Positions 1 to 64,000 of a DNA stretch of 64,000 nt are shown one piece after another (the first letter of the stretch is position 1; every line of letters starts with the position of its first letter). A program made the position numbers and the translations under genes. The DNA is from Butyricimonas sp. Marseille-P3923. Lineage in GTDB: Bacteria > Bacteroidota > Bacteroidia > Bacteroidales > Marinifilaceae. The stretch spans positions 744,001-808,000 of the forward strand of contig NZ_FXXL01000006.1 of the NCBI RefSeq assembly GCF_900184685.1. Direction: 5' to 3'. Below the pieces are notes generated by a model. The model ran no database searches. It had not been told where the DNA came from and was given only the letters and a program-made list of their open reading frames with translations.

Positions 1-307
1 ACCACTTTTTCAACTGTGAAGGCGCACTCGCCCAATAAAACGGGAATTGAAACACAACCGCTTTCGCCTCCGATAAAATTTTCTTGTGCGCCTCGGCGTC
101 AAAAGGCTTGGCGTACAAATCCAGAATTACCACTCCCGGAATATCTTTCACGGCATCAATCAATGCCTTATTCGCCTGTGACTCCTTGAAATTCGGGTGA
201 GCCAACAAGATCACTACATTTCCTGAATTCTTTGCTTTTTCCATTTTCTCTGCATTTAAAGCACCCGCGGAAAAAATAACCGCAAGTATTAATACAATTG
301 TTTTCAT
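1..307 (-). CDS. NAD(P)H oxidoreductase, flavodoxin-like fold (5' part only)
   Basis: The first 102 codons of a gene that runs off the left edge; the ATG is the complement of 305-307. The translation begins MKTIVLILAVIFSAGALNA, which looks like a secretion signal. It then gives VVILLAHPNFKESQANKALIDA, a break VVILDLYAKPF, and FQFPFYWASAPSQLKKW. The (L/V)AHP...S..N start and the FPFYW..P..LK.W block are hallmarks of the flavodoxin_2 family (quinone reductase, MdaB and KefF-type NAD(P)H oxidoreductases), where they bind FMN or FAD. A leader peptide is unusual for this normally cytosolic family, so the protein may be periplasmic. It is divergent from glpK, with a 229-bp AT-rich gap. The missing C-terminus prevents a finer assignment. 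Confidence 0.75.
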   Translation of the reverse strand, partial: MKTIVLILAVIFSAGALNAEKMEKAKNSGNVVILLAHPNFKESQANKALIDAVKDIPGVVILDLYAKPFDAEAHKKILSEAKAVVFQFPFYWASAPSQLKKW

Positions 308-536
308 AAGCTTAATTTTCAGTTTGCAACTTCGAATATACGAAAAAAACGGTTTCCCCCCTTAAACTTCTTACAAAATAAAAGATACTTGCAAATCCAT
401 ATTTAAATTCAATATCGGGAATGTTTCCGGTTAAACGACTATTCATTTTTATAAATGTAACCGAATTTTAAAAATTACGTAAGAAATATAGCATTTATTG
501 TCACAACAAATGAAAAACATATAATATTACATTATC

Positions 537-2036
537 ATGAAGACAGCGAAATACGTACTTGCACTAGACCAAGGGACAACCTCCTCCCGCGCCGTGCTTT
601 TCAACCATGACGGAAATATTGTTGCCATGTCACAGAAACCAATCGAACAACACTTCCCTCACCCGGGTTGGGTGGAACACGATCCTAGCGAAATCTGGTA
701 CACGCAATCCTCCGTGGCCGCCGAAGTTATCGCCAAAGCAGACCTCACGGGACTGGACGTGGCTTGTATAGGTATCACAAACCAACGTGAAACCACGATC
801 ATTTGGGACAGGGAAACCTCTATGCCCGTCTATCGCGCCATCGTATGGCAAGACAGGCGTACTGCCGATATCTGCCGGGAATTGCAAGAAAACGGATATA
901 CTGAAATGATCCGGGAGAAAACGGGATTACTGATTGATGCTTATTTCTCCGCCACAAAAATCAAATGGATTCTCGATAATGTCGAAGGTGTACGTGAACG
1001 GGCTGAAAAAGGAAAGTTGTGTTTCGGTACGGTAGACAGTTGGCTCGTGTGGAAGTTCACGCACGGACGGGTACACGTGACGGATGTCAGCAATGCTTCC
1101 CGCACGATGCTGTTCAATATTCACACGTTGCAATGGGATAAAGAGTTACTGGAACTTTTCGACATTCCCGAAGCTATACTTCCGGAAGTAAAAAGCAGCA
1201 GCGAAGTCTATTCGGAAACCAGTACAACTTTGTTCTCGACGAAAATCCCGATCTCCGGAATAGCCGGCGACCAACAGTCCGCCCTCTTCGGGCAACTCTG
1301 CCTTGAACCGGGAATGACGAAAACGACATACGGTACCGGATGTTTTATGGTCATGAATACCGGAAGCGAAGTCGTAAAATCGGAAAACAATCTGTTAAGC
1401 ACCATCGCGTGGAAAATCGGTGACTCCGTTACTTACGCCTTGGAAGGAAGTGTATTCGTGGGGGGAGCAGCCATCCAATGGCTACGGGACGGGATGCAAC
1501 TGCTCAGGACTGCCTCGGAAAGTGAGGCTCTCGCAACATCCGTTCAAGATAACGGGGGAGTTTATTTTGTTCCCGCTCTCACGGGAATGGGTGCCCCTTA
1601 CTGGGATCAATACGCCAGAGGTGCCATTCTCGGAATCACACGAGGAACAACTCCCGCACATATTGCCCGGGCAACACTGGAAGGAATTGCATTCCAAGTG
1701 TACGATATTTTAAAAGCCATGGAGCATGACACTCACCGCCAATCTCTCGAATTACGGGTAGACGGAGGTGCTGTTGCCAACAATTTCCTGATGCAATTCC
1801 AAAGTGACATTAACAGAACACACGTGGTTCGCCCCCAGATACTGGAAACAACAGCTCTCGGTGCGGCTTATCTCGCTGGATTGGCTATCGGGTTCTGGCG
1901 TGACACTGAAGAGCTGCGCAAACAATGGAACATCAACAAGGAGTTCTCCCCTGTTGCGACAGAAGAAGAGGTCGACAAACTCCTTCACATGTGGCATAAA
2001 GCTATCGAAAGAGCCCGTAACTGGGAAGAACTGTAA
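537..2036 (+). CDS. glpK: Glycerol kinase
   Basis: Phosphorylates glycerol to sn-glycerol 3-phosphate with ATP in the cytosol. The 499-residue length is standard for the FGGY carbohydrate kinase family. Visible landmarks are the N-terminal [14 protein letters not shown] phosphate-binding loop, the GITNQRET segment and IVWQDRRT glycerol-pocket blocks, [13 protein letters not shown] with the catalytic Asp near residue 240, TYGTGCFM (adenosine/phosphate 2 motif), and the C-terminal [16 protein letters not shown]. The start lies just after an AT-rich leader and there is no strong Shine-Dalgarno, as is usual in this phylum. The glycerol channel gene follows after 35 bp, so the two almost certainly form a glycerol-uptake operon in which the kinase traps glycerol entering through the channel. 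No glpD or regulator is adjacent. Confidence 0.97.
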
Positions 2037-2071
2037 AACGATAATCATGAATCTAAAATCATAAATTCTCC

Positions 2072-2806
2072 ATGTCACCATTTATAGCAGAGCTACTCGG
2101 AACAATGACGATGATCCTCTTGGGTGACGGCGTAGTAGCCAACGTCGTGCTAAAAAAGACCAAAGGATTTCAAGGTGGTTGGATTACCATCACCACGGCA
2201 TGGGCACTTGCTGTTTTTGCAGGAGTCGTCATCGCCGGTCCATATAGCGGGGCCCACTTGAATCCCGCCATTACAATAGGTTTCGCCATCGCGGAAAAAT
2301 TCCCGTGGGCAAGTGTACCTTCTTACGTGATCGCTCAAATGCTGGGTGCCGCCATGGGTGCGTTCCTCGTCTGGATTGTCTACCATGACCACTTTAAGGT
2401 CACGGACGACCCCGGGGCAAAACTCGGTGTATTCTGCACGGCTCCCGAAATCCGACATAACGTGGTAAACTTCGGGGGTGAGCTTATCGCCACCTTCGTA
2501 TTGATGTTCTCGGTATTCTATATTACCGGGGCTGAACTGATAGCCGATGTCGATACAACTACCCCTATCGGATTGGGTTCGGTCGGTGCAATTCCCGTAT
2601 CCTTCATCGTATGGGTAATCGGACTTTCTTTAGGCGGAGTCACCGGATATGCCATCAATCCCGCCCGAGATTTCGCACCCCGTGTAATGCATGCCATCCT
2701 CCCGATTCCGGGAAAAGGAAGCAGTCACTGGGATTACGCGTGGATTCCTATCTTAGGGCCATTAGCCGGCTCACTTGTGGCAGCGGTGATTTATATGATT
2801 GTATAG
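2072..2806 (+). CDS. glpF: Glycerol uptake facilitator (MIP/aquaporin family)
   Basis: An inner-membrane channel of 244 residues with six membrane helices and two half-helices. Both NPA boxes are visible: GAHLNPAIT near residue 65 and GYAINPARDFAPR near residue 195. The Asp after the second box (NPARD) is the usual mark of glycerol-conducting aquaglyceroporins as opposed to water-only aquaporins. It is encoded 35 bp after glycerol kinase on the same strand, which supports glycerol as the substrate. The start is the first Met of a typical MSPFIAELLGT opening. The stop is followed at once by an intergenic repeat that may end the transcript. Confidence 0.95.
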   Translation: MSPFIAELLGTMTMILLGDGVVANVVLKKTKGFQGGWITITTAWALAVFAGVVIAGPYSGAHLNPAITIGFAIAEKFPWASVPSYVIAQMLGAAMGAFLVWIVYHDHFKVTDDPGAKLGVFCTAPEIRHNVVNFGGELIATFVLMFSVFYITGAELIADVDTTTPIGLGSVGAIPVSFIVWVIGLSLGGVTGYAINPARDFAPRVMHAILPIPGKGSSHWDYAWIPILGPLAGSLVAAVIYMIV

Positions 2807-2892
2807 AAGTTTGTAAAGTTGTAAGGTTTATAAAGTTTGTAAAGTGACAGGCGTTACGCGAGGCGCAAAGAGCTTTACAGACTTTACAAACT
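2807..2892. repeat. Intergenic palindromic repeat of the GTTTATAAA family
   Basis: Directly after the glpF stop. The 12-mer AGTTTGTAAAGT occurs at 2808-2819 and 2834-2845, with related GTTTATAAAG units between, and its exact reverse complement is at 2881-2892. The result is a long imperfect hairpin between two convergent genes. The right arm overlaps the stop codon of the BRO-N gene. It may act as a bidirectional terminator. Related arrays lie at 14041-14127, 20239-20416, 29465-29489 and 45362-45556. Confidence 0.7.
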
Positions 2893-3753
2893 GCCCTCCT
2901 CGCTATCCGTTTCCCCGTTCTCCCCACTTTGGAGTCCTAACACGTCTTTTGCATTCAAAGGAGATATTGCAGACGTACTTGTTTCCTCTTCCAATTTTAA
3001 CCGGGCTTCCTGAGCCACGCTTCCCCCTCTACGGGCAACTTCCAAATGCTCGTTAAATGATTCCGGATTACGTACTTCCGATATTTTCGTGGTAGACAAT
3101 TCTGCAAGCATACTTAATACCAATTCGGTATTCGTCATATTATCCCGTAGATTTTCTTTCCTCAATCCTTTAAATGACTTGTATTCCTTTGCAGTCATTC
3201 CCGCCCACGTTTTGTAGATAATATCAGTCAGAGAAGCAAATTGCACTCCCTCTTGCAATCCCCTACGTTTCCATTCGTCCGTCAGGTCTTTACGGATTTC
3301 TATACTTTTAAGCCGTTGGTTTATCCAATTATCGGAATAACCCAAACGTTTATAATCCAACATCGCCTGCTCAATAGACAACTCCGGATCTTGCATTTGA
3401 TCTAAACGCTCTTTAGCAACCTGTGCCATCCATAACTTGAATGGCTCTGCTTTAGGGGAAGGAATGGATTGTATTAATCGGAATAGTTGTTCTGTATTAG
3501 CGACATCCGTCAATCGCATTTTACCGTCTTCGGCAAGTAATTTCAACTGGCTACAATTTGTAGCCGTTTCACTTCCCTCCTTTTTCAAACGGTTTTTTAG
3601 CACACTCCAATACTTTCTTGGATTATCACTTTCCGTCAAAATCGCGATAACGTCAATAATAGAGAAATACCATTCTTCCTTATCGCTATCCCATACCGTA
3701 CGAACTTTCTTTTCCTCGAAAACCTTTATTGCATTCTGTTTTGTCATATTCAC
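2884..3753 (-). CDS. BRO-N domain protein (phage antirepressor-like)
   Basis: 289 residues. The N-terminal ~110 residues contain the Bro-N pattern: KKVRTVWDSDKEEWYFSIID, a central ...YWSVLKNRLKKEG, then LKLLAEDGKMRLTDVANTEQ, followed by the IPSPKAEPFKLWMAQVAKER block common in bacterial BRO/antirepressor-like proteins. In phages and baculoviruses this domain binds nucleic acid; the chromosomal versions in Bacteroidales have no established role. The C-terminal half is charged and mostly helical, ending in an acidic tail. No integrase, capsid or other phage gene is nearby, so this is a singleton and not a prophage. It lies 12 bp after dus on the same strand and may be co-transcribed with it. 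Confidence 0.8.
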   Translation of the reverse strand: MNMTKQNAIKVFEEKKVRTVWDSDKEEWYFSIIDVIAILTESDNPRKYWSVLKNRLKKEGSETATNCSQLKLLAEDGKMRLTDVANTEQLFRLIQSIPSPKAEPFKLWMAQVAKERLDQMQDPELSIEQAMLDYKRLGYSDNWINQRLKSIEIRKDLTDEWKRRGLQEGVQFASLTDIIYKTWAGMTAKEYKSFKGLRKENLRDNMTNTELVLSMLAELSTTKISEVRNPESFNEHLEVARRGGSVAQEARLKLEEETSTSAISPLNAKDVLGLQSGENGETDSEEGSL

Positions 3754-3765
3754 CGAATTTATCCT

Positions 3766-4752
3766 TTATTCCCCCTTGTATCGCTCCTCAATCTTATCAA
3801 ACACTTCCCACAACGTTTCTATGGTCGGGGCTTGCAGCATTTGAATCCGCAAATCACGGAAATGGGGCAATCCTTTGAACATACAAGCCATGTGCCGACG
3901 CATGTGGAATAATCCCCGCACTTCATCCAACCATTCTTGGGATAACAGTATTTGTTCCTTGATAATCTCTATTTGTTCGTGCAGGGGCAATTCGGGTAGA
4001 ATCTCCCCCGTTTTCATATAATGTTTGATCTGTTGAAATATCCACGGCTTACCGATCGTGGCACGCCCGATCATTACCCCGTCCACACCGTAACGCTCGA
4101 AAGCTTCTTTTACCTTTTCCGGGGTGTCGATATCACCGTTTCCGATGATCGGGATCTTTATCCGGGGATTTCGCTTCACTCCGGCGATAGGCTCCCAATC
4201 TGCCTCACCCTTGTACATCTGGGAACGGGTGCGCCCGTGAATAGCCAAAGCACTAATCCCGACATCCTGCAATCGTTCTGCCACATCGTCAATGATAATA
4301 TTCTCGCAATCCCAACCCAAACGAGTCTTTGCCGTAACGGGGATCTTCACGGCCTGCACGATCTGCTTTGCCATTTCCACCATTAAAGGTACATCCCGAA
4401 GCATTCCTGCTCCCGCCCCTTTCGCGGCAACCCTTTTCACGGGACACCCAAAATTTATATCTATAAAATCAGGCTGCACTTCTTCAACAATCTTTGCCGC
4501 CTCGACCATCGAATCAATAAAGCGACCGTATATCTGAATGGTTACCGGACGTTCGGACTCCTCTATCGTCAACTTCTTCACGGTCTTGTTTATGGAACGC
4601 ACCAACGCATCCGCCGATACAAATTCCGAGTAGAGCCAATCCGCCCCGTATCGCTTACAGAATTTCCGGAAAGGGGGATTTGTAACCTCTTCCATCGGCG
4701 CCAAAATCAACGGCCGCTCACCTACGTCTTTTCCTCCGACTATCATCTTCAA
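3766..4752 (-). CDS. dus: tRNA-dihydrouridine synthase (DusB-like)
   Basis: Reduces uridines in the tRNA D-loop using FMN and NADPH. The 328-residue length is normal for DusB. Landmarks are the opening ILAPMEEVTNPPFRKFCK, the FMN-barrel segment INFGCPVKRVAAKGAGAGML with the catalytic Cys, the TAKTRLGWD strand, AIHGRTRSQMYKGEADW, IIGNGDID and DGVMIGRATIGKPWIFQQI for phosphate binding. The C-terminal helical domain (RRHMACMFKGLPHFRDLR) contacts tRNA. The gene is divergent from the gene starting at 4818. In this order of bacteria a single Dus often serves several positions, so the exact modified uridine cannot be read from sequence. Confidence 0.95.
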   Translation of the reverse strand: MKMIVGGKDVGERPLILAPMEEVTNPPFRKFCKRYGADWLYSEFVSADALVRSINKTVKKLTIEESERPVTIQIYGRFIDSMVEAAKIVEEVQPDFIDINFGCPVKRVAAKGAGAGMLRDVPLMVEMAKQIVQAVKIPVTAKTRLGWDCENIIIDDVAERLQDVGISALAIHGRTRSQMYKGEADWEPIAGVKRNPRIKIPIIGNGDIDTPEKVKEAFERYGVDGVMIGRATIGKPWIFQQIKHYMKTGEILPELPLHEQIEIIKEQILLSQEWLDEVRGLFHMRRHMACMFKGLPHFRDLRIQMLQAPTIETLWEVFDKIEERYKGE

Positions 4753-4762
4753 TCAAATAAGT

Positions 4763-4793
4763 TTTGCCACAAAAATAATAATTTCTATCTTTA
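4763..4793 (+). promoter_or_regulatory. Bacteroidetes primary-sigma promoter
   Basis: TTTG at 4763-4766, 19 bp, then TATCTTTA at 4786-4793. This matches the Bacteroidetes promoter pattern TTTG-N19-21-TAnnTTTG with one mismatch in the last base. It would start transcription around position 4800, about 18 bp before the ATG at 4818, and serve the small envelope genes that follow. Confidence 0.5.
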
Positions 4794-4817
4794 ACACACG
4801 AAATAAACAGCACGGAT

Positions 4818-5345
4818 ATGGCTATAATAAAATTTATTCTTATCGGATTACTTGCAACTTTCGCCCCACAGAAAGAGGAATGGGTAAAAATAAGAGGCGA
4901 CTACCAAATCACGTTCCTTTTCCCTAGCCGGGGCGAACGTCTGAAAAAAGACGTGAATGACATCCGTTCATGGATATACCAAACGAAAAACGTAACCTGT
5001 GTTTTCGGGGTTGTATGCACGCAATTGACGAAAGAAAAAGGCATCCTCGATGCTTACACGGTCAACCAGCTATATCTCGCCATGAAGAAAGAATCAGTTT
5101 CAATGCCGACCGCTAAACTCACCAGCGAAAAGCGTATACCATCAAAAAATGTCGAGATATGGGAGATTACCTACACGATAATGAAAGAGCTTGAAGAGAT
5201 GACGTACTATAAAAGATTTATTTTCAGAGATAATTGTATGTATCAAGTATCTATAGGTGCGAATACGAAAGACTTGGAAGAACTCATCCCGCAGAAAAAT
5301 AAATTCTTCAATTCTATTACTTTTTTGGACAACTCCAATAAATAA
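4818..5345 (+). CDS. Hypothetical secreted or membrane-anchored protein
   Basis: 175 residues; family not recognised. The N-terminus MAIIKFILIGLLATFAPQ is a short hydrophobic segment that could be a signal peptide or anchor. The remainder is a mixed alpha/beta domain with a strand-rich middle (VTCVFGVVCTQLTK), a conserved-looking WEITYTIMKELEEMTYYKRFIFRDNCMYQVSI stretch read here as two short blocks, and a terminal helix ending in FFNSITF. That layout resembles small periplasmic domains in which a PsbP/DUF1795-like fold measures a ligand, but this is only a guess from shape. The next gene begins 29 bp downstream, so it is probably the first gene of a unit with the beta-barrel protein. Confidence 0.6.
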   Translation: MAIIKFILIGLLATFAPQKEEWVKIRGDYQITFLFPSRGERLKKDVNDIRSWIYQTKNVTCVFGVVCTQLTKEKGILDAYTVNQLYLAMKKESVSMPTAKLTSEKRIPSKNVEIWEITYTIMKELEEMTYYKRFIFRDNCMYQVSIGANTKDLEELIPQKNKFFNSITFLDNSNK

Positions 5346-5374
5346 GAAACACAACCAACAAAAAATAAATCACC

Positions 5375-6199
5375 ATGAAAAGTATTATCATTCCCTTGGC
5401 ATTATTGCTGTCGATTCCCGTTATGGCGCGGGACAACGGGACAGGCACGAGCGACACTCTAAGACGTGACGTCAAAGAAATACACTTGCAGGATAGAGAA
5501 ACAAGCAGACAAGTCAAGAAATCGGAAATATTAAGCGATCCCATCCACCGACACATATACCAACGGAGCCAAAATCCACGGTTCCGGGGACACTGGAGCG
5601 GATTTAATCTTGGATTTGCCGATTTCGGGGATTATGATATTGTTCCGGGCGGCTCTCCATTCATGGACTTGCAACGCAAGAATTCACTGGTAATGCAATT
5701 CAACATGTTCCAATACAGTATGCGTCTGAATAAATTGAATAATTTCGGGCTTGTTACCGGACTGGGATTAGAATACCAACGCTTCCGTTTCGAGCACAAA
5801 AACAGTATTCAACGGGGAGAAAACGGGAAAATATATCCGTTGGAAATAGATCATGTAAAGAAGAGTTCATTGAAAAACCTTTATCTCACCGTTCCCTTGA
5901 TCTGTGAATGGCAATTCCCCGCGAAAAATCACCGCCGGGCATACGTGGGAGCCGGAATCATGGGCGGGTTAAGATTACACACGAAAACCAAAGTCGTGTA
6001 CAAAAACGAGAACGGGGACAAACGTCGCTACAAAAAAGCGGGAAATTACAGCATGAACCCGGTAAAAGCAGACATTGTTGCCCGTGTAGGATACGACAAA
6101 CTGGCACTGTGGGGCAGCTATACCCTCAACCGTATGATGAAATCAGGCAAAGCTCCTGATTTACACCCGTATGTTATCGGGTTCGGGGTAAACTTCTAA
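5375..6199 (+). CDS. Outer-membrane beta-barrel protein (PorT-like)
   Basis: 274 residues with a signal peptide (MKSIIIPLALLLSIPVMA). After a charged linker rich in Arg and Gln, the segment GHWSGFNLGFADFG begins a set of alternating amphipathic strands, and the protein ends in PYVIGFGVNF with a terminal Phe, as expected for an outer-membrane barrel. This organisation matches the Bacteroidetes PorT/OmpW-like barrels of about eight strands. It is a paralogue of the gene at 6422-7198: both have the RFxGHxxGxxxGFxxFG opening, a GIxGxGxExQ block and an LWGSYT/VWARYG block near the end. The function is unknown. It lies 29 bp after the 4818 gene. Confidence 0.75.
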   Translation: MKSIIIPLALLLSIPVMARDNGTGTSDTLRRDVKEIHLQDRETSRQVKKSEILSDPIHRHIYQRSQNPRFRGHWSGFNLGFADFGDYDIVPGGSPFMDLQRKNSLVMQFNMFQYSMRLNKLNNFGLVTGLGLEYQRFRFEHKNSIQRGENGKIYPLEIDHVKKSSLKNLYLTVPLICEWQFPAKNHRRAYVGAGIMGGLRLHTKTKVVYKNENGDKRRYKKAGNYSMNPVKADIVARVGYDKLALWGSYTLNRMMKSGKAPDLHPYVIGFGVNF

Positions 6200-6421
6200 G
6201 AACGTTTAAAGTTAAAATTTAGAGTTATCATTAAATCACAGAATTAATAATCTTTATTGAGTTGTTTTTCACCTTTTTAAATCACTGTGTCACAACATTT
6301 CATACGTTGTGACGTAAAAACTATTACTTCCGGGATACTCCAAAAAGTACCCTCCATTCGACCAACGGTTCGCCCGTTCTAAAGATCGGAACTTATACGT
6401 TATATAAATATACATAAAGAG

Positions 6422-7198
6422 ATGAAAACAACACTATTAGCGCTGTTTATATGCCTTTTCGGCATAAACGGCTTGAAGGCTCAGGATGCCAACTCGTCCA
6501 CATCGGCATCCAACGTCCGTCAAGACAGTGTCTTCAAAAATGAGAAAGAAGAGAAAGTCCGTTTCAACGGACACGTGGCAGGGATTTACGGTGGATTCAT
6601 CACCTTTGGTAAAAGCGATTATTCCGCTTACAAGAACAAAGATTTCATGAAACTAAAGCTACAAACCTCCTACACCGTGGCTCTCAACATCATTGAAATC
6701 AACATCGGGCTACAAAAACAAAAAAACACTGTTGGTATCGTGGCAGGCATCGGGGCCGAATTCCAAAACATGGAGTTCGACAACAAAATCGCTATCCACA
6801 AAAATAAAAAAGGCATCATAGAACCTTTCACCTATGACGAGGGCTCCATCTCTTCCAGCAGATTGAGAGTACTCTCTGCAAACATCCCGTTAATGCTCGA
6901 ATTTCAATCCCCGTCCAATAAAACAAGCCGTTTCCATTTCAACATGGGAGTCGTGGGTTCATACAATTTCATCACACAAACCAAGGTAAAAATTACAGAG
7001 AATAAATTTCCTCACAAAAGCAAAACGATCAGTAACCGGGGAAACCTGAATATGCCCCGTTTCAATTTTGACCTCATGGCACAAATGGGTGGTAATCACT
7101 TTGCCGTATGGGCCCGCTACGGAATAACCCCTCTATTCGAGAAAAATAAAGGTCCGGAATTACATCAAGTAAGTTTCGGTGCTGCCATTCTGTTTTGA
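6422..7198 (+). CDS. Outer-membrane beta-barrel protein, paralogue of the preceding gene
   Basis: 258 residues, signal peptide MKTTLLALFICLFGINGLKA, then a Ser-rich linker and a predicted barrel beginning VRFNGHVAGIYGGFITFG and ending VSFGAAILF with a terminal Phe. It shares its overall plan and several short blocks with the protein at 5375-6199, so the pair arose by duplication. It is separated from that gene by 222 bp that hold a possible promoter: GTACCC at 6347-6352 with TTCGCC 16 bp further on, a weak look-alike of the ECF promoter found elsewhere in this window. A very strong hairpin follows its stop. No function can be assigned. Confidence 0.75.
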   Translation: MKTTLLALFICLFGINGLKAQDANSSTSASNVRQDSVFKNEKEEKVRFNGHVAGIYGGFITFGKSDYSAYKNKDFMKLKLQTSYTVALNIIEINIGLQKQKNTVGIVAGIGAEFQNMEFDNKIAIHKNKKGIIEPFTYDEGSISSSRLRVLSANIPLMLEFQSPSNKTSRFHFNMGVVGSYNFITQTKVKITENKFPHKSKTISNRGNLNMPRFNFDLMAQMGGNHFAVWARYGITPLFEKNKGPELHQVSFGAAILF

Positions 7199-7243
7199 AA
7201 ATTCATGAGGTCAATAGATACATCTATTGACCTCATGAATTTT
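7198..7243 (+). terminator. Strong intrinsic terminator
   Basis: A perfect 22-bp inverted repeat: 7198-7219 pairs with 7222-7243, around ATTCATGAGGTCAATAGAT. It begins in the stop codon of the 6422 barrel gene. The right arm ends in TTTT and runs on into an AT-rich stretch. This should end transcription of the barrel gene. Confidence 0.85.
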
Positions 7244-7366
7244 TAATTTACCTTCAATCGCCCCCATCGAAATCACAGAATCATAATCTTTAATTCCAAA
7301 TATTTTCAATAGTCCGCTTGTTTTTATAAATTCGTCCCTCAAATACTCAACACAAATTTTATAAAA

Positions 7367-9001
7367 ATGAGAAAACTATTCCTATTCTTATCCTTAGGTA
7401 TTTTCTTGTTCTCTTGCAAAGAGGCAAAGAAAGAAACCAAACAACCCAGTCCCTATCAGCCACTTGCTGACCAATACGCGGAGTTCACCTTGACAACTGA
7501 CGTTAGCAAACTAACGGAAAACGAGAAAAAGATGATTCCCATCCTTATCGAAGTGGCGGACATCATGGAGAATATTTTCTGGCAAAACGCTTATGGCGAC
7601 AAGGCTGCGTTGATGAAACCATTCGCGCAAGACTCGGCAGCCTTGAAATATCTTTCTATTAATTACGGACCGTGGGATCGTTTGAATGCCAACAAGCCTT
7701 TCATTGACGGCGTGGGAGCGAAACCGCTGGGAGCGAACTTCTACCCGACGGATATGACAAGAGAAGAATTCGACGCTTTGAAAGACCCTCGCAAGACGGA
7801 TTGGTACAGTATCATCCGCCGGGATGACAAAGGGAATCTCGTCGTGATCCCTTTCCATGAAGCATACCCGCGAGAAGTTGCCAAAGCCTCCGAGTTATTG
7901 AAACAAGCCTCCGAGTTGGCAGAAGATCCCGGCTTGAAGAAATACTTGTCATTAAGAGCACAAGCCCTTCTTGATGACGATTATCTTGCCAGTGACCTCG
8001 CTTGGATGGATATGCAAGACAACACGCTGGATTTCGTGGTTGGTCCTATCGAAACTTACGAAGACCAACTTTACGGGTACAAGGCATCCCATTCCGGACA
8101 AATCCTCGTGAAAGATAAAGAATGGAGTAAACGCCTGTCAGAATACGCTCAATACTTGCCCAAGCTACAAAACAACCTTCCCGTGCCCGCCGCTTACAAG
8201 AAAGAGAAAGCGAACGCCAACCCGGACATGAACGCGTACGACGTGATTTACTATGGTGGAGATTGCAATGCCGGAAGCAAGAATATCGCCATCAACCTGC
8301 CGAACGACCCGAGAGTACACGCTGCCAAGGGAAGCCGCAAATTGCAATTGAAAAACTCCATGCAGGCAAAGTTCGAGAAAATGGTTGTTCCTATCTCTAA
8401 ATTGGTTATCGCACCCGAGCAACAGAAATACGTGAATTTCGACGCCTTCTTCGAGAACGTAATGTTCCACGAAGTTGCCCACGGTCTTGGAGTGAATTAC
8501 ACGATTAAAGATAAAAAAGACGTGCGTTCTGCCCTACAAAACTACTACACTTCCATCGAGGAAGGGAAAGCGGATATCCTCGGGTTATTCTGCGTGACGA
8601 AATTAGCGGAATGGGGTATTCTTGAAAACAAAGACCTCATGGATAATTACGTGACCTTTATCGCCGGTATCTTCCGTTCCGTACGTTTCGGTGCTGCCAG
8701 CGCACATGGCAAAGCGAACATGATGCAATTCAACCATTTCATGGAAAGCGGAGCCATCACGAAAGACGAAACGACCGGATACTACACGATCGACTTCGAA
8801 AAGATGAAAAAAGACATCGAAGTCATCGCCGGGGAATACATCACGATCGAGGGTAACGGAGATATCGCAACTGCCACGAAACTCGTTGCAGAGAAAGGCG
8901 TTGTACCCCCGACACTGCAAAAAGACCTTGACCGCATCGCCGGAGCAGGTATCCCGAAAGATATTTTCTTCAAGCAAGGAACAAAAGTCCTCGGACTATA
9001 A
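7367..9001 (+). CDS. Lipoprotein zinc metallopeptidase, dipeptidyl peptidase III-like (M49 superfamily)
   Basis: 544 residues. The N-terminus LFLFLSLGIFLFSCKE is a lipoprotein signal with Cys at residue 17. The zinc site is visible as FHEVAHGLG near residue 367, with a second ligand motif SIEEGKADILGLF about 38 residues later. An HExxH helix followed by EExxAD is the arrangement of the DPP III (M49) fold, although classical DPP III has the expanded HExxGH. The upstream YYGGDCNAGSKNIAINLPND block and the length near 550 fit the short bacterial M49-like lipoproteins annotated as Zn-dependent hydrolases. It probably faces the periplasm and trims peptides. It is monocistronic between two hairpins. 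Confidence 0.75.
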   Translation: MRKLFLFLSLGIFLFSCKEAKKETKQPSPYQPLADQYAEFTLTTDVSKLTENEKKMIPILIEVADIMENIFWQNAYGDKAALMKPFAQDSAALKYLSINYGPWDRLNANKPFIDGVGAKPLGANFYPTDMTREEFDALKDPRKTDWYSIIRRDDKGNLVVIPFHEAYPREVAKASELLKQASELAEDPGLKKYLSLRAQALLDDDYLASDLAWMDMQDNTLDFVVGPIETYEDQLYGYKASHSGQILVKDKEWSKRLSEYAQYLPKLQNNLPVPAAYKKEKANANPDMNAYDVIYYGGDCNAGSKNIAINLPNDPRVHAAKGSRKLQLKNSMQAKFEKMVVPISKLVIAPEQQKYVNFDAFFENVMFHEVAHGLGVNYTIKDKKDVRSALQNYYTSIEEGKADILGLFCVTKLAEWGILENKDLMDNYVTFIAGIFRSVRFGAASAHGKANMMQFNHFMESGAITKDETTGYYTIDFEKMKKDIEVIAGEYITIEGNGDIATATKLVAEKGVVPPTLQKDLDRIAGAGIPKDIFFKQGTKVLGL

Positions 9002-9020
9002 TAAAAAGTCCCTTACACAT

Positions 9021-9056
9021 AAATAAAGGATGTCTAACAAAAGGCATCCTTTATTT
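9021..9056. terminator. Bidirectional terminator between convergent genes
   Basis: AAATAAAGGATG (9021-9032) pairs perfectly with CATCCTTTATTT (9045-9056) over a 12-nt loop. It lies 20 bp after the metallopeptidase stop and 17 bp before the end of the convergent ABC permease gene. AT-rich flanks on both sides suit termination in either direction. Confidence 0.8.
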
Positions 9057-9072
9057 ATTGTAAATAAATCAA

Positions 9073-10692
9073 TTAGTAATTAGCCAACACCTTTTTCCAA
9101 GCCACACGACAAATAACATATTCCATCAACACCGCCAATACCCACATGCTCGCGATAGCTATCCAAATGCCATACCACGACAAGCGCTGGGACAGGGTAT
9201 GTACTCCCCCTATCACGAGCCACACGAAGATCAATGCCAGCATCCGCAATATATTTCGTCCCGAATCGGTCGTTCCCTTCTCCTTGGAAAAAGGAAAAAG
9301 CAACCCGGAAAACCAAAGATACACGTAACTCACAAGCGTATTCACGGCAAGAATCATCAGCAAATCCTGAATAATCACCCAATGCAACCTCACGACGAAA
9401 ACAGCAGACAATGCGACATACACGGGAAGATAATACTTCACGTACAACGCCTTGTAACTGCCGAGGATCAACGCCCCCGGGCGGGCAAGCGGTCTTGAAC
9501 GATACAACCACAGCAAATCCCCTTTCTCCATGATCGACATAGCCATCAATATCCCGATACTCACCATCGATGTCATGTAAAACGGGATATAAAACCCAAT
9601 CCCCCCGGTGTCGCGTCCTTTGTAAATAAAGAATACCGCCAGAAACACCGTGTAGATAATCATCGGGAGCACTGCCTGACGGAATTTCAGATTCCCCTGC
9701 GTCAACCGCCATCCCAGCACGAAACCGGAAACCTGCACGGGACTCCACGCGAATAGCCGGGCCAGCGAGTAAAGCCAACCGTCCTTGCCTTTTTTCCGTC
9801 CCTTACCCGCGATCGCGGCATATTCATCAATTATTCCCATTTTTCTCGAAAAATAGGGTGCCAGATAAACCACTGCGATCCAACCGAACAACAACACCCC
9901 TGTTACCCCGGATAACGCCATCACCAAAACAGGAATAGTAAAGTGCTGTATAATCAACGTGAACGCCATAAAATAACAGGAAGGGGTAAAATACATCCAC
10001 GTTGACGGATGAAACATATCCAGTTGTATCTCCCGAATCACCGTTCCCACCAATTGATAGCTCAACGCGACGGAGACGACCAGAATAACCTGAGCATAAC
10101 TCATCACCCGTGCAAATTTATCTACCGCGATAAAACGCATCACCCCGAGATAAATCACGTTCGCCAGTAATAAAGTAAAAAGCGTATTCAAGAAAACAGA
10201 TATAATAAAGAGTCCACCCGTCAACACTCCCTGCCAAAAAAAGACAACAATAGCAGGAATCAAAGACATACAACCCGATAGAAAAAACATATATGATAAC
10301 ATCGTCACCAGACGGGCAGTCAGGATTGTCTTGGAATTTACGGGCAAACGTTGTAGAATCTGATTATCATTCCGGTCGAAAAGCAACCGTGAGTATTCCA
10401 TCATAAAACTCATCATAAACATGATCATCAAGTAGGAATGAAACAACAAAAGCGACACTTCAAACGTCCCGGACATGACCCCGAACAGGAAAAACACGGT
10501 ACCGTATATCCCGAACGCGATACCTTGCCGCAATAACGTATTCGAGCTTTCCTTTTTCCGTTTAGACCTGTCGATACGATCATATTCCGTGAGTTTCACT
10601 GTCACGATAGCCACCATCCTGTCAAAGTCAACACCCATACGCGTGAACACTCCACGGAAAAGTCGCAAAATCCAAATTACAGCCTTAATCAT
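9073..10692 (-). CDS. ABC transporter permease, large ABC-2-like membrane protein
   Basis: 539 residues with about twelve hydrophobic segments in two halves, separated by a cytoplasmic linker (IIDEYAAIAGKGRKKGKDG near residue 300). A preserved early block reads FMMEYSRLLFDRNDNQILQRLPVNSKTI; this region (D..D...L..LP....) is typical of ABC-2 exporter permeases of Gram-positive and Bacteroidetes types that act with a single ATPase partner. The start codon overlaps the end of the ATPase gene by 4 bp (ATGA arrangement), so the two are translationally coupled. The substrate is unknown. The shorter frame inside it (9080-9778, same strand) is an overlapping-frame artefact. Confidence 0.8.
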   Translation of the reverse strand: MIKAVIWILRLFRGVFTRMGVDFDRMVAIVTVKLTEYDRIDRSKRKKESSNTLLRQGIAFGIYGTVFFLFGVMSGTFEVSLLLFHSYLMIMFMMSFMMEYSRLLFDRNDNQILQRLPVNSKTILTARLVTMLSYMFFLSGCMSLIPAIVVFFWQGVLTGGLFIISVFLNTLFTLLLANVIYLGVMRFIAVDKFARVMSYAQVILVVSVALSYQLVGTVIREIQLDMFHPSTWMYFTPSCYFMAFTLIIQHFTIPVLVMALSGVTGVLLFGWIAVVYLAPYFSRKMGIIDEYAAIAGKGRKKGKDGWLYSLARLFAWSPVQVSGFVLGWRLTQGNLKFRQAVLPMIIYTVFLAVFFIYKGRDTGGIGFYIPFYMTSMVSIGILMAMSIMEKGDLLWLYRSRPLARPGALILGSYKALYVKYYLPVYVALSAVFVVRLHWVIIQDLLMILAVNTLVSYVYLWFSGLLFPFSKEKGTTDSGRNILRMLALIFVWLVIGGVHTLSQRLSWYGIWIAIASMWVLAVLMEYVICRVAWKKVLANY

Positions 10693-11489
10693 TGTTCTTT
10701 ATTTTCAAACACATCAACCATCCGTTCCGCTTGAACCACCTGCCCTGATGCCCCGATCAGACTCGTGAAAAGGCTCTCCAAAGAACCGACACCCGCTTGT
10801 TCCATCAATTCATGAACAGTTCCATTAGCTATAATTTTCCCCTCGTTGAGCAAAATCACCCGTGTCGCAATCTTCTCCACGACATCCATCAGATGAGAAC
10901 AGTAAAAAATCGTCTTCCCCTCTTTCGCCAGTCGGGCAATCATCTCCTTCACGATAATAACGGCATTGGCATCCAGACCATTCAACGGCTCATCCATAAA
11001 AATAACCTCTGGGTTATGCAACAAGCCGGAAATGATATGTATCTTTTGTTTCATCCCCTTGGAAAAACTCAACATCCGTTCGTTTGCATTATCCCGCATC
11101 TCGAACAATAAAAGTAATTCTTCCACCTTCTTAACCACATCCGCCCGCTCCAACCCGTACAACGTACCTATAAATTCGAGATATTCCATCGGAGTCAAAT
11201 GTTCGTACATGATCGCGTTCTCCGGAATATAACCAATCCGCTTCTTAATTTCTATATCGTTCTTCCTCAGATCGTATCCCAATACATTAACCTCTCCGGC
11301 ATATTCCTCCATCAGCCCACACATGATCTTCACCGTGGTGGATTTACCCGCCCCGTTACTCCCAAGGTAACCAATCACCTCTCCCGCGCAAATCTCCATG
11401 TCTATTCCCTTCAAGACCTGCAGTTCCTCTTTCTCCTTCCGAAAACTTTTCTTTAAACCGGATACCCGGAGCACGCTGTCGTTCATCAT
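10689..11489 (-). CDS. ABC transporter ATP-binding protein
   Basis: 266 residues, a full nucleotide-binding domain: Walker A GSNGAGKST near residue 44, a Q-loop region ending IGYIPENAIMY, the signature-like LSFSKGMKQKI near residue 145, Walker B PEVIFMDEPLNGLD, and the H-loop IFYCSHLMDVVE. The C-terminal extension is short. The signature differs from LSGGQ, as is common in ABC-2 exporters of the CcmA/NatA branch. It powers the permease encoded immediately downstream with a 4-bp overlap. The pair is probably a small-molecule or peptide exporter; no adaptor or outer-membrane component is adjacent. Confidence 0.92.
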   Translation of the reverse strand: MMNDSVLRVSGLKKSFRKEKEELQVLKGIDMEICAGEVIGYLGSNGAGKSTTVKIMCGLMEEYAGEVNVLGYDLRKNDIEIKKRIGYIPENAIMYEHLTPMEYLEFIGTLYGLERADVVKKVEELLLLFEMRDNANERMLSFSKGMKQKIHIISGLLHNPEVIFMDEPLNGLDANAVIIVKEMIARLAKEGKTIFYCSHLMDVVEKIATRVILLNEGKIIANGTVHELMEQAGVGSLESLFTSLIGASGQVVQAERMVDVFENKEQ

Positions 11490-11531
11490 ATATTCATGCC
11501 GTTCGTTATTAATTAAAAATGCTTCAAAAAT

Positions 11532-11563
11532 AAAAAAGCCTCATGACTTTATCGTCACAAGGC
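11532..11563 (-). terminator. Intrinsic terminator of tRNA-Gln
   Basis: Read on the minus strand, GCCTTGTGAC pairs with GTCATGAGGC (10 bp including two G-U pairs, 6-nt loop) and is followed by six T. It begins 14 bp beyond the 3' end of the tRNA. Confidence 0.75.
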
Positions 11564-11576
11564 CTCCTTTATTTTG

Positions 11577-11647
11577 TTGCCCCACTAGGATTCGAACCCA
11601 GACAGACAGAACCAGAATCTGTAGTGCTACCATTACACAATAGGGCA
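11577..11647 (-). tRNA. tRNA-Gln (anticodon CTG)
   Basis: A 71-nt cloverleaf on the minus strand. Acceptor TGCCCTA pairs with TGGGGCA, with discriminator A. The D arm is GTG...CAC with the GGTA loop. The anticodon stem ACAGA/TCTGT encloses loop TTCTGGT, giving anticodon CTG, which reads CAG. The T arm is CTGGG-TTCGAAT-CCTAG. The weak first pair (U1-A72) is a known identity feature of glutamine tRNA. CCA is not encoded. It is flanked by its own promoter and terminator. Confidence 0.95.
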
Positions 11648-11664
11648 ATTGTTTCATTGCGGTG

Positions 11665-11693
11665 CAAAGATAGTAGTTTTTTGGGATTTCAAA
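11665..11693 (-). promoter_or_regulatory. Promoter of tRNA-Gln
   Basis: On the minus strand, a perfect TATCTTTG (-7 element, complement of 11665-11672) with TTTG 17 bp upstream (complement of 11690-11693). It lies 17 bp upstream of the tRNA 5' end. The spacing is a little shorter than the usual 19-21. It is embedded in the palindrome that follows the S41 peptidase gene. Confidence 0.65.
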
Positions 11694-11704
11694 AAACTAC
11701 TATC
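11669..11704 (-). terminator. Perfect 15-bp inverted repeat after the S41 peptidase gene
   Basis: GATAGTAGTTTTTTG at 11669-11683 pairs exactly with 11690-11704 around a 6-nt loop, 12 bp beyond the S41 stop codon. It probably terminates the peptidase transcript or protects its 3' end. The T tail is weak (CTTTG). The same bases include most of the tRNA-Gln promoter. Confidence 0.6.
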
Positions 11705-11716
11705 TATTTTTTCATT

Positions 11717-13366
11717 TCACTTCAATATTTTTTGATACTCGTCGTCATTAGCCAACACTTCCAATGCCTTGGCGATATGTTTGTCTTTACGAATATGATA
11801 TTCCAGCACTCCTTCCTGCATATAATAACGCTCCATAAGTTGATCGGCCAATATATCGGAAATCTCATTCTTAAACGAATCCAGATCCCGATCTATAGAA
11901 TGCCCGAGGTCATTTCTCAACGCTTCAATCTGACCGGATATCTGATCGTAATATTTCTCATCCCGCGCAGTCTTCACCAGTTTATCCAACATGGCTTGAG
12001 TGGCTGTTTCATACTCGAATTTCTTCGTTTTCAAGTATTCCTTGAACTCGTTGAACAATTCATCGGTCAATTCAAATTCCGAGGGAGCAGGCAATGTAGG
12101 ATGTTTTGCCGCGTATTCGTTCACGAAATCAAACACCATATCCTGCATCACCAATTCCTGTGAAACCCGGGCGTATTTCTCCGGCTCGATCTTGATATCC
12201 GGCGTGATACCCCCACCGTCATACACGGTGCGTCCGGCTTTTGTCTTAAACGGTTTTATCAATGAATCGGGAATCACGCCCACGCTTCCGTCCGGGTTAC
12301 GATGCGCGTAATCCACCGCTTGAATACAACGTCCGCTAGGGATGTAATATTTTGCCGTGGTGACTTTCAATTTCGTGTTGTACACGAGGTCACGAGTGGT
12401 CTGAACCAAGCCTTTCCCGAAAGAACGCTCTCCCAGAACGACAGCCCGGTCATAATCCTGCAAAGAGCCGGATAATATCTCGGCAGCCGAAGCTGAAGCC
12501 CGGTCTATCAACACGGCAAGCTTCATGTCGGGCAATAACGGGTTCTTGCTCGTGGTATATTCTTTATCCCACTGCTTCATCTTGCCCTTGGTGCTCACGA
12601 TCAGAAAACCTCTCGGCAAAAAGAAATTGGCGATCTCTACCGCTTGATCAAGCAATCCGCCCCCGTTACCCCGGAGATCAAGTACCAAAGACTGTGCCCC
12701 TTTATTTTTCAACTCCATGATCGCTTTCCGTACATCATCGGCAGCCTTATCCGTGAAACTGGTGAAATAGATATACCCGGTCTGATCATTCAACATCCCG
12801 TAGTAAGGCACACTCGGCATTTGCACGATTTCGCGCAATACCCGCTTTTCCATGGGTTTGTCTTCACCCACCCGCTGAACTTTCAAAACGACCTCTTTAC
12901 CCGGTTGCCCTTTCAAGCGGGAACTCACGTATTCAACGGTTTTTCCTTTCATGTTTTCCCCGTCGATGGATAAAATCAAATCACCCGGTAGCAAGCCTGC
13001 CTTATGGGAAGGTGAATTCCGATAAGGTTCACGGATAACCACGTAATCTCCTTTTACCCCGATAATAGAACCAATCCCGGCATATTCTCCAGTAGTCATC
13101 ATCTTAAATTCATCTATTCTGGACTCCGGGTAAAACTCGGTGTAAGGGTCTAATTTCTTCAACATAGCGTCAATACCGTCCTTCACCATTTTCTCCGGCT
13201 GAACATCATCCACGTAAAAAAGATTCACATCCCTGAAAAGCGTGGCAAAAATATCCAATCCCTTGCTAATCTGGAATCTTTTGTTATCCTCCTTCAATCC
13301 CAACATCCCGAAAGCCAATAACAACACTCCCGAGATGATAATAATAACGCGTGTATTTTTTCTCAT
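11717..13366 (-). CDS. S41 family C-terminal processing peptidase
   Basis: 549 residues. An N-terminal signal anchor (VIIIISGVLLLAFGMLGL) is followed by a helical region, a PDZ domain near residues 90-170 (GIGSIIGVKGDYVVIREPY and LLPGDLILSIDGENMKG), and the S41 catalytic core. There LVLDLRGNGGGLLDQAVEIA precedes the nucleophile Ser in DRASASAAEILSGS (about residue 292), with the general-base Lys in GERSFGKGLVQT about 25 residues later. A C-terminal helical extension of some 150 residues, rich in Lys and Glu, is typical of Bacteroidetes CtpA/Prc-like proteases. It acts in the periplasm on protein C-termini. It appears to be a single-gene unit upstream of tRNA-Gln on the same strand. Confidence 0.93.
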   Translation of the reverse strand: MRKNTRVIIIISGVLLLAFGMLGLKEDNKRFQISKGLDIFATLFRDVNLFYVDDVQPEKMVKDGIDAMLKKLDPYTEFYPESRIDEFKMMTTGEYAGIGSIIGVKGDYVVIREPYRNSPSHKAGLLPGDLILSIDGENMKGKTVEYVSSRLKGQPGKEVVLKVQRVGEDKPMEKRVLREIVQMPSVPYYGMLNDQTGYIYFTSFTDKAADDVRKAIMELKNKGAQSLVLDLRGNGGGLLDQAVEIANFFLPRGFLIVSTKGKMKQWDKEYTTSKNPLLPDMKLAVLIDRASASAAEILSGSLQDYDRAVVLGERSFGKGLVQTTRDLVYNTKLKVTTAKYYIPSGRCIQAVDYAHRNPDGSVGVIPDSLIKPFKTKAGRTVYDGGGITPDIKIEPEKYARVSQELVMQDMVFDFVNEYAAKHPTLPAPSEFELTDELFNEFKEYLKTKKFEYETATQAMLDKLVKTARDEKYYDQISGQIEALRNDLGHSIDRDLDSFKNEISDILADQLMERYYMQEGVLEYHIRKDKHIAKALEVLANDDEYQKILK

Positions 13367-13426
13367 AACCTTATTTTAATATCAAAATCTAGCGAAATTA
13401 GTATATATCCGACAAAATAGCAAATT

Positions 13427-13675
13427 TTAAGGCACCGGATCGTAGCCGGAGCCACCCCAAGGATGACAGGAACATATCCGTTTTATTGCCAGATACAATC
13501 CTTTTATTGGTCCGTGCTTGCGTAACGCCTCCACTGCATATTGCGAACAAGTCGGGGTATAACGACAGCTCGGGGGCGTCCATGGTGAGATACAAAGCTG
13601 ATAGAACTTAATCGGAATCAGCAATATTCCTACCATTATCTTTTTCAATATAGACCAGAATTTTTTTAATAGCAC
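13427..13675 (-). CDS. yidD: Membrane protein insertion efficiency factor YidD
   Basis: 82 residues. The hallmark cysteine-rich core is intact: [23 protein letters not shown], then [14 protein letters not shown] and the terminal [13 protein letters not shown]. YidD binds the inner membrane through an N-terminal amphipathic helix and helps YidC insert proteins. The annotated start overlaps rnpA by 68 bp. A second Met (start 13636) would shorten the protein by 13 residues and the overlap to 29 bp, and either is plausible. The rnpA-yidD order is the widespread one. rpmH, usually upstream, is not here. Confidence 0.93.
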
Positions 13676-14033
13676 CGGTGATTGCTTTTTCTATTTTATG
13701 AAATTCAAAGATATCATCCTGCAAATATATAAACAAGATGTCGATTGTTTTACCTTCCGGGATAGCGGAATACAATGTTTGTTTGTTCAATCTATACCCC
13801 TCACGCACCAAACGTTTTACCCGATTACGTTTTATCGCCCGTTTGAAACGTTTCTTCGAAACACTGATTGCCACGCGTGCCGGGGCATCTTTCTCATCCC
13901 TCGCGTAGAAACGGTATACAACGCGCAAAGGATAACTCACGAAACTTTGTCCCGAGGCTAACAATGCCTCGAAACCTGCCTTGTGACACAAGCGTTCCTC
14001 TTTGCTAAACGTGTATTTGATCGTTTCTTCCAT
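13608..14033 (-). CDS. rnpA: Ribonuclease P protein component
   Basis: About 141 residues from [15 protein letters not shown], which is preferred to a Met seven codons upstream because that upstream stretch lies in the flanking repeat (14041 onward). The RNase P protein signature is present: [25 protein letters not shown] near residues 60-85, preceded by the basic strand [10 protein letters not shown]. It binds the RNase P RNA and aids 5' processing of tRNAs. The C-terminal part ([20 protein letters not shown]) is translated from DNA shared with yidD. A one-residue change of start does not affect the call. Confidence 0.93.
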
Positions 14034-14040
14034 GTGATAA

Positions 14041-14127
14041 GGGGTGTAAAACACCCCGGTTTATAAAGTTTATAAGGTTCATAAAGTTTATAAAGTAATG
14101 ACCTTACGGACTTTATGGACCTTATAG
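14041..14127. repeat. Intergenic repeat of the GTTTATAAA family
   Basis: Starts with the perfect hairpin GGGGTG-TAAAA-CACCCC (14041-14057). Four tandem units follow, related to GTTTATAAAGTTTATAAGGTTCATAAAG, then a complementary-type arm with ACTTTATGGACCTTATAGAG. It has the same plan as the repeats at 20239-20416 and 45362-45556 (terminal GTGT/ACAC hairpin, then AT-rich units), but is shorter. It lies upstream of rnpA. Confidence 0.7.
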
Positions 14128-14151
14128 AGAATGGTTGACCAAAATTTTCCA

Positions 14152-14278
14152 GAAAATTGTTCAAAAAGTGCTTAGATGCAAGGCTCTGATTCACAAAGAA
14201 GAGGGAGCGTACTAAAGTACGTGACCGAATCTTGGGGAAGCAGGAACGCGGCAGATGAGTACTTTTTGAACAATTTTC
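14152..14278. mobile_element. 127-bp palindromic MITE-like element
   Basis: The termini are a perfect 18-bp inverted repeat: GAAAATTGTTCAAAAAGT at 14152-14169 and its reverse complement at 14261-14278. The GC-richer interior contains a central palindrome, CGTAC-TAAA-GTACG, near 14208-14221. The right terminus supplies bases of the hemD stop codon. It has no coding capacity. Size, long terminal inverted repeats and position at a gene end fit a miniature inverted-repeat transposable element or a structured intergenic repeat. No target-site duplication is obvious. Confidence 0.6.
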
Positions 14279-15041
14279 ATTTTGATTTATTTTCTTTGTT
14301 GTAAGCCTTAATAAACTGTTCCAAAGCCATCGTCATCGAGGGAGCTTTCTCCGTCGGGGCTTTTATATCCAACCTTAACCCGGCTTCAATAGCAGCTTCT
14401 GCTGTCGCCTCTCCAAAGGCAGCGATAATCGTTTGCCCCTGTTCAAAATCAGGATAATTCTGAAACAAAGACTTGATTCCGGCAGGCGTGTAGAAAGCGA
14501 GAACATCAAACTCTTTCAAATCCGGGATATCCTTTGCCACTTCATTAGCTACCGTCCTATAAAATACGATTTTCGTGTATTTCAGCTTTAACTCGTCCAT
14601 TAAAGCGGGAATATTCTCCTTGTGAACATCAGAAACCGGAACAAGGAAATTTTCGGTTTTATGCTTTAACAAGATTTTCGTCATATCCTCCACTTTCTTA
14701 TCCCCGTAGAAAATCTTCCGTTTACGGTACACGATATACTTCTGCAAATAAAACGCTATCGCCTCTGAAATACAGAAATATTTCATTGTATCGGGAACAG
14801 TCACCCGCATTTCCGTACAAATTCTGAAGAAGTGGTCAATAGCAGTACGACTCGTGAAAACGATTCCGGTAAAATCCAATATATTAATTCTTTCTTGTCG
14901 GAATTCCTTTGCCGTTACACCTTCAACCTTAATAAATGACTTGAATTCTAATTTCAAACCGAGTTCTTCAGCCAGATCAAAATACGGAGACTTGTCAGTT
15001 GTCGGCTTGGGCTGCGAAACTAATATCTTCTTAATTTTCAA
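14277..15041 (-). CDS. hemD: Uroporphyrinogen-III synthase
   Basis: 254 residues. It cyclises hydroxymethylbilane to uroporphyrinogen III in haem synthesis. The family is weakly conserved, but the two-domain layout is recognisable: IKKILVSQPKP opening, FTGIVFTSRTAIDHFF (domain crossover with the typical FTS/A block), FLVPVSDVHKENIPALM, and DVLAFYTPAGIKSLFQNYPDF followed by IIAAFGEATAEAA, which matches the conserved AxGxxTAxA segment. Its DUF4271 neighbour upstream is the partner normally found with this gene in Bacteroidetes. Its stop codon overlaps the end of the MITE-like element, so the last residues may have been altered by insertion. Confidence 0.85.
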   Translation of the reverse strand: MKIKKILVSQPKPTTDKSPYFDLAEELGLKLEFKSFIKVEGVTAKEFRQERINILDFTGIVFTSRTAIDHFFRICTEMRVTVPDTMKYFCISEAIAFYLQKYIVYRKRKIFYGDKKVEDMTKILLKHKTENFLVPVSDVHKENIPALMDELKLKYTKIVFYRTVANEVAKDIPDLKEFDVLAFYTPAGIKSLFQNYPDFEQGQTIIAAFGEATAEAAIEAGLRLDIKAPTEKAPSMTMALEQFIKAYNKENKSK

Positions 15042-15077
15042 GACTTTCTATTTTTAAATTTAACCAAACTTTCTCGA

Positions 15078-15857
15078 TTACACCAACAGCTTGCATAACA
15101 CAAGCATCGGCACAATTTCGAGCCCACAAAGGTACAAAATCATATACAAAATTGAAACTTTGTAACCATATAATATTTTAATCAATCTTATAAATCTAAA
15201 AATCAAGAGGATGACAAACAAGGCGAATATCACGTGAAACAGGGTTGTTACAGCAGAAGATTTCACGAAAAACAAAGCCAAGACCAAAGGTGAAACAGAC
15301 AATCCCAACACGATGCCGCTAACTCGCAAATTCAGTATAATATCCGAAGCACAATGCCGACTGTTAAACGTCCAGCCCAGAAGACGCACCGTTCCCAGCA
15401 ACACGATATAATACCCGAATATGATCAGAAAATAAAACAACGCGTCCGAAAAAACGAAAGGATCACTCGTCATAAAAGCAATCAACATTGCCAAAGACGA
15501 GAAAGACAGGCAAATAGATAAAAGTACAAAGGAATAATTCTGACGGGTACCCTCTGATATCAACGCCACATCCCTTTTCCTGCTGAAGAAATAGAAATAT
15601 ACCGCCGACAAAAATCCTCGTCCCTGCAAACGAAGTAAAGCGACAAGAACAAGAAAAACTACCATGTATGTTAAAATCCCGGTGGTAAGATGAAAATCCC
15701 ATCCTTCCAGCGGGGTTGCATCCACCAACCCGATGTAATTCGTCAAGGTATCCATCGGTGGTGCCGGCATCCGGGAAACCGATTCTTCCAATAAAGAAGC
15801 CGGAAACACGCTCGAATCCCGCACCACACTATCCGCGACTTGTTCTAACATATTCAA
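15078..15857 (-). CDS. DUF4271 membrane protein
   Basis: 259 residues. A soluble N-terminus of about 60 residues is followed by seven or so hydrophobic segments (e.g. TGILTYMVVFLVLVALL, LLSICLSFSSLAMLIAF, ALFYFLIIFGYYIVLLG). The C-terminus LYLCGLEIVPMLVLCKLLV is the characteristic ending of DUF4271 proteins. The family is confined to Bacteroidetes and usually lies beside uroporphyrinogen-III synthase, as here (36 bp apart). The biochemical role is unknown. It starts 7 bp after polA on the same strand, so polA-DUF4271-hemD is probably one unit. Confidence 0.85.
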   Translation of the reverse strand: MNMLEQVADSVVRDSSVFPASLLEESVSRMPAPPMDTLTNYIGLVDATPLEGWDFHLTTGILTYMVVFLVLVALLRLQGRGFLSAVYFYFFSRKRDVALISEGTRQNYSFVLLSICLSFSSLAMLIAFMTSDPFVFSDALFYFLIIFGYYIVLLGTVRLLGWTFNSRHCASDIILNLRVSGIVLGLSVSPLVLALFFVKSSAVTTLFHVIFALFVILLIFRFIRLIKILYGYKVSILYMILYLCGLEIVPMLVLCKLLV

Positions 15858-15864
15858 CCATCAT

Positions 15865-18567
15865 TTAGTGTGCCTCGTACCAACTTTTCCCGTACCCGGT
15901 ACCCACGGTCAAGGGAACCGCCAGACTCACCACGTGCTCCATGCAATCTATAACCAATTGCTTCAACTCCTCGATCTCCTCGCGGTGGCATTTAAAATTC
16001 AACTCGTCATGTACCTGCAATATCATCTTGGAACGCAACCCCCGCTCTTTGATTTTCTGATGAATACAAATCATAGCTTTCTTGATAATATCAGCCGCGG
16101 ACCCCTGTATCGGGGCATTCACGGCATTCCTCTCCGCTACTCCGCGTACCACGGCATTTCTGGAATTAATATCCCTCAAGTAACGGCGACGCCCCATGAT
16201 CGTTTCCACGTACCCTTGCTTGCGGGCTTTTTCCACGGATTCCTCCATGTAACGTTTCACCCCCGGGTACAAATTGAAATACCCGTCAATCAATTCTTTT
16301 CCCTCTTTTCGGGAGATTTTCAACCGTTCTGCCAATCCCCATGCCGAGATACCGTAAATAATCCCGAAGTTCGCCGTTTTAGCCCTCCGTCTCATCTCGG
16401 GAGTCACCTCGTTCAAGGGTACATGATATATTTTAGACGCCGTTTCCGCGTGAATATCCTCCCCGTTCAGGAAAGCATCAATCAGCCCGGGAGCCCCGCT
16501 CAAGTGAGCCATTAACCTTAATTCAACCTGCGAATAATCGGCAGAGAAAAAGCCATAATCGGGATCACCCGTGATGAACGCTTTCCGGATATTCCGTCCC
16601 TCTTCCGTCCGGATCGGGATATTCTGCAAATTCGGGTTCAAGCTGCTCAATCGTCCCGTGGCAGCCTCTGCCTGATTAAAATGCGTGTGGATTTTTCCGG
16701 TCCCCGGGTCTATGTAAGTAGGCAGAGCCTCGGCATAAGTCGTCAGTAACTTTTTCAATCCCCTGTAATTCAAAATATGCCCCACGATAGGATGAGCCTC
16801 TTCCAATTTCGAGAGCACTTGCTCGGAAGTACTGTACTGCCCCGTTTTTGTCTTTTTATTCCCGGGGTCTATATTCATCCGGTCAAACAATACCTCCCCG
16901 AGTTGTTTGGGTGAACTGATATTAAATTCCTCCCCCGCGATATCGTATATAATCTTTTCAGACTCCGCGATTTTCCCTTTCAATTCTTCCGACAATTCTT
17001 TTAATGCACCCTTGTCGATAGACACACCCTCGTACTCCATATCCGCCAACACCCCGACAAGCGGCATCTCCAACTCTTCAAACAATTTGTAGAGCCCGAC
17101 ATCCTTCAAAGCCTCCTCCAACTTACTCTTCAAGCGGAAAAGAATATCCGTTCTCTCCGCGTAATCCTTGTCTTTTTTGCTTCCTTCCTCCGGGAATAAA
17201 GACAATTGCGGGTTCTCGGTATTATCACCTTTAATCAAACGATAATTCAATAACTCCAAAGCCACCCGCTCCAACTCGTGCGAACTGTCCGGCTGCAACA
17301 CGTAATGCGCTATCTTGATATCGAAAATCCGGTTCTTTATCTCGATCCCTACCCTTCTCAACCAAATAATATCGTCTTTCACGTCATTGGAAATCAAAAT
17401 CTTCCCTTCATCCTCAAAAACCGGGGAGAGCGATCGTATCACCCGTTCCGCCTCCGCTTTCCCGGACGGAAGCCGTAAATAACAGGCACTATTCGACGCC
17501 GTGGAAAAACACAGGTAATCCGGGTAAGAATTATAAATTGTCCCGTCCCCGAAGATCGCATTCAACACGAATTCCGGGGCTTCTTTCAATGTCTGCAATA
17601 ACTCTTCCCGTTCCTCTTTCGTCGTCAATTCCCGGTATTCCACCTCTTCGGGATGTATCGTATCGACTAATTTCTCCTCGTGCTCTATCGCGAAAACTCG
17701 CTTCGCCAGAGAGAATAATTCCAATTCATTGAAAATCGGTTTTAAAACATCGTCTTTTATCTCGCCCAAGAATAAATCTGCAACATTCACGTCTGTCGGC
17801 ACTTCCGTGTTGATAGTTACCAGTTCTTTCGACAGGAACACGGTATTTTGACAACACAACAGACTCTCTTTCTGTTTTCCTTTCAATTCCTCGATATGCC
17901 GGTACACCCCCTCGATACTCCCGTATTTATAAATCAAGGTCGCCGCACTCTTCGGTCCTATACCGGCACATCCCGGCACGTTATCGGCAGTATCTCCCAT
18001 CAAACCAAGGATGTCTATCACCTGTTCCACCCGCTCTATCCCGAAATGGTCAAGCACCTCCGGGATACCCCACACTTCCGATTTATTCCCCGATCTTCCC
18101 GGTTTATACATGAAAACTTTCTCGCTCACCAACTGCGCGTAATCCTTATCCGGCGTGATCATATACACTTGAAAACCCTCCTTTTCCCCTCGTTTTGCCA
18201 AAGTTCCCACCACGTCATCCGCCTCGAATCCGTCCACGGTGACACAAGCTATCCCCAACCCCTCGATAATCTTTTTGATATAAGGAATAGACTTTTTCAG
18301 GTCCTCCGGCATGGGCGGACGCTGTGCCTTATACTGCGGGAACATCTCGTGACGGAATGTCGGTCCCTCCGGATCAAAAACAACAGCCAGATGTGTCGGC
18401 TTCTCCAACTCCAGAATTTCCAGCAAAAAATTAAAAAAACCGAAAGTAGCCGATGTATTTATTCCCGTGGTAGTAATCCGGGGATTGTTTATAAACGCGT
18501 AATACGAACGGTAAATCAGTGCAAAAGCATCCAGCAAGTATAATTTTTTCTCCTCGTTAGTCATCAT
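15865..18567 (-). CDS. polA: DNA polymerase I
   Basis: 900 residues, three domains. The 5' nuclease (1-~300) has YLLDAFALIYRSYYAF, VVFDPEGPTFRHEMFPQYKAQR, DGFEADDVVGTLA and MGDTADNVPGCAGIGPKSA. The middle exonuclease-like domain (~320-510) lacks the FDTET metal-binding motif of exo I: the equivalent segment reads FVLNAIFGDGTIYN. Asp residues resembling exo II (NDVKDDIIWL) and exo III (YAERTDILFRL) are still seen. Proofreading is therefore probably lost or weak. The polymerase domain is complete: motif A DYSQVELRLMAHLSG, O-helix RRRAKTANFGIIYGISAWGL and motif C LQVHDEL. The gene serves in Okazaki-fragment maturation and repair. Confidence 0.97.
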   Translation of the reverse strand: MMTNEEKKLYLLDAFALIYRSYYAFINNPRITTTGINTSATFGFFNFLLEILELEKPTHLAVVFDPEGPTFRHEMFPQYKAQRPPMPEDLKKSIPYIKKIIEGLGIACVTVDGFEADDVVGTLAKRGEKEGFQVYMITPDKDYAQLVSEKVFMYKPGRSGNKSEVWGIPEVLDHFGIERVEQVIDILGLMGDTADNVPGCAGIGPKSAATLIYKYGSIEGVYRHIEELKGKQKESLLCCQNTVFLSKELVTINTEVPTDVNVADLFLGEIKDDVLKPIFNELELFSLAKRVFAIEHEEKLVDTIHPEEVEYRELTTKEEREELLQTLKEAPEFVLNAIFGDGTIYNSYPDYLCFSTASNSACYLRLPSGKAEAERVIRSLSPVFEDEGKILISNDVKDDIIWLRRVGIEIKNRIFDIKIAHYVLQPDSSHELERVALELLNYRLIKGDNTENPQLSLFPEEGSKKDKDYAERTDILFRLKSKLEEALKDVGLYKLFEELEMPLVGVLADMEYEGVSIDKGALKELSEELKGKIAESEKIIYDIAGEEFNISSPKQLGEVLFDRMNIDPGNKKTKTGQYSTSEQVLSKLEEAHPIVGHILNYRGLKKLLTTYAEALPTYIDPGTGKIHTHFNQAEAATGRLSSLNPNLQNIPIRTEEGRNIRKAFITGDPDYGFFSADYSQVELRLMAHLSGAPGLIDAFLNGEDIHAETASKIYHVPLNEVTPEMRRRAKTANFGIIYGISAWGLAERLKISRKEGKELIDGYFNLYPGVKRYMEESVEKARKQGYVETIMGRRRYLRDINSRNAVVRGVAERNAVNAPIQGSAADIIKKAMICIHQKIKERGLRSKMILQVHDELNFKCHREEIEELKQLVIDCMEHVVSLAVPLTVGTGYGKSWYEAH

Positions 18568-18591
18568 CTTTCCTTTTCAAATTATTTCTTA

Positions 18592-18599
18592 CAAAGTTA
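18592..18599 (-). promoter_or_regulatory. -7 element of the polA promoter
   Basis: TAACTTTG on the minus strand matches TAnnTTTG exactly and lies 25 bp before the polA start. No clear TTTG is seen at the expected upstream spacing, so support is moderate. Confidence 0.4.
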
Positions 18600-18907
18600 G
18601 CCTTTTTCTTTTACACGGATAGCTACTTTGAAAAAAAGACATCAAAATTACGCGTTTCGCGTAATATCAAAGTCTACAGCCCTCCCTACAAACGCACACT
18701 CCATGATAGTTCCGACTGTCGTGGAGTCTTTCATCCAAAATCCATGACAATCGTGTCAAAATATTTTTTGCTGTTATCCTCCCTTTCTCGAGATGAGGTT
18801 TCGGTATATTCAGTTATTTTACTATAACAAATAATGAATATACCATGTACTTTTATATTATCAAATTTTATTCAATTTCAATTAAAATACTATTATTTTA
18901 CCTTTGA

Positions 18908-18951
18908 AATAGGAGTTGAATAGGAGATGAATGGGAGATGAATAGGAGTTG
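18908..18951. repeat. Four 11-bp tandem repeats (AATAGGAGATG type)
   Basis: Four consecutive 11-mers: AATAGGAGTTG, AATAGGAGATG, AATGGGAGATG, AATAGGAGTTG. The period equals about one helical turn, so the copies present the same face of the DNA. It lies about 200 bp upstream of aroG. It could be an array of protein-binding half-sites or simple slipped-strand repetition. Confidence 0.75.
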
Positions 18952-19070
18952 ATATAAATTAAGTATAAAGTAGATACCTTATATTTATATATTATTTAAC
19001 TTATCTTATCCTAAATTCAAGAGAAAAAAGGAGGTAATTTTTCCTTCAATTCTATTTTGATGTGGTTGCC

Positions 19071-19151
19071 ATGTCTAAAATCCGAAATAACGTTCCTCTT
19101 TTAAAAGAAAAGAATATCTTTGAACTCGCAAACAAAGAAAGAAAAGATTAA
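19071..19151 (+). CDS. Possible 26-codon leader ORF abutting aroG
   Basis: ATG at 19071 reads MSKIRNNVPLLKEKNIFELA and continues to NKERKD, with the TAA at 19149-19151 immediately followed by the aroG ATG at 19152. Such direct abutment would allow translational coupling. The peptide has a single Phe and no Trp or Tyr run, so it is not a classical attenuator peptide. It may be a chance frame, and confidence is accordingly low. Confidence 0.2.
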   Translation: MSKIRNNVPLLKEKNIFELANKERKD

Positions 19152-20270
19152 ATGACCTATCAATTGGATATACAACCTTGTCCGGAATGGAATTTGTTCA
19201 CGCGATTACAGCGTCCGCTAGTCATTGCCGGACCTTGTAGCGCGGAAAGTGAAGAACAACTTTTTGAAACAGCAACCCTATTGAAAAACAACGGGATAGA
19301 AGTCCTGCGTGCCGGCATATGGAAACCGCGTACCCGCCCGAATTGTTTCGAGGGAATCGGAATGAAAGGATTACCTTGGTTACAGCATATCCAAAAAACT
19401 TTAGGGTTGAAGATATCCACCGAAGTTGCCAACGCCCACCATGTCGAGGCCGCTTTGAAACACGACATAGATATGCTTTGGATAGGGGCACGCTCGACCG
19501 CTAATCCATTTGCCGTTCAAGAGATTGCCGAAGCTCTTCGAGGTGTGGATATTCCCGTTTTCGTCAAAAATCCCGTCAACCCGGATATAGAACTTTGGAT
19601 TGGGGCTTTTGAACGCCTTTATTTGCGCGGGATCAAAAAAATGGGAGCCATACACCGCGGCTTTTCTTCCTACAATAGCGCTCGCTATCGCAATACACCA
19701 CAGTGGCAAATCCCTATCGAGTTAAAGCGACGCGTTAAACAATTGCCCCTCTTTTGTGATCCCAGTCACATCGGCGGGCACCGGGAATACATTCAAGAGA
19801 TATCTCAAAAAGCCATGGATCTCGGTTTCGATGGTCTGATTGTGGAATCGCACGTTCATCCGGATTGCGCGCTAAGTGATGCAGCACAACAAATTACCCC
19901 GGTACAATTAAAGGAAATTCTAGAGCATCTGGTTATCCGGGAAGCACACCCGAACAACTCTGCCAATCATTTAATCATCGAGGAACTCCGGGAAAAAATA
20001 GATACCCTTGACTCTTCCATCATGGAAGCCCTCACGAATCGCATGAAAATTATCGAGGAAATCGGTCTTTACAAAAAGGAAAACAACATCACCATTCTCC
20101 AACCCGACCGCTGGGAAAGCATTCTCTCCCGCGTCACGGAAGAAGCACGTGAAAATAATCTCCCCGTGGAACTCGTGGAACGGGTGTTCAAAGCCATTCA
20201 CCAAGCTTCTATCGACCGACAAACGGATATCATGAATAGAGGAGTGTCGAGACACACCTCTAGTTTATAA
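19152..20270 (+). CDS. aroG: Bifunctional DAHP synthase / chorismate mutase
   Basis: 372 residues. Residues 1-~265 form a 3-deoxy-7-phosphoheptulonate synthase of the KDSA-related type: LVIAGPCSAESEEQLFETA, LRAGIWKPRTRPNCFEG, ISTEVANAHHVEAAL, FVKNPVNPD, FCDPSHIGGHREYI and DGLIVESHVHPD (metal and phosphate ligands). Residues ~275-365 are an AroQ chorismate mutase: LREKIDTLDSSIMEAL, IGLYKKENNITILQPDRW, ELVERVFKAIHQASI. The fusion couples the first and the branch-point steps of phenylalanine/tyrosine synthesis and usually permits feedback through the mutase domain. It stands alone, away from pheA/tyrA. The final GVSRHTSSL is encoded by the terminal palindrome of a dispersed repeat, so the natural C-terminus has been replaced or extended. 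Confidence 0.95.
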   Translation: MTYQLDIQPCPEWNLFTRLQRPLVIAGPCSAESEEQLFETATLLKNNGIEVLRAGIWKPRTRPNCFEGIGMKGLPWLQHIQKTLGLKISTEVANAHHVEAALKHDIDMLWIGARSTANPFAVQEIAEALRGVDIPVFVKNPVNPDIELWIGAFERLYLRGIKKMGAIHRGFSSYNSARYRNTPQWQIPIELKRRVKQLPLFCDPSHIGGHREYIQEISQKAMDLGFDGLIVESHVHPDCALSDAAQQITPVQLKEILEHLVIREAHPNNSANHLIIEELREKIDTLDSSIMEALTNRMKIIEEIGLYKKENNITILQPDRWESILSRVTEEARENNLPVELVERVFKAIHQASIDRQTDIMNRGVSRHTSSL

Positions 20271-20416
20271 AGTTCATAAAGTTGAGCCTTCGGCTCCTAA
20301 AGTTTATAAAGTTAATTAACAGTATATCAACATTTATGCATTTATCAAATAAACTTTACGAACTTTATGAACTTTATAAACCTTATGAACTAGAGGGTGT
20401 GCCTCGACACACCCTC
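20239..20416. repeat. 178-bp composite palindromic repeat (left flank of the 25-kb block)
   Basis: Order: terminal hairpin GAGGAGTGTC/GACACACCTC (20239-20260), AT-rich units AGTTTATAAAGTTCATAAAGTT, small hairpin GAGCC-TTC-GGCTC (20284-20296), one more unit, about 45 bp of spacer, complementary units ACTTTACGAACTTTATGAAC, and terminal hairpin GAGGGTGTG...CACACCCTC (20393-20416). The same order and orientation recur at 45362-45556. It begins inside the last codons of aroG and lies at the end of operon B on the other strand, where its hairpins may terminate both transcripts. Confidence 0.8.
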
Positions 20417-20456
20417 CGTTCACATAACAAATTGATCAGAAGAAGCCTTTCTGAGA

Positions 20457-21557
20457 TTATCTGAATTTTTCAAAGTATGGTTCAAGTCTTTTTTTCATGC
20501 TCTCGGAAGAAGCGAAATACCCGTTAATCCTCGTTTCCAAAGCCAATACCTTCGCATTATCCACTTTCTCCCCACTCACGTTTACGAAATCCAAGGCAGA
20601 CAAAATCACCCACAAATCGAAGTTCCATTTCGTGTTTTCCTGCTTATTCAAGCCGGAGTCCATGCAAGAAATAATGCACTTTGAATCTTGAGCGGCACAA
20701 GCCTCCAATAATTTCAATTTATTCTGCAATCTCTTGTCCGGAGTCCAACTGCAAGAAGCCCATTCTTTAGAAATTTGACCGAATAATTTCTTCATGCCAT
20801 TCTCATCTTTTACCGTTTTCTTTTGAATGGCTTCATTTATAGTCTTATTGTAATTATCCGCCAAATATTTGTCCAATTTTTCCAATCCCACACTCTCTTT
20901 CAATTTGGAGAAGTTGTTCAATACAAAATTAAAATCGGCTGAGCCATAAGGCGTCCCTTCTATCAAAAACCAATAGTCGGCTTTCAACTTGTCGCTATCG
21001 ACAACTTGCTTTTTCAATTCTTCCAAAATCGTGTTCGCTTTTGCCTGTTCCCCGGCACAAATAAGTACCCAATAGTAAGTCAATAACTGATCTTTCGTGA
21101 TCGCACCCTTGTCGTACTGCTTATTCAAGTAATCAAAAGAGGTTTCTTCGTTCAAACCTCTTTCTACCCAAGCGATAAAAGATTTCAACGAGCCTGCCCC
21201 GCCTATCTTGTGTTGAATACTGCCATCGGGACGGAATATAAAAAATGTCGGGAAACTCTTCACGTTAAATTGTTTTGCCAATTCAATCCCTTCTCCTTTT
21301 TCCATATCATATTTCACGCTCACGAACCGGGGATTAAAAAAATCTCCCGCTTCCTTCGTCACAAAAACCGTGTTCAACATTCTCTTGCATGGAGCACACC
21401 ACGAGGTGTAGCAATCCATAAACACGAGTTTATTCTCCGCTTTTGCCTTAGCCAACGCTTCTTTAAACGTTAGTTCCTCGAACTTAACCCCTTCTTGGGC
21501 ATTTGCCGTGATGCCCAACGACATCACGACAAATAACAACATTATGATCCTTTTCAT
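20457..21557 (-). CDS. Secreted thioredoxin-fold protein
   Basis: 366 residues with signal peptide MKRIIMLLFVVMSLGITANA. The thioredoxin domain (about 25-135) opens with VKFEELTFKEALAKAKAENK and carries the redox site CYTSWCAPCKRM near residue 54, followed by SVKYDMEKGEG and the cis-Pro strand VKSFPTFFIFRPDGS. The remaining ~230 residues are helical, without cysteine pairs in a CxxC arrangement; the family is not recognised. It is the last of eight genes in operon B and begins 7 bp after the metalloprotease stop. A periplasmic disulfide reductase or isomerase serving the metalloprotease or its substrate is the natural reading, but the target is unknown. Confidence 0.88.
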   Translation of the reverse strand: MKRIIMLLFVVMSLGITANAQEGVKFEELTFKEALAKAKAENKLVFMDCYTSWCAPCKRMLNTVFVTKEAGDFFNPRFVSVKYDMEKGEGIELAKQFNVKSFPTFFIFRPDGSIQHKIGGAGSLKSFIAWVERGLNEETSFDYLNKQYDKGAITKDQLLTYYWVLICAGEQAKANTILEELKKQVVDSDKLKADYWFLIEGTPYGSADFNFVLNNFSKLKESVGLEKLDKYLADNYNKTINEAIQKKTVKDENGMKKLFGQISKEWASCSWTPDKRLQNKLKLLEACAAQDSKCIISCMDSGLNKQENTKWNFDLWVILSALDFVNVSGEKVDNAKVLALETRINGYFASSESMKKRLEPYFEKFR

Positions 21558-21563
21558 ATTATA

Positions 21564-24230
21564 CTAGATTTTTATACCCTCTGTCATTTGCATCAACATA
21601 AATAACATGGCTTGATAGTGCTGCTTGGAAGCCTGATCCGGGGCATCCATCGCTCTGCTCATCAATAAGGTTCTCAATTTCAAACCGATTCCACAACAGT
21701 TGGCTACAGTTTCATCGATAAGAGAGGTGTTCACCGGACGTTGCCAACCGTAGCCGTATCCTAAACCGAAGCTGTTCAGTATTTCACGATCTTTCTCGTC
21801 GTAAGCAGATTCTTGTCCCGATTCCACCACCATCATTTCATCCAACCCGTACAATTTCATTTCGTCTAAAGAAGGAGTTCCCGCCTCACTCGTGATCCCT
21901 CCTAAAAGTCCTGCCAGACCGGGTGACGGTTTCAACAATTGTTTCATGAAGGCCAACATGCCATTTTGCATAATCTTATCGACTTGAGTCACTTCCCGGT
22001 TAGAAATCGCACTCTCCCATACCCCGTTGTACAAATCATCGAAATAGGCTTGCAACGTGTACGGGTTTTTAGAGATATGCGATGACAACACGACATTCCG
22101 GCTCGCGTTGAACAACGCCATGACTGCCATATTTTGAAGGCGTGCAGAAGTTGCCACATCCAAGCCGAATTTTTCCGTCACCTCTTTGTTATCCAACCAA
22201 TCGCAATCATTCAATTGCTTCAATACCCATTTCAAAGAAGCCTGTTGTTTCTCGCGGCTAACCGGCTCTACCCGTTTCCCGGAAGTACCGTCTTTCACAT
22301 CCGTCAAATAAATGCCACCGACATTATAAACCACGTTCATCAAGTAACGGGCATACTGGTTGGCAATATTCTGGTACAACGCTCTCCGGTGAGTAGCCTC
22401 CGGGTCATCCTTGATCCATTCGTTCAAATGGTTCATAATATATTTCAGATTCTTAATCCCGTATTCACCCGCTTTCATCGGATCGTCACCCAAATCTTCC
22501 TCCAATGCCGAAGGATCTACGCGGAAAGCCACCTGTTGTTTGCGGAAACGGTAAATCGGATCCCCGACTTTCTCGTCTACCCAACCTTCCAGTATTTTAA
22601 ATTCTTCCTTCGAATTTTTTGCCCCGGGGAAATACGTGTACAACCATTTAATAGCAAATTCGTCGTACGGACCTAAATCCGGCGGAGTCAATTTCACCCC
22701 TTTGTCCCCGGGCTGAGCCACGTAATTAAACCGGGCGTAATCCATGATAGAAGGCGTAGTTCCATATTTTCGAGTGAAACTTGCCGAGCGCAAAGAGTCC
22801 ACCGGGTAAGTACTGGAAGCTCCCATGTTGTGCATCAATCCCAGCGTGTGTCCGATTTCGTGAGCCACCACGTAAGTAATTGACTCGTCCATCACGTCCT
22901 TCGGCATCTTTTTAGCCCGCACGCGAGGATCCACTTGTGCCGTTTGAACAAAACGCCAATGATTAATCAACTTAACTATATCGTTGTAAATAATCACCGA
23001 AGCGGTCATAATTTCACCCGTCACCGGATCAACCCAAGAGGGTCCCATGGCATTCTGCGTGTTCGAGGGAATATACCGTATGCAAGAATATTTCAAGTTG
23101 TCGGGATCAAAATTCGGGTCATTTTTCGGGAAATCATGTACTTGCATTACATTTTTAAAGCCAATTTTCTCGAAGGCCTGATTCCAGCGCAAAACGGCTT
23201 TCTTGATCGGTTCTTTCCACGACTCGGGAAAAGCATCATCAACGTACCACACGATCGGTTTCACGGGTTCTACCAATTTGCCTTTTTTGTAAGCCTCCGG
23301 GTCCTTGGGTTCTAATCTCCAACGATTCACGAGAGAATAATTGAGTAATTGGTCCTCGGCTTCCGTGATACAATGTTTTCCTGTTTGGAAAATACCTAAC
23401 CTGAAATCCGGGTATCTCGGACGCATTCTCTTTTCCGGTAACAATAACAACGAGCGGGTAGCTTTTACCGACAACGGAGCATTATTTACCAGAGTGGAAC
23501 GCCCTCTCTTTACCGTCACGTTATAAGCATACCACGTGGAGACCATAACGTTATCCTCGAATGCTTTTATCTCATCCAATTTTGTTCCCTCCTTTAAAGG
23601 CGACGCGCTAATCGTAATTTGTCCCCCGCCTTGGTTTACCGGTGATAAATCCGACTCGTTGCCCGTGAACAAGGAAGTCACGTTGATCACCACGGCGGAA
23701 CGGTCTTTATTGAATGCCTCCACCTTGTAGGCTTTCAGCATCGGGTCTATAAAATTCCTTTGCTTCAACAATTCCCCGCGCTCTTTATCTACCTGTAAAT
23801 CCAACGCCGCGTTGACACTGCGCATGTACACGGTAGTATCTTTTTCAAAGGTAAATTTAATATGCCGGGGTGTGTTGGTCTTGAAACCGTTCGTGCAGAA
23901 CATCGGGTTACTGGATTCCGATGCCGTGGACCCTAACAACATCTCGCGCCCCATGTATTTCAACGGAATCTCCATGTACAATTTATCGTCCACTTTATGC
24001 AAGGTCATGAAACCTCCCTTCGTGGCAACATGCCCCTTGGTTTTGAACAATTTATCATACTTGCTTACCGGCTTTGCCTTAGGCTTATCCGGCGTTTTTT
24101 TTGTCGATACCGCTTCAACCTTGCCCTTTTTTTTCTCCTTCTCATTTTTCGATTGTCCGGCACCCGACGTCACCTCACAAAAAGAGAACAAAAGCAAAGA
24201 CACCAATAAAAATACAATACTCTTTTTCAT
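21564..24230 (-). CDS. Secreted zinc-dependent metalloprotease (DUF5117/DUF5118 type)
   Basis: 888 residues with a signal sequence (SIVFLLVSLLLFSF) and a Lys-rich linker to residue ~60. A DUF5118-like strand (YDKLFKTKGHVATKGGFMTLH) and a large DUF5117-like beta domain follow. The zincin core has WYVDDAFPESWKEPIKKAVLRWNQAFEKIGF read as typical peptidase lead-in, then HEIGHTLGLMHNMGAS (HExxHxxGxxH, near residue 460) with a Met-turn SIMDYARFNY. The catalytic residues are intact. A helical C-terminal region of about 300 residues completes the family pattern. It is probably periplasmic or surface exposed. It lies in operon B between the exporter permeases and a thioredoxin. Confidence 0.9.
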   Translation of the reverse strand: MKKSIVFLLVSLLLFSFCEVTSGAGQSKNEKEKKKGKVEAVSTKKTPDKPKAKPVSKYDKLFKTKGHVATKGGFMTLHKVDDKLYMEIPLKYMGREMLLGSTASESSNPMFCTNGFKTNTPRHIKFTFEKDTTVYMRSVNAALDLQVDKERGELLKQRNFIDPMLKAYKVEAFNKDRSAVVINVTSLFTGNESDLSPVNQGGGQITISASPLKEGTKLDEIKAFEDNVMVSTWYAYNVTVKRGRSTLVNNAPLSVKATRSLLLLPEKRMRPRYPDFRLGIFQTGKHCITEAEDQLLNYSLVNRWRLEPKDPEAYKKGKLVEPVKPIVWYVDDAFPESWKEPIKKAVLRWNQAFEKIGFKNVMQVHDFPKNDPNFDPDNLKYSCIRYIPSNTQNAMGPSWVDPVTGEIMTASVIIYNDIVKLINHWRFVQTAQVDPRVRAKKMPKDVMDESITYVVAHEIGHTLGLMHNMGASSTYPVDSLRSASFTRKYGTTPSIMDYARFNYVAQPGDKGVKLTPPDLGPYDEFAIKWLYTYFPGAKNSKEEFKILEGWVDEKVGDPIYRFRKQQVAFRVDPSALEEDLGDDPMKAGEYGIKNLKYIMNHLNEWIKDDPEATHRRALYQNIANQYARYLMNVVYNVGGIYLTDVKDGTSGKRVEPVSREKQQASLKWVLKQLNDCDWLDNKEVTEKFGLDVATSARLQNMAVMALFNASRNVVLSSHISKNPYTLQAYFDDLYNGVWESAISNREVTQVDKIMQNGMLAFMKQLLKPSPGLAGLLGGITSEAGTPSLDEMKLYGLDEMMVVESGQESAYDEKDREILNSFGLGYGYGWQRPVNTSLIDETVANCCGIGLKLRTLLMSRAMDAPDQASKQHYQAMLFMLMQMTEGIKI

Positions 24231-24258
24231 ACATACAATATTTAAACATTACAAATAT

Positions 24259-25692
24259 CTATCTGGCTTTCCGGAAGTTCCAAATCGCCCAACCATTAAA
24301 CACGACAATAAAAACGCACAAAGCGCCAATCTGGGGTAATACATGCCTTAACTCGCTGCCGTAGGCGAAAAACAGACGCATGACCTCGATGTAATAGCGC
24401 AACGGGTTAATATCCGCTATCACCCTAGCCCATCCCGGCATACTGTCAATCGGCGTCCACATCCCGCACAACAAACAGATAATCAACAAAAAGAAGAAAC
24501 AAAGCAACATTGCCTGCTGTTGATTCCGACAAGCCGTGGAGATCAACACGCCAAACCCGACCATCGACACGAGAAAAAGGAACGAAACCAAGTAAATGCT
24601 CCAGTAACTACTCTGGGGCACAATCCCGTACAACGCCCACACGATAATCAATCCAAGCGTAAGAATCGCCATCCCGATTACCCACGAGGGAATAATCTTC
24701 GAGAAGATAAAGGCACTCCGTTTCACCGGGCTCACGTTCATCTGCTCTATGGTGCCGTTCTCCTTTTCCGTCACGATATTCAATGCCGACAACACCGCCC
24801 CGATGATACACACCAGAATAGCTAAAAGTGAAGGTATCTGGTATAGACTGGACTCCCCGTCCGGATTATAACGGTGATTCACGACCATATTGATCTGTTC
24901 GAATCCCGGTTCCGTCGGTTTCTCGATAAGCGGAATATTCACATCCGCACCTCCCGCGTCAATCATCAATCCGGGTACCGTGATTTCTTCTCCTTTCTCC
25001 CATTCATTCATCTTTGCCGTCACGCGGGCTTCCGGGGATTGGTTCGCTCGCGGCATTTCAACCCCTTCCTGCAAACGGGTTTCCGCTTCCGCCCGTGCCA
25101 GCATCATTTGTCGCGCTTGTGCCAATCGTGCCTGTGACGCAACTTCCGCTTTAGCCCGTTTCGTCATTTCGGCTTGCGCTTGCGCTTCCACCCGAGCCAT
25201 GATCTCTTCCTGTGACTCCATCCGAAAACCCGGCTGAAAACCGAACCCGTCCACGTACTCCCATATATACCGCTCCAGTATCTGCAAAAAATAAAATGAA
25301 GAAAGCCCTGCCGTCACGCCGTTCACGGCATCTATTTCCAGCATAATCGGGGCTTTTGTACGCTCCATGACATTTTTCTCGAAACCTTTCGGTATCTCAA
25401 GTATTCCTGAGGTCTTATTCCTCTCCAGCACTTTCAATCCCTCCTCGTAGGTGTCCGCATAAGCCCCTATCCGAAATTGGTTCGAACTCGTCAACTTCCG
25501 CAAAAAATTGGCAGAGGTACTCGTGCGGTCATGATCCACCACGCTCAAAGAGATCGTGGATGTCCTTACCTTCGCTGCCGGGGGAAGAATAAACAACAGA
25601 ATCGACGTGATCAGAAACAGAATCAGCAATATCGTTTTATCCCTGAATATCTGGATAAACTCCTTCTGTAACAAAAATCCCAGCATCCTCAT
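24259..25692 (-). CDS. ABC-2 exporter permease with coiled-coil insertion (YbhR/YhhJ-like)
   Basis: 477 residues. N-terminal KEFIQIFRDKTILLILFLITS helix, a large periplasmic loop, then five C-terminal membrane helices with the conserved block TEKENGTIEQMNVSPVKRSAFIFSKI and a closing PLRYYIEVMRLFFA. This is the ABC-2 drug-exporter permease pattern. The loop contains an Ala/Arg/Glu-rich coiled coil (about residues 158-235: EEIMARVEAQAQAEMTKRAK and onward) not seen in the sister permease; it could reach toward the HlyD adaptor. The start overlaps the preceding permease stop by 4 bp. It is the second of two permeases serving the ATPases encoded upstream. Confidence 0.9.
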   Translation of the reverse strand: MRMLGFLLQKEFIQIFRDKTILLILFLITSILLFILPPAAKVRTSTISLSVVDHDRTSTSANFLRKLTSSNQFRIGAYADTYEEGLKVLERNKTSGILEIPKGFEKNVMERTKAPIMLEIDAVNGVTAGLSSFYFLQILERYIWEYVDGFGFQPGFRMESQEEIMARVEAQAQAEMTKRAKAEVASQARLAQARQMMLARAEAETRLQEGVEMPRANQSPEARVTAKMNEWEKGEEITVPGLMIDAGGADVNIPLIEKPTEPGFEQINMVVNHRYNPDGESSLYQIPSLLAILVCIIGAVLSALNIVTEKENGTIEQMNVSPVKRSAFIFSKIIPSWVIGMAILTLGLIIVWALYGIVPQSSYWSIYLVSFLFLVSMVGFGVLISTACRNQQQAMLLCFFFLLIICLLCGMWTPIDSMPGWARVIADINPLRYYIEVMRLFFAYGSELRHVLPQIGALCVFIVVFNGWAIWNFRKAR

Positions 25693-26813
25693 GACAACCG
25701 ATTTTTAAAACATTTGATACTAATAACAATCAAAACCACCGTGATCGCCACCAACCCGAACAATTCCGGGTAAACGGCATCCATCCCCAATCCTTTGATC
25801 ATGATATTTCTCGCTGCCGAGATAAACAAGGTCACCGGCATCATGTGCACTATCGCTTTCATCCCCAAAGACAATGAATCCAACGGGAAGATAAACCCGG
25901 ATAACGTGATAGCCGGAAGCATCAATCCCGCGATAGAAATGATAATGGCACTCCGCTGTGTCTTTGTCAACACCGACACCATAATCCCCAATGCCAACGA
26001 AGACAGGGTAAAAATAGTCCCGACAAAAAACAGTAAGAAGATATTTCCCGTTATCGGGACTTTCAATATAGTGACCGAAATCAACAGGATCACCACGATG
26101 TTAATCATCCCGACCAACAGGTACGGTACCAGCTTTGCCAGAATAATCACGGGCGGGCGCACCGGCGACACCAGCAACACCTCCATCGTACCCGATTCTT
26201 TCTCCTTCACGATAGCGAGAGAAGCCATCATCGAGCATACCAGCATCAACACGATTCCGATCACTCCCGGCACGAAATGAAAAGCACTGTCCAACCGGGG
26301 ATTGTACCGCATCTTTACTTCCGGAATAATCTGTATCGGCAATTCCCTTCCGGCATTGATTTTCTGTTGATAGCTCAATAATGTTGCCAATATATAGGAT
26401 TCCAACGTGGATGCATTGATCTGTAAACTCGCGTCCATAATTACCTGCATATTCCCCACTCCCGTCCGCTTGATCTCTTTCTCGAAACCGGGCATAAAGA
26501 CGAACACTTGGGATAAGCGTCCCCCCTTGAACAGTTCATCCACCTCATCCATTGAACGCACATGTTCTACCACTTTAAACGTGGAACTCGCGTCAATCTC
26601 CGCCACGATCTGCCTGCTCATCGCGTCATTCGACATATCCAACACAGCCGTGGGCATTTCCGTCAAACTGCTATTCAACGCGAAACCGAAAATCAATAAC
26701 TGCGAGATCGGCAAAACCACCAATACCAATAGAGTCTTCCGATCCCGAAGAATATGATAAAACTCCTTGCGCGTGAAAGCGAAAAACTGATCTATAAATG
26801 TCTTTATCTTCAT
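25689..26813 (-). CDS. ABC-2 exporter permease (YbhS-like)
   Basis: 374 residues from MKIKTFIDQFFAFTRKEFYH. This Met begins one base after the ATPase stop codon, so it is preferred to an in-frame Met 69 bp upstream inside the ATPase gene. An N-terminal helix (LLVLVVLPISQLLIFGFAL) and a periplasmic domain are followed by five or six C-terminal helices with the family block VKEKESGTMEVLLVSPVRPPVIILAKLVPY. It forms the membrane channel together with the next permease. The order adaptor-ATPase-ATPase-permease-permease matches the YbhGFSR exporter, with the double ATPase YbhF split into two genes here. Confidence 0.92.
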   Translation of the reverse strand: MKIKTFIDQFFAFTRKEFYHILRDRKTLLVLVVLPISQLLIFGFALNSSLTEMPTAVLDMSNDAMSRQIVAEIDASSTFKVVEHVRSMDEVDELFKGGRLSQVFVFMPGFEKEIKRTGVGNMQVIMDASLQINASTLESYILATLLSYQQKINAGRELPIQIIPEVKMRYNPRLDSAFHFVPGVIGIVLMLVCSMMASLAIVKEKESGTMEVLLVSPVRPPVIILAKLVPYLLVGMINIVVILLISVTILKVPITGNIFLLFFVGTIFTLSSLALGIMVSVLTKTQRSAIIISIAGLMLPAITLSGFIFPLDSLSLGMKAIVHMMPVTLFISAARNIMIKGLGMDAVYPELFGLVAITVVLIVISIKCFKNRLS

Positions 26814-26814
26814 C

Positions 26815-27555
26815 TCATCCGTCCTTTCTTTGAGCCCTCCGTGCCAACAAATAAAAAACCTCCTGCATCCCCAGAACACCATGTTGTTGCTTCAATACAG
26901 CAGGAGTACCCAATGCCTCGATACGCCCGTCCACCATGATCGACACCCGGTCACAATACTCCGCCTCGTCCATGTAGTGGGTGGTAACAAACACGGTAAT
27001 CCCGTCCGCTGCCGCCTGATAGATTAATTCCCAAAACATCCGGCGCACGGCGGGGTCCACCCCACCGGTGGGTTCGTCCAAAAACACGATCTGGGGCTCG
27101 TGGAATGCCGCCACCGAAAACGCCAGACGTTGCTTTACCCCTTGCGGCAGCAAACGTACCAGCGTGTTCCGTTCTTTCAAAAGACCGAGATTCCCCAGCA
27201 CCTTATCCATTTTATCCCGAATCTCCGAACGTTGCATCCCGTAAATTCCCCCGTACAAGCGTATATTCTCCCGCACCGTCAAACTCTCGTATAACGAGAA
27301 TTTCTGGCTCATGTAGCCGATTCTGCTCTTTATCTTTTCCGACTCCCGGGCAATATCGAATCCCACCACCCGTCCCGTCCCGAAAGTCGGTTTGCTCAAC
27401 CCGCATAACATCCGCATGGCAGTGGTCTTGCCCGCGCCATTCGCCCCGAGGAACCCGAATATCTCCCCCCGCTCCACGTGAAAACTGATATGGTCCACCG
27501 CCGTGAAACTCCCGAATTTCTTCGCCAGCCGCTCTACTTCAATAACCCGTTCCAT
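26815..27555 (-). CDS. ABC exporter ATP-binding protein (second half of a YbhF-like pair)
   Basis: 246 residues. Walker A GANGAGKTTAMRML, Q-loop IGYMSQKFSLYESL, signature-like LPQGVKQRLAFSVA, Walker B PQIVFLDEPTGGVDP, and H-loop VFVTTHYMDEAEYCDRV are all present, so the site can hydrolyse ATP. The DEPTGGVDP and THYMDEAEYCDR wording is typical of the C-terminal ATPase of YbhF. It overlaps the upstream ATPase gene by 17 bp and is followed by the permease start after 1 bp: tight translational coupling. Confidence 0.93.
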   Translation of the reverse strand: MERVIEVERLAKKFGSFTAVDHISFHVERGEIFGFLGANGAGKTTAMRMLCGLSKPTFGTGRVVGFDIARESEKIKSRIGYMSQKFSLYESLTVRENIRLYGGIYGMQRSEIRDKMDKVLGNLGLLKERNTLVRLLPQGVKQRLAFSVAAFHEPQIVFLDEPTGGVDPAVRRMFWELIYQAAADGITVFVTTHYMDEAEYCDRVSIMVDGRIEALGTPAVLKQQHGVLGMQEVFYLLARRAQRKDG

Positions 27556-28474
27556 CGCTAATATCGTTTGTTAACATCATAAAATAATCTTCTATACCCG
27601 CCTCTATCTCGTTCCATTCCACCCCGGTATGCCCCGCACCTCTCAAAGATGCCGCAAACCGTTCCACGGGATAATCGTTCTCCTTGAACGTGGTGTGAAG
27701 CGAATCCCCGAACGTGAAACAGGAATAAATCCCCGGTTCTTCCCGGATGTCCCGCAATAACCGGTACATATCCCGTGCCCGGAAAGCGACCAGCTTTTTA
27801 TCGTGTTTCCGGATCAACCGGTCCGGCGTATCCACCGCCAGCATACCCCCGTGGAAAATCAAACCGATACGGTCACACAACCGGGCTTCATCCATGTAAG
27901 GCGTGGACACCAGTACAGATATCCCGTCCTCACTCAGCCGCTTCAACACGTCCCAGAATTCTTTCCGGGATATCGGGTCGACTCCCGTCGTCGGCTCGTC
28001 CAAAAACAATACCTTCGGTTTATGGATCAAGGCACAGCATAGCCCCAATTTTTGCTTCATCCCTCCGGACAAAGCTCCCGCTTTCCGGTTCTTAAAAGGA
28101 GCGAGTTGCTCGTATATATCTTTTATCTGGTCATAATTTGCCTGTAACGTCGTGTCGAACACGCTGGCAAAAAAACGCAGGTTCTCCTCCACCGACAGGT
28201 CTTGGTACAGAGAAAACTTTCCCGGCATATATCCCACGATATTCCGCACCTCCCGGTACTGGTCGATCACGTCGAATCCCCCCACGGAAGCCCGCCCCCC
28301 GGTAGGCAAAAGAAGCGTCGTCAATATCCGGAACAGCGTACTCTTGCCTGCCCCGTCAGGTCCGATCAAGCCGAACACTTCTCCCTTCTTCACCTCCAGT
28401 GAAATCTCCTTCAGGGCGACGATCTCTTTCAATACCTGCCGGTACTTCATACTGATATTCTCCGCTACAATCAT
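27539..28474 (-). CDS. ABC exporter ATP-binding protein (first half of a YbhF-like pair)
   Basis: 311 residues. Walker A GPDGAGKSTLFRIL, GYMPGKFSLYQDLSVEEN, signature LSGGMKQKLGLCCA, Walker B PKVLFLDEPTTGVDP, and the H-loop region replaced by VLVSTPYMDEARLCDRI (STPYMDEA where His is usual). That substitution is common in the N-terminal ATPase of YbhF-type exporters and suggests an asymmetric pair in which only one site turns over efficiently. The C-terminal ~80 residues form a small accessory domain. It lies 7 bp after the adaptor gene. Confidence 0.92.
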   Translation of the reverse strand: MIVAENISMKYRQVLKEIVALKEISLEVKKGEVFGLIGPDGAGKSTLFRILTTLLLPTGGRASVGGFDVIDQYREVRNIVGYMPGKFSLYQDLSVEENLRFFASVFDTTLQANYDQIKDIYEQLAPFKNRKAGALSGGMKQKLGLCCALIHKPKVLFLDEPTTGVDPISRKEFWDVLKRLSEDGISVLVSTPYMDEARLCDRIGLIFHGGMLAVDTPDRLIRKHDKKLVAFRARDMYRLLRDIREEPGIYSCFTFGDSLHTTFKENDYPVERFAASLRGAGHTGVEWNEIEAGIEDYFMMLTNDISDGTGY

Positions 28475-28481
28475 AATTTAT

Positions 28482-29384
28482 TTATAGCGTGTTAAACTTC
28501 ACGTCGGCATACATCCCTACCCGCAGGAAACCGTCGTTCTCTACATGGATTTTCACGGCGTATACCAGATTATCCCGTTCATCCTGTGTCTGTACCGTTT
28601 TGGGTACAAACTCGGCTTCCGAGGCTATCCAAGATATTTTCCCCCGGTACTCCCGTTCTTCTCCGCCACCCAATTTGGCAAATACCCGTACCGGATCGCC
28701 GACTTTTAATCCGCCTATACGCCCGCCTTCCAAGTAAACCTGAAGCGTCATGTTTTTCAAATCCCCGATTTTATACAGAGCCTTTACCGGGGCTGCCAAT
28801 TCTTTCTCTTCCGTGTACTTCGCCAATACAGTCCCCTCGATAGGGTTTACAATCATGCAACGCCGGATCTGATCGTTTACTTGATCTACTTTCAGGGCTA
28901 TTGCCGCACTTTCCGCCTTTGCCCCTGCTATCATCACCTCCGCCTGATGTGTTTGTCCCACCAAAGCCGAACGCCCCTCGTCCACCATCGCTTTCACGTC
29001 ATCATACTGTTTCCGTGTAGCCGCCTTGCCTTCCAGCAAACGCTCCACCCTTTTCAACTCTTTCTCCCCTTTCTCCACCTTCAAACGGTAGACCTCCAAT
29101 ACCTTGTCCAAATTCGGGATTCGTTCGTCCACGGCCTTCACCGCCTGTTGTGCCTGTACCTTCAACCAATGCAATTGCATCGTGTCTATCAAACCAACCA
29201 CCTTGCCCGCTTCTATGTAATCTCCTTCCATTACCTCCAAACGCTCCACTCTTCCACTCATCTCCGATGACACGATCACCTCTCTCGTTTCAAACATTCC
29301 CGACGCATCCCGCTCCTCCGTTTTGTCTTTGCAACCAACTCCCAGACAAGCCAAAATCACTAAACCCAATATCGTATTCTTCAT
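28482..29384 (-). CDS. HlyD-family periplasmic adaptor lipoprotein (YbhG-like)
   Basis: About 300 residues from MKNTILGLVILACLGVGCKDK; the Cys at residue 18 is in a lipobox (LGVGC), so the protein is probably anchored in the inner membrane. Barrel-sandwich half (SSEMSGRVERLEVMEGDYIEAG), a long coiled-coil hairpin (about 60-165), then the returning lipoyl half (NPIEGTVLAKYTEEKELAAP) and a beta-barrel (MTLQVYLEGGRIGGLKVGDP). This is the standard membrane fusion protein layout. It bridges the ABC permeases to TolC. The start is chosen four codons inside the longest frame because it opens the signal peptide directly. Confidence 0.92.
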   Translation of the reverse strand: MKNTILGLVILACLGVGCKDKTEERDASGMFETREVIVSSEMSGRVERLEVMEGDYIEAGKVVGLIDTMQLHWLKVQAQQAVKAVDERIPNLDKVLEVYRLKVEKGEKELKRVERLLEGKAATRKQYDDVKAMVDEGRSALVGQTHQAEVMIAGAKAESAAIALKVDQVNDQIRRCMIVNPIEGTVLAKYTEEKELAAPVKALYKIGDLKNMTLQVYLEGGRIGGLKVGDPVRVFAKLGGGEEREYRGKISWIASEAEFVPKTVQTQDERDNLVYAVKIHVENDGFLRVGMYADVKFNTL

Positions 29385-29464
29385 CTCCAAAAACATTTAA
29401 TTCTCTAATCGTAAATCCTTTAATAAAATTTGAAATCATAAATCTCAAATCCAAAATCATAAAT

Positions 29465-29489
29465 CGTTATGAACTTTATAAACCTAACG
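29465..29489. repeat. Fragment of the GTTTATAAA repeat family
   Basis: Contains GAACTTTATAAACCT flanked by a 5-bp inverted repeat (CGTTA/TAACG). It matches the right-hand units of the composite repeats at 14, 20 and 45 kb and overlaps the stop codon of the tolC-like gene. It is too short to call more than a remnant. Confidence 0.4.
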
Positions 29490-30858
29490 TTATTTTCTTT
29501 GAATAGACCATCATCTTCAGCTCTACCTCCCGCAGTACCTTTTCCTGCTGTGCTATCAACGCCTGATTCACATCCGTGATCAACTCCGAGATCGTGTACA
29601 CCCCATTCGCGTACTTCACCTCGGATGCCTGCCGGATACTCTCTCGCAAGCGCACAGCCTCTTCGTCACTTTTTACCAACTCCTGCAATTTTCTGATTTC
29701 CGCATCCTGCATCAATACTTCCATCTTCGTGTTGAAAATAAAACTCTCTTGCTGGTTTCTCACGCTCTCCTGTTGTACCTTAATCAATTTCCGGTCATTC
29801 CCTCGTGTATTCAACTTTCCGAAATTCCAACTTACCATCACCCCGCCGATAAAATAAGGCTTAAAATCACTGTCAAACGTGTTCAATCCCGATTTACCGT
29901 ATCCACCCATCGCGAACAAACCGATTTTAGGCATGTTCTCGGCATTCTGCATCTTCAAATCGGCATCCAGCCGCTTGATCTTGCTATCCAGATATCTCAA
30001 CTCCGGACGCTTCACCTCGCCATTTCCAAAACGACTCTCCACTACTGGAACTTGTAGTTTGGTTTCTTTCGACAAAGGTCGGTGAATCAAAGTCGATAAC
30101 ACGTTCAGACAAGCCTCCCGCTTGGCTTCCAGTTCAACCCGCAACTGTTTGTATTTTATACGCTCCACGTCTATCACATCCAAATCCGTCTCGTAAATCA
30201 CCCCTTCTTTCAAAGCCACCTCGGCTCGTACCCGCAGGCTATCCAAAATCTCGTCCGCCCGATTCAACTGTTTCTCCCTCCCCTCTATCGTCAATAAACC
30301 GAAATACAACTGTTTCACCTTATCCTTGATCTCGTATAACTGGGCATCCAATCCAGCATGCATCATATCGACCTCCCGGTTTGCCATCTCTTTTCCCGCC
30401 TTCATCCTTCCCCCTGCCCACAACGCCTGCTTTAACGACAGCGACACATTATAACGATCCCGGTCACTCACGGGAATCGTCATCTGGGGAATCGACACCG
30501 GTACGTTCATCGTCGGCAAGTTAAGATTCTGCCCTTGAGCAACCTCGTTCAAATCCACGCTGATATTCACCTTATCCGGCATCTTCAAATCCAACTCCAT
30601 CTTCTCCGACTGCCATGACGCCACTCCCGACAAACTAAACTCCGGCATATACACCCTCGAAATATTCGATAGCGTGTATTCCCGTGCCTGATCCAACAAC
30701 CCATGTTGCCGTATCGCCGGGTAATTATCCATCGCCCACTGCTGACACTCCTCGATCGTGATCACCCGCTCCGGTTGACCACCCCTAGCCACTTCCTGCC
30801 CCCGAAGCGAAGCACTTAACATTATAATACACACAAAAGAAAACGCTCTCTTTCTCAT
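29476..30858 (-). CDS. TolC-family outer-membrane efflux protein
   Basis: About 460 residues from MRKRAFSFVCIIMLSASLRG (signal peptide). Two OEP repeats are visible: ITIEECQQWAMDNYPAIRQH near residue 35 and, later, RLDADLKMQNAENMPKIGLF near 305, with long helices between and a short beta barrel. It forms the trans-envelope channel of a tripartite exporter with the HlyD-like protein and the ABC-2 permeases encoded downstream. It is the first gene of operon B. The ECF-type promoter lies 47 bp upstream of this start. Confidence 0.92.
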   Translation of the reverse strand: MRKRAFSFVCIIMLSASLRGQEVARGGQPERVITIEECQQWAMDNYPAIRQHGLLDQAREYTLSNISRVYMPEFSLSGVASWQSEKMELDLKMPDKVNISVDLNEVAQGQNLNLPTMNVPVSIPQMTIPVSDRDRYNVSLSLKQALWAGGRMKAGKEMANREVDMMHAGLDAQLYEIKDKVKQLYFGLLTIEGREKQLNRADEILDSLRVRAEVALKEGVIYETDLDVIDVERIKYKQLRVELEAKREACLNVLSTLIHRPLSKETKLQVPVVESRFGNGEVKRPELRYLDSKIKRLDADLKMQNAENMPKIGLFAMGGYGKSGLNTFDSDFKPYFIGGVMVSWNFGKLNTRGNDRKLIKVQQESVRNQQESFIFNTKMEVLMQDAEIRKLQELVKSDEEAVRLRESIRQASEVKYANGVYTISELITDVNQALIAQQEKVLREVELKMMVYSKKITLGL

Positions 30859-30904
30859 AAACTCCAATTGTTAGCTGAACACATACTTATCTAAATTTTA
30901 AATT

Positions 30905-30934
30905 AAAACGAACACCTCCATAAAACAGGGTACA
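30905..30934 (-). promoter_or_regulatory. ECF-type promoter B (exporter operon)
   Basis: On the minus strand TGTACCC, 15 bp, TTCGTTTT. It is identical in both boxes and in spacing to the sites at 38824, 45299 and 46802. It is located between the terminator of the SusCD operon and the tolC-like start. Confidence 0.85.
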
Positions 30935-30953
30935 CGCTTCCCAAAATTTATCG

Positions 30954-30990
30954 CAAAAAAAGACGCCCGGAACTCTGCCCGGACGCCTCT
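30954..30990 (-). terminator. Intrinsic terminator of the SusCD operon
   Basis: Minus strand AGGCGTCCGG, 8-nt loop, CCGGGCGTCT, then seven T. Ten pairs, including two G-U. It lies about 25 bp after the lipoprotein stop at 31014 and directly upstream of ECF promoter B. Confidence 0.85.
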
Positions 30991-31013
30991 CTCACTAAAT
31001 GAACTGATCTGTC

Positions 31014-32039
31014 TTATTGCTCTTTGATAAATTGTGTCAAACCGCTTTTCTTCAATAAATTCAATAATGCCTCGTATCGCTTGATAATCATCGGAAATTC
31101 ACCATGCTCTGCCCGGATTTCGGCATCCGTCTTCGTGTAAATCATTTCCGTGAAATCAGAAAGGTCTTCCAACCAATTGGGAAAGTAAACATTATATCGA
31201 TCCACTTTTATGTATCTTAAAACACCATATCTTCTTGGATTCGTTGTAAAATCGTCATTATATAAAGGCTTTTCATCATACCGATACGAACTATTATTGT
31301 TTTCCGCCAATTCAAAAAGATCTTTTGTAGCCCACGCCTTTTTTTCTGGGAAATCCGGTGTTTCCTTCGTGATATCGAAATAAGCCTGTAATTCCTCTTC
31401 ATAGGTTACTTTAAAAAAATACTTCAACTCGTACATCGCCAATCTCCAACCATACATCCTTTTCTCCTCTTCGGTCATTTCCTCCACGGGTATAAAATTT
31501 TTCGCTTTCCCTCTCGACATGGTGTACCTAGAACTCAATGCCAACAAACCCAAATCCCGCAACAAAGAATCCTTATTAGCACCTTTCTGAAGAGTATCTA
31601 AAACCAAAAAACCATGTGGGCCGTACTTCCCTTTAAAATTAGGTCCATACTCTTTATTCAGATAAGGTTCAATCAAGTAATCCCGAAGAAGTTCCACCAT
31701 CATCTGAACTTTACTTTCATCCTGTTGCAATGTATATTTCGGTTTACTAAGTTGGTTAGAAAAACCATATCCGGGATAAAATATTTCATAATGTGTGTAC
31801 GGATTTCCTCCATGGTCATAACGTGTTTGCCGTCCGATCGTATCAGAATAGAAGATCGGAAAACCGGTTTCCACATAAACACTATATATCAACTGGTCCA
31901 ACTCGCCCGCATTCGGATTATATTCTATCTCATACCAATTTTCCTCAAGATCCGATACAGAACCAGCTTCATTATCGCCACAGGAATAAACAATCATTCC
32001 CAACAATAATCCACAAATTAACGCTTTTATTTTCATCAT
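31014..32039 (-). CDS. SusCD-associated lipoprotein of unknown function
   Basis: 341 residues. The signal MMKIKALICGLLLGMIVYSCGD places a lipid-modified Cys near residue 20. The mature part begins with an acidic stretch, then GELDQLIYSVYVETGFPIFYSD, a Tyr-rich segment with THYEIFYPGYGF, and helices including MMVELLRDYLIEPYLNKEYG. That opening (D..IY..Y....F.I.Y..., later P..Y, then a helix ending ..EPY) resembles the N-terminal half of the Bacteroidetes lipoproteins named putative zinc-binding metallopeptidase, which also sit after susD. No HExxH is present, so catalysis is not supported. It is the last gene of operon A. Confidence 0.6.
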   Translation of the reverse strand: MMKIKALICGLLLGMIVYSCGDNEAGSVSDLEENWYEIEYNPNAGELDQLIYSVYVETGFPIFYSDTIGRQTRYDHGGNPYTHYEIFYPGYGFSNQLSKPKYTLQQDESKVQMMVELLRDYLIEPYLNKEYGPNFKGKYGPHGFLVLDTLQKGANKDSLLRDLGLLALSSRYTMSRGKAKNFIPVEEMTEEEKRMYGWRLAMYELKYFFKVTYEEELQAYFDITKETPDFPEKKAWATKDLFELAENNNSSYRYDEKPLYNDDFTTNPRRYGVLRYIKVDRYNVYFPNWLEDLSDFTEMIYTKTDAEIRAEHGEFPMIIKRYEALLNLLKKSGLTQFIKEQ

Positions 32040-32049
32040 CTTTCCAGTT

Positions 32050-33627
32050 TTAATATAAGATACTATCTTCTCGGCTGTTTTGCTCTATGGTTCCGTCGCT
32101 TTGTTCTATTTCAGCAACAGGTATGGGCAATACCCATCCGCCATCCGGATATGCCGGAAGCAAGTAATAACCTTGCAATATTCCGGGAGTACCATTACCA
32201 CCATACGCATTACCGTACGTGTTGTGCTTGATACTCTTCGCATCTAAATAGTTTGGGCAAACCGCATAACGCCGCAAATCAAACCAACGCTGTCCTTCAA
32301 AACAGAATTCGCGGCGGCGTTCGTTCCGAATCAAATCAATCAATTCTTTCCCCGTGGCTGTAATCGGCTTCAAATTATTAACCCGATTCTCCATTAACTT
32401 TTTCAACGCTTCCCGTGCCAGTCCTTCTTGATTTGTCATAGCCAATGCCTCCGCCAGATTCAAATACACTTCAGACAGACGCAACGTGAAATTATCGGAA
32501 ACAAAGGAATACTCTTGCTCAACATCGAGAGCTTTTATTTTACGGGGAATATAAAAATCCACTCTCCCCTCTGATGCAGGCACGTTTTCTTCATGAAAAA
32601 GAGTAAATTTTTTCCGACAGTCATTCGCTTCCTCTTCAACAAGTCCATGCTCGTCAAACAAAGCCACTAATTCATCGGACACACGGAAAGCGGCAGAATT
32701 AGTTCTGCCTTTCACGAGTGGAAATACCCGGTTGTTACTATTACTCCCTTGCGTGAAAATAATCTCGGGTGAATTGGCATCGATCCAAGAGGTATCTTTC
32801 TCTGCGGCTTGAGTTAAATTTTTTAAACTATACTTGTTGCCGCTTATCACGGCATTACACAAATCCGGCACCAAATCCCATTTTCCCATGTAACAGTACA
32901 CGCGGCTTAAAAAAGTCTGAGCAGCCTCTAAACCGACACGTCGTATAGTTGTCGGTCGGTATGTTCCCAAATAATCAATAGCTAATTTCAAATCACTTAC
33001 AATCAACTGATAAACGCTATCCACGGAAGCGCGCGTATAGTCTTTGTCTTCCACGTAATGAGTCAACTTGATCGGAACTCCCGGATCTCGCAAAGCCGTG
33101 ATTTTGTCATAAGGCTTGGCATACAAATTAACCAAAAAATAATAATACGAGGCGCGCAGGAAATGACATTGTCCCCTTATCGCATTGCGGTCTTCATCCG
33201 TATCGTGCGTAAACTCCTCTACTTTATTCAAAATCACGTTCAATACGGCGATATGTTCGTACAAACGTCCCCAAGTCTTATCACTATAAAGCACTTTTGA
33301 AAAATTGCAAGGATCCTTTTCCCACGCATAATAACCGTATAATTTTGCCGATGGTTCGGTATCGACATATTCGCCTTTAACAAACTCTTCTACGTCGTCA
33401 TCCATTACATTCAACCAAGGGAAATACGCTCCCGTTTTACTATCGGGTTTTAGCTGATCCTTAAAACCAAGGACAGAATGTTTCATATAACCACTCCCAA
33501 CCAAAAGTTCATTCAAATCCTTACAAGAAGTGGCATAAGCATATTCAATCGATTCTTCTTCCAAAAAATCGGAACAACTTACTAATCCTAAAAGGAGTAT
33601 CCAGATTCCAATAAAATATCTTTTCAT
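32050..33627 (-). CDS. SusD/RagB-family nutrient-binding lipoprotein
   Basis: About 525 residues from MKRYFIGIWILLLGLVSCSD (lipobox with Cys near 19). The typical helical TPR core is seen: RGQCHFLRASYYYFLVNLYAKPYDK near residue 155 read as two blocks, GLEAAQTFLSRVYCYMGKW, and the C-terminal signature ELIDLIRNERRREFCFEGQRWFDLRRY shortened here to its key residues R-R-E-F-x-E-G-x-R-W-x-D-L-R-R. These are the defining features of RagB/SusD proteins, which cap the SusC channel at the cell surface and bind the nutrient. The start is set at the Met directly opening the signal, 13 bp after susC. The ligand cannot be deduced. Confidence 0.95.
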   Translation of the reverse strand: MKRYFIGIWILLLGLVSCSDFLEEESIEYAYATSCKDLNELLVGSGYMKHSVLGFKDQLKPDSKTGAYFPWLNVMDDDVEEFVKGEYVDTEPSAKLYGYYAWEKDPCNFSKVLYSDKTWGRLYEHIAVLNVILNKVEEFTHDTDEDRNAIRGQCHFLRASYYYFLVNLYAKPYDKITALRDPGVPIKLTHYVEDKDYTRASVDSVYQLIVSDLKLAIDYLGTYRPTTIRRVGLEAAQTFLSRVYCYMGKWDLVPDLCNAVISGNKYSLKNLTQAAEKDTSWIDANSPEIIFTQGSNSNNRVFPLVKGRTNSAAFRVSDELVALFDEHGLVEEEANDCRKKFTLFHEENVPASEGRVDFYIPRKIKALDVEQEYSFVSDNFTLRLSEVYLNLAEALAMTNQEGLAREALKKLMENRVNNLKPITATGKELIDLIRNERRREFCFEGQRWFDLRRYAVCPNYLDAKSIKHNTYGNAYGGNGTPGILQGYYLLPAYPDGGWVLPIPVAEIEQSDGTIEQNSREDSILY

Positions 33628-33639
33628 AAATCTCATGTT

Positions 33640-36600
33640 TTAAAATGATACGTTCACGCTCAATGAGTATGTTGGTTGCACCGCCACGTTAATCTTATCT
33701 GCAGAACCGGATTGCGAAGCAGGATCCTGTCCTTTCAACTCTTTCGCACTCCATGTAAACAAGTTTGTTCCTGACAAAGACACGTACAACGATTTACAAC
33801 GCAATTTTTTACAAACCTCGTCCGAGAACACGTAGCGCAAATTCAATCGTTGCAATTTCAAATAGTTCCCGCTAACGACTCGCACATCTGAAAAATTATA
33901 CATCTCCCAAATATTCTTAGCGAATGCATAGGGTTCTCCATTCCACCAAGGAGTAAGAGTTACACCATATGCAGTCTTGTCCATTATTCCCGGAATATTC
34001 GTGTACTTCTCATCCCCAGGTACTTGCCAACGATTGACCATCTCTTTGCGTAAATTCTGTATAGGCGATACCGCTAGAGACTTGGCATCCGGATTATACA
34101 ACTTCAACAACCGGATTTTAGAACCGATGCTATATGTCAAGTTGAAATCCAACACGAAACCTTTCCATGATAACATATTTGAAATACCTCCCTGCAAATA
34201 AGGCACGCGGCAACCGGAATAACGCATCACTTTCGTGAACACATCCGTTTTCGCCATGTCTACATACTCGGCGAAATATTCTTCGCTCGTGCGGGCAAAA
34301 GTCGGTCGTCCATCATCAGCACTCAACCCGGTAAATTCATAAGAATAGAAAGAATTCAAAGGTTTGCCAGATATATGGGCATTCCCGTTCAAGAAATCCA
34401 TATAGGTGTATTCATCATGCAATGGATCCTCTTTGTCTGTTTCGATCAATTTATTGATCAATTTATTAACCACACCTCCTAACTGCGGGTCAATTCGCCA
34501 CATAAATCCGTTCCGGTCGCCTCCCCCCATGGCGGTATTGATCGGGTTGATATTCACGCTCACTTCCACTCCTTGGTTCTCTACAGTACCCTGATTCACA
34601 GAATAAGAAGAAACACCATTCACTTGAGCTACTTTTTTAGTCAAGAAAGCATCCGTTGTCTTAGTATAAAAATAAGATAATGTCCCACTGAATTTATTAT
34701 TAAACAATGAGAAATGCAGTGAACTATTAATAGACATCTGTTTCTCCCAACTTAAATCCGGATTTGGAAAAGATTTGATTGTCGAACCGTATTCATTAAA
34801 CGCATTATCTAACTCGCCTTTCACGATGATTAATTCAGGAATTTGTGTCGCTTGAGTCGTTCCTCTATACCCGAAAGAAGCCGTCAACGCAAGATTATTC
34901 ACCCAATACACGCTTTTCAAAAGATCTTCATGCATATTCCAACGACCGGACACCGCCCATACCGGCAAAAATTTGTCTCTTGCCCGATCGCCAAACTGGT
35001 TGGAGTAATCTACTGCCATATCGGCATTAAATATATATCGATTTCTATAACTATAATTAAACGTACCAAGGTATCGAAGTCTATTCGACGTACGATCCTT
35101 AAATGTTCCCAATGCCGCTGAATTTGTCGTCAACCATTTCGTGTAGGTTTCATATTGAGTGTAATCAATCGTTCCGACTTGCAATCCTCTTTCCGGAACA
35201 TAACAACGAAAAGTCTTGTTCAACCCCGTGTTATGGGAAGAAGATAACTCGAATGTTGCCATAAGCGAAAACATATGGTCTCGCTCTTCGTCCAAAAAGA
35301 AATGGTAGTTCAACTGACTTCGCAAAGTATAATTTTCATTTTTGGTTGAATTTCTCCTCAATTCGCCCCCGTATGGCAAATTTGTCCCCTTCCGGAAAGA
35401 ACCAGTATCAAAATATCCATTTTTTCCCCCATCCGTCCAATCGTCATTAGCAAAACCCTTTTTACTGAGCGATTTTGCATAATGCGTCAAAGCTCCATGA
35501 TATACGTCATTATCAGTATTGGCTATGGAATAAGCAAATACTCCCGTTAATTTTAAATTATCTAAAATATTATAACTTGCATTAACTGAAAAAGAAAGTT
35601 GGTTTTTATCTATATGCTCGTAAGAATTATCTCGTTCATTCAATATATTAAACCATGACTCACCAGAACCTCCATTTAGCATTTTTTTCGGGTAAAAATA
35701 GAGAGAACCATCCTCGTTGTTAATTGGCACGGCACGACTAGTATTATACGCAAAATCCATCAATCCCACATCCGATGGCGTATGCTCCTGCTTTTGTACA
35801 TTTCCCTTCAAATTGAACGTGGCATTGAAACGATCGTAATTCAAAGTGACCTTCATACCTGCCGTGTAACGATCGCCGAACTCCTTTTGAAGCACTCCGT
35901 TTTGACGGTTATATCCCACCGAAGCGTAATATTTCGCAGTCTTGGATCCCCCAGAAAAAGACAATGTATGCGTGTGAGAAAAAGCATCCCGGCAAAGTTC
36001 ATCAAACCAATCCGTATCCAATGTTTCGTAATACTCCACTTGCCGCTTGAATTGCTCAAATGTCATTAAACCGTTACGATAATCTTCATAAGCAGCCTCG
36101 TAACCGATCCACGTGTTTTTATCGGCATATGTCATCTTCTTTTCTAGCAATTCCCGGGAATAAGCAACCCTTTCCGCTGAATTCATCACGTTCACCGTAC
36201 GATCTGAATAACGCGGGCGGCGAGTAAGCGTTCCTCCGAAACTGTAACGTACCGTGGGAGGTCCTTCCTTACCTTGTTTTGTCGTAATCACGATAACACC
36301 ATTGGCAGCCCGCGTACCGTACAAAGCCGTGGCGGAAGCATCCTTCAACACGTCTATTTGCTCAATATCTTCCGGATTCAAACCCGAAATGGCATTACCT
36401 AATAAATTCACAAAATCCAAATCATTCAACTGTGCCGGATCCACGTCTACCGGATCTTCCTGAATAATCCCATCGACCACCCACAATGGTTCCTGCGAAC
36501 CCAATACAGTAGAAGTCCCACGAATACGTAACCTTGGAGAAGCTCCTACTTGTCCTGAATTTTGCATGAATATCATACCCGGCACACGTCCTTCCAACAT

Positions 36601-37293
36601 CTGGTCTAGCGTGCTCATACCCGGGGTCATAATGTCATCCATTTTCAATGTCGTCACTGCACCGGTCAATTTCCGTTTATCAATTTGCTGATACCCTGCA
36701 TTGATCACCACCTCTTCCAGCTCTTGCGTGTCATCCTCCAAAATCACGGTCAAAAACTCCTGCCCTGCATATTTCACTTCTTTCATCTTTTTCCCGATAA
36801 ATGAGAAACACAATACCACGTCATCCCCGTCAGGAATCACCATTGTAAATTTTCCATGCACGTCGGTCGTGACCCCTCGGGTTGTTCCCTTCACAAGTAC
36901 CGTGACGCCCGGCAAAGTATCCCTAGGAGTTGTCCCCAACACGACTCCGGTCACCGTTCTCTTTTTCAACTGCTGTATAGGTGTCGTCCGTTTTAATATA
37001 ATCAAGTCTTTCTCTATCGTATACACTAGATTGGTTCCCGCCAACACAATATCCAAAATCTCACGGATCGTCTTATCCTGTACATTTATTGTTATTCCAA
37101 CCACTTGTTCGACATCTGCAGCAGAATAAATAAAAGAAAGTCCCGACTTTTGCTTGAGTATATCCACCACCTCGATCAATGATTTTTGCTTTACTTGTAA
37201 ATTCAACTTCATATCCTGTGCATTGGCAAACAACATACTCGCAGACAAAACCAAAAGCAACACGACTAATTTTATCGTTCTTATCGCTTTCAT
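33640..37293 (-). CDS. SusC/RagA-family TonB-dependent receptor with N-terminal STN domain
   Basis: About 1217 residues from MKAIRTIKLVVLLLVLSASM. Domains: signal peptide; STN domain (about 25-90: LNLQVKQKSLIEVVDILKQK, then ITINVQDKTIREILDIVLAG); a carboxypeptidase-regulatory-like domain (about 110-195: GVVLGTTPRDTLPGVTVLVKGTTRG begins it); TonB-box area; plug domain with GAVTTLKMDDI and DVLKDASATALYGTRAANGVIVITTK; and a 22-strand barrel ending LSVNVSF. The STN domain marks receptors that signal inward to a FecR-type anti-sigma, which agrees with the FecR/ECF pair 8 kb away. It imports the ligand bound by SusD in a TonB-driven way. Confidence 0.95.
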   Translation of the reverse strand: MKAIRTIKLVVLLLVLSASMLFANAQDMKLNLQVKQKSLIEVVDILKQKSGLSFIYSAADVEQVVGITINVQDKTIREILDIVLAGTNLVYTIEKDLIILKRTTPIQQLKKRTVTGVVLGTTPRDTLPGVTVLVKGTTRGVTTDVHGKFTMVIPDGDDVVLCFSFIGKKMKEVKYAGQEFLTVILEDDTQELEEVVINAGYQQIDKRKLTGAVTTLKMDDIMTPGMSTLDQMLEGRVPGMIFMQNSGQVGASPRLRIRGTSTVLGSQEPLWVVDGIIQEDPVDVDPAQLNDLDFVNLLGNAISGLNPEDIEQIDVLKDASATALYGTRAANGVIVITTKQGKEGPPTVRYSFGGTLTRRPRYSDRTVNVMNSAERVAYSRELLEKKMTYADKNTWIGYEAAYEDYRNGLMTFEQFKRQVEYYETLDTDWFDELCRDAFSHTHTLSFSGGSKTAKYYASVGYNRQNGVLQKEFGDRYTAGMKVTLNYDRFNATFNLKGNVQKQEHTPSDVGLMDFAYNTSRAVPINNEDGSLYFYPKKMLNGGSGESWFNILNERDNSYEHIDKNQLSFSVNASYNILDNLKLTGVFAYSIANTDNDVYHGALTHYAKSLSKKGFANDDWTDGGKNGYFDTGSFRKGTNLPYGGELRRNSTKNENYTLRSQLNYHFFLDEERDHMFSLMATFELSSSHNTGLNKTFRCYVPERGLQVGTIDYTQYETYTKWLTTNSAALGTFKDRTSNRLRYLGTFNYSYRNRYIFNADMAVDYSNQFGDRARDKFLPVWAVSGRWNMHEDLLKSVYWVNNLALTASFGYRGTTQATQIPELIIVKGELDNAFNEYGSTIKSFPNPDLSWEKQMSINSSLHFSLFNNKFSGTLSYFYTKTTDAFLTKKVAQVNGVSSYSVNQGTVENQGVEVSVNINPINTAMGGGDRNGFMWRIDPQLGGVVNKLINKLIETDKEDPLHDEYTYMDFLNGNAHISGKPLNSFYSYEFTGLSADDGRPTFARTSEEYFAEYVDMAKTDVFTKVMRYSGCRVPYLQGGISNMLSWKGFVLDFNLTYSIGSKIRLLKLYNPDAKSLAVSPIQNLRKEMVNRWQVPGDEKYTNIPGIMDKTAYGVTLTPWWNGEPYAFAKNIWEMYNFSDVRVVSGNYLKLQRLNLRYVFSDEVCKKLRCKSLYVSLSGTNLFTWSAKELKGQDPASQSGSADKINVAVQPTYSLSVNVSF

Positions 37294-37340
37294 AAAACAT
37301 ATATTTAACCTATTAAACATCTATCTTCTGTAACTCATTA

Positions 37341-38783
37341 TTATTCGCCCTCTTCTTCTTCATACCACACGCCATATTTTTCAGCAATATCGTGTATTTG
37401 CCGATAAGGAAGAGGATTCTTCGGGTCCGTAATCGCACGATGTCCTGTAACCGTGTATAAGTTTCGTAAAAACGGCACATCCAACGAACCTTTTATAGAA
37501 ATAGGCGCATGCGGGTAAGCCATCCCGTTCTTGCCTATAAAACGGAAACGCAACTCATGGGTCTCTGTCGAAGCGGAAGTAGACGCAAGCAACATATTTG
37601 TATGATTCGCCATAGGATAGACAAATTCAACCTCGTAAACATCCCCAGTTTTCTTAAACGACACGGCTTCTACGTATATTCCAAGAGCGTCAAAACCCGT
37701 ATCTTCATACTCATCCTGCTCCATCTCCTTGTCTCTTACTCCCGCCAAATTATAAGTCAACCATGGGTCATCAAACAACACTGCTCCCGCCAATTCAATA
37801 CCAGCAGGAACTGTGGTGAATTTACACAACACTTTCAATGTATCCTCCGCCACGATAGAACCTGAACCTGCCTTGGATCTTATATCTACTTTCTCGATAT
37901 TAACCTCAAATGGCTCATAAGAATAATTATCATTAAATAACTGTGTACCTGCTATATAGCGCACATCCCACAAGGGAACTCTAATTTTATCTGGCGTCCC
38001 GGCTTTGAATGAATTAGTGCTACCTCCGGTCCCGGAATAGCGAATGCAATTATACTTAGGCTGAGATTTCGCGCTACTACTCAAACGTTCATAAGCACCC
38101 ATTATACTCATAAAATCAGATTCAAAACCGGTTATTCCTTGTGTTACAAAACAAGAATGAGCAAAAGTTTTTAACACATACCCCAAATCATTCAAAAAAG
38201 CTGCCATGGCGCGTGCAGATTTGATATAGTTTGGTTTCCATCTCGTGTTGTCTACCCCACAAAACGCCATACCTTCTTTCACACTTGGGTAATAGTGCTG
38301 AATAAAAGCCCCTTCGTATTCCGGCATCCATACCAGATAATGGTCGCTTTGCTTTGCGTCCGGATTTTGTTTGAAATAATCCAACACCTCTTGTGCCATC
38401 GTTGCAATATCCTCTTTTTGCATATCTAAATAACTTTTGGTACTTTTGATGTAATGGATTTTAATAAACTCTGGGTTAGCGTCATTCAATTCTAGTCCAA
38501 ATTTTTTATCCACCCGGTAACGCATAAAATTCTCATGGAAATAATTCTGTATATGCAGCGTCATCCCTGACAAACGATAATGCCAATTCTCTATTTCCAA
38601 AATATCGGACGGTACATAATACACTACATTCAAATTGTGCATCTGTTCAGGCGTATAGGTCTCTCCGGGAGGAACAATCTCTTCCTCCTTTTCCGCATCA
38701 GCTTCCCTATACGTTTTTGTACAAGATGTAATAAAAATGGATAAAAGTATCCATAATAAAAATCCTACATTTTTTTTCATCAT
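37341..38783 (-). CDS. Lipoprotein with zincin-like layout but altered zinc motif, first gene of the SusCD operon
   Basis: 480 residues; lipobox in LLSIFITSCTKT. Family not firmly recognised. The middle reads like a metallopeptidase: an exposed-strand segment ending EGMAFCGVDN, a helix MAAFLNDLGYVLKTFAHSCFVTQG, and then FESDFMSIMGAYERLS, which is similar to the Met-turn region (DxMSxM..Y) of metzincin-like lipoproteins. The position where HExxH would lie reads HSCFV, so it lacks the Glu base and one His. The C-terminal ~200 residues look like beta-sandwich modules. I infer a degenerate peptidase that may bind a peptide. It is 47 bp upstream of the susC start chosen here, and 41 bp downstream of ECF promoter A. 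Confidence 0.6.
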   Translation of the reverse strand: MMKKNVGFLLWILLSIFITSCTKTYREADAEKEEEIVPPGETYTPEQMHNLNVVYYVPSDILEIENWHYRLSGMTLHIQNYFHENFMRYRVDKKFGLELNDANPEFIKIHYIKSTKSYLDMQKEDIATMAQEVLDYFKQNPDAKQSDHYLVWMPEYEGAFIQHYYPSVKEGMAFCGVDNTRWKPNYIKSARAMAAFLNDLGYVLKTFAHSCFVTQGITGFESDFMSIMGAYERLSSSAKSQPKYNCIRYSGTGGSTNSFKAGTPDKIRVPLWDVRYIAGTQLFNDNYSYEPFEVNIEKVDIRSKAGSGSIVAEDTLKVLCKFTTVPAGIELAGAVLFDDPWLTYNLAGVRDKEMEQDEYEDTGFDALGIYVEAVSFKKTGDVYEVEFVYPMANHTNMLLASTSASTETHELRFRFIGKNGMAYPHAPISIKGSLDVPFLRNLYTVTGHRAITDPKNPLPYRQIHDIAEKYGVWYEEEEGE

Positions 38784-38823
38784 GCTATTGATTTTAGATT
38801 ACCACATTATTTCATTTTTCTTA

Positions 38824-38853
38824 AAAACGAATAACTAGTAAAAATTGGGTACA
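38824..38853 (-). promoter_or_regulatory. ECF-type promoter A (SusCD operon)
   Basis: Minus strand TGTACCC, 15 bp, TTCGTTTT, with the last base of the -10 box 41 bp upstream of the lipoprotein start at 38783. It belongs to the set of four identical sites. AT-rich sequence upstream could help polymerase binding. Confidence 0.85.
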
Positions 38854-39145
38854 ACAATTTCATTTTTTAAAACTCACACGATTGTTTTTTTTACCACACA
38901 AAACTCATCTTGCTAAAGATAGGCATTTTATATATATCTTATAATCTAACTCATTCTTTTTAACACATTCTTTATCACTTTTCCAAACAACGAATGAATT
39001 TAACTATATACCCCTTCTCTATCTTACAAATTATACAGCAATAAAATTTATTAATATGAAGGAATATACTATAACCAAGTTTTCACCCCAATTGCCTTGA
39101 GGCTTATATCGCAATCTATCAGTATCTATTTTATTTATCCATAAT

Positions 39146-39175
39146 AAAAGCGTCCGGGAAATCCCGAACGCTTTT
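39146..39175 (-). terminator. Terminator after the S9 peptidase gene
   Basis: AAAAGCGTCCGGGA pairs with TCCCGAACGCTTTT (13 of 14 pairs, 2-nt loop), about 30 bp after the peptidase stop. In minus orientation the stem closes with four T. It ends operon C. The region between it and the operon A start (38784-39145) has no other gene; it holds promoter A and AT-rich DNA. Confidence 0.8.
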
Positions 39176-39204
39176 AAAAATACACAGATACTATTTAAAC
39201 AAAA

Positions 39205-41589
39205 CTAATTACTTCCTAAACGCATGTATTCGTCGATCTCTGTAAATTGATCCGTGGAATAATCGCCTAATAGATGCTTCGCGAAATGGAACCATATTTT
39301 TCGTTTGAAAAAATCCAAAGACACTCCCCGATAACCGTGATTTTGACCGGGTAAAATTAGCATATCGAAATTCTTACCGGCCTTGATTAACGCATCCGCC
39401 ATTCGGAAAGTGTTGGCAGGATGCACATTATTGTCAGCATCCCCGGCCACGAGCAATAAATGCCCTTTCAGGTTCTTTGCCAACTCGATATTGGTCGGGA
39501 TATTGGGTTTCTCGAATTTTACATTTTCAATCGTACTCTTCGTGGAATCTTTCACATCCTCCGGGGCTTTTGCTTTTTTCTTGGTCACAGGCTTGGTAGC
39601 TCTTGCCTCTTTTACCCCGTGGTGTGTTTCTCCCCACCAAATGTTATAGATATTATTATCATGATTCCCGGCAGAAGATACAGCTGCCGTGTAGAAATCC
39701 GGATAGGTACAGATTGCCGCCGTGGACATAAAGCCTCCCCCGGAATGACCGAATATTCCTACCCTTGACTTATCAATAAACGGGTAACGATCTGCCAGTT
39801 GTTCTATCCCGTACTTGTCATCAGCCAACGGGTAATCCCGTAGGTTGCCGTATCCATAGGTGTGGTACCATCTGTCACGCAAAGGGCTTCCTCCCCGGTG
39901 TCCGAACGTGACCACGATAAAACCCACTTGCGCCAAAGCCGCATTATTAAATCCCGTTGAAACGCTAAATTCCAAAGGAACTCCTTCAGTTTGCGGTCCC
40001 GGATACACGTAAGATATGATAGGGTACGTCTTCGTGGAATCGAAATCCGCCGGTTTCCACATGTAACCGAATAGGTCCGTTGAACCGTCTGCCGCTTTCA
40101 CGGAGAAAGGTTCAGGCATACGCCAACCCGTTTCGTAAAGCCGGGACAAATCGGGAGATGCCAGTTCTACAACAACTTTCCCGTCCGTGTTTCTTATCAC
40201 GCTCCGAGGTTCCAAATCAGCACGGGAATAATTATCCACGAAATATTTCCCGCCAAATAAAAAGTTCGTTTTGTGCGTTGCCTGTTCCGGTGTCAATATT
40301 TTCACCCCTCCTTTCCCGTCAAAACGAACTTTATTCAAGCGAGCATAATAAGGACTCACACCCTCTTTGTCTTGCCCGTAAGCCTCGAAATAAATGGTTT
40401 GTCCCGTGGTATCTATCCGAACAATTTTCCCGGATGTCCAACCACCGGAAGTAACAACATTCTTCAGGTTTCCCTCTCCGTCATACCGATACCAATGCCC
40501 GTGCCCCGTGCGTTCCGACCACCAAAGAATTTCTTCCCCGTCTTTCAATACGTGGAATTTAAATAGCTGATCATTAAAATAAGGTTCACATACTTCATTA
40601 ATCAACACTTTCACTTCTCCCGTTTCCGGGATTACCCGACACAACTCCATCTCATCACAAGTCCTTTTCTTGCGCGTGAAATAAAGCCTTTTAGCGGGGC
40701 GTCCGACACTGTACACGGATAATTTTTGATCTTTCCATTTTTCTACATCTAATTTCACCTCTTTTTTAATGGAAATATCAAACACGTGTAATTCATTCTG
40801 TTGCACGTGTTCATCCCCCGGCATGGCAAATTTGTATTTCTGCAATGTCGGACGCCCCGTGCCTAAAGTATTTACCAAGTAAAGCTCCTCCATTTTTCTT
40901 TTGTCCTCACGCTCCGCGTAAAAGAATCTTGAATCACCGAACCAAGTAATATCCGGAATCACCTTTTTCGTGGAATCCGCCGTCTTGGGTGCGTAAGAAT
41001 AACCTGTACGCCCGTCCGTTGTCAATTGTGTTTCCACGGAATCTTTCAGCGAAAATAAATACAGATTATGATTCTTGGCATATACCGTGTAATTGCTATC
41101 CGGGGAAAGTTTACCGTCGTATTTTATCGTCTTAGCCGGCTTCACCGGTGTTTTCGGATTTTTCTTTGTCGTGTCGGAAATCACTCGTTCCAAAGCGTTC
41201 GTCCGAAGATCGTATTTAAATCTTACTCCCTCTGAAGTAAATTGCAAAACCTTCCCTTTCTCTTCCAAAGAAAAACCCGATAATTTAATATCCTTGTAAT
41301 TAACAGGTTTGTGCGTCACCCGGCTAATCTCACCCGCTAACTCTTTGCGGTTGAACAATTCACGATTCAACCCGGCTTTAGGGTCCACGAAATAATAACG
41401 TATCCCGTCTTTCGTTTCATATTTATACCAGAATTTATCCGTCCCCTTCAAAACATTAGGTAACACACTTGTAGAACCGACCAGAGATTCTAAATTCAAA
41501 AAACGCTCCGCTTGTTTATAATTCGCCTTTTGCCCTACCCCGGAAAGGGCGAATAAACAAGGTAATATCCATAAAAAATACCTTACCAT
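39205..41589 (-). CDS. S9 family prolyl oligopeptidase / dipeptidyl peptidase IV-like
   Basis: 794 residues with signal peptide (MVRYFLWILPCLFALSGVG). The N-terminal ~500 residues are the DPP IV-type beta-propeller (YDGKLSPDSNYTVYAKNHNL, ITWFGDSRFFYAERED). The alpha/beta hydrolase domain has the nucleophile GIFGHSGGGFMST near residue 615, the acid in VAGDADNNVHPANT, and the base His in LPGQNHGYRG. All three catalytic residues are therefore present. A Lys-rich insertion of about 40 residues (ATKPVTKKKAKAPEDVKDST) separates the nucleophile region from the Asp and is unusual for the family. It should release dipeptides or cut near proline in the periplasm. It is the last gene of operon C, 5 bp after a thioredoxin gene. 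Confidence 0.93.
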   Translation of the reverse strand: MVRYFLWILPCLFALSGVGQKANYKQAERFLNLESLVGSTSVLPNVLKGTDKFWYKYETKDGIRYYFVDPKAGLNRELFNRKELAGEISRVTHKPVNYKDIKLSGFSLEEKGKVLQFTSEGVRFKYDLRTNALERVISDTTKKNPKTPVKPAKTIKYDGKLSPDSNYTVYAKNHNLYLFSLKDSVETQLTTDGRTGYSYAPKTADSTKKVIPDITWFGDSRFFYAEREDKRKMEELYLVNTLGTGRPTLQKYKFAMPGDEHVQQNELHVFDISIKKEVKLDVEKWKDQKLSVYSVGRPAKRLYFTRKKRTCDEMELCRVIPETGEVKVLINEVCEPYFNDQLFKFHVLKDGEEILWWSERTGHGHWYRYDGEGNLKNVVTSGGWTSGKIVRIDTTGQTIYFEAYGQDKEGVSPYYARLNKVRFDGKGGVKILTPEQATHKTNFLFGGKYFVDNYSRADLEPRSVIRNTDGKVVVELASPDLSRLYETGWRMPEPFSVKAADGSTDLFGYMWKPADFDSTKTYPIISYVYPGPQTEGVPLEFSVSTGFNNAALAQVGFIVVTFGHRGGSPLRDRWYHTYGYGNLRDYPLADDKYGIEQLADRYPFIDKSRVGIFGHSGGGFMSTAAICTYPDFYTAAVSSAGNHDNNIYNIWWGETHHGVKEARATKPVTKKKAKAPEDVKDSTKSTIENVKFEKPNIPTNIELAKNLKGHLLLVAGDADNNVHPANTFRMADALIKAGKNFDMLILPGQNHGYRGVSLDFFKRKIWFHFAKHLLGDYSTDQFTEIDEYMRLGSN

Positions 41590-41594
41590 TATCT

Positions 41595-42551
41595 TTATTT
41601 CTTCTTGTACTCCTTGATTATTTCTTCAATTATTTCCGCCGTCAATTCATGTCCTTTCAGAAGAGGGTAGCCTTCCCAACGTACGATGCCTTCCGGATCA
41701 ACCAGAATAGCATGAGGGACAGCCGTTATCCCCAAGGCTTTATGCAATACTTTCTTGGTATCGATAGCACTGTAATACTCGATCACAGGCTCTTTCATCG
41801 CTCTCACTTGTTCTTCTTTCTGACCGCACATCCCAATGACCACCAAATCTTTTTTAAATTTCTTACTGAACTCATTTAAATCCGGAATCCCTTTCCGACA
41901 AGGAGCACAAGAAGGTCCCCAAAAATCAATCAACAAGAATTTACCTTTCATTTTCGGCTCTTTGGTCAACCATTTTTCAACCACTAATTCGGGAGCTTTT
42001 TGATTCAAGAAAGATTTTGCCCACATCTTTTTTTCTACCTTATCCTCATTCCCGTATTTCTTCATAATGTCTTCAATCACCTCCGCCGTCAACTTAACCC
42101 CTCCCAACGGATAACCTTCCCAACGTACTATACCTTGAGGATCTATCAGTATCACGTGCGGAATCCCTGTAATTTCCAATTCTTTACTCATTCTCTTTTC
42201 CGTATCCACCGCACTATAATAATCAATAACAGGTTCTTTCATGGCTTTCACTTTCTCCGCTTTCTCGTAAGAAATCCCGATCACCACCAACTTATCTTTA
42301 AACCGCTCACTGAACTCGTTCAAATGAGATATCGCTTTTTTACACGGGCCACACGTCGTTGCCCAAAAATCAATCAAAACAAATTTTCCTTTCGTATCCG
42401 GTCGATCCGTAATCCATTCTTCGACAACTAATTCCGGAGCCTTTTGATTGATAATCGATTTGGCATACAACCAAACTTTGTCTTGTTTTTGTTGTGAAAA
42501 AACAGGAAAAACAGACCACACGGCTATAAATAATAATACAACTCTTTTCAT
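41595..42551 (-). CDS. Tandem thioredoxin-domain protein (TlpA/ResA-like), two domains
   Basis: 318 residues with signal peptide (MKRVVLLFIAVWSVFPVFS). Two homologous TlpA-like domains: 25-~165 with FWATTCGPCKKAI, and ~175-318 with FWGPSCAPCRKGI. Both keep CxPC and the late cis-Pro strand (TGIPHVILIDPQGIVRWEGYP; TAVPHAILVDPEGIVRWEGYP, each quoted as its core I/VP-H-x-I-L-x-D-P). The second domain is very close to the first domain of the protein at 44055, which points to recent duplication. It is periplasmic, probably reducing or isomerising disulfides. It lies 10 bp after the 42562 gene and 5 bp before the S9 peptidase gene. Confidence 0.92.
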   Translation of the reverse strand: MKRVVLLFIAVWSVFPVFSQQKQDKVWLYAKSIINQKAPELVVEEWITDRPDTKGKFVLIDFWATTCGPCKKAISHLNEFSERFKDKLVVIGISYEKAEKVKAMKEPVIDYYSAVDTEKRMSKELEITGIPHVILIDPQGIVRWEGYPLGGVKLTAEVIEDIMKKYGNEDKVEKKMWAKSFLNQKAPELVVEKWLTKEPKMKGKFLLIDFWGPSCAPCRKGIPDLNEFSKKFKKDLVVIGMCGQKEEQVRAMKEPVIEYYSAIDTKKVLHKALGITAVPHAILVDPEGIVRWEGYPLLKGHELTAEIIEEIIKEYKKK

Positions 42552-42561
42552 ATATTCTTTT

Positions 42562-44001
42562 TTAATTCTTTAATTCATTTTCCAATACTTCCCGCATCTT
42601 TTCACGTCCCATAAAACCTCTGAAAGAATGTTTTATATTCCCTTCTCTATCCACGATTAAATAATGGGGCAACCCTCCCATCTTAAACTGCTCATCTATC
42701 AAATAGCGGTAAGTTTCATTCGTCACCCGGTAATGGTCGCCACTCATGTCCGGTATCATTTTCAACCAACGCTCTTCCGGTGAAGCCTTTGCCCCGGTAA
42801 TAAACAAAAACTTAACCCCTTTTTTCTCAAATTCTTGTTTCACTTCCTCCATTTCATTCATCGCTTTCAAACAAGATTTACAGTACACGTACCAGAAATC
42901 AACAAATACCACTTCTCCCCGGTAGCCCGTCATGATACTGTCAAACACCTGTTCTTTCGGTACGTCCGGAACCTTTCCAATCTTATATCCCGGTTTTGCC
43001 AGATGTTCTGCCCATGCCTTATTTCCTTTCTCGTAAATATCGGTAAATAACTCTTTCACGTAGGGTGAAGCCGTTTGCATCAATGTCAGATGTTCCTTTT
43101 TTAAAGGCAGATCATTATTTACACGCAAATGGCAAACATGAGCTTTTTGTAAATCCAGTAAATAACCTCCTTTATTTTCCAAAAAAGCCTGCAACTGTTC
43201 TTCCTTTCTAAAGTACGATAACATCTTGTTAATCGAATGCTCGGGCAGAAGCATCAAATCATAACCGGCTTCCAGAAAAATTGGCTGCAATATATTAAAG
43301 CAGGGATATTTTGTATAAGGCAGCTCTCTCGAATCTTTTGCTCCTTGATACGCCTTCTCAAAATTCGGATTCATCGAATAAATATCTTCCGCACAATCCA
43401 GCAACGCTTCCAATTGAGCATAGCGGAACCAACCTTCACCTTGTTTTTTCTTTTGCTTCGATGACTCTTTTAATCGACTATCATACAATTCTTTACAATA
43501 AAGAATGTATTCATTTTCCGTCATTCCTTTGATTTTTTCCAAATCTACCGGATAACTACGGTTACGCTCACCACGACAAAGCAAATATTGATTCAATTCC
43601 GAATAATCCCCTTCAAATTCTCCCCTTGTTTCTTTTGTATTCACGTAAAGCCTTGCATTCTCCCCCGGATTCAGGACAATCTCTAATTCCCGATCCATAC
43701 ACGCTAAAGAAAGATTCAACAACAAAGAACCGTGTTGCTCGAATTCTATCAGAGTTTTCCCGTTTTCATCCAGTGCAAATTCTTGTTTACCGGGCAGAAA
43801 TCCACCCCATGACAAATATCCTTCTTTCTTCATCCCGGGTTCATAACCCTGCACTTGAACTTCTAAACAAGTCCGGGCACTTTTCAATACCGGGGATTGC
43901 CATTCCCGAACTTTCATTTTTTCAGTCTTCTGCGCGTATCCGCTTCCCAAAAGACACAATATCGCTACAACGACAAGAATAACTTTACGTTTCATTTTCA
44001 T
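42562..44001 (-). CDS. Thioredoxin-like (TlpA-type) protein with long N-terminal helical domain
   Basis: About 480 residues from MKMKRKVILVVVAILCLLGS (signal peptide). The longer frame starting at 44040 is rejected because it translates straight through a terminator hairpin. Residues ~30-125 are a beta domain (DUF4369-like in feel: EGYLSWGGFLPGKQEFALDE), ~130-340 are helical, and ~345-480 are a thioredoxin fold with the redox site FWYVYCKSCLKAM and a cis-Pro strand GGLPHYLIVDREGNIKHSFRG. Such N-terminal domain plus TlpA proteins are frequent in Bacteroidetes SusCD neighbourhoods. Preceded by a 10-bp-class hairpin with T7, so its expression relative to the first gene is probably reduced. Confidence 0.88.
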   Translation of the reverse strand: MKMKRKVILVVVAILCLLGSGYAQKTEKMKVREWQSPVLKSARTCLEVQVQGYEPGMKKEGYLSWGGFLPGKQEFALDENGKTLIEFEQHGSLLLNLSLACMDRELEIVLNPGENARLYVNTKETRGEFEGDYSELNQYLLCRGERNRSYPVDLEKIKGMTENEYILYCKELYDSRLKESSKQKKKQGEGWFRYAQLEALLDCAEDIYSMNPNFEKAYQGAKDSRELPYTKYPCFNILQPIFLEAGYDLMLLPEHSINKMLSYFRKEEQLQAFLENKGGYLLDLQKAHVCHLRVNNDLPLKKEHLTLMQTASPYVKELFTDIYEKGNKAWAEHLAKPGYKIGKVPDVPKEQVFDSIMTGYRGEVVFVDFWYVYCKSCLKAMNEMEEVKQEFEKKGVKFLFITGAKASPEERWLKMIPDMSGDHYRVTNETYRYLIDEQFKMGGLPHYLIVDREGNIKHSFRGFMGREKMREVLENELKN

Positions 44002-44007
44002 GCGATT

Positions 44008-44043
44008 AAAAAAAGGTTGTCCAAAAATTATCTCGGACAACCT
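44008..44043 (-). terminator. Intercistronic terminator/attenuator inside operon C
   Basis: Minus strand AGGTTGTCC (44043-44035), 12-nt loop, GGACAACCT, then seven T. The 9-bp stem is perfect. It sits between the first thioredoxin gene and the next, 11 bp after the former's stop codon. No second promoter of the ECF type is seen after it, so read-through is probably needed for the three following genes. Confidence 0.85.
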
Positions 44044-44054
44044 CCAAAAAACAG

Positions 44055-45209
44055 CTACTTGTACTTACTAATAATTTCTTTGATTTTTGCAGTTGTCAAA
44101 TCTATGCAAAGACCTTCCCAACGGACAATCCCTTTCGGATCAATCAATTGGACGTATGACAACACGTGCAAATCCATAGTCTTCCATATTTCCCCTTGCG
44201 GGTCACTTGCCAAATTGTACTCGATTTTAGGCTCGATTTCCAGTAATCGCTTTACGCCATCTTTGGCACAACCAATCACCACTAAATCATCGGCAAATTC
44301 CTTACTCCATTTGTTTAACTTCGGGATTGCTTTCCGGCAGGGGCCACAGTGGAAACTGAAGAAATCCCGCAAAACAAACTTGCCTTTCGTTTTCGGTTCT
44401 TTCGGGTACCATTCCTTTATATTCCAATCCGGTACTTTTTCTCCTAAAAACGGTTTTGCCATATTCCGGTCAACCCCTCCATTCTCGTAATCATATTTTT
44501 TTAACAACCCTTCAATTACCTCGGCTGTTAATTCATATCCTGATAATACCGGATTACCTTCCCAGCGAACGATTCCCCGAGTATCCAAAAGCACTGCATG
44601 CGGGTAACCTTTCACTTCATATTTACCGATATATTCCTTTTTCGTATCGATAGCACTATAATACTCGATAACAGGATCTTTCATCCCCCGTACAGATTCT
44701 TCCTTGTTTGGAGCCACACCAATCACCACTAATTTATCTTTAAACTGCTTACTGAATTTATTCAAATCAGGAATACTCTTCCGACAAGGTCCGCAAGAAG
44801 GCCCCCAGAAATCAATCAACACAAATTTACCTTCCGTGTTCGGTACATCCGTCAACCATTTCTCAACTTTCAATTCCGGTGCTTGACGATTCAAATAAGA
44901 TTTTGCATGCAAAGTTTTATCACCATTACTCTCCATTAATCGTCCCTGAACTTGATTCGAGGTCGTTACTGTCCCCTTTTTTTGTTGGGTATCGGCTGAC
45001 TTATTCTTAACCTGCACGTTTCCATTACCCAACATCTTGAATAAATTCTGCAAATCCTCCGCACTCTTGACCTCCATTTTAATAGTCTTGCGAACGGTAC
45101 CGTCACTTGTGACACTATCCTTCACTTCCGTTTTTGTTTCCTGTGCCTGACCGTTATAAAACATACCTGATAACGCGAACACTGCTAGAAAAATCTTCGT
45201 TCTTTTCAT
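44055..45209 (-). CDS. Tandem thioredoxin-domain protein (TlpA/ResA-like), first gene of operon C
   Basis: 384 residues. Signal peptide (MKRTKIFLAVFALSGMFYNGQA), then an ~80-residue low-complexity linker rich in Lys, Thr and Gln, and two TlpA-like domains: ~105-245 with FWGPSCGPCRKSI and ~250-384 with FFSFHCGPCRKAI. The first is nearly identical in wording to domain 2 of the 41595 protein (PDLNKFSKQFKDKLVVIG; DPVIEYYSAIDTKKEY). The second is more diverged. The linker is a possible spacer to the membrane. A terminator follows it, so it is likely the most abundant product of operon C. Confidence 0.92.
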   Translation of the reverse strand: MKRTKIFLAVFALSGMFYNGQAQETKTEVKDSVTSDGTVRKTIKMEVKSAEDLQNLFKMLGNGNVQVKNKSADTQQKKGTVTTSNQVQGRLMESNGDKTLHAKSYLNRQAPELKVEKWLTDVPNTEGKFVLIDFWGPSCGPCRKSIPDLNKFSKQFKDKLVVIGVAPNKEESVRGMKDPVIEYYSAIDTKKEYIGKYEVKGYPHAVLLDTRGIVRWEGNPVLSGYELTAEVIEGLLKKYDYENGGVDRNMAKPFLGEKVPDWNIKEWYPKEPKTKGKFVLRDFFSFHCGPCRKAIPKLNKWSKEFADDLVVIGCAKDGVKRLLEIEPKIEYNLASDPQGEIWKTMDLHVLSYVQLIDPKGIVRWEGLCIDLTTAKIKEIISKYK

Positions 45210-45298
45210 ACATCCCTTTTTTAAAATTTACCCGAACTTACAAGTAAAAACCCTTATTCTTATTCATTCGTTCCGGCGTTGAAATTACTGTTTAACGC

Positions 45299-45328
45299 AA
45301 AACGAATAAACTTTCAAAACAGGGTACA
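45299..45328 (-). promoter_or_regulatory. ECF-type promoter C (thioredoxin/S9 operon)
   Basis: Minus strand TGTACCC, 15 bp, TTCGTTTT; the -10 box ends 90 bp upstream of the start at 45209, the longest leader of the four. Otherwise it is identical to sites A, B and D. Confidence 0.85.
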
Positions 45329-45361
45329 AAGAAGATACATTTTAACAAATTCTTAATAAAA

Positions 45362-45556
45362 GAGGTGTGTTTTGACACACCTCCAGTCTATAATGTCCAT
45401 AAAGTCGAGCCTCCGGCTCCTAAATTCCATAAAGTCCACGATTCAATAACACAATGACATACAATATCATAAATCAAATCTCTCTATACATTTGACCTTA
45501 CAACATTATGGACCTTCAGACCTTATGGACGAGAGTGTGTGTTTTGACACACCCTC
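45362..45556. repeat. 195-bp composite palindromic repeat (right flank of the 25-kb block)
   Basis: Terminal hairpin GAGGTGTGT-TTTG-ACACACCTC (45362-45383), units AGTCTATAATGTCCATAAAGT, small hairpin GAGCC-TCC-GGCTC, another unit, spacer, units ACCTTACAACATTATGGACC and CTTATGGAC, and terminal hairpin GAGAGTGTGTG...ACACACCCTC-like (45531-45556). The same order and orientation as 20239-20416. It lies between the end of the anti-sigma gene and ECF promoter C. Confidence 0.8.
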
Positions 45557-45586
45557 TACTCTATACAGTCAATACTATTTTAATTC

Positions 45587-46744
45587 TTATTTCACGGTCG
45601 AAACATTAATCACGTTTCCTTTGATTTCGAATTTGACTTGTTCTGTCTTTTCGAACTTATCCAACAATTCATTCATATCACTATACCGGTCAATATTCGC
45701 GTAGAAGCGCAAGTTTTTGGCGTCTTCACTCGTGTAGAAGACATAAACATCGTACCATTTGCTCAATCGGGTCAGAATATCTTCCAAACGTTGGTTCCGG
45801 ATATTCAATTTTCCGTTTTTCCAATCCACGAATTCATCCACGTTTACCTCTCTCTGTACTATCGTGTTATTTTTCTTATCCAACACGGCTTGGTGACTCG
45901 GTTCCAGAATACAGGATTCATTGCCTGCCGATACTTTCACTTTACCTTTGACGAGAGTGGTTTCAACAAACTCTTCATCCTCGTAATCCCTGACGTTGAA
46001 TGATGTTCCCAATACTTCTATTTTCTGGTTTTTCATTTCCACGACAAACGGATGTCCCGGATCATGAGCCACGTCAAAATAGATTTCACCGGATGCCTTC
46101 ACCACTCGTTTATCTCCGGAGAATGTCACCGGGTATTCAATCTCCGAGAGAGCTCCCAAATACACCTTTGTCCCGTCCGAAAGTGTTATCCCGTATTCTC
46201 CCCCTCTCGGAGTCGTTACTTTGTTGAAAACTTCCTCTTGAATCAAAGTATCCTGTTTTTTCTCGTAACTCAATACAGAGCCTGTATTAACGATTTTAGC
46301 CGAAGCATCTTCCATCTCGTTGGAAAGATTTTCCAGTTCAACACATATTCCATTGGATAACTGCAAAATAGCTTTATTTCCTCCCGCTGGAATGGTTGCC
46401 ATTTGGGTAGGGGCAACAGTTTTCTCGTCACGCCCTAAAGTAAATACCAGAATGCCTATCAACAAACAAGCCGCAGCACCTGAAACAGACCAATAAAAAA
46501 GATTGCGCCTTTTTCCCGGTTTCTTTTTCTCCAGACGATTGGAAAACTTCTTCCAAGAAACATTTGCATCCTTATCGGTAATCTCCTTCACGAACCCGTT
46601 TTTCTGATAAAACCTTTCTATCTTGTGAAAATAATCTTTATTCTCCCTGTTTGCCGTGTACCATTCTCCGAAACGACTTTCTTCTTCCGGAGAAAGTCCC
46701 CCTTCTAATTTGCGTTCTATGATATCCCACTCTATCTGTTTCAT
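45587..46744 (-). CDS. FecR-family anti-sigma factor
   Basis: 385 residues. The cytoplasmic N-terminus (about 1-80) begins MKQIEWDIIERKLEGGLSPE, the usual sigma-binding region of Bacteroidetes FecR proteins. One membrane helix (LFYWSVSGAAACLLIGILVF) follows near 85-105. The periplasmic part has the FecR domain (VTTPRGGEYGITLSDGTKVYLGALSEIEYP is its signature region, here cited by T-P-x-G-G-x-Y and L-x-D-G-T-x-V-x-L) and a C-terminal DUF4974-type STN-like fold (LEDILTRLSKWYDVYVFYTS). It should hold the adjacent ECF factor inactive until the SusC receptor's STN domain signals ligand. It has its own ECF promoter. Confidence 0.95.
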   Translation of the reverse strand: MKQIEWDIIERKLEGGLSPEEESRFGEWYTANRENKDYFHKIERFYQKNGFVKEITDKDANVSWKKFSNRLEKKKPGKRRNLFYWSVSGAAACLLIGILVFTLGRDEKTVAPTQMATIPAGGNKAILQLSNGICVELENLSNEMEDASAKIVNTGSVLSYEKKQDTLIQEEVFNKVTTPRGGEYGITLSDGTKVYLGALSEIEYPVTFSGDKRVVKASGEIYFDVAHDPGHPFVVEMKNQKIEVLGTSFNVRDYEDEEFVETTLVKGKVKVSAGNESCILEPSHQAVLDKKNNTIVQREVNVDEFVDWKNGKLNIRNQRLEDILTRLSKWYDVYVFYTSEDAKNLRFYANIDRYSDMNELLDKFEKTEQVKFEIKGNVINVSTVK

Positions 46745-46801
46745 AATTCACCTCTTCTTAAATCTACATAAATTCAATTTTACATAGTTCTTCTGATACT
46801 G

Positions 46802-46831
46802 AAAACGAACTCATGTTTATTTCGGGGTACA
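46802..46831 (-). promoter_or_regulatory. ECF-type promoter D (anti-sigma gene)
   Basis: Minus strand TGTACCC, 15 bp, TTCGTTTT, with the -10 box 58 bp upstream of the anti-sigma start and a T-rich/A-rich tract just upstream. It lies in the gap between sigma and anti-sigma genes, so the anti-sigma gene can be induced separately: negative feedback. Confidence 0.85.
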
Positions 46832-46860
46832 GCAAAATGATTTTTTTTTCCATAAAATGA

Positions 46861-47418
46861 CTATTTGAATATCATATACAAAAATAACAGCAAAAATGCC
46901 AAGTGAGTCTTGATATATTTATATGCTCTTTTTATATGCGTGTGTACGGTTCCCTCCGCTATATTCAAACGTTCCGCCACTTCTTTGTACTTCAACCCTT
47001 CGACGACACTCAATTCCAACACTTGCCGTTGCATATCGGGTAATTCCGCCAAAAGTTTTTTCACCTTTCTTTCCCGCTCCGATTCTTCTTCCCCGTACGG
47101 AAAATATACCATGGCTTCGGATTCAACAAGATGCTTTTGATATTTATCTATAATATTCAATTTACGATGATGATCCACGCATAAATTTCTCACCGAGGTA
47201 AACAGGTAACGTTCCAGTGGAATATTTTCCGGCATACTTTTCCCTTTATTCCACAATCCCATGAAAACTTCCTGAACAACATCATCGGCAAGCGCTTCAT
47301 CCATTAAAAAATTTCGGGCAAAAAGATACAGACGTTTATACATAAACTTGTATAAACCTTCAAAATGCTCGGAATAATCCTCATTCAGCCATTCTACTGT
47401 ATACAATTCATCACTCAT
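46861..47418 (-). CDS. ECF RNA polymerase sigma factor (FecI/RpoE-like, Bacteroidetes family)
   Basis: 185 residues from MSDELYTVEWLNEDYSEHFE. Region 2 contains ALADDVVQEVFMGLW and VRNLCVDHHRKLN; region 4 has LPDMQRQVLELSVVEGLKYKEVAERL with the helix-turn-helix NIAEGTVHTHIKRAYKYIK. The longer frame beginning at 47490 is rejected because it would overlap a good -7 promoter box (47488-47495). The C-terminal hydrophobic tail (HLAFLLLFLYMIFK) is a common trait of this subfamily. It is the candidate that recognises TGTACCC-N15-TTCGTTTT. Confidence 0.95.
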   Translation of the reverse strand: MSDELYTVEWLNEDYSEHFEGLYKFMYKRLYLFARNFLMDEALADDVVQEVFMGLWNKGKSMPENIPLERYLFTSVRNLCVDHHRKLNIIDKYQKHLVESEAMVYFPYGEEESERERKVKKLLAELPDMQRQVLELSVVEGLKYKEVAERLNIAEGTVHTHIKRAYKYIKTHLAFLLLFLYMIFK

Positions 47419-47487
47419 AGATAAAATCACACACTCGTGTAATAAACATACATAGTTTATTGAATATTTTCCGTTCGATGTAACAGA

Positions 47488-47517
47488 CAAATATAGAGAT
47501 TATATTTTACTTCCAAA
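47488..47517 (-). promoter_or_regulatory. Primary-sigma promoter of the ECF sigma gene
   Basis: Minus strand TATATTTG (complement of 47488-47495), with TTTG 18 bp upstream (complement of 47514-47517). Both elements match the Bacteroidetes consensus, with spacing one base short. It would give a leader of about 60 nt to the start at 47418. The sigma gene thus appears constitutively transcribed and not driven by its own ECF promoter. Confidence 0.6.
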
Positions 47518-47564
47518 ATAATCGTTTAAAAAACCTATTCTATTTGTACTCGAATCCAATATCT

Positions 47565-49367
47565 TTATTCATCGGATTTATGGAAATAATCATACACGAC
47601 TTTTGCTTTAGCTGCCCCGATAACAGTTGCCAGTTCTTTCTGTGAAGCGGATTGAATCGCATTTACCGTTTTAAAATTCTGTAATAAAGATATTTCCGTC
47701 TTTTCTCCTATACCTTTTATTTCACTCAAGACACTAACCGTTTGTTTCTTTTCGCGCAATTTACGATGGAATGTGATACCGAAGCGATGGGCTTCATCCC
47801 GAATATGCATCAAAGTCTTTAAAGAAATAGATGTTTTCGCCAATAAATAAGGATCTTTATCGCCCGGGTAATAGATTTCCTCCATTTGCTTTGCCAAACC
47901 GATTATCGGTACTCGTTCCACCAAATCCAGTTTTCGTAAAGTGGCAACAGCAGAGCTTAATTGTCCTTTTCCACCATCCACGACTATCAAATCGGGAAGT
48001 TCTCCCCCCTCTTCCAAAACCCGATGATAGCGACGATACAATATTTCCTCCATGGAAGCAAAGTCATTTGCCCCGATAACAGTTTTCACGTGGAAATGTC
48101 TATATTCCCGTTTCGCCGGTTTCCCGTCTATGAAGACAACACAGGAAGCTACCGGAGTGGTTCCCTGTATATTCGAGTTGTCGAAACATTCCATGCGATG
48201 CGGTAAACGAGGCAATTTCAACTCGTTTTTTATCGTGTTCAACAAGTCCAATTTGGTATCTTGACGACGTAATCCTCTCTGCCGCTCACGATCCATTTTA
48301 AAGAATTTCACGTTCCGTTCCGATAAGTCCAGCAATTGTTTTTTCTCTCCTCGCTGGGGAATAGCGTAATTCAGCCCTTGCATAAGCAAATCAGGATAAA
48401 AGGGAACCAGAATTTCTTTGGAACGACTATTCACGAGCTGGCGGATTTCAAAAATTCCAAATGATAGAAGTGATTCTTTCGATTCATCTAGTTTTTTCTC
48501 TAATTCTATTGTATGCACTTGGTTTACAGCTCCATGAACAATACGCAAATAATTCACGTACGCGTATTTTTCGTCTTCCAGATAAGAGAAAACGTCTATG
48601 TCATTCATGGAAGCACTAACAATAGTGGATTTAGTCTGGTGTGATTTCAGTGCTTCTATGGCTTCCTTCATTTCTTGAGCTTTCTCGAATTGAAGCGAAA
48701 TGGTATATTCCTTCATCTTTTGCATCATGAAGTCAATGACAGAAGAGATATTACCTTTCAATATATTTCGAATTTGGGTAATATTTTCCATGTATTCCTC
48801 TTCGGTCACGTACCCCACGCATGGACCCAAACAATTTCCTATATGATATTCAAGACAAACTTTATATTTTCCACCATATATCGCTGATTTATTGAGATTT
48901 AAATTGCATGTACGCAATTTATAAAGACTTTTTATCAAGGAAATCAGTGTACCGGCGTATCTGGCAGATGTAAAAGGACCAAAATACTCCGAACCGTTCC
49001 GGATAAACTTACGTGTGGTAAATACACGGGGAAAAGCCTCTTTCGTGATACATATCCAAGGGTAAGTTTTATCGTCTTTCAGTAGGATGTTATATCGAGG
49101 CTTGTATTTCTTGATCAAGTTATTTTCCAGTAACAAAGCATCTTCTTCCGTATTAACGACAATATACTTTAAGTCACGTATCTTTCTGACCAGAACCATG
49201 GTCTTCGAAGATTGATTATTCTTTACAAAATAGGATGAAACTCTATTCTTTAGATTTTTAGCCTTACCTATATAAATAATAACTCCATTTGCATCAAAAA
49301 ATTGATACACCCCGGGAGTCGTAGGTAATTTACTAACTTTCTCTTTCAATCCTAATTCATCAGTCAT
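47565..49367 (-). CDS. uvrC: Excinuclease ABC subunit C
   Basis: 600 residues. GIY-YIG nuclease domain at the N-terminus (LPTTPGVYQFFDANGVIIYIGKAKNLKNRVSSYF: key Y-x9-10-YIGKA-x-LxxR), the UvrB-binding UVR motif near 205-240 (ISLQFEKAQEMKEAI), the RNase H-like 5' nuclease domain (MECFDNSNIQGTTPVASCVVF, DLIVVDGGKGQLSSA) and two C-terminal helix-hairpin-helix motifs (LSEIKGIGEKTEISLL). It makes the dual incisions in nucleotide excision repair. It lies 12 bp after the adenine deaminase gene on the same strand. Confidence 0.97.
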   Translation of the reverse strand: MTDELGLKEKVSKLPTTPGVYQFFDANGVIIYIGKAKNLKNRVSSYFVKNNQSSKTMVLVRKIRDLKYIVVNTEEDALLLENNLIKKYKPRYNILLKDDKTYPWICITKEAFPRVFTTRKFIRNGSEYFGPFTSARYAGTLISLIKSLYKLRTCNLNLNKSAIYGGKYKVCLEYHIGNCLGPCVGYVTEEEYMENITQIRNILKGNISSVIDFMMQKMKEYTISLQFEKAQEMKEAIEALKSHQTKSTIVSASMNDIDVFSYLEDEKYAYVNYLRIVHGAVNQVHTIELEKKLDESKESLLSFGIFEIRQLVNSRSKEILVPFYPDLLMQGLNYAIPQRGEKKQLLDLSERNVKFFKMDRERQRGLRRQDTKLDLLNTIKNELKLPRLPHRMECFDNSNIQGTTPVASCVVFIDGKPAKREYRHFHVKTVIGANDFASMEEILYRRYHRVLEEGGELPDLIVVDGGKGQLSSAVATLRKLDLVERVPIIGLAKQMEEIYYPGDKDPYLLAKTSISLKTLMHIRDEAHRFGITFHRKLREKKQTVSVLSEIKGIGEKTEISLLQNFKTVNAIQSASQKELATVIGAAKAKVVYDYFHKSDE

Positions 49368-49379
49368 ATCAATAAAATC

Positions 49380-50993
49380 CTATATGAAATCAAATTTATC
49401 GAAGTCAAATATTCCCTTTTCGCCTATTTTCAGAGTAGGTATTACAATCAATGCCATAAACGAGAGCGTCATAAACGGAGAATTCAAGGGTGTTCCCATT
49501 TTAGAAAGTAATTTATTCAATTCCATGTACTGTTCTGCAACTTCCTGACCGGAACGATCACTCATAATTCCCCCTACCGGTAACGGTAACGCGTGCAATT
49601 TCTCGCTATCATTCACGACCAGTCCGCCCTTGAGTCTTATCACTTCATTCACGGCAGTTACAATATCCGTATCCGTGCTGCCTACCGCGATAATATTATG
49701 GGAATCGTGAGAAATTGAAGAAGCGAAAGCCCCATGTTTTATACCTATACCGGATATAAATCCGACTTGGGGTTTCGTGTTATAATAGCGATTCAAGTAC
49801 ACTATTTTCAAAATATCGGAATCCACATCCGATTGATAATTTTCTATTCTTCGGTCGAAATGGAGCATCATTCTCTCGGTAATGATACTATCCGGAACTA
49901 CTTTTATACAGTGAATATCTCCTTCCACATCCGTGCGGATATCAATATCTTTTATAATATCGTGATTAAATAAATTCAAACAAGGAATTTTTGAATCCGG
50001 AATTTCTATTTTTCCCCCTTTTCGATAGACTTCTACCCCATTAATATAAGTAGCATGAATATTTAAAGATTCGAGATCTTCCAAAATGATAAAGTCAGCT
50101 TTATCCCCGACATGCAATGTCCCTACATCCAAATGATAAAAATGTACCGGATTGATACATGCCACTTGAAGAATATCGAATATCCCGAAACCGTCAGACA
50201 CGGCTTTTTTCACTAAATAATTGATATGTCCTTTTATTAAAAGATCGTCGGCATGGGAATCATCCGTGCAAAACATCACGTTATCGGTACGTGTGGCAAT
50301 TAAAGATTTTAAAGCATCATAATTCTTTGCCGCACTTCCTTCTCGAATCATGATCTGCATTCCTTTTGAAATTTTCTCCTCTGCTTCTTCCAATTCAGAT
50401 GACTCGTGATCGGTTTCTATACCATGAGCAATATACGCACTTAACGCGTCACCCCTCAATTCCGGCGCATGACCGTCTATTCTTAAAGCGTATTTTTTAG
50501 CTATATCCAGTTTTGCTATAACTTCCGGCTCACCGTTAAGAACACCCGGAATATTCATCACCTCCGCAAGCATGGTAAATTGTCCGGTTTTTGCCAATAT
50601 CTCCGTGTCTTCCGCGGTAATAATATTACCCGGTTTATCTAATGGAGTCGCCGGAACGCAAGAAGGTATTCCCCAGAAAATTTTTAAAGGTGTTTCCTCC
50701 CCGTTTTTTATCATCATTTTCACTCCTTCAACACCCAAAACATTCGCTATTTCATGCGGATCAGATACTACCCCCACTGTCCCGTTAGGAATAACCAATT
50801 TTGAAAATTCCGAAGGCATCAACATAGAACTCTCGATATGTACATGAGCGTCTATAAATCCCGGGCATATATAATGATCGTAAGAATTTGAATTTCTTTC
50901 TATCGAAAGAATTTTTCCGTCAGAAACAGTTATTGTACACGGATAAAATTCTCTATTGTCAATATCAACTAAATTTCCTTCTATCACTTTCAT
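49380..50993 (-). CDS. ade: Adenine deaminase
   Basis: About 537 residues from MKVIEGNLVDIDNREFYPCT; an in-frame Met 17 codons upstream gives an atypical basic N-terminus and is rejected. The family is the amidohydrolase adenine deaminase that converts adenine to hypoxanthine in purine salvage. Metal motif YICPGFIDAHVHIESSML; DPHEIANVLG; DGHAPELRGDALSAYIAHGIETDHE; CTDDSHADDL with the active-site Asp; and the C-terminal beta region with VGGIMSDRSGQEVAEQ. All residues expected for a binuclear metal centre are seen. It appears to share a transcript with uvrC. Confidence 0.96.
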   Translation of the reverse strand: MKVIEGNLVDIDNREFYPCTITVSDGKILSIERNSNSYDHYICPGFIDAHVHIESSMLMPSEFSKLVIPNGTVGVVSDPHEIANVLGVEGVKMMIKNGEETPLKIFWGIPSCVPATPLDKPGNIITAEDTEILAKTGQFTMLAEVMNIPGVLNGEPEVIAKLDIAKKYALRIDGHAPELRGDALSAYIAHGIETDHESSELEEAEEKISKGMQIMIREGSAAKNYDALKSLIATRTDNVMFCTDDSHADDLLIKGHINYLVKKAVSDGFGIFDILQVACINPVHFYHLDVGTLHVGDKADFIILEDLESLNIHATYINGVEVYRKGGKIEIPDSKIPCLNLFNHDIIKDIDIRTDVEGDIHCIKVVPDSIITERMMLHFDRRIENYQSDVDSDILKIVYLNRYYNTKPQVGFISGIGIKHGAFASSISHDSHNIIAVGSTDTDIVTAVNEVIRLKGGLVVNDSEKLHALPLPVGGIMSDRSGQEVAEQYMELNKLLSKMGTPLNSPFMTLSFMALIVIPTLKIGEKGIFDFDKFDFI

Positions 50994-51113
50994 AAAATAA
51001 CTGTTTATATGATGTTTATTTCTACTTTTTCTATCTCTCCCCAAGTTTTCATGTATCTATATTACAAGGTACCCTTCGCACCATTTTGAAATGTTCCACG
51101 TGAAACATTTCAG

Positions 51114-52997
51114 TTATCTTCCCATTAAAATCAATAAAACATTAATGTCCGAAGGCGATACTCCGGTTATACGTGACGCTTGTCCTATTGTTTTCGGTTT
51201 GATTTTAGTCAACTTTTGACGAGCTTCATACGATAGAGAATTTATCTCCATGTAATCAAATTTATTCTCGATGACTAAATTTTCCAATCGATTCAATTTA
51301 TCGGCAATTAATTTTTCACGTTCTATATACCCCGAATATTTAATCAAAACTTCAGCCGCCTCAATAATTTCTTCTCGAATAGAATTATCAAAAATAAATT
51401 CTTTCAATGAAGGAATATAATCCACTATTTTAGGAATCGTTATTTGAGGACGAGAAATGATATCAATCAATTTCAATTTTTGACGAATAGGTGAAGAACC
51501 GAATAGTTCCAACACGGAATTTATTTCATCCGGAGAAATACTGAAATTGGAAATAAAGTCTATTAACCTGTCCCGCTTTAAAATTTTGTCTTCAAAAATA
51601 GAGTAACGATCTTCCTTAACCAAACCTATAGAATATCCCAAGGGAGTCAATCTGACATCGGCATCGTCTTGTCGCAATAAAATACGATATTCGGCACGAG
51701 AGGTAAACATACGATAAGGTTCATCCACTCCTTTCGTCACCAAATCATCAATTAATACACCTATATAAGCTTGATCCCGATTTAATACAAAATCTCTATT
51801 CTCATGTAAAGAAAGATGCGCATTAATCCCAGCCATCAAACCTTGAGCGGCGGCTTCTTCATAGCCGGTCGTCCCGTTAATTTGCCCCGCAAAATAAAGT
51901 CCCTTAATCAACTTCGTTTCCAAAGTCGGGTACAATTGTGTCGGTTGAAAAAAATCATACTCAATTGCGTAACCCGGACGATATATTTTTACATTTTCAA
52001 AACCTTCAACTTTTCGAAGCGCCCTTAATTGTATATCCCAAGGTAAAGAAGAAGAAAACCCGTTCAAATAATATTCCGTAGTCCTCTCCCCTTCCGGTTC
52101 CAAAAATAAATGATGACTATCCCTATCGGAAAAAGTATCTAATTTAGTTTCGATACTCGGGCAATAACGAGGGCCTATACTCTTGATAGTCCCGTTAAAA
52201 AGAGGGCTATCGTCAAAACCTTCACGCAATATATCGTGAACCTCTTTATTCGTGTAAGCGATATAGCAAGGTCGTTTCTCGAGTGAATTTGTATACGCGA
52301 AACTCAGAAAAGAGAATTTATGAAAATCATTATCCCCGTCCTGTCTGGTCAATTTAGAGAAATCGATACTTCTACCATCAATACGAACAGGTGTTCCCGT
52401 TTTCATACGTCCCACGGTAAAACCATGATCAAACAATTGCTCGGACAATCCATGAGAAGCAGGTTCAGAAATACGACCACCGGGAAAAGTTACCCGACCG
52501 ATATGCATCAGACCATTTAAAAATGTTCCATTCGTGAGCACTACACGAGGAGCTGAAAAGGAAACACCCAATTGAGTCTTCACCCCTGCCACTTTCCCAT
52601 CATCCAAAATCAATTCAATGACATCATCCTGCCAAAGATCGAGATTATCGGTATGTTCTACAATATCCCTCCACTCGGAAGAAAATACCATACGATCACA
52701 TTGAGATCGCGGACTCCACATAGCAGGTCCTTTGGAAAGGTTCAACATTCTGAATTGAATCGTACTTCTATCCGTTACGATACCCGAATATCCACCCAAC
52801 GCATCTATTTCTCTGACAATCTGACCTTTAGCAATACCACCCATTGCCGGATTACAAGACATTTGCGCTATCTTGTTCATATCCAAAGTGATAAGTAAAG
52901 TTTTTGATCCGAGATTAGCTGCCGCACAAGCTGCCTCACAACCGGCATGACCAGCTCCCACTACAATAACATCATATTCAGGTAACAACTGCGACAT
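51114..52997 (-). CDS. mnmG: tRNA uridine-5-carboxymethylaminomethyl synthesis protein MnmG
   Basis: 627 residues. Rossmann FAD-binding VIVVGAGHAGCEAACAAANLG, conserved GGIAKGQIVREIDALGG, TFLNGLMHIGRVTFPGGR, GLYFAGQINGTTGYEEAAAQG and YRMFTSRAEYRILLRQDDAD; the C-terminal helical domain (EARQKLTKIKPKTIGQASRITG) binds tRNA and MnmE. With MnmE it installs the cmnm5 group on U34 of certain tRNAs. Also known as gidA. It starts 2 bp before the ybeY stop and is followed by a 120-bp gap to ade. Confidence 0.97.
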   Translation of the reverse strand: MSQLLPEYDVIVVGAGHAGCEAACAAANLGSKTLLITLDMNKIAQMSCNPAMGGIAKGQIVREIDALGGYSGIVTDRSTIQFRMLNLSKGPAMWSPRSQCDRMVFSSEWRDIVEHTDNLDLWQDDVIELILDDGKVAGVKTQLGVSFSAPRVVLTNGTFLNGLMHIGRVTFPGGRISEPASHGLSEQLFDHGFTVGRMKTGTPVRIDGRSIDFSKLTRQDGDNDFHKFSFLSFAYTNSLEKRPCYIAYTNKEVHDILREGFDDSPLFNGTIKSIGPRYCPSIETKLDTFSDRDSHHLFLEPEGERTTEYYLNGFSSSLPWDIQLRALRKVEGFENVKIYRPGYAIEYDFFQPTQLYPTLETKLIKGLYFAGQINGTTGYEEAAAQGLMAGINAHLSLHENRDFVLNRDQAYIGVLIDDLVTKGVDEPYRMFTSRAEYRILLRQDDADVRLTPLGYSIGLVKEDRYSIFEDKILKRDRLIDFISNFSISPDEINSVLELFGSSPIRQKLKLIDIISRPQITIPKIVDYIPSLKEFIFDNSIREEIIEAAEVLIKYSGYIEREKLIADKLNRLENLVIENKFDYMEINSLSYEARQKLTKIKPKTIGQASRITGVSPSDINVLLILMGR

Positions 52998-52998
52998 A

Positions 52999-53427
52999 TC
53001 AAAGTGTTTTAAGCAATTCTAAGCAATGATTTTCATTTTGACGCATCTCTTGCGCATCATTATCCGATTTATCTTTAAAACCTATTAAATGAAGCACAGA
53101 ATGAACTATCACTCTATGCAATTCTTCTTCATAGGCCGTACCGAATTCCAAAGCATTGGATTGAACCGTGTCCAGACTTATAAATACATCACCGGAAAGT
53201 ACTTTCCCTTCCCTGTAATCAAACGTGATTACATCAGTATAGTAATCATGATTCAAATACTTTCTGTTCACGTCCAGTATATAATCATCATTACAAAAAA
53301 TAAAAGAGATAGTACCCAATTTCAATGAATAATCTTCAGCAACAAGTTGAAGCCATTGAGTCACCCTCTCTTTTGAGAAAAAAGCAGGAAATTCACATTC
53401 CTCGTTGAAAAAAAAAATCTCACTCAT
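52999..53427 (-). CDS. ybeY: Endoribonuclease YbeY (rRNA maturation)
   Basis: 142 residues. The UPF0054 zinc motif is present as VHSVLHLIGFKDKSDND, where His, His and Asp replace the HGxLHxxGxDH pattern of enterobacteria; the Asp variant (GFKDKSD) is usual in Bacteroidetes. NRKYLNHDYYTDVITFDYREG supplies the other conserved strand. It acts in 16S rRNA 3'-end processing and ribosome quality control. It begins 9 bp after the stop of the HATPase gene and ends 1 bp before mnmG, so the three are an operon. Confidence 0.94.
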   Translation of the reverse strand: MSEIFFFNEECEFPAFFSKERVTQWLQLVAEDYSLKLGTISFIFCNDDYILDVNRKYLNHDYYTDVITFDYREGKVLSGDVFISLDTVQSNALEFGTAYEEELHRVIVHSVLHLIGFKDKSDNDAQEMRQNENHCLELLKTL

Positions 53428-53436
53428 CTAATTCAT

Positions 53437-53835
53437 TCATAAATTGAAAACCATGATCACTTTGGATCCTCCGTCTTCAAATATCAAATCGTCAGAAAGC
53501 GTTTTCATCAGGTAAAGTCCTCTCCCGGCATCTTTTTCAATATTATCGGGCAAAGTAGGATCAGGTATATATGAATAATCAAAACCTTCGCCTTCATCCT
53601 TTACAGCAACGAACAAACGTTTATCTTCCTCATGAACTATGAATTTCACGTGCTTCATGGGATCCAATTTATTACCGTAAAGAATAGCGTTATTTACGGC
53701 TTCAATGACGCATAAACTTATTTTGCCGAACACGTCCGGTTCAACATTATAAACGTCCGAAAAATAATCGATAAAATTCTCAACTTTAACGATATTGCCA
53801 ATTTCCGAGGCAATTGAAAATTCCAGTTTGTCCAT
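53437..53835 (-). CDS. RsbW-like anti-sigma/serine kinase ATPase
   Basis: 132 residues, a single HATPase_c domain: N box SLCVIEAVNNAILYGNK, G1 box VKDEGEGFDY, and G2 box DAGRGLYLMKTLSDDL. These are the nucleotide-binding elements of RsbW/SpoIIAB-type serine kinases; the D-x-G-x-G pair is intact. No anti-anti-sigma factor or SigB-like sigma gene is adjacent, so its partner is unknown. It is the first gene of the unit with ybeY and mnmG. Confidence 0.88.
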   Translation of the reverse strand: MDKLEFSIASEIGNIVKVENFIDYFSDVYNVEPDVFGKISLCVIEAVNNAILYGNKLDPMKHVKFIVHEEDKRLFVAVKDEGEGFDYSYIPDPTLPDNIEKDAGRGLYLMKTLSDDLIFEDGGSKVIMVFNL

Positions 53836-53904
53836 GCTTTCAACAGTTAATATCTAAAATCTTAGACAAAATCATAATTAAATAACTCCTATTAATTATT
53901 AAAC

Positions 53905-53912
53905 CAAACATA
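53905..53912 (-). promoter_or_regulatory. -7 element upstream of the RsbW-like gene
   Basis: TATGTTTG on the minus strand matches TAnnTTTG exactly, 70 bp before the start at 53835. No clear upstream TTTG. Weak support; the 180-bp gap otherwise holds AT-rich DNA only. Confidence 0.35.
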
Positions 53913-54016
53913 CATAAACGTATCCAACAATACCCCACTAACTACAGTCTAGCGAATGTAAGCAAAATATTTCTAATTATCAACTCCGATAAATATAAAA
54001 ATTTCATACCTACAAT

Positions 54017-55204
54017 TTACCACGGCGTTAACCACAATTGTGGGTCCATATTATCCTTATCTTTCCATACTTGAAAATTTAATGTACTGTTTTCCCCGCT
54101 ACTTGCCAACTTACCTATTTTCTGTTTCACGTTCACGGTGTCGCCCTTTTTTATAAAAATCTCCACCAAATTTGAATATACCGTCAGATAATTTCCATGG
54201 CGCACAATAACAACATTATTATCCCCCGGAATAAACATTATTTCAGTTACCACACCTTTGAATACCGCTCTCACATCAGCATTGTGCGATGTAGTAATTG
54301 TAATTCCTGCGTTATTTAACTTTACCTGTTTGAACACCGGATGTATATTCACCCCGAATTTTTCGGAAACAAACCCTTGTTCAACAGGCCAAGGTAACTT
54401 TCCTTTGTTTTTAGCGAAATCGTCGGAAATAAGTTTCTCTTCCGGTGTTAATTTATAGTTAGAATTTTTACTCCCGGACTTTTTCGCTTGAGCAGCAATA
54501 AGTTTCTCCAATTCTTTTTTAAACCGTTCCCGGTTTTTAATCTCGATATTCAGTTTTCGTAGAATCTCTTTCTCTTTTTTCTTGAGTTCCCCGACGTATT
54601 TATTAGCTTGATTCTGTTCCTTGATTAACTCGTTGTTCTGGGCAGATATTTTAGATTGCGTCGCGTTCTTCAACGCCATCAATTCAGTAAGTTGATTATT
54701 GATCGAAGTCAACGAATCATTCGTTTGTTTTATTCTCTCTAACTGACGTTTGGAATAATCCTGTACCTGCTCGAAATATTTATATCGAGCATAGGCTTGA
54801 GTAAAACTGGAAGAAGAGAATATATATACCAACTTATCGGATGTATTTCTTTTTTTCCAAGTTTCGTAAACCATTTTAGCATAGAAATCCAACATTTGTT
54901 GCTTACTCGCTTCCAGATCAGATTTAACGTACTCGTTGCTCGATATTTGTTTCTCTATATATTTAACTTCATTCGTGAGGGATTGGATCATTTCCTTTCC
55001 CTTTACAATTTTCAGGTTAATAATCGTGATTTTCTGAATAGTAGCCGATTGATCATTACGAGCGTTATCCAATAATTTGTTCAGGTAAGCAATTTCTTTT
55101 TCGGTCTTCGCATTTTTCTTTTTAATCGCCTCTATAGATTGCGTGTAAGCAACCGTAAAGGTGAAGAAAAAGATTAAAATCAATATGACGCGAAAAACAT
55201 TCAT
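54017..55204 (-). CDS. EnvC-like murein hydrolase activator (degenerate LytM domain)
   Basis: About 395 residues from MNVFRVILILIFFFTFTVAY, which starts one base after the DUF4292 stop; the longer frame upstream overlaps that gene and is rejected. A long coiled coil (about 22-265) and a C-terminal LytM/M23 domain follow. The LytM zinc ligands are missing: the first His/Asp motif reads KLNNAGITI and the HxH segment reads LNFQVW, while one His survives in VIVRHGNYLTVYSNL. Loss of the ligands is normal for EnvC-type activators, which switch on amidases at the septum without cutting peptidoglycan. It forms an operon with the genes at 55206-58231. Confidence 0.9.
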   Translation of the reverse strand: MNVFRVILILIFFFTFTVAYTQSIEAIKKKNAKTEKEIAYLNKLLDNARNDQSATIQKITIINLKIVKGKEMIQSLTNEVKYIEKQISSNEYVKSDLEASKQQMLDFYAKMVYETWKKRNTSDKLVYIFSSSSFTQAYARYKYFEQVQDYSKRQLERIKQTNDSLTSINNQLTELMALKNATQSKISAQNNELIKEQNQANKYVGELKKKEKEILRKLNIEIKNRERFKKELEKLIAAQAKKSGSKNSNYKLTPEEKLISDDFAKNKGKLPWPVEQGFVSEKFGVNIHPVFKQVKLNNAGITITTSHNADVRAVFKGVVTEIMFIPGDNNVVIVRHGNYLTVYSNLVEIFIKKGDTVNVKQKIGKLASSGENSTLNFQVWKDKDNMDPQLWLTPW

Positions 55205-55205
55205 G

Positions 55206-56060
55206 TTAATACATCCGTTTATATTTGCTCGATATTTTAAAGTTAGATGATACTTCAACATCAAATTCCACACGGCTGAAATCCAGTTGGACTTCCCAGT
55301 TGTCATCATCGGTAAAGATATTAAAAACTATCCGTTCAGGAAAAACTTTCCCTTCAAAATCTTTAATATTCTTGTACTTAACACTCATCCCTACTCTTTC
55401 TTCCATATCCTCAATAGACACCAGACAAGGTCTGAAACAATCAGGATTTATATGTATTTTCTGCAAGATCAAGGAAAATTCTTTGTTTTTCCTCTTTTTC
55501 TTGTATAATTTCTTCAACTTTCTACCGATTGCTTTCTCCTCCAAAGTGTACAAAACATAGTCATTACCGGACTTATCAAATTTGAATCGCTTATTTCTAT
55601 CCATTTCGGTAGTACAGGATTCAAAATCAAAGAAACGGTTTGTCAACATTCGCTGAAAACAGTCGTAAGTAAAACCGACATCGAAACGCTCTATAAAATA
55701 GTTATAGTCCGATACAAAATACTTTTTATCTCTCGGACTGATAAACTTCACGCTATCGGGAGTCAATAAAATTCGTGCAACCTCGATCCCCATCGGGGCA
55801 GTCACCGATACCCAGATAAAACTATCCCTTTGAATACGCATCATAGCTTTCAAACTATGGGATTTCTTTTTCTCCTTTAACGTCAAATCTATTTTCTTGG
55901 CATATATAGTATTATAGTCCAATTCGTTGAAATAAACATTTCTAAGTAATCTTCCTTCAGTTATATTCGGTAATTCTCGTTTAACTTCAACTACTTTTTT
56001 AACAGACTTACACGACACTAATAAGATCAAAACCAAAATAAAAATAAAACTATTCCTCAT
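55206..56060 (-). CDS. DUF4292 lipoprotein
   Basis: 284 residues. Lipobox in FILVLILLVSCKSV. The mature protein begins with a Lys-rich linker; then a strand-rich domain with SLKAMMRIQRDSFIWVSVTA, VARILLTPDSVKFISPRDKKYF, and a C-terminal region with VGMSVKYKNIKDFEGKVFPERI. These blocks define DUF4292, a Bacteroidetes family with a LolB/outer-membrane lipoprotein-like fold. It is regularly found between the TPR protein and the EnvC-like gene as here. It overlaps the TPR gene by 11 bp. A role in envelope lipid or lipoprotein handling is possible but not shown. Confidence 0.85.
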   Translation of the reverse strand: MRNSFIFILVLILLVSCKSVKKVVEVKRELPNITEGRLLRNVYFNELDYNTIYAKKIDLTLKEKKKSHSLKAMMRIQRDSFIWVSVTAPMGIEVARILLTPDSVKFISPRDKKYFVSDYNYFIERFDVGFTYDCFQRMLTNRFFDFESCTTEMDRNKRFKFDKSGNDYVLYTLEEKAIGRKLKKLYKKKRKNKEFSLILQKIHINPDCFRPCLVSIEDMEERVGMSVKYKNIKDFEGKVFPERIVFNIFTDDDNWEVQLDFSRVEFDVEVSSNFKISSKYKRMY

Positions 56061-57786
56061 GCTCTACCGATAAACCATTCACTATTTTATTTTTCAAATT
56101 ATCACTAATATCATCACCCAATTCCAATGCTTTTTTCCACATTTTCAATGCTTCCTCCTTATCACCATTCATGTAAAGAATATCACCGTAATGCTCGTAC
56201 AACACTCCGCTAGGCTTTTCCGTGTTTTCTATGGCAGAACGCATATAAAAACGTGCCAAAGAATAATTTTTAAGTTTAAAAAGTACCCAAGCATAAGTAT
56301 CCAAGAAAGTAGCGTTATTAGGATCAGCACTCAACGCCGTTGAAATCATTTTTTCAGCCTGATTCAAACGCTCATTTCTTAAAGAAAGATAATAACTGTA
56401 GTTATTCAAAGTCATTATATCATTCGGATTGATAGCTATCGCACTATCAAACATGGAAAAAGCGATTTCTATACTATCTTGCTTGTAATAACATTCACCC
56501 AAATAAGCGTACAATTGAGATTTTATAAAAGATTTATCCGGGGCCAATTCAAGCCCTTTCTGAAGATATCCCGTTGCTTTCGCGTAATTTCCTTCAATCA
56601 ACATAGGTAAACTTATCATCATATAAGGGAGCGGCTCGTTCGGGAAATAATTCAAACACTCCAACCCTTCACTTTTCATAGCTGCCGTATCACCCAATTG
56701 GTTGGATAAAAACATTAATTCCTCCCAAACCAGATAATTATTCTTCTCTTTAGAGATAATAAATTCGAGTTCTTTCTTACATTCCTCCAATTTATTTTCT
56801 CTCTTTAAAAAATCAGCATTCAAAGTTCTTACACTGAGATCACCCGGATATTTCTCCAATAATAATTGAACATATCTGTAAATATGATCGGTCGATAAAC
56901 TTAAATCCGCTTGATTAACAAGTAATTTCAATAAATATTGAACTTTCAAGTTGTTGTCTATATTATCATTCGCCAACGCGGGACGAATATACTTTTCCGT
57001 GTTCAGAGAATCTTTTTTGGTTCGATAATAATCAGCCAGATAAAATTGAACGAAACCGTTATCGGGATAATCTTTCACAATCCTATTCAAGAGTTGTAAT
57101 CCTTTTTTCTCCTGATTGTGTGACAAATACAACTCCGCCAATAATCCCAAATAATCAGTATTCTCCGGGTATTTTTTAATCAATTTCATGATCTCGGAAG
57201 AAGCTCTCTTCACGTTATCCATTTTGGAATACAATTTGGCTTTTTCTATTATCGCGGGTTCATTTACTCCGAATTGTTTCTCGTATCTATTCAAAACCTC
57301 TATCGCTTTCTCCCATTTTTCAGTCGAGGTATAAAGATCAACTTGAATAATATAAAAATCTTCTCTTTCAGGATGTTTGGCGATTAGTTCATCATATACC
57401 TTACAGGCTTCTTCAATCATTGATTTTTTCTGCAAGATATTCGCCAACAAAAGATTGTACCAAATATTATCGGGTTCAAGCTGAACCGCTTCACGCATCA
57501 ACTGAAGAGGAAGGTTTAAATCTTCACCCAAAGAAAGTATACTAGATATCTCGTAACGCACCGCAGCACTCCGGTTATAAATTTTCATGCATTGGTCGAA
57601 ATAAGTCAAAGACGACTTCAAATCACCCAATATTTTAAACCGGACTCCTTCCATGAAAGCATAGTCAAACTGCACTTTAGCTTCACCTTCTAAAGTTGGT
57701 TCAACTGCTTTCTTTTTATCTGCAAATACTTGAATGGCACATAAAAGAAACAGAATAACAAATAACGATTTAACTAATTTGTTCAT
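56050..57786 (-). CDS. Secreted tetratricopeptide repeat protein
   Basis: 578 residues with signal peptide (MNKLVKSLFVILFLLCAIQVFA). Roughly a dozen TPR-like helix pairs fill the rest, clearest near residues 90-125 (DNIWYNLLLANILQKKSMIE), 160-200, and 430-560 (DIMTLNNYSYYLSLRNERLN, ATFLDTYAWVLFKLKNYSLA). TPR superhelices are protein-binding scaffolds. Conserved linkage with DUF4292 and EnvC-like genes suggests a shared envelope role. It lies 10 bp after dut. Confidence 0.9.
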   Translation of the reverse strand: MNKLVKSLFVILFLLCAIQVFADKKKAVEPTLEGEAKVQFDYAFMEGVRFKILGDLKSSLTYFDQCMKIYNRSAAVRYEISSILSLGEDLNLPLQLMREAVQLEPDNIWYNLLLANILQKKSMIEEACKVYDELIAKHPEREDFYIIQVDLYTSTEKWEKAIEVLNRYEKQFGVNEPAIIEKAKLYSKMDNVKRASSEIMKLIKKYPENTDYLGLLAELYLSHNQEKKGLQLLNRIVKDYPDNGFVQFYLADYYRTKKDSLNTEKYIRPALANDNIDNNLKVQYLLKLLVNQADLSLSTDHIYRYVQLLLEKYPGDLSVRTLNADFLKRENKLEECKKELEFIISKEKNNYLVWEELMFLSNQLGDTAAMKSEGLECLNYFPNEPLPYMMISLPMLIEGNYAKATGYLQKGLELAPDKSFIKSQLYAYLGECYYKQDSIEIAFSMFDSAIAINPNDIMTLNNYSYYLSLRNERLNQAEKMISTALSADPNNATFLDTYAWVLFKLKNYSLARFYMRSAIENTEKPSGVLYEHYGDILYMNGDKEEALKMWKKALELGDDISDNLKNKIVNGLSVEHEE

Positions 57787-57796
57787 TCTAAATTGT

Positions 57797-58231
57797 TTAT
57801 TTTTTACCCGTGTGACCGAAGCCTCCCTCTCCTCTTTCCGTGTCGTTCAAAGTCTCCACTTCAATCAATTCAGCCTGTTCGACTTTATTAATCACCATTT
57901 GGCAAATCCGTTCACCGTCATTGATTTGTGTAACTTCGTGTGATAAATTAACCAAAATAACACCAATCTCTCCTCTGTAATCGGCATCTATCGTTCCCGG
58001 CGTATTCAACAAAGTAATCCCTTCGTTTAAAGCCAACCCGCTTCTCGGACGCATTTGAGCCTCGTAGCCCTCGGGCAATTCAATAAATAACCCGGTAGGA
58101 ATCAATTTTCTTTCCAACGATTTCAACATAACCGGGGCATCCAAATTTGCCCGAATATCCATTCCCGCCGATGATTTTGTCTTGTATTCCGGAAGCGCAT
58201 GCTTCGACTTATTCACGATCTTTATTTTCAT
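57797..58231 (-). CDS. dut: Deoxyuridine 5'-triphosphate nucleotidohydrolase
   Basis: 144 residues. All five trimeric dUTPase motifs are visible: AGMDIRANL (1), RPRSGLAL (2), [19 protein letters not shown]-type block read here as [15 protein letters not shown] (3), [12 protein letters not shown] (4) and the flexible C-terminal [12 protein letters not shown] (5). It hydrolyses dUTP to dUMP, keeping uracil out of DNA and feeding thymidylate synthesis. It is the promoter-proximal gene of dut-TPR-DUF4292-envC, 64 bp downstream of the flippase gene. Confidence 0.97.
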
Positions 58232-58295
58232 TTCTCTCTATTACTTTGATAGTTAGTTATACAACACCTTATTTGTATAAATCGTGCTAAGATAG

Positions 58296-59777
58296 CTATT
58301 TTTTATGAATTAACTTGTACATAAAATCTTTTGTCAATAAAAAACTCATCTCTCTTTTCACGAAGATATAAACGAAGAGTATAAATAACGGCAAACGAAC
58401 TAAACAAGTTACCAAATCCCCGTCAAATTTAATCATTCGCCCTGCAAAATAAAACGCCAGACAAATAACAAAATAGAAAAGAATTTTCGGTATATCATAA
58501 TTAATCTTGTAAAAATGTCTTCCCAGAATAAACGAAAGTATAGTCATTACCAAAAAACAAGTAAACACGGAATAAGCGGAAGCCATAAAACCGATTTTAG
58601 GCAAGAAAATAACATTACCGGCAATAGTTATCACGCATCCCGCAATAGCCATGTACGCACCGTATATCGTTTTATCAGTCAATTTATACCACAAGGAAAG
58701 CGAATAATACATCCCTTGGAAGAGATTTGCCATGAGAACCCACGGCACGATAGCCAATCCCTCGAAATAAGTCGATTTAACGAAATATTTCAAAAGGTCG
58801 AGATTAAACATGACACCCAAGAATATCATCAAACCAAACCCGGTAAAATAGAGTAAAACATCCTCGTACACTTTTTTTGAGTCAGAGTTTCTGGAATAAT
58901 TAAAAAAGAAAGGTTCAAAAGCGAAACGGAATCCTTGGGTAAATATATACATGATTAAGGCAAGTTTATAGTTTGCCCCGTAGATCCCGGTCATCGCCAT
59001 GCTGGTAGCCTCATCTTCCAAAAGCTTTGGCATCAATATTTTATCACCTTGCAAATTAATAATTCCTGCTAAACTCACGATTAAAATCGGGTAAGAATAC
59101 TTCAATATATCTTTCAATAAAGAGAAAGAAAAAACAAACTTAAACTTCAATATATAAGGAAGTAACATAAGCAGAGTTACAACCGAAGCCAACAGGTAAG
59201 AAATGAAAACGTAGATAACCCCTCCCTCCGGGTTATAAAAGGGAACATGTATTCCTTGCTTTTCGAGATAAGGACACAATAACAAGAAAAACAAATTCGA
59301 ACCTACATTGATTCCTATATTCACTAACTTAATGATTCCGAAACGAATAGGACGGCTATCCAAACGGAGCAAAGCGAAAGGCAAAGTAGTAATCACGTCG
59401 ATAGCCAATGTCACGGCTAATAGAGAGATGTAAATCGGATAATCTTCAACTTCCAATAAAACAGAAAGTTGAGGAAGAAAAGAAAAACAAAGAACAAGAA
59501 AAAGTATGGAAGTAAAGCTCAAAGAAGTCAATAGAGTGGAGAAAACTCTATCCTTACCGTCTTTCGTGGCGAACCTGAAAAAACCGGTTTCCGTACCATA
59601 CGTCAACAGCACCATTAAAATAGAAGTGTACGCCATTAGATTGACTACTATCCCGTACTCGTCTGCAATAAATACTCTCGTGTACAAAGGCACCAGCAAC
59701 CAATTTATAAATCGTCCGATAATTGTCGTGAAACCGTATATCACGGTTTCTCCCATTAGTTTTTTCAGTGGGTTCAT
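58296..59777 (-). CDS. Polysaccharide flippase-like membrane protein (MOP superfamily)
   Basis: 493 residues with 12-14 hydrophobic segments. The opening MNPLKKLMGETVIYGFTTII and the block FINWLLVPLYTRVF are typical of Wzx/PST-type lipid-linked oligosaccharide flippases in the MurJ/MATE superfamily. Paired helices and charged loop residues (YRNSDSKKVYEDVLLYFTG) agree. It probably flips an undecaprenyl-linked glycan, but no glycosyltransferase genes are adjacent, so the substrate is unknown. Confidence 0.88.
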   Translation of the reverse strand: MNPLKKLMGETVIYGFTTIIGRFINWLLVPLYTRVFIADEYGIVVNLMAYTSILMVLLTYGTETGFFRFATKDGKDRVFSTLLTSLSFTSILFLVLCFSFLPQLSVLLEVEDYPIYISLLAVTLAIDVITTLPFALLRLDSRPIRFGIIKLVNIGINVGSNLFFLLLCPYLEKQGIHVPFYNPEGGVIYVFISYLLASVVTLLMLLPYILKFKFVFSFSLLKDILKYSYPILIVSLAGIINLQGDKILMPKLLEDEATSMAMTGIYGANYKLALIMYIFTQGFRFAFEPFFFNYSRNSDSKKVYEDVLLYFTGFGLMIFLGVMFNLDLLKYFVKSTYFEGLAIVPWVLMANLFQGMYYSLSLWYKLTDKTIYGAYMAIAGCVITIAGNVIFLPKIGFMASAYSVFTCFLVMTILSFILGRHFYKINYDIPKILFYFVICLAFYFAGRMIKFDGDLVTCLVRLPLFILFVYIFVKREMSFLLTKDFMYKLIHKK

Positions 59778-59813
59778 ATTTTTTCTACTTTTGCTTCAAG
59801 TTCATTGAAGTGA

Positions 59814-59821
59814 CAAAAGTA
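59814..59821 (-). promoter_or_regulatory. -7 element upstream of the flippase gene
   Basis: TACTTTTG on the minus strand fits TAnnTTTG and lies 37 bp before the start at 59777. The upstream TTTG element is not clear. Confidence 0.35.
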
Positions 59822-60473
59822 AGAAGTTCTCAACAACAATATCATATATATATTATCTTTTATTTTTTTTAAAAAGAATATGAAGATGATTATAGGCTGT
59901 GAGTAATTGTGATAAAATAAATGGATTTCTCTTGTTTTTGTAGTTATTATTTGTTGGTTTGAAGGTTACTCACAATGTATGTATTGATTATGTACTGATA
60001 ATCAAAATTGTTTTTGAGTTATCCACAATTGTTAGTAATAATGATTCGGAAAAAGTATTTTGTGAAATGATAGAAAACTGATGTTAGTAATTTGTAGAAA
60101 CAAGCAGGGTTAATTTAAAAAACTATTCTTGGATTTTTGATTTCAATTATTATTTGCTTCTCTTTTCGTGAAATGCAAATGAAGTTATTCTTTTTAGTTC
60201 TTTTTTTATTCACAGTTACTAACGGGGATACTAACAAATAAATGTCTATATATTCATATATTGGTTTATAGAATGAACATGTAGGATTTATAGCTGAATA
60301 TAGTATTACTTCGGTATCACTTCCACATCACTTCCGTGTAAAACGCTATTAGTTCCCTATTAAAGCGCTATTAAAACCCTATACTATAATAGCGTTTTAA
60401 TAGGATTACAATAGAGTATAAAAAACTTTATAAGTACTACTGAACCGGAAGTGATGCCTTATTGCAGACGGAT
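59822..60473. other. AT-rich gene-free region with DnaA-box-like sites
   Basis: About 650 bp without a gene. Two exact TTATNCACA nonamers, TTATCCACA at 60019-60027 and TTATTCACA at 60206-60214, match the bacterial DnaA-box consensus. Two one-mismatch copies form an inverted pair: TGTGAGTAA at 59898-59906 and TTACTCACA at 59966-59974. The flanking DNA is strongly AT-rich (for example around 59850-59880). The right part holds the palindromic element at 60313-60458. These are hallmarks of a replication origin or a DnaA-responsive control region, but dnaA is not in the window, so this is a candidate only. Confidence 0.4.
60313..60458. repeat. 146-bp nested palindromic intergenic element
   Basis: Outer arms GGTATCACTTCC (60313-60324) and GGAAGTGATGCC (60447-60458) pair with one mismatch. 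Inside, AAAACGCTATTA (60340-60351) and TAATAGCGTTTT (60387-60398) are a perfect 12-bp inverted repeat. Between them CGCTATTAAAACCCTAT repeats the same motif once more. No coding potential. It ends next to the GNAT gene. Confidence 0.65.
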
Positions 60474-60938
60474 TCACTTGCGTTTTGGGTATGAATACTC
60501 CATTTTATACATATCAAATCCTTTAGCCCAATAATCTTTTTTGATTTCTTTTAGTTCAAATCCTTGTTTTTCATAGAATTGATAAGCTACTTGCGAAGTT
60601 CTGACGGTTATCTTTTGAACGCTTTTGATGGATTCAAGTTTTTCGATTCTATATTCAAGTAATCTGGTTCCCAGTGATTTTCCTTGGTATTCCGGGTGTA
60701 AAATATCCCAACTGATTTTTCCTATCGTTTTATTCTCGGCAAAATTGATTCCACCGCATCCTACAATTTTTTCATTAAAGAGTAGAACGTAATAGAGTTC
60801 TCTTTCATTATCCAGGTATTTGCTAAAATCATTCTCTTCTTCCGGTGCGAAGTATTCGGGCGTGTTTAACCTGATTAGATTCATCACGGAACTTTTGTCT
60901 ATTGATTTGTATTCCCGGATTGTAATCGAATTATTCAT
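60474..60938 (-). CDS. GNAT-family N-acetyltransferase
   Basis: 154 residues. Motif A, the acetyl-CoA loop, reads ILHPEYQGKSLGTRLLEYRI (pattern Q/RxxGxG/A as QGKSLG), preceded by the strand VGCGGINFAENKTIGKISW and followed by VRTSQVAYQFYEKQGFELKE, the usual motif B. The acceptor cannot be predicted. It is the last of the genes on this strand before the gene-free region; a terminator lies between it and rfaE2, so it is probably transcribed alone. Confidence 0.92.
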   Translation of the reverse strand: MNNSITIREYKSIDKSSVMNLIRLNTPEYFAPEEENDFSKYLDNERELYYVLLFNEKIVGCGGINFAENKTIGKISWDILHPEYQGKSLGTRLLEYRIEKLESIKSVQKITVRTSQVAYQFYEKQGFELKEIKKDYWAKGFDMYKMEYSYPKRK

Positions 60939-60960
60939 TGTGTTTTAAGGTTTTACTGAT

Positions 60961-60990
60961 AAAAAAAGGATGTATCTCGAGATACATCCT
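60961..60990 (-). terminator. Terminator after rfaE2
   Basis: AGGATGTATCTCGAGATACATCCT is a perfect 24-bp palindrome at 60967-60990, followed on the minus strand by a run of seven T (first T shared). It lies 33 bp after the rfaE2 stop. Confidence 0.88.
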
Positions 60991-61023
60991 CTTGTAAGGA
61001 ATAGTTGATAACGAGCAACTATT

Positions 61024-61512
61024 TTATTTCATTTTCTCTATCAGGGAAGTGGTGGAGTAACCTTCCACGAAATCTATGGTAACTACTTCTCCCCCTTTGG
61101 CTTTCACTATATCGTACCCGACTATATCTTCCGGTTTGTAATCCCCTCCTTTTACCAGTACGTCCGGTTGTACCGTTTTTATTAAATCGTAAGGGGTGTC
61201 GGTATCGAAGAAGATGACTTGGTCAACGAAAATCAATGAAGCTAACGCTAAAGCCCGGGCATTTTCATCGTTCACTGGACGGGAATCGCCTTTCAATTTT
61301 TTTACTGAACTGTCGGTATTTAAACCGATAATAAGTTTAGTTCCTAAAGAAGCAGTTTTTGCCAAGTATTCGATGTGTCCTTTATGCAGGATGTCGAAGC
61401 AGCCGTTGGTGAAGACGATTTTGTCGTTTCTGTACCTCCACATGCTGATGGTTTTAGAGGCTTCTTCTGGCGTGTGAGCTATTTTTTTCTCTATGTAAGG
61501 TAAAAAGTCCAT
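61024..61512 (-). CDS. rfaE2: D-glycero-beta-D-manno-heptose 1-phosphate adenylyltransferase
   Basis: 162 residues, the cytidylyltransferase-like half of RfaE/HldE. Nucleotide-binding FTNGCFDILHKGHIEYL (HxGH), GLNTDSSVKKLKGDSRPVND and DVLVKGGDYKPEDIVG are present. It transfers AMP to heptose 1-phosphate for ADP-heptose synthesis in lipopolysaccharide core assembly. The kinase half, fused in E. coli, is absent and must be a separate gene elsewhere. It starts 7 bp downstream of the panD stop on the same strand. Confidence 0.93.
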   Translation of the reverse strand: MDFLPYIEKKIAHTPEEASKTISMWRYRNDKIVFTNGCFDILHKGHIEYLAKTASLGTKLIIGLNTDSSVKKLKGDSRPVNDENARALALASLIFVDQVIFFDTDTPYDLIKTVQPDVLVKGGDYKPEDIVGYDIVKAKGGEVVTIDFVEGYSTTSLIEKMK

Positions 61513-61519
61513 TGGCGTG

Positions 61520-61870
61520 TCAGATTAGTTTGTTTGTAGCCGTGTCGGGGAATACGAGAACGGGTTTGTGTGATTTGGCTTCTTCGAAATCCATGGAGGC
61601 GTAAGAGATGATGATTATCACGTCGCCCACGGCGCATTTGCGTGCAGCCGGTCCGTTCAAGCAGATAATACCCGAGTTTCTTTCACCTTTGATGATATAG
61701 GTATCTAATCTCTCGCCGTTGTTGACGTTCACGATTTGAACTTTTTCGTTCTCTATCATGTTGGCGGCTTCCAAAAGAGCCTCGTCAATAGTGATACTAC
61801 CCACGTACTGGAGGTTGGCTTCAGTAACGGTAACTTTGTGAAGTTTAGATTTTACTACTTCTATAAACAT
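61520..61870 (-). CDS. panD: Aspartate 1-decarboxylase
   Basis: 116 residues. The self-cleavage site is [15 protein letters not shown]: Gly24-Ser25, where Ser becomes the pyruvoyl cofactor. The conserved [10 protein letters not shown] and [25 protein letters not shown] segments are present. It makes beta-alanine from aspartate for pantothenate synthesis, the partner substrate of PanC encoded 23 bp upstream. Confidence 0.97.
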
Positions 61871-61893
61871 CTTCGTGTCAGTTTGATATACGT

Positions 61894-62733
61894 TTAAAAT
61901 ACAATATTATCAATCAGTCGGATTTTACCGGCGTATACTGCCACGCAACCGACTTTCACGTTGTTCTCTTTCCAATCCCGGATGGTTTTTAATTCGGTGT
62001 CATCCACGATTTCGAAATATTCGACTTCAAGGTAGGGGTTTTTGTTGATTTCTTCCGTTACCCATTGTTTTAATTCATCGACGCTCATTTCGGAAGTCAG
62101 TTTAGTGGCTTCTTGAAGAACGGCATGGATGTGAGGCGCGTTTTTCCGGTATTCCGGTTCCAGCAGGGTGTTGCGGGAACTCATGGCAAGCCCGTCTGCC
62201 TCGCGGATGATGGGGCAAGGTACGATTTCTAAATTATAGTGCAGTTGTTTTACCATGTTTTTAATCACGGCTACCTGCTGGAAGTCTTTCATCCCGAAAT
62301 AAGCCCGGTGGGGTTGAACGGCATCGAATAATTTGCTGACGATTTGTCCCACGCCGTTGAAGTGTCCCGGGCGTTTGGCTCCTTCCATGACGCTCTCGAC
62401 GTACCCGAAGTTGAAAACCCGGGTATCTTCCTCGGGATACATTTCCTCGACGCTGGGAGCGAACACGTAATCACACCCGTTTTTCTCGAGTAAGGCGACA
62501 TCTTTGTCCAAGGTGCGCGGGTAGCGTTTGAGGTCTTCTTTATCGTTGAATTGCGTGGGATTGACAAACACGCTGACAACAGCCACGTCGTTTCCTTCTT
62601 TACATGTTTTTACGAGAGAGATGTGTCCCTCGTGAAGCGCACCCATTGTAGGTACGAGTCCCACCGTTTTCCCTTCTTGTTTCAGCTTCTCTATCGTGGT
62701 GGTTAATTCCGCTTTCTTTGTAATAATATTCAT
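61894..62733 (-). CDS. panC: Pantothenate synthetase
   Basis: 279 residues. HxGH-type motif [14 protein letters not shown], KxxQ-containing [27 protein letters not shown] and the KMSKS-like loop AMSSRNTLL are all visible. It joins pantoate and beta-alanine with ATP to form pantothenate for coenzyme A. It precedes panD and rfaE2 in the same direction. The frame inside it at 62289-62579 is an overlapping artefact. Confidence 0.97.
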
Positions 62734-62817
62734 GATTATAATCTTGAAAATACGGGGTGCAAGTTTACAAACTATTTTCGAGATAATACCATATTGAAAG
62801 TTGAAAATTCAAAATGA

Positions 62818-63297
62818 TTACTTAAATAGCGAGTGAATATTAGGGTGTATGGAGGAAAGGGCGTCCAATAATTCCTTGTGGGTAACGCCTTCCCGCATCA
62901 CGATTAAAACGGTGTCATCGCCCCCGATGGTGCCTAAAACTTCAAAATAGTTCTCGTTGTCGATTAAGACGGTAACGGCTTTGGCATAACCGGGAAGGGT
63001 TTTCATGACGGCGATGTTGCCGGAAAAATCGATACTTGAGATGGAATCCGTGACGATAGCCGATGCTTTTTCGTCAGCCTGTTCGTTCTGGATGCTTTCC
63101 GGTATGATGTAAATGTAACCTTTGTCCTTGTGAGGTATTTTTGCCACTCTCATGAATTTCAAGTCACGCGACAGGGTGCTTTGAGTTGCTTCCACGCCTA
63201 GTTCTTTCAGTCTGAACAATAGTTCTTCCTGTGAACATATTTGCTCGTTCTCGATGAGCTTTCTAATAGATAACAAGCGCTTTGTTTTATTTCTCAT
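62818..63297 (-). CDS. argR: Arginine repressor
   Basis: 159 residues. The winged-helix N-terminus has ICSQEELLFRLKELGVEATQSTLSRDLKFMRVAKI, with the recognition helix around ATQSTLSRDL. The C-terminal hexamerisation/arginine domain ends TIGGDDTVLIVMREGV, where the GDD residues bind arginine. Divergently encoded to carA, whose product is an obvious target. ArgR usually also controls its own promoter through the shared gap. Confidence 0.96.
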   Translation of the reverse strand: MRNKTKRLLSIRKLIENEQICSQEELLFRLKELGVEATQSTLSRDLKFMRVAKIPHKDKGYIYIIPESIQNEQADEKASAIVTDSISSIDFSGNIAVMKTLPGYAKAVTVLIDNENYFEVLGTIGGDDTVLIVMREGVTHKELLDALSSIHPNIHSLFK

Positions 63298-63318
63298 AGG
63301 TGTTAATATTACGCCCTA

Positions 63319-63326
63319 CAAAACTA
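63319..63326 (-). promoter_or_regulatory. -7 element of the argR promoter
   Basis: TAGTTTTG on the minus strand matches TAnnTTTG and lies 22 bp upstream of the argR start. Confidence 0.4.
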
Positions 63327-63362
63327 ATCAAAAATGTTTGATTTTCAATGGATGAATATATT

Positions 63363-63380
63363 TATGCATAATTATTTATC
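63363..63380. promoter_or_regulatory. Candidate ARG box (ArgR operator)
   Basis: TATGCATAATTATTTATC matches the 18-bp ARG-box pattern (TNTGAATWWWWATTCANA-like) at most positions, with two main mismatches, and is nearly palindromic. It lies between argR and carA, 87 bp upstream of carA. No second full box is evident, although the adjacent GATGAATATATTTATGC has one good half. Confidence 0.45.
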
Positions 63381-63466
63381 GAAACACATAAATATTCTTT
63401 GTAGTGTCGATTATTAGTTCTATTTTCGCGTATAATTACATATAATCTTTAGTTGATAGAATAAAT

Positions 63467-64000
63467 ATGCAGAAATTAAAGAAAGCTCGTCTGGTTCTGG
63501 AAGACGGGACGGTTTATGAAGGAACTTCCTTTGGTTACGAGAAATCGGTGTCCGGGGAAGTTGTTTTTTACACGGCAATGACGGGGTATCCCGAGAGTTT
63601 GACGGACCCTTCCTACAAGGGGCAAATACTGGTTCCCACTTACCCGATGATAGGGAATTACGGGGTCCCGGTGGATGATGAACGGGACGGGATATCGAAG
63701 TTTTTCGAGTCGGACAGGATTCATTGCAAGGCGTTGGTGATTTCCGATTATTCTTCCCGGTACAGTCATTGGAATTCACAAAAAAGCCTCGGAGATTGGT
63801 TGAAAGAACAACAGATTCCGGGGCTTTTTGGTATAGATACCCGGGCTTTGACGCGGAAGTTGAGGGATAACGGTGCGATGGTGGGGAAAATTTTGTTTGA
63901 TGATGAGGACGTGCCTTTCTACGACCCGAATAAGGATAATATCGTGGCTGAGGTTTCTACCAAAAAGATTATGGAGTACGGGAACGGGAAGTATAAAGTG
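63467..64000 (+). CDS. carA: Carbamoyl-phosphate synthase small subunit (5' part)
   Basis: The first 178 codons, cut by the right edge. Begins MQKLKKARLVLEDGTVYEGT, then GEVVFYTAMTGYPESLTDPS, YKGQILVPTYPMIGNYG, and IPGLFGIDTRALTRKLRDNG, which are the well-known CarA N-terminal blocks. The glutamine amidotransferase domain with its Cys-His-Glu triad lies beyond the window. It supplies carbamoyl phosphate for arginine and pyrimidines. Its promoter region is shared with argR. Confidence 0.96.
   Translation, partial: MQKLKKARLVLEDGTVYEGTSFGYEKSVSGEVVFYTAMTGYPESLTDPSYKGQILVPTYPMIGNYGVPVDDERDGISKFFESDRIHCKALVISDYSSRYSHWNSQKSLGDWLKEQQIPGLFGIDTRALTRKLRDNGAMVGKILFDDEDVPFYDPNKDNIVAEVSTKKIMEYGNGKYKV

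Follow-up and report, generated by a model that had tools for sequence, protein, structure and literature searches.

Four sites in the window, as we call the whole 64,000-nucleotide stretch of Butyricimonas DNA analysed here, are very probably the -35/-10 promoters read by an ECF sigma factor encoded beside them, within a circuit that would be held by a FecR anti-sigma factor and triggered by a receptor. All four lie on the minus strand and match TGTACCC-N15-TTCGTTTT without a mismatch (Table 1), exactly where the preliminary description had placed them. Its reading of the sites as the regulon of an ECF sigma factor is supported on three counts: orthologous operons in each of three sister genomes have the sites ahead of them; among the six genomes searched, those with the sigma gene are the only ones to have the cluster sites; and the bases of the sites follow, with one miss, a rule learned from other sigma/promoter pairs.

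ECF sigma factors number in the dozens in gut Bacteroidales, and only a few of the promoters they use have been identified. In the accessible text of a 2020 transcriptome study of B. thetaiotaomicron, a motif is known for EcfO of B. fragilis and none for the ECF factors of B. thetaiotaomicron itself (PMC7366714). For one regulon, its trans targets among them, the present analysis proposes the promoter base by base, and it also yields a residue-to-base rule for many paralogs; with both in hand, crosstalk avoidance among many paralogous switches becomes directly testable. In this gut bacterium, one of about 130 related switches appears to mark nearby and distant operons with one short signal, whose letters match the residues expected to read them, and this offers a way to predict the control targets of many uncharacterised switches.

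The four sites and their counterparts across the genus

Table 1. Features of the proposed regulon, with positions counted from the first base of the window.
Feature	Position	Strand	Basis or remark
Site A, proposed ECF promoter of the FecR gene	46802-46831	-	exact match; position kept in 4/4 sigma-bearing genomes
Site B, proposed ECF promoter of the thioredoxin/S9 operon	45299-45328	-	exact match
Site C, proposed ECF promoter of the orfX-susC-susD-orfY operon	38824-38853	-	exact match; 4/4 genomes
Site D, proposed ECF promoter of the exporter operon	30905-30934	-	exact match
Putative housekeeping-type promoter of the sigma gene	47488-47517	-	TTTG at 47514-47517 and TATATTTG at 47488-47495
ECF sigma factor gene (185 aa, TIGR02985), proposed reader of the sites	46861-47418	-	Pfam Sigma70_r2 and r4
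FecR-type anti-sigma gene	45587-46744	-	FecR and FecR_C domains (Pfam); adjoins the sigma gene
Operon: three thioredoxin-like proteins and an S9 dipeptidyl-peptidase-type protease	39205-45209	-	Pfam
orfX, lipoprotein-like by eye	37341-38783	-	no Pfam/NCBIfam family
susC, TonB-dependent receptor with STN signalling domain	33640-37320	-	Pfam/NCBIfam; STN 7.8e-10
susD	32050-33636	-	Pfam
orfY, lipoprotein-like by eye	31014-32039	-	no Pfam/NCBIfam family
Exporter operon: TolC, HlyD, two ABC ATPases, two ABC-2 permeases, Met-zincin protease, thioredoxin-like protein	20457-30867	-	Pfam

Under a first-order Markov model, the exact 15-base motif is expected 0.0003 times in the window and 0.024 times in 5.3 Mb, while the whole genome holds five matches. 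The remaining six window matches carry three mismatches each; with up to three mismatches allowed, the window thus has 10 matches against 2.89 expected, a number reached in 0 of 100 shuffles. TGTACCC-N15-TTCGTT occurs nine times in the genome versus 0.19 expected, and its reversed-pattern control not once. The motif stands before genes at four places beyond the cluster, and matches unrelated to gene starts, which the preliminary description had named as the outcome that would speak against it, are not what the scan returned: eight of the nine lie upstream of genes. The match before a MacB-type operon is 233 bp off and falls within a mechanical 126-aa frame.

The distances from site to start in the window were counted as 57, 89, 40 and 37 bases, close to the 38-90 bp first given. 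In the -10 element the sites have CGT, as ECF-type promoters do (TTCGTTTT), while the AAC that the accessible text of PMC8103513 gives as the rule for ECF -35 boxes is replaced by ACCC, with ACCC-like words in related promoters. Two boxes conserved at a fixed spacing could also be the operator of a DNA-binding repressor or activator. We hold this to be very improbable, however, given that the sites are not palindromic by eye, that they keep a fixed orientation upstream of the starts in the window, that CGT is found at -10 in other ECF promoters (PMC8103513, accessible text), and that in related promoters the -35 and -10 bases covary separately with sigma regions 4.2 and 2.4. Least probable of all is that the promoter-like sites derive from a single upstream sequence that was mobile or became duplicated, for which no function would be required. 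One pair of sites in a sister genome, those before orfX and before a 234-aa protein in G001, does have common flanks. The four window sites, though, have different flanks and spacers, as had been noted earlier for the spacers, so these sites are not copies of one another; and across four species the boxes persist while most other sequence diverges.

The comparison covered six Butyricimonas genomes, four with the window sigma (our own, G000, and G001, G002 and G004) and two without it (G003 and G005). The four sigma-bearing genomes have 25 exact matches to TGTACCC-N15-TTCGTT, 22 of them upstream of and pointing at genes (16 in the syntenic cluster, six elsewhere) and three intragenic and chance-like; the two sigma-less genomes have a single match in total, within a gene. 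Cluster sites are confined, among the six, to genomes holding the window sigma gene. The same sites precede orthologous operons in all three sister genomes. Among laboratory strains, B. synergistica DSM 23225 has the cluster. Site B is exact in G001 and G004 and has two mismatches in G002, while the first 13 fixed bases of site D are exact in G001 and G002, with one mismatch in G004. The S8 protease carries the motif in trans in G000 and G002, and in G001 and G004 its best matches are found within the cluster, downstream of the motif. Intragenic matches at C1:853283 in our own genome and at 4264604 (G001), 2398068 (G003) and 2079360 (G004) were dropped as chance or coding conservation; the latter three all fall in the same conserved part of a SusC gene, and the sigma is missing from G003. 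Two further motif matches were seen in G022 and G036.

As for the operons behind the sites, relatives of orfX were found, among the six genomes searched, only in the four with the sigma; its AlphaFold model (mean pLDDT 50.6) is too poor for use. The gene order of the exporter operon is the same in G002 and G004, and the Met-zincin gene was not found in the corresponding stretch of G001. SusCD is present at the locus, and none of the 18 window proteins scanned has a Pfam match to glycoside hydrolase models; the combination of SusCD with carbohydrate-active enzymes that defines a polysaccharide utilisation locus is absent from this set. Our guess is that the regulon might serve to scavenge peptides, or more broadly to import and degrade peptides or proteins with disulfide bonds.

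The sigma gene, its FecR partner and related systems

The window sigma scores 133.7 bits against TIGR02985, the model of Bacteroidetes ECF sigma factors (cut-off 126.4), and has orthologs at 79-86% in the three sister genomes. As proposed before, it is the only sigma gene in the window, out of 133 sigma matches in the genome. Upstream of it stands an exact TTTG-N18-TATATTTG, the housekeeping consensus being used as quoted in the accessible text of PMC7366714. The TATATTTG box recurs 64-82 bp before the sigma gene in 4/4 orthologs, the exact TTTG only in the window, and the 160 bases before the gene contain no TGT-CC -35-like word in any of the four. The sigma gene is preceded by a -7 box of housekeeping type and the FecR gene by an ECF site instead, in 4/4 sigma-bearing genomes. 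Given that the ECF site precedes the anti-sigma gene and not the sigma gene, the sigma is probably not autoregulated.

What the sequences show is the sites, how they are conserved, that they occur together with the sigma, and the covariation; binding of the sites, transcription from them and control by a ligand are steps that we infer. The sigma gene would be transcribed from its housekeeping-type promoter, and the protein would be held by FecR until a ligand on the STN-bearing SusC, perhaps also on its paralog elsewhere in the genome, leads FecR to let it work. RNA polymerase with the sigma would then transcribe the FecR gene, amounting to negative feedback, and would also drive the thioredoxin/protease, orfX-SusCD-orfY and exporter operons together with several distant ones. 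Recognition would be determined base by base by residues of regions 4.2 and 2.4.

The closest known arrangement is FecI/FecR/FecA of E. coli, with its ECF sigma, FecR anti-sigma and TonB-dependent receptor bearing a signalling domain; the locus likewise has an adjacent FecR-type gene and a TonB-dependent receptor with STN. In E. coli, according to the accessible text of PMC9249621, it is fecA that has the ECF promoter, and transcription of fecIR is free of autoregulation. Here, in contrast, an ECF site separates the sigma gene from the FecR gene, and such sites would also serve several operons. HasI/HasS of Serratia differs in being a haem system, and it is not known to have a SusD-type partner. 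There, expression of the anti-sigma gene is driven by the sigma, whereas that of the sigma gene is not (PMC9249621, accessible text), an anti-sigma-only topology with which the window sequence agrees.

An ECF sigma acting in trans is also seen in SigW-1 of Bacteroides thetaiotaomicron, which acts on a distant PUL; the accessible text of that 2025 report (PMC12596196) describes its motif as not significant and remarks on a TGTT near -10, whereas the present motif is clear and has relatives in four species. ECF-type motifs are already known in Bacteroidetes, from EcfO of Bacteroides fragilis (as cited in the accessible text of PMC7366714) and from the SM6 promoters of Flavobacterium psychrophilum, whose -10 contains a CGT box (PMC9723704, accessible text); the likeness drawn here is one of kind. 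Our search of an open library, in the text it makes accessible, returned no description of TGTACCC-N15-TTCGTT, and a search there for Butyricimonas with sigma factor and anti-sigma returned no paper.

A promoter family and a proposed residue-to-base code

A related promoter scoring above 5 stands before 108 of 125 FecR genes in the genome, compared with 5-13 in independent shuffles; the genome has at least 125 such genes, since 150 of 223 first-look candidates were scored. The window motif is one variant of a promoter common before the FecR genes of this genome. Among the alternatives the least improbable, though still unlikely, is that a different ECF sigma out of the roughly 130 paralogs, or more than one of them, reads the sites; the trans targets need then not belong to the window sigma. 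One genome does hold 133 sigma matches, many paralogous sigmas precede promoters of one grammar, and about 25 of the 133 gave no readable helix, so another reader may exist; a distant sigma in G005 (L116) even precedes a TGTACCC -35 box, but with a different -10. Against this, in the 150 bases before each of the 125 FecR genes the motif occurs within two mismatches only before the window FecR, the next best having three. Moreover, the helix AEGTVHTHIKR of the window sigma is found once among the 108 sigma fragments read, and for two of its closest paralogs in the genome (38-40%) the nearest downstream FecR genes, 1-2 kb away and not directly adjacent, have TGTCCCC promoters. The sites also track the window sigma across genomes, which favours that sigma as their reader.

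We lean towards a broader proposal, that a nearly digital code insulates more than 100 paralogous ECF sigma/FecR circuits of Butyricimonas from one another. In it, each of some five residues in region 4.2 and of two in region 2.4 would specify one base of the -35 or -10 box (for the base before GT, D gives C, N gives T, K gives G and T gives A), and an operon could relocate yet stay in its regulon provided that it kept six to eight coding bases; the S8 protease appears to be a case of this. If true, most targets of Butyricimonas sigma factors would be predictable from sequence. The Todor et al. 2020 promoter code, as given in the accessible text of PMC8103513, links -35/-10 bases to sigma4/sigma2 residues; the present case differs in concerning paralogs of one genus, in its ACCC-type rather than AAC -35, and in a base before the GT of the -10 that varies among C, T, G and A.

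A sigma was found directly upstream, in the stretch fetched, for 85 of the 125 FecR genes, and 72 pairs (score above 5, gap 10 or 11) entered the covariation analysis. Among them, the -35 bases covary with region 4.2 and the -10 bases with region 2.4 of the adjacent sigma: residue 82 with the base before GT (z 16.0), 164 with A3 (z 11.2), 161 with A2 (z 10.9), 85 with the second base before GT (z 10.6) and 160 with A4 (z 9.6). All five exceed 8.4, the largest of 150 permuted maxima, although the pairs are related paralogs and neither z scores nor counts take kinship into account. Residue 130, outside the helix, gave one association above the 95% family-wise level.

For the window sigma, the bases predicted from leave-one-out counts are T, G, T, A, C, C at -35 and the C of CGT at -10; the window pair was removed from the counts only, the residue-base pairing having been chosen on data that include it. 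In region 4.2, the residues that agree with TGTACC are A154, G156, T160, H161, K163 and R164; in region 2.4, D82 agrees with the C of CGT. The predicted C at A6 depends on one other sigma with G156, and the one miss is at -10, where R85 predicts G two bases before GT and T is observed.

In 13 held-out pairs from other genomes, which are the loci nearest to the window sigma and not a random set, the rule gave 94/104 bases right, versus 56 for the majority base. This count leaves out the three window-sigma orthologs, two of which (L107 and L108) had 7/8 bases right each, and the third (L109) 3/8, its site being missed by the model. Beyond the genus, six other genomes of the family or order provided 30 FecR loci, 24 with a co-oriented sigma. 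A promoter scoring above 5 was found at seven of these, where the rule is weak (41/56 bases versus 30 for the majority base); none was found at the other 17, so the grammar is not demonstrated there. In Mantel comparisons, whole region-4 distance showed no correlation with -35 core distance (r -0.05), and nothing emerged for nTTTT, for the spacer, for the bases after it or for the -10 (113/2000 permutations as high). The one exception was the stretch of four bases ahead of the -35 core, A2 and A3 included (z 3.5, 2/2000).

The four sites and the genes behind them

The preliminary description placed four identical copies of a putative ECF-sigma promoter, TGTACCC-N15-TTCGTT plus two further fixed 3' bases, on the minus strand; all four are indeed present in the window, and all are exact. 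A first-order Markov model predicts 0.0003 such 15-base sites for the window, which spans C2:744001-808000, and 0.024 for the genome (5.30 Mb, 7 contigs), which contains 5. When the two final bases may vary, there are 9 matches versus 0.19 expected, and a reversed-pattern control gives 0 in the same genome. None of the 5 exact 15-base matches lies inside a reading frame of at least 150 aa; such frames contain 3 of the 5 one-mismatch matches (the one before the S8 protease being in an opposite-strand frame) and 17 of the 20 two-mismatch matches looked at, out of 21 in total.

Genes of the sigma cluster and the putative promoter sites, in window coordinates
Feature	Position	Strand	Placement
Sigma	47418-46861	-	followed by site A
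Site A	46802-46831	-	before FecR
FecR	46744-45587	-	between sites A and B
Site B	45299-45328	-	before thioredoxin/S9 genes
Three thioredoxin-like proteins, S9 protease	45209-39205	-	between sites B and C
Site C	38824-38853	-	before orfX-susC-susD-orfY
orfX, SusC with STN domain, SusD, orfY	38783-31014	-	between sites C and D
orfX alone	37341-38783	-	
orfY alone	31014-32039	-	
Site D	30905-30934	-	before exporter genes
TolC, HlyD, two ABC ATPases, two ABC-2 permeases, Met-zincin, thioredoxin-like protein	30867-20457	-	downstream of site D

No Pfam or NCBIfam family was matched by orfX or orfY, though both are conserved; by eye, their N-termini resemble lipoprotein signals, and the AlphaFold model of orfX is poor. 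By type, the proteins of the proposed regulon comprise proteases (S9, Met-zincin and S8) and thioredoxin-like proteins as well as a SusCD importer and an exporter; none of those scanned was a glycoside hydrolase. The best guess, somewhat less likely than not, is that the set might scavenge peptides or disulfide-bonded proteins and export a product or a toxic compound.

Sister genomes and putative targets outside the cluster

Orthologs of the window sigma occur in three other genomes of the genus, G002 (86% identity), G001 (80%) and G004 (79%), the next-best sigma match in the six genus genomes being 42%; the G002 ortholog has the same coordinates as the one on NZ_KB903360.1 of Butyricimonas synergistica DSM 23225. 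The cluster is syntenic in all three, with a varying number of thioredoxin genes. A site precedes FecR, orfX and TolC in 4 of 4 sigma-bearing genomes (in one case with a mismatch, before TolC), and the thioredoxin operon is preceded by an exact site in 3 of 4, the G002 version having two mismatches; SusC has an additional site ahead of it in G001, in G004 and, with one mismatch, in G002. Occasionally the first mechanically called start codon overlaps the site end, as for orfX2 (locus L092) and SusC (L103), where we take a later start codon as the real one. By eye, an inverted repeat, AAAACGGGGT...ACCCCGTTTT, with an A/T run behind it, overlaps the two-mismatch G002 site (L099:7858-7900); it looks as though a terminator and the -35 box had bases in common. 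A one-mismatch site in G004 (L104:13908-13937) lies downstream of the exporter operon, ahead of a 169-aa reading frame.

Exact TGTACCC-N15-TTCGTT, found 9 times in the window's own genome, occurs 7, 4 and 5 times in G001, G002 and G004, and 1 and 0 times in the genomes without the sigma, G003 and G005. The proposed link to gene starts held up in the scan of the window's own genome, where 8 of 9 matches lie upstream of genes. The 25 matches in sigma-bearing genomes divide into 16 in the cluster, 6 upstream of genes elsewhere and 3 intragenic. Beyond the genus, 2 of 33 other genomes have one match each; over 39 genomes the reversed control gave 7, with 0 within the genus.

Outside the cluster, an S8 protease is preceded by a site in the window's genome (contig C1:1488943) and by one G002 site, and its best matches in G001 (51%) and G004 (48%) lie within the cluster, behind site B. 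At C2:1255750 the site stands ahead of a further orfX-SusC-SusD-orfY set, whose members share 36, 58, 50 and 31% identity, respectively, with their window counterparts; orfX relatives are found in 4 of 6 genus genomes, namely the four with the sigma. Small lipoprotein-like genes, related to each other, follow the sites at C1:507542 (164 bases ahead of the gene) and at G001 5411230; among the six genomes they are found only in the window's genome and G001 (E 1e-5). The least sure target is C1:1069057, because its site falls within a mechanical 126-aa frame, 233 bases ahead of an ABC/MacB/HlyD/TolC operon, and the operon permease used as query has no match in the other five genomes at E 1e-40. 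A weaker site, C1:71715 (AGTACCC), precedes a LolA-like/MacB operon.

Two further arrangements were observed. In G001, tandem duplicated pairs encode secreted-looking proteins of 234 and 164 aa (L098:6972-9626), and the putative promoter between them resembles the putative G001 orfX promoter in its flanks, so that it may have arisen by copying. G002 carries a second, paralogous cluster (L249:7575-19983), in which the sigma is directly followed by orfX; identities are 30% for the sigma, 33% for orfX, 57% for S9, 46% for S8 and 58% for SusC, thioredoxins are also present, and no match to the window FecR was found within the 20 kb of L249 (E 1e-6).

Correspondence between sigma residues and putative promoter bases

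FecR/ECF sigma genes have undergone a large expansion in this genome, with 133 sigma matches and at least 125 FecR genes, a lower bound since 150 of 223 candidates were scored; of the 146 FecR matches, 21 in frames above 1000 aa were set aside as receptor STN domains. FecR_C matches number 2 to 18 in six further genomes of the family or order, and sigma matches number 84 to 142 in other members of the genus. A two-block motif search of the 150 bases ahead of each of the 125 FecR genes, seeded with CACC alone, yielded ....TcAccC.tTTt., then mostly 11 bases, then GT.tTa, with a log-likelihood of 424; four independent shuffles gave -98 to -153. Under this model, for which these 125 regions also served as the training set, 108 of them exceed a score of 5, versus 5, 9, 10, 10 and 13 in five shuffles; AAAA stands 16 bases ahead of ACCC in 32 of 125. 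In register, window site T2 G3 T4 A5 C6 C7 C8 is set against consensus T4 C5 A6 C7 C8 C9.

A sigma end was found directly upstream of 85 FecR genes (108 of the 133 sigma matches have a readable helix), and 72 pairs entered a mutual-information comparison of promoter and sigma columns (4896 tests, permuted pairings as control). The pairs are non-independent paralogs, which the permutation treats as exchangeable and whose kinship the statistics ignore; on this footing, five top pairings exceed the largest permuted maximum: the base before GT with residue 82, A3 of the -35 block with 164, A2 with 161, the second base before GT with 85, and A4 with 160. The 95% level is passed by A2 with residue 130, which lies outside the helix, and by A6 with 156. 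Going by general ECF structure, we take residues 154-164 to be the region 4.2 recognition helix and residue 82 to lie in region 2.4. In the -35 block the counts are R164-G 19/22, L161-A 18/18, T160-T 43/43, N156-A 43/45 and K163-C 27/28; at the base before GT, D82-C 15/16, N82-T 26/30, K82-G 8/8 and T82-A 3/4; and at the second base, K85-T 17/19 and R85-G 26/41. The closest prior work is that of Todor et al. 2020.

With its own pair omitted, the rule gives 6 of 6 -35 bases and the C of CGT for the window sigma, and misses the second base before GT. Leave-one-out prediction was right, out of 72 (majority base in brackets), for 52 (29) at A3, 68 (61) at A4, 54 (50) at A5, 62 (58) at A6, 61 (54) at A7, 58 (30) at the base before GT and 54 (30) at the second base; at A2 it was right for 48, the majority baseline being an uninformative tie. 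For 13 sigma/FecR pairs from five sister genomes, a non-random set in which 8 share no more than 40% identity with any own-genome sigma compared, 94 of 104 bases were right versus 56 for the majority base. Five of the 10 misses come from L116 (G005), where by eye the model register is one base off; its sigma, which reaches just 37% identity to the own-genome sigmas compared, also precedes a TGTACCC -35 box, but with the -10 TTGTCTTA, and G156 and N82 are consistent by eye. The paralogous L249 cluster likewise fits by eye (helix SVNTVKTALSR, with TGTCACCC just ahead of its orfX). A Mantel test of whole distances against the -35 core was negative, and outside the genus the rule is weak.

Judged from sequence, sites A-D are very probably promoters for the window sigma; our confidence is slightly tempered by where the MacB site lies, by test pairs that were not chosen at random and by a FecR total that is a minimum.

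A proposed promoter of the sigma gene

In the window, TTTG-N18-TATATTTG lies ahead of the sigma gene; the TATATTTG box lies 64-82 bp upstream in 4 of 4 orthologs, and the TTTG box is exact in the window alone. TATATTTG agrees with the primary-sigma -7 box, TAnnTTTG, quoted in PMC7366714. With such a primary-type box, the sigma is probably produced constitutively and the FecR anti-sigma only when the sigma is free, which would resemble HasI/HasS, where the sigma drives its anti-sigma gene but not itself (PMC9249621).
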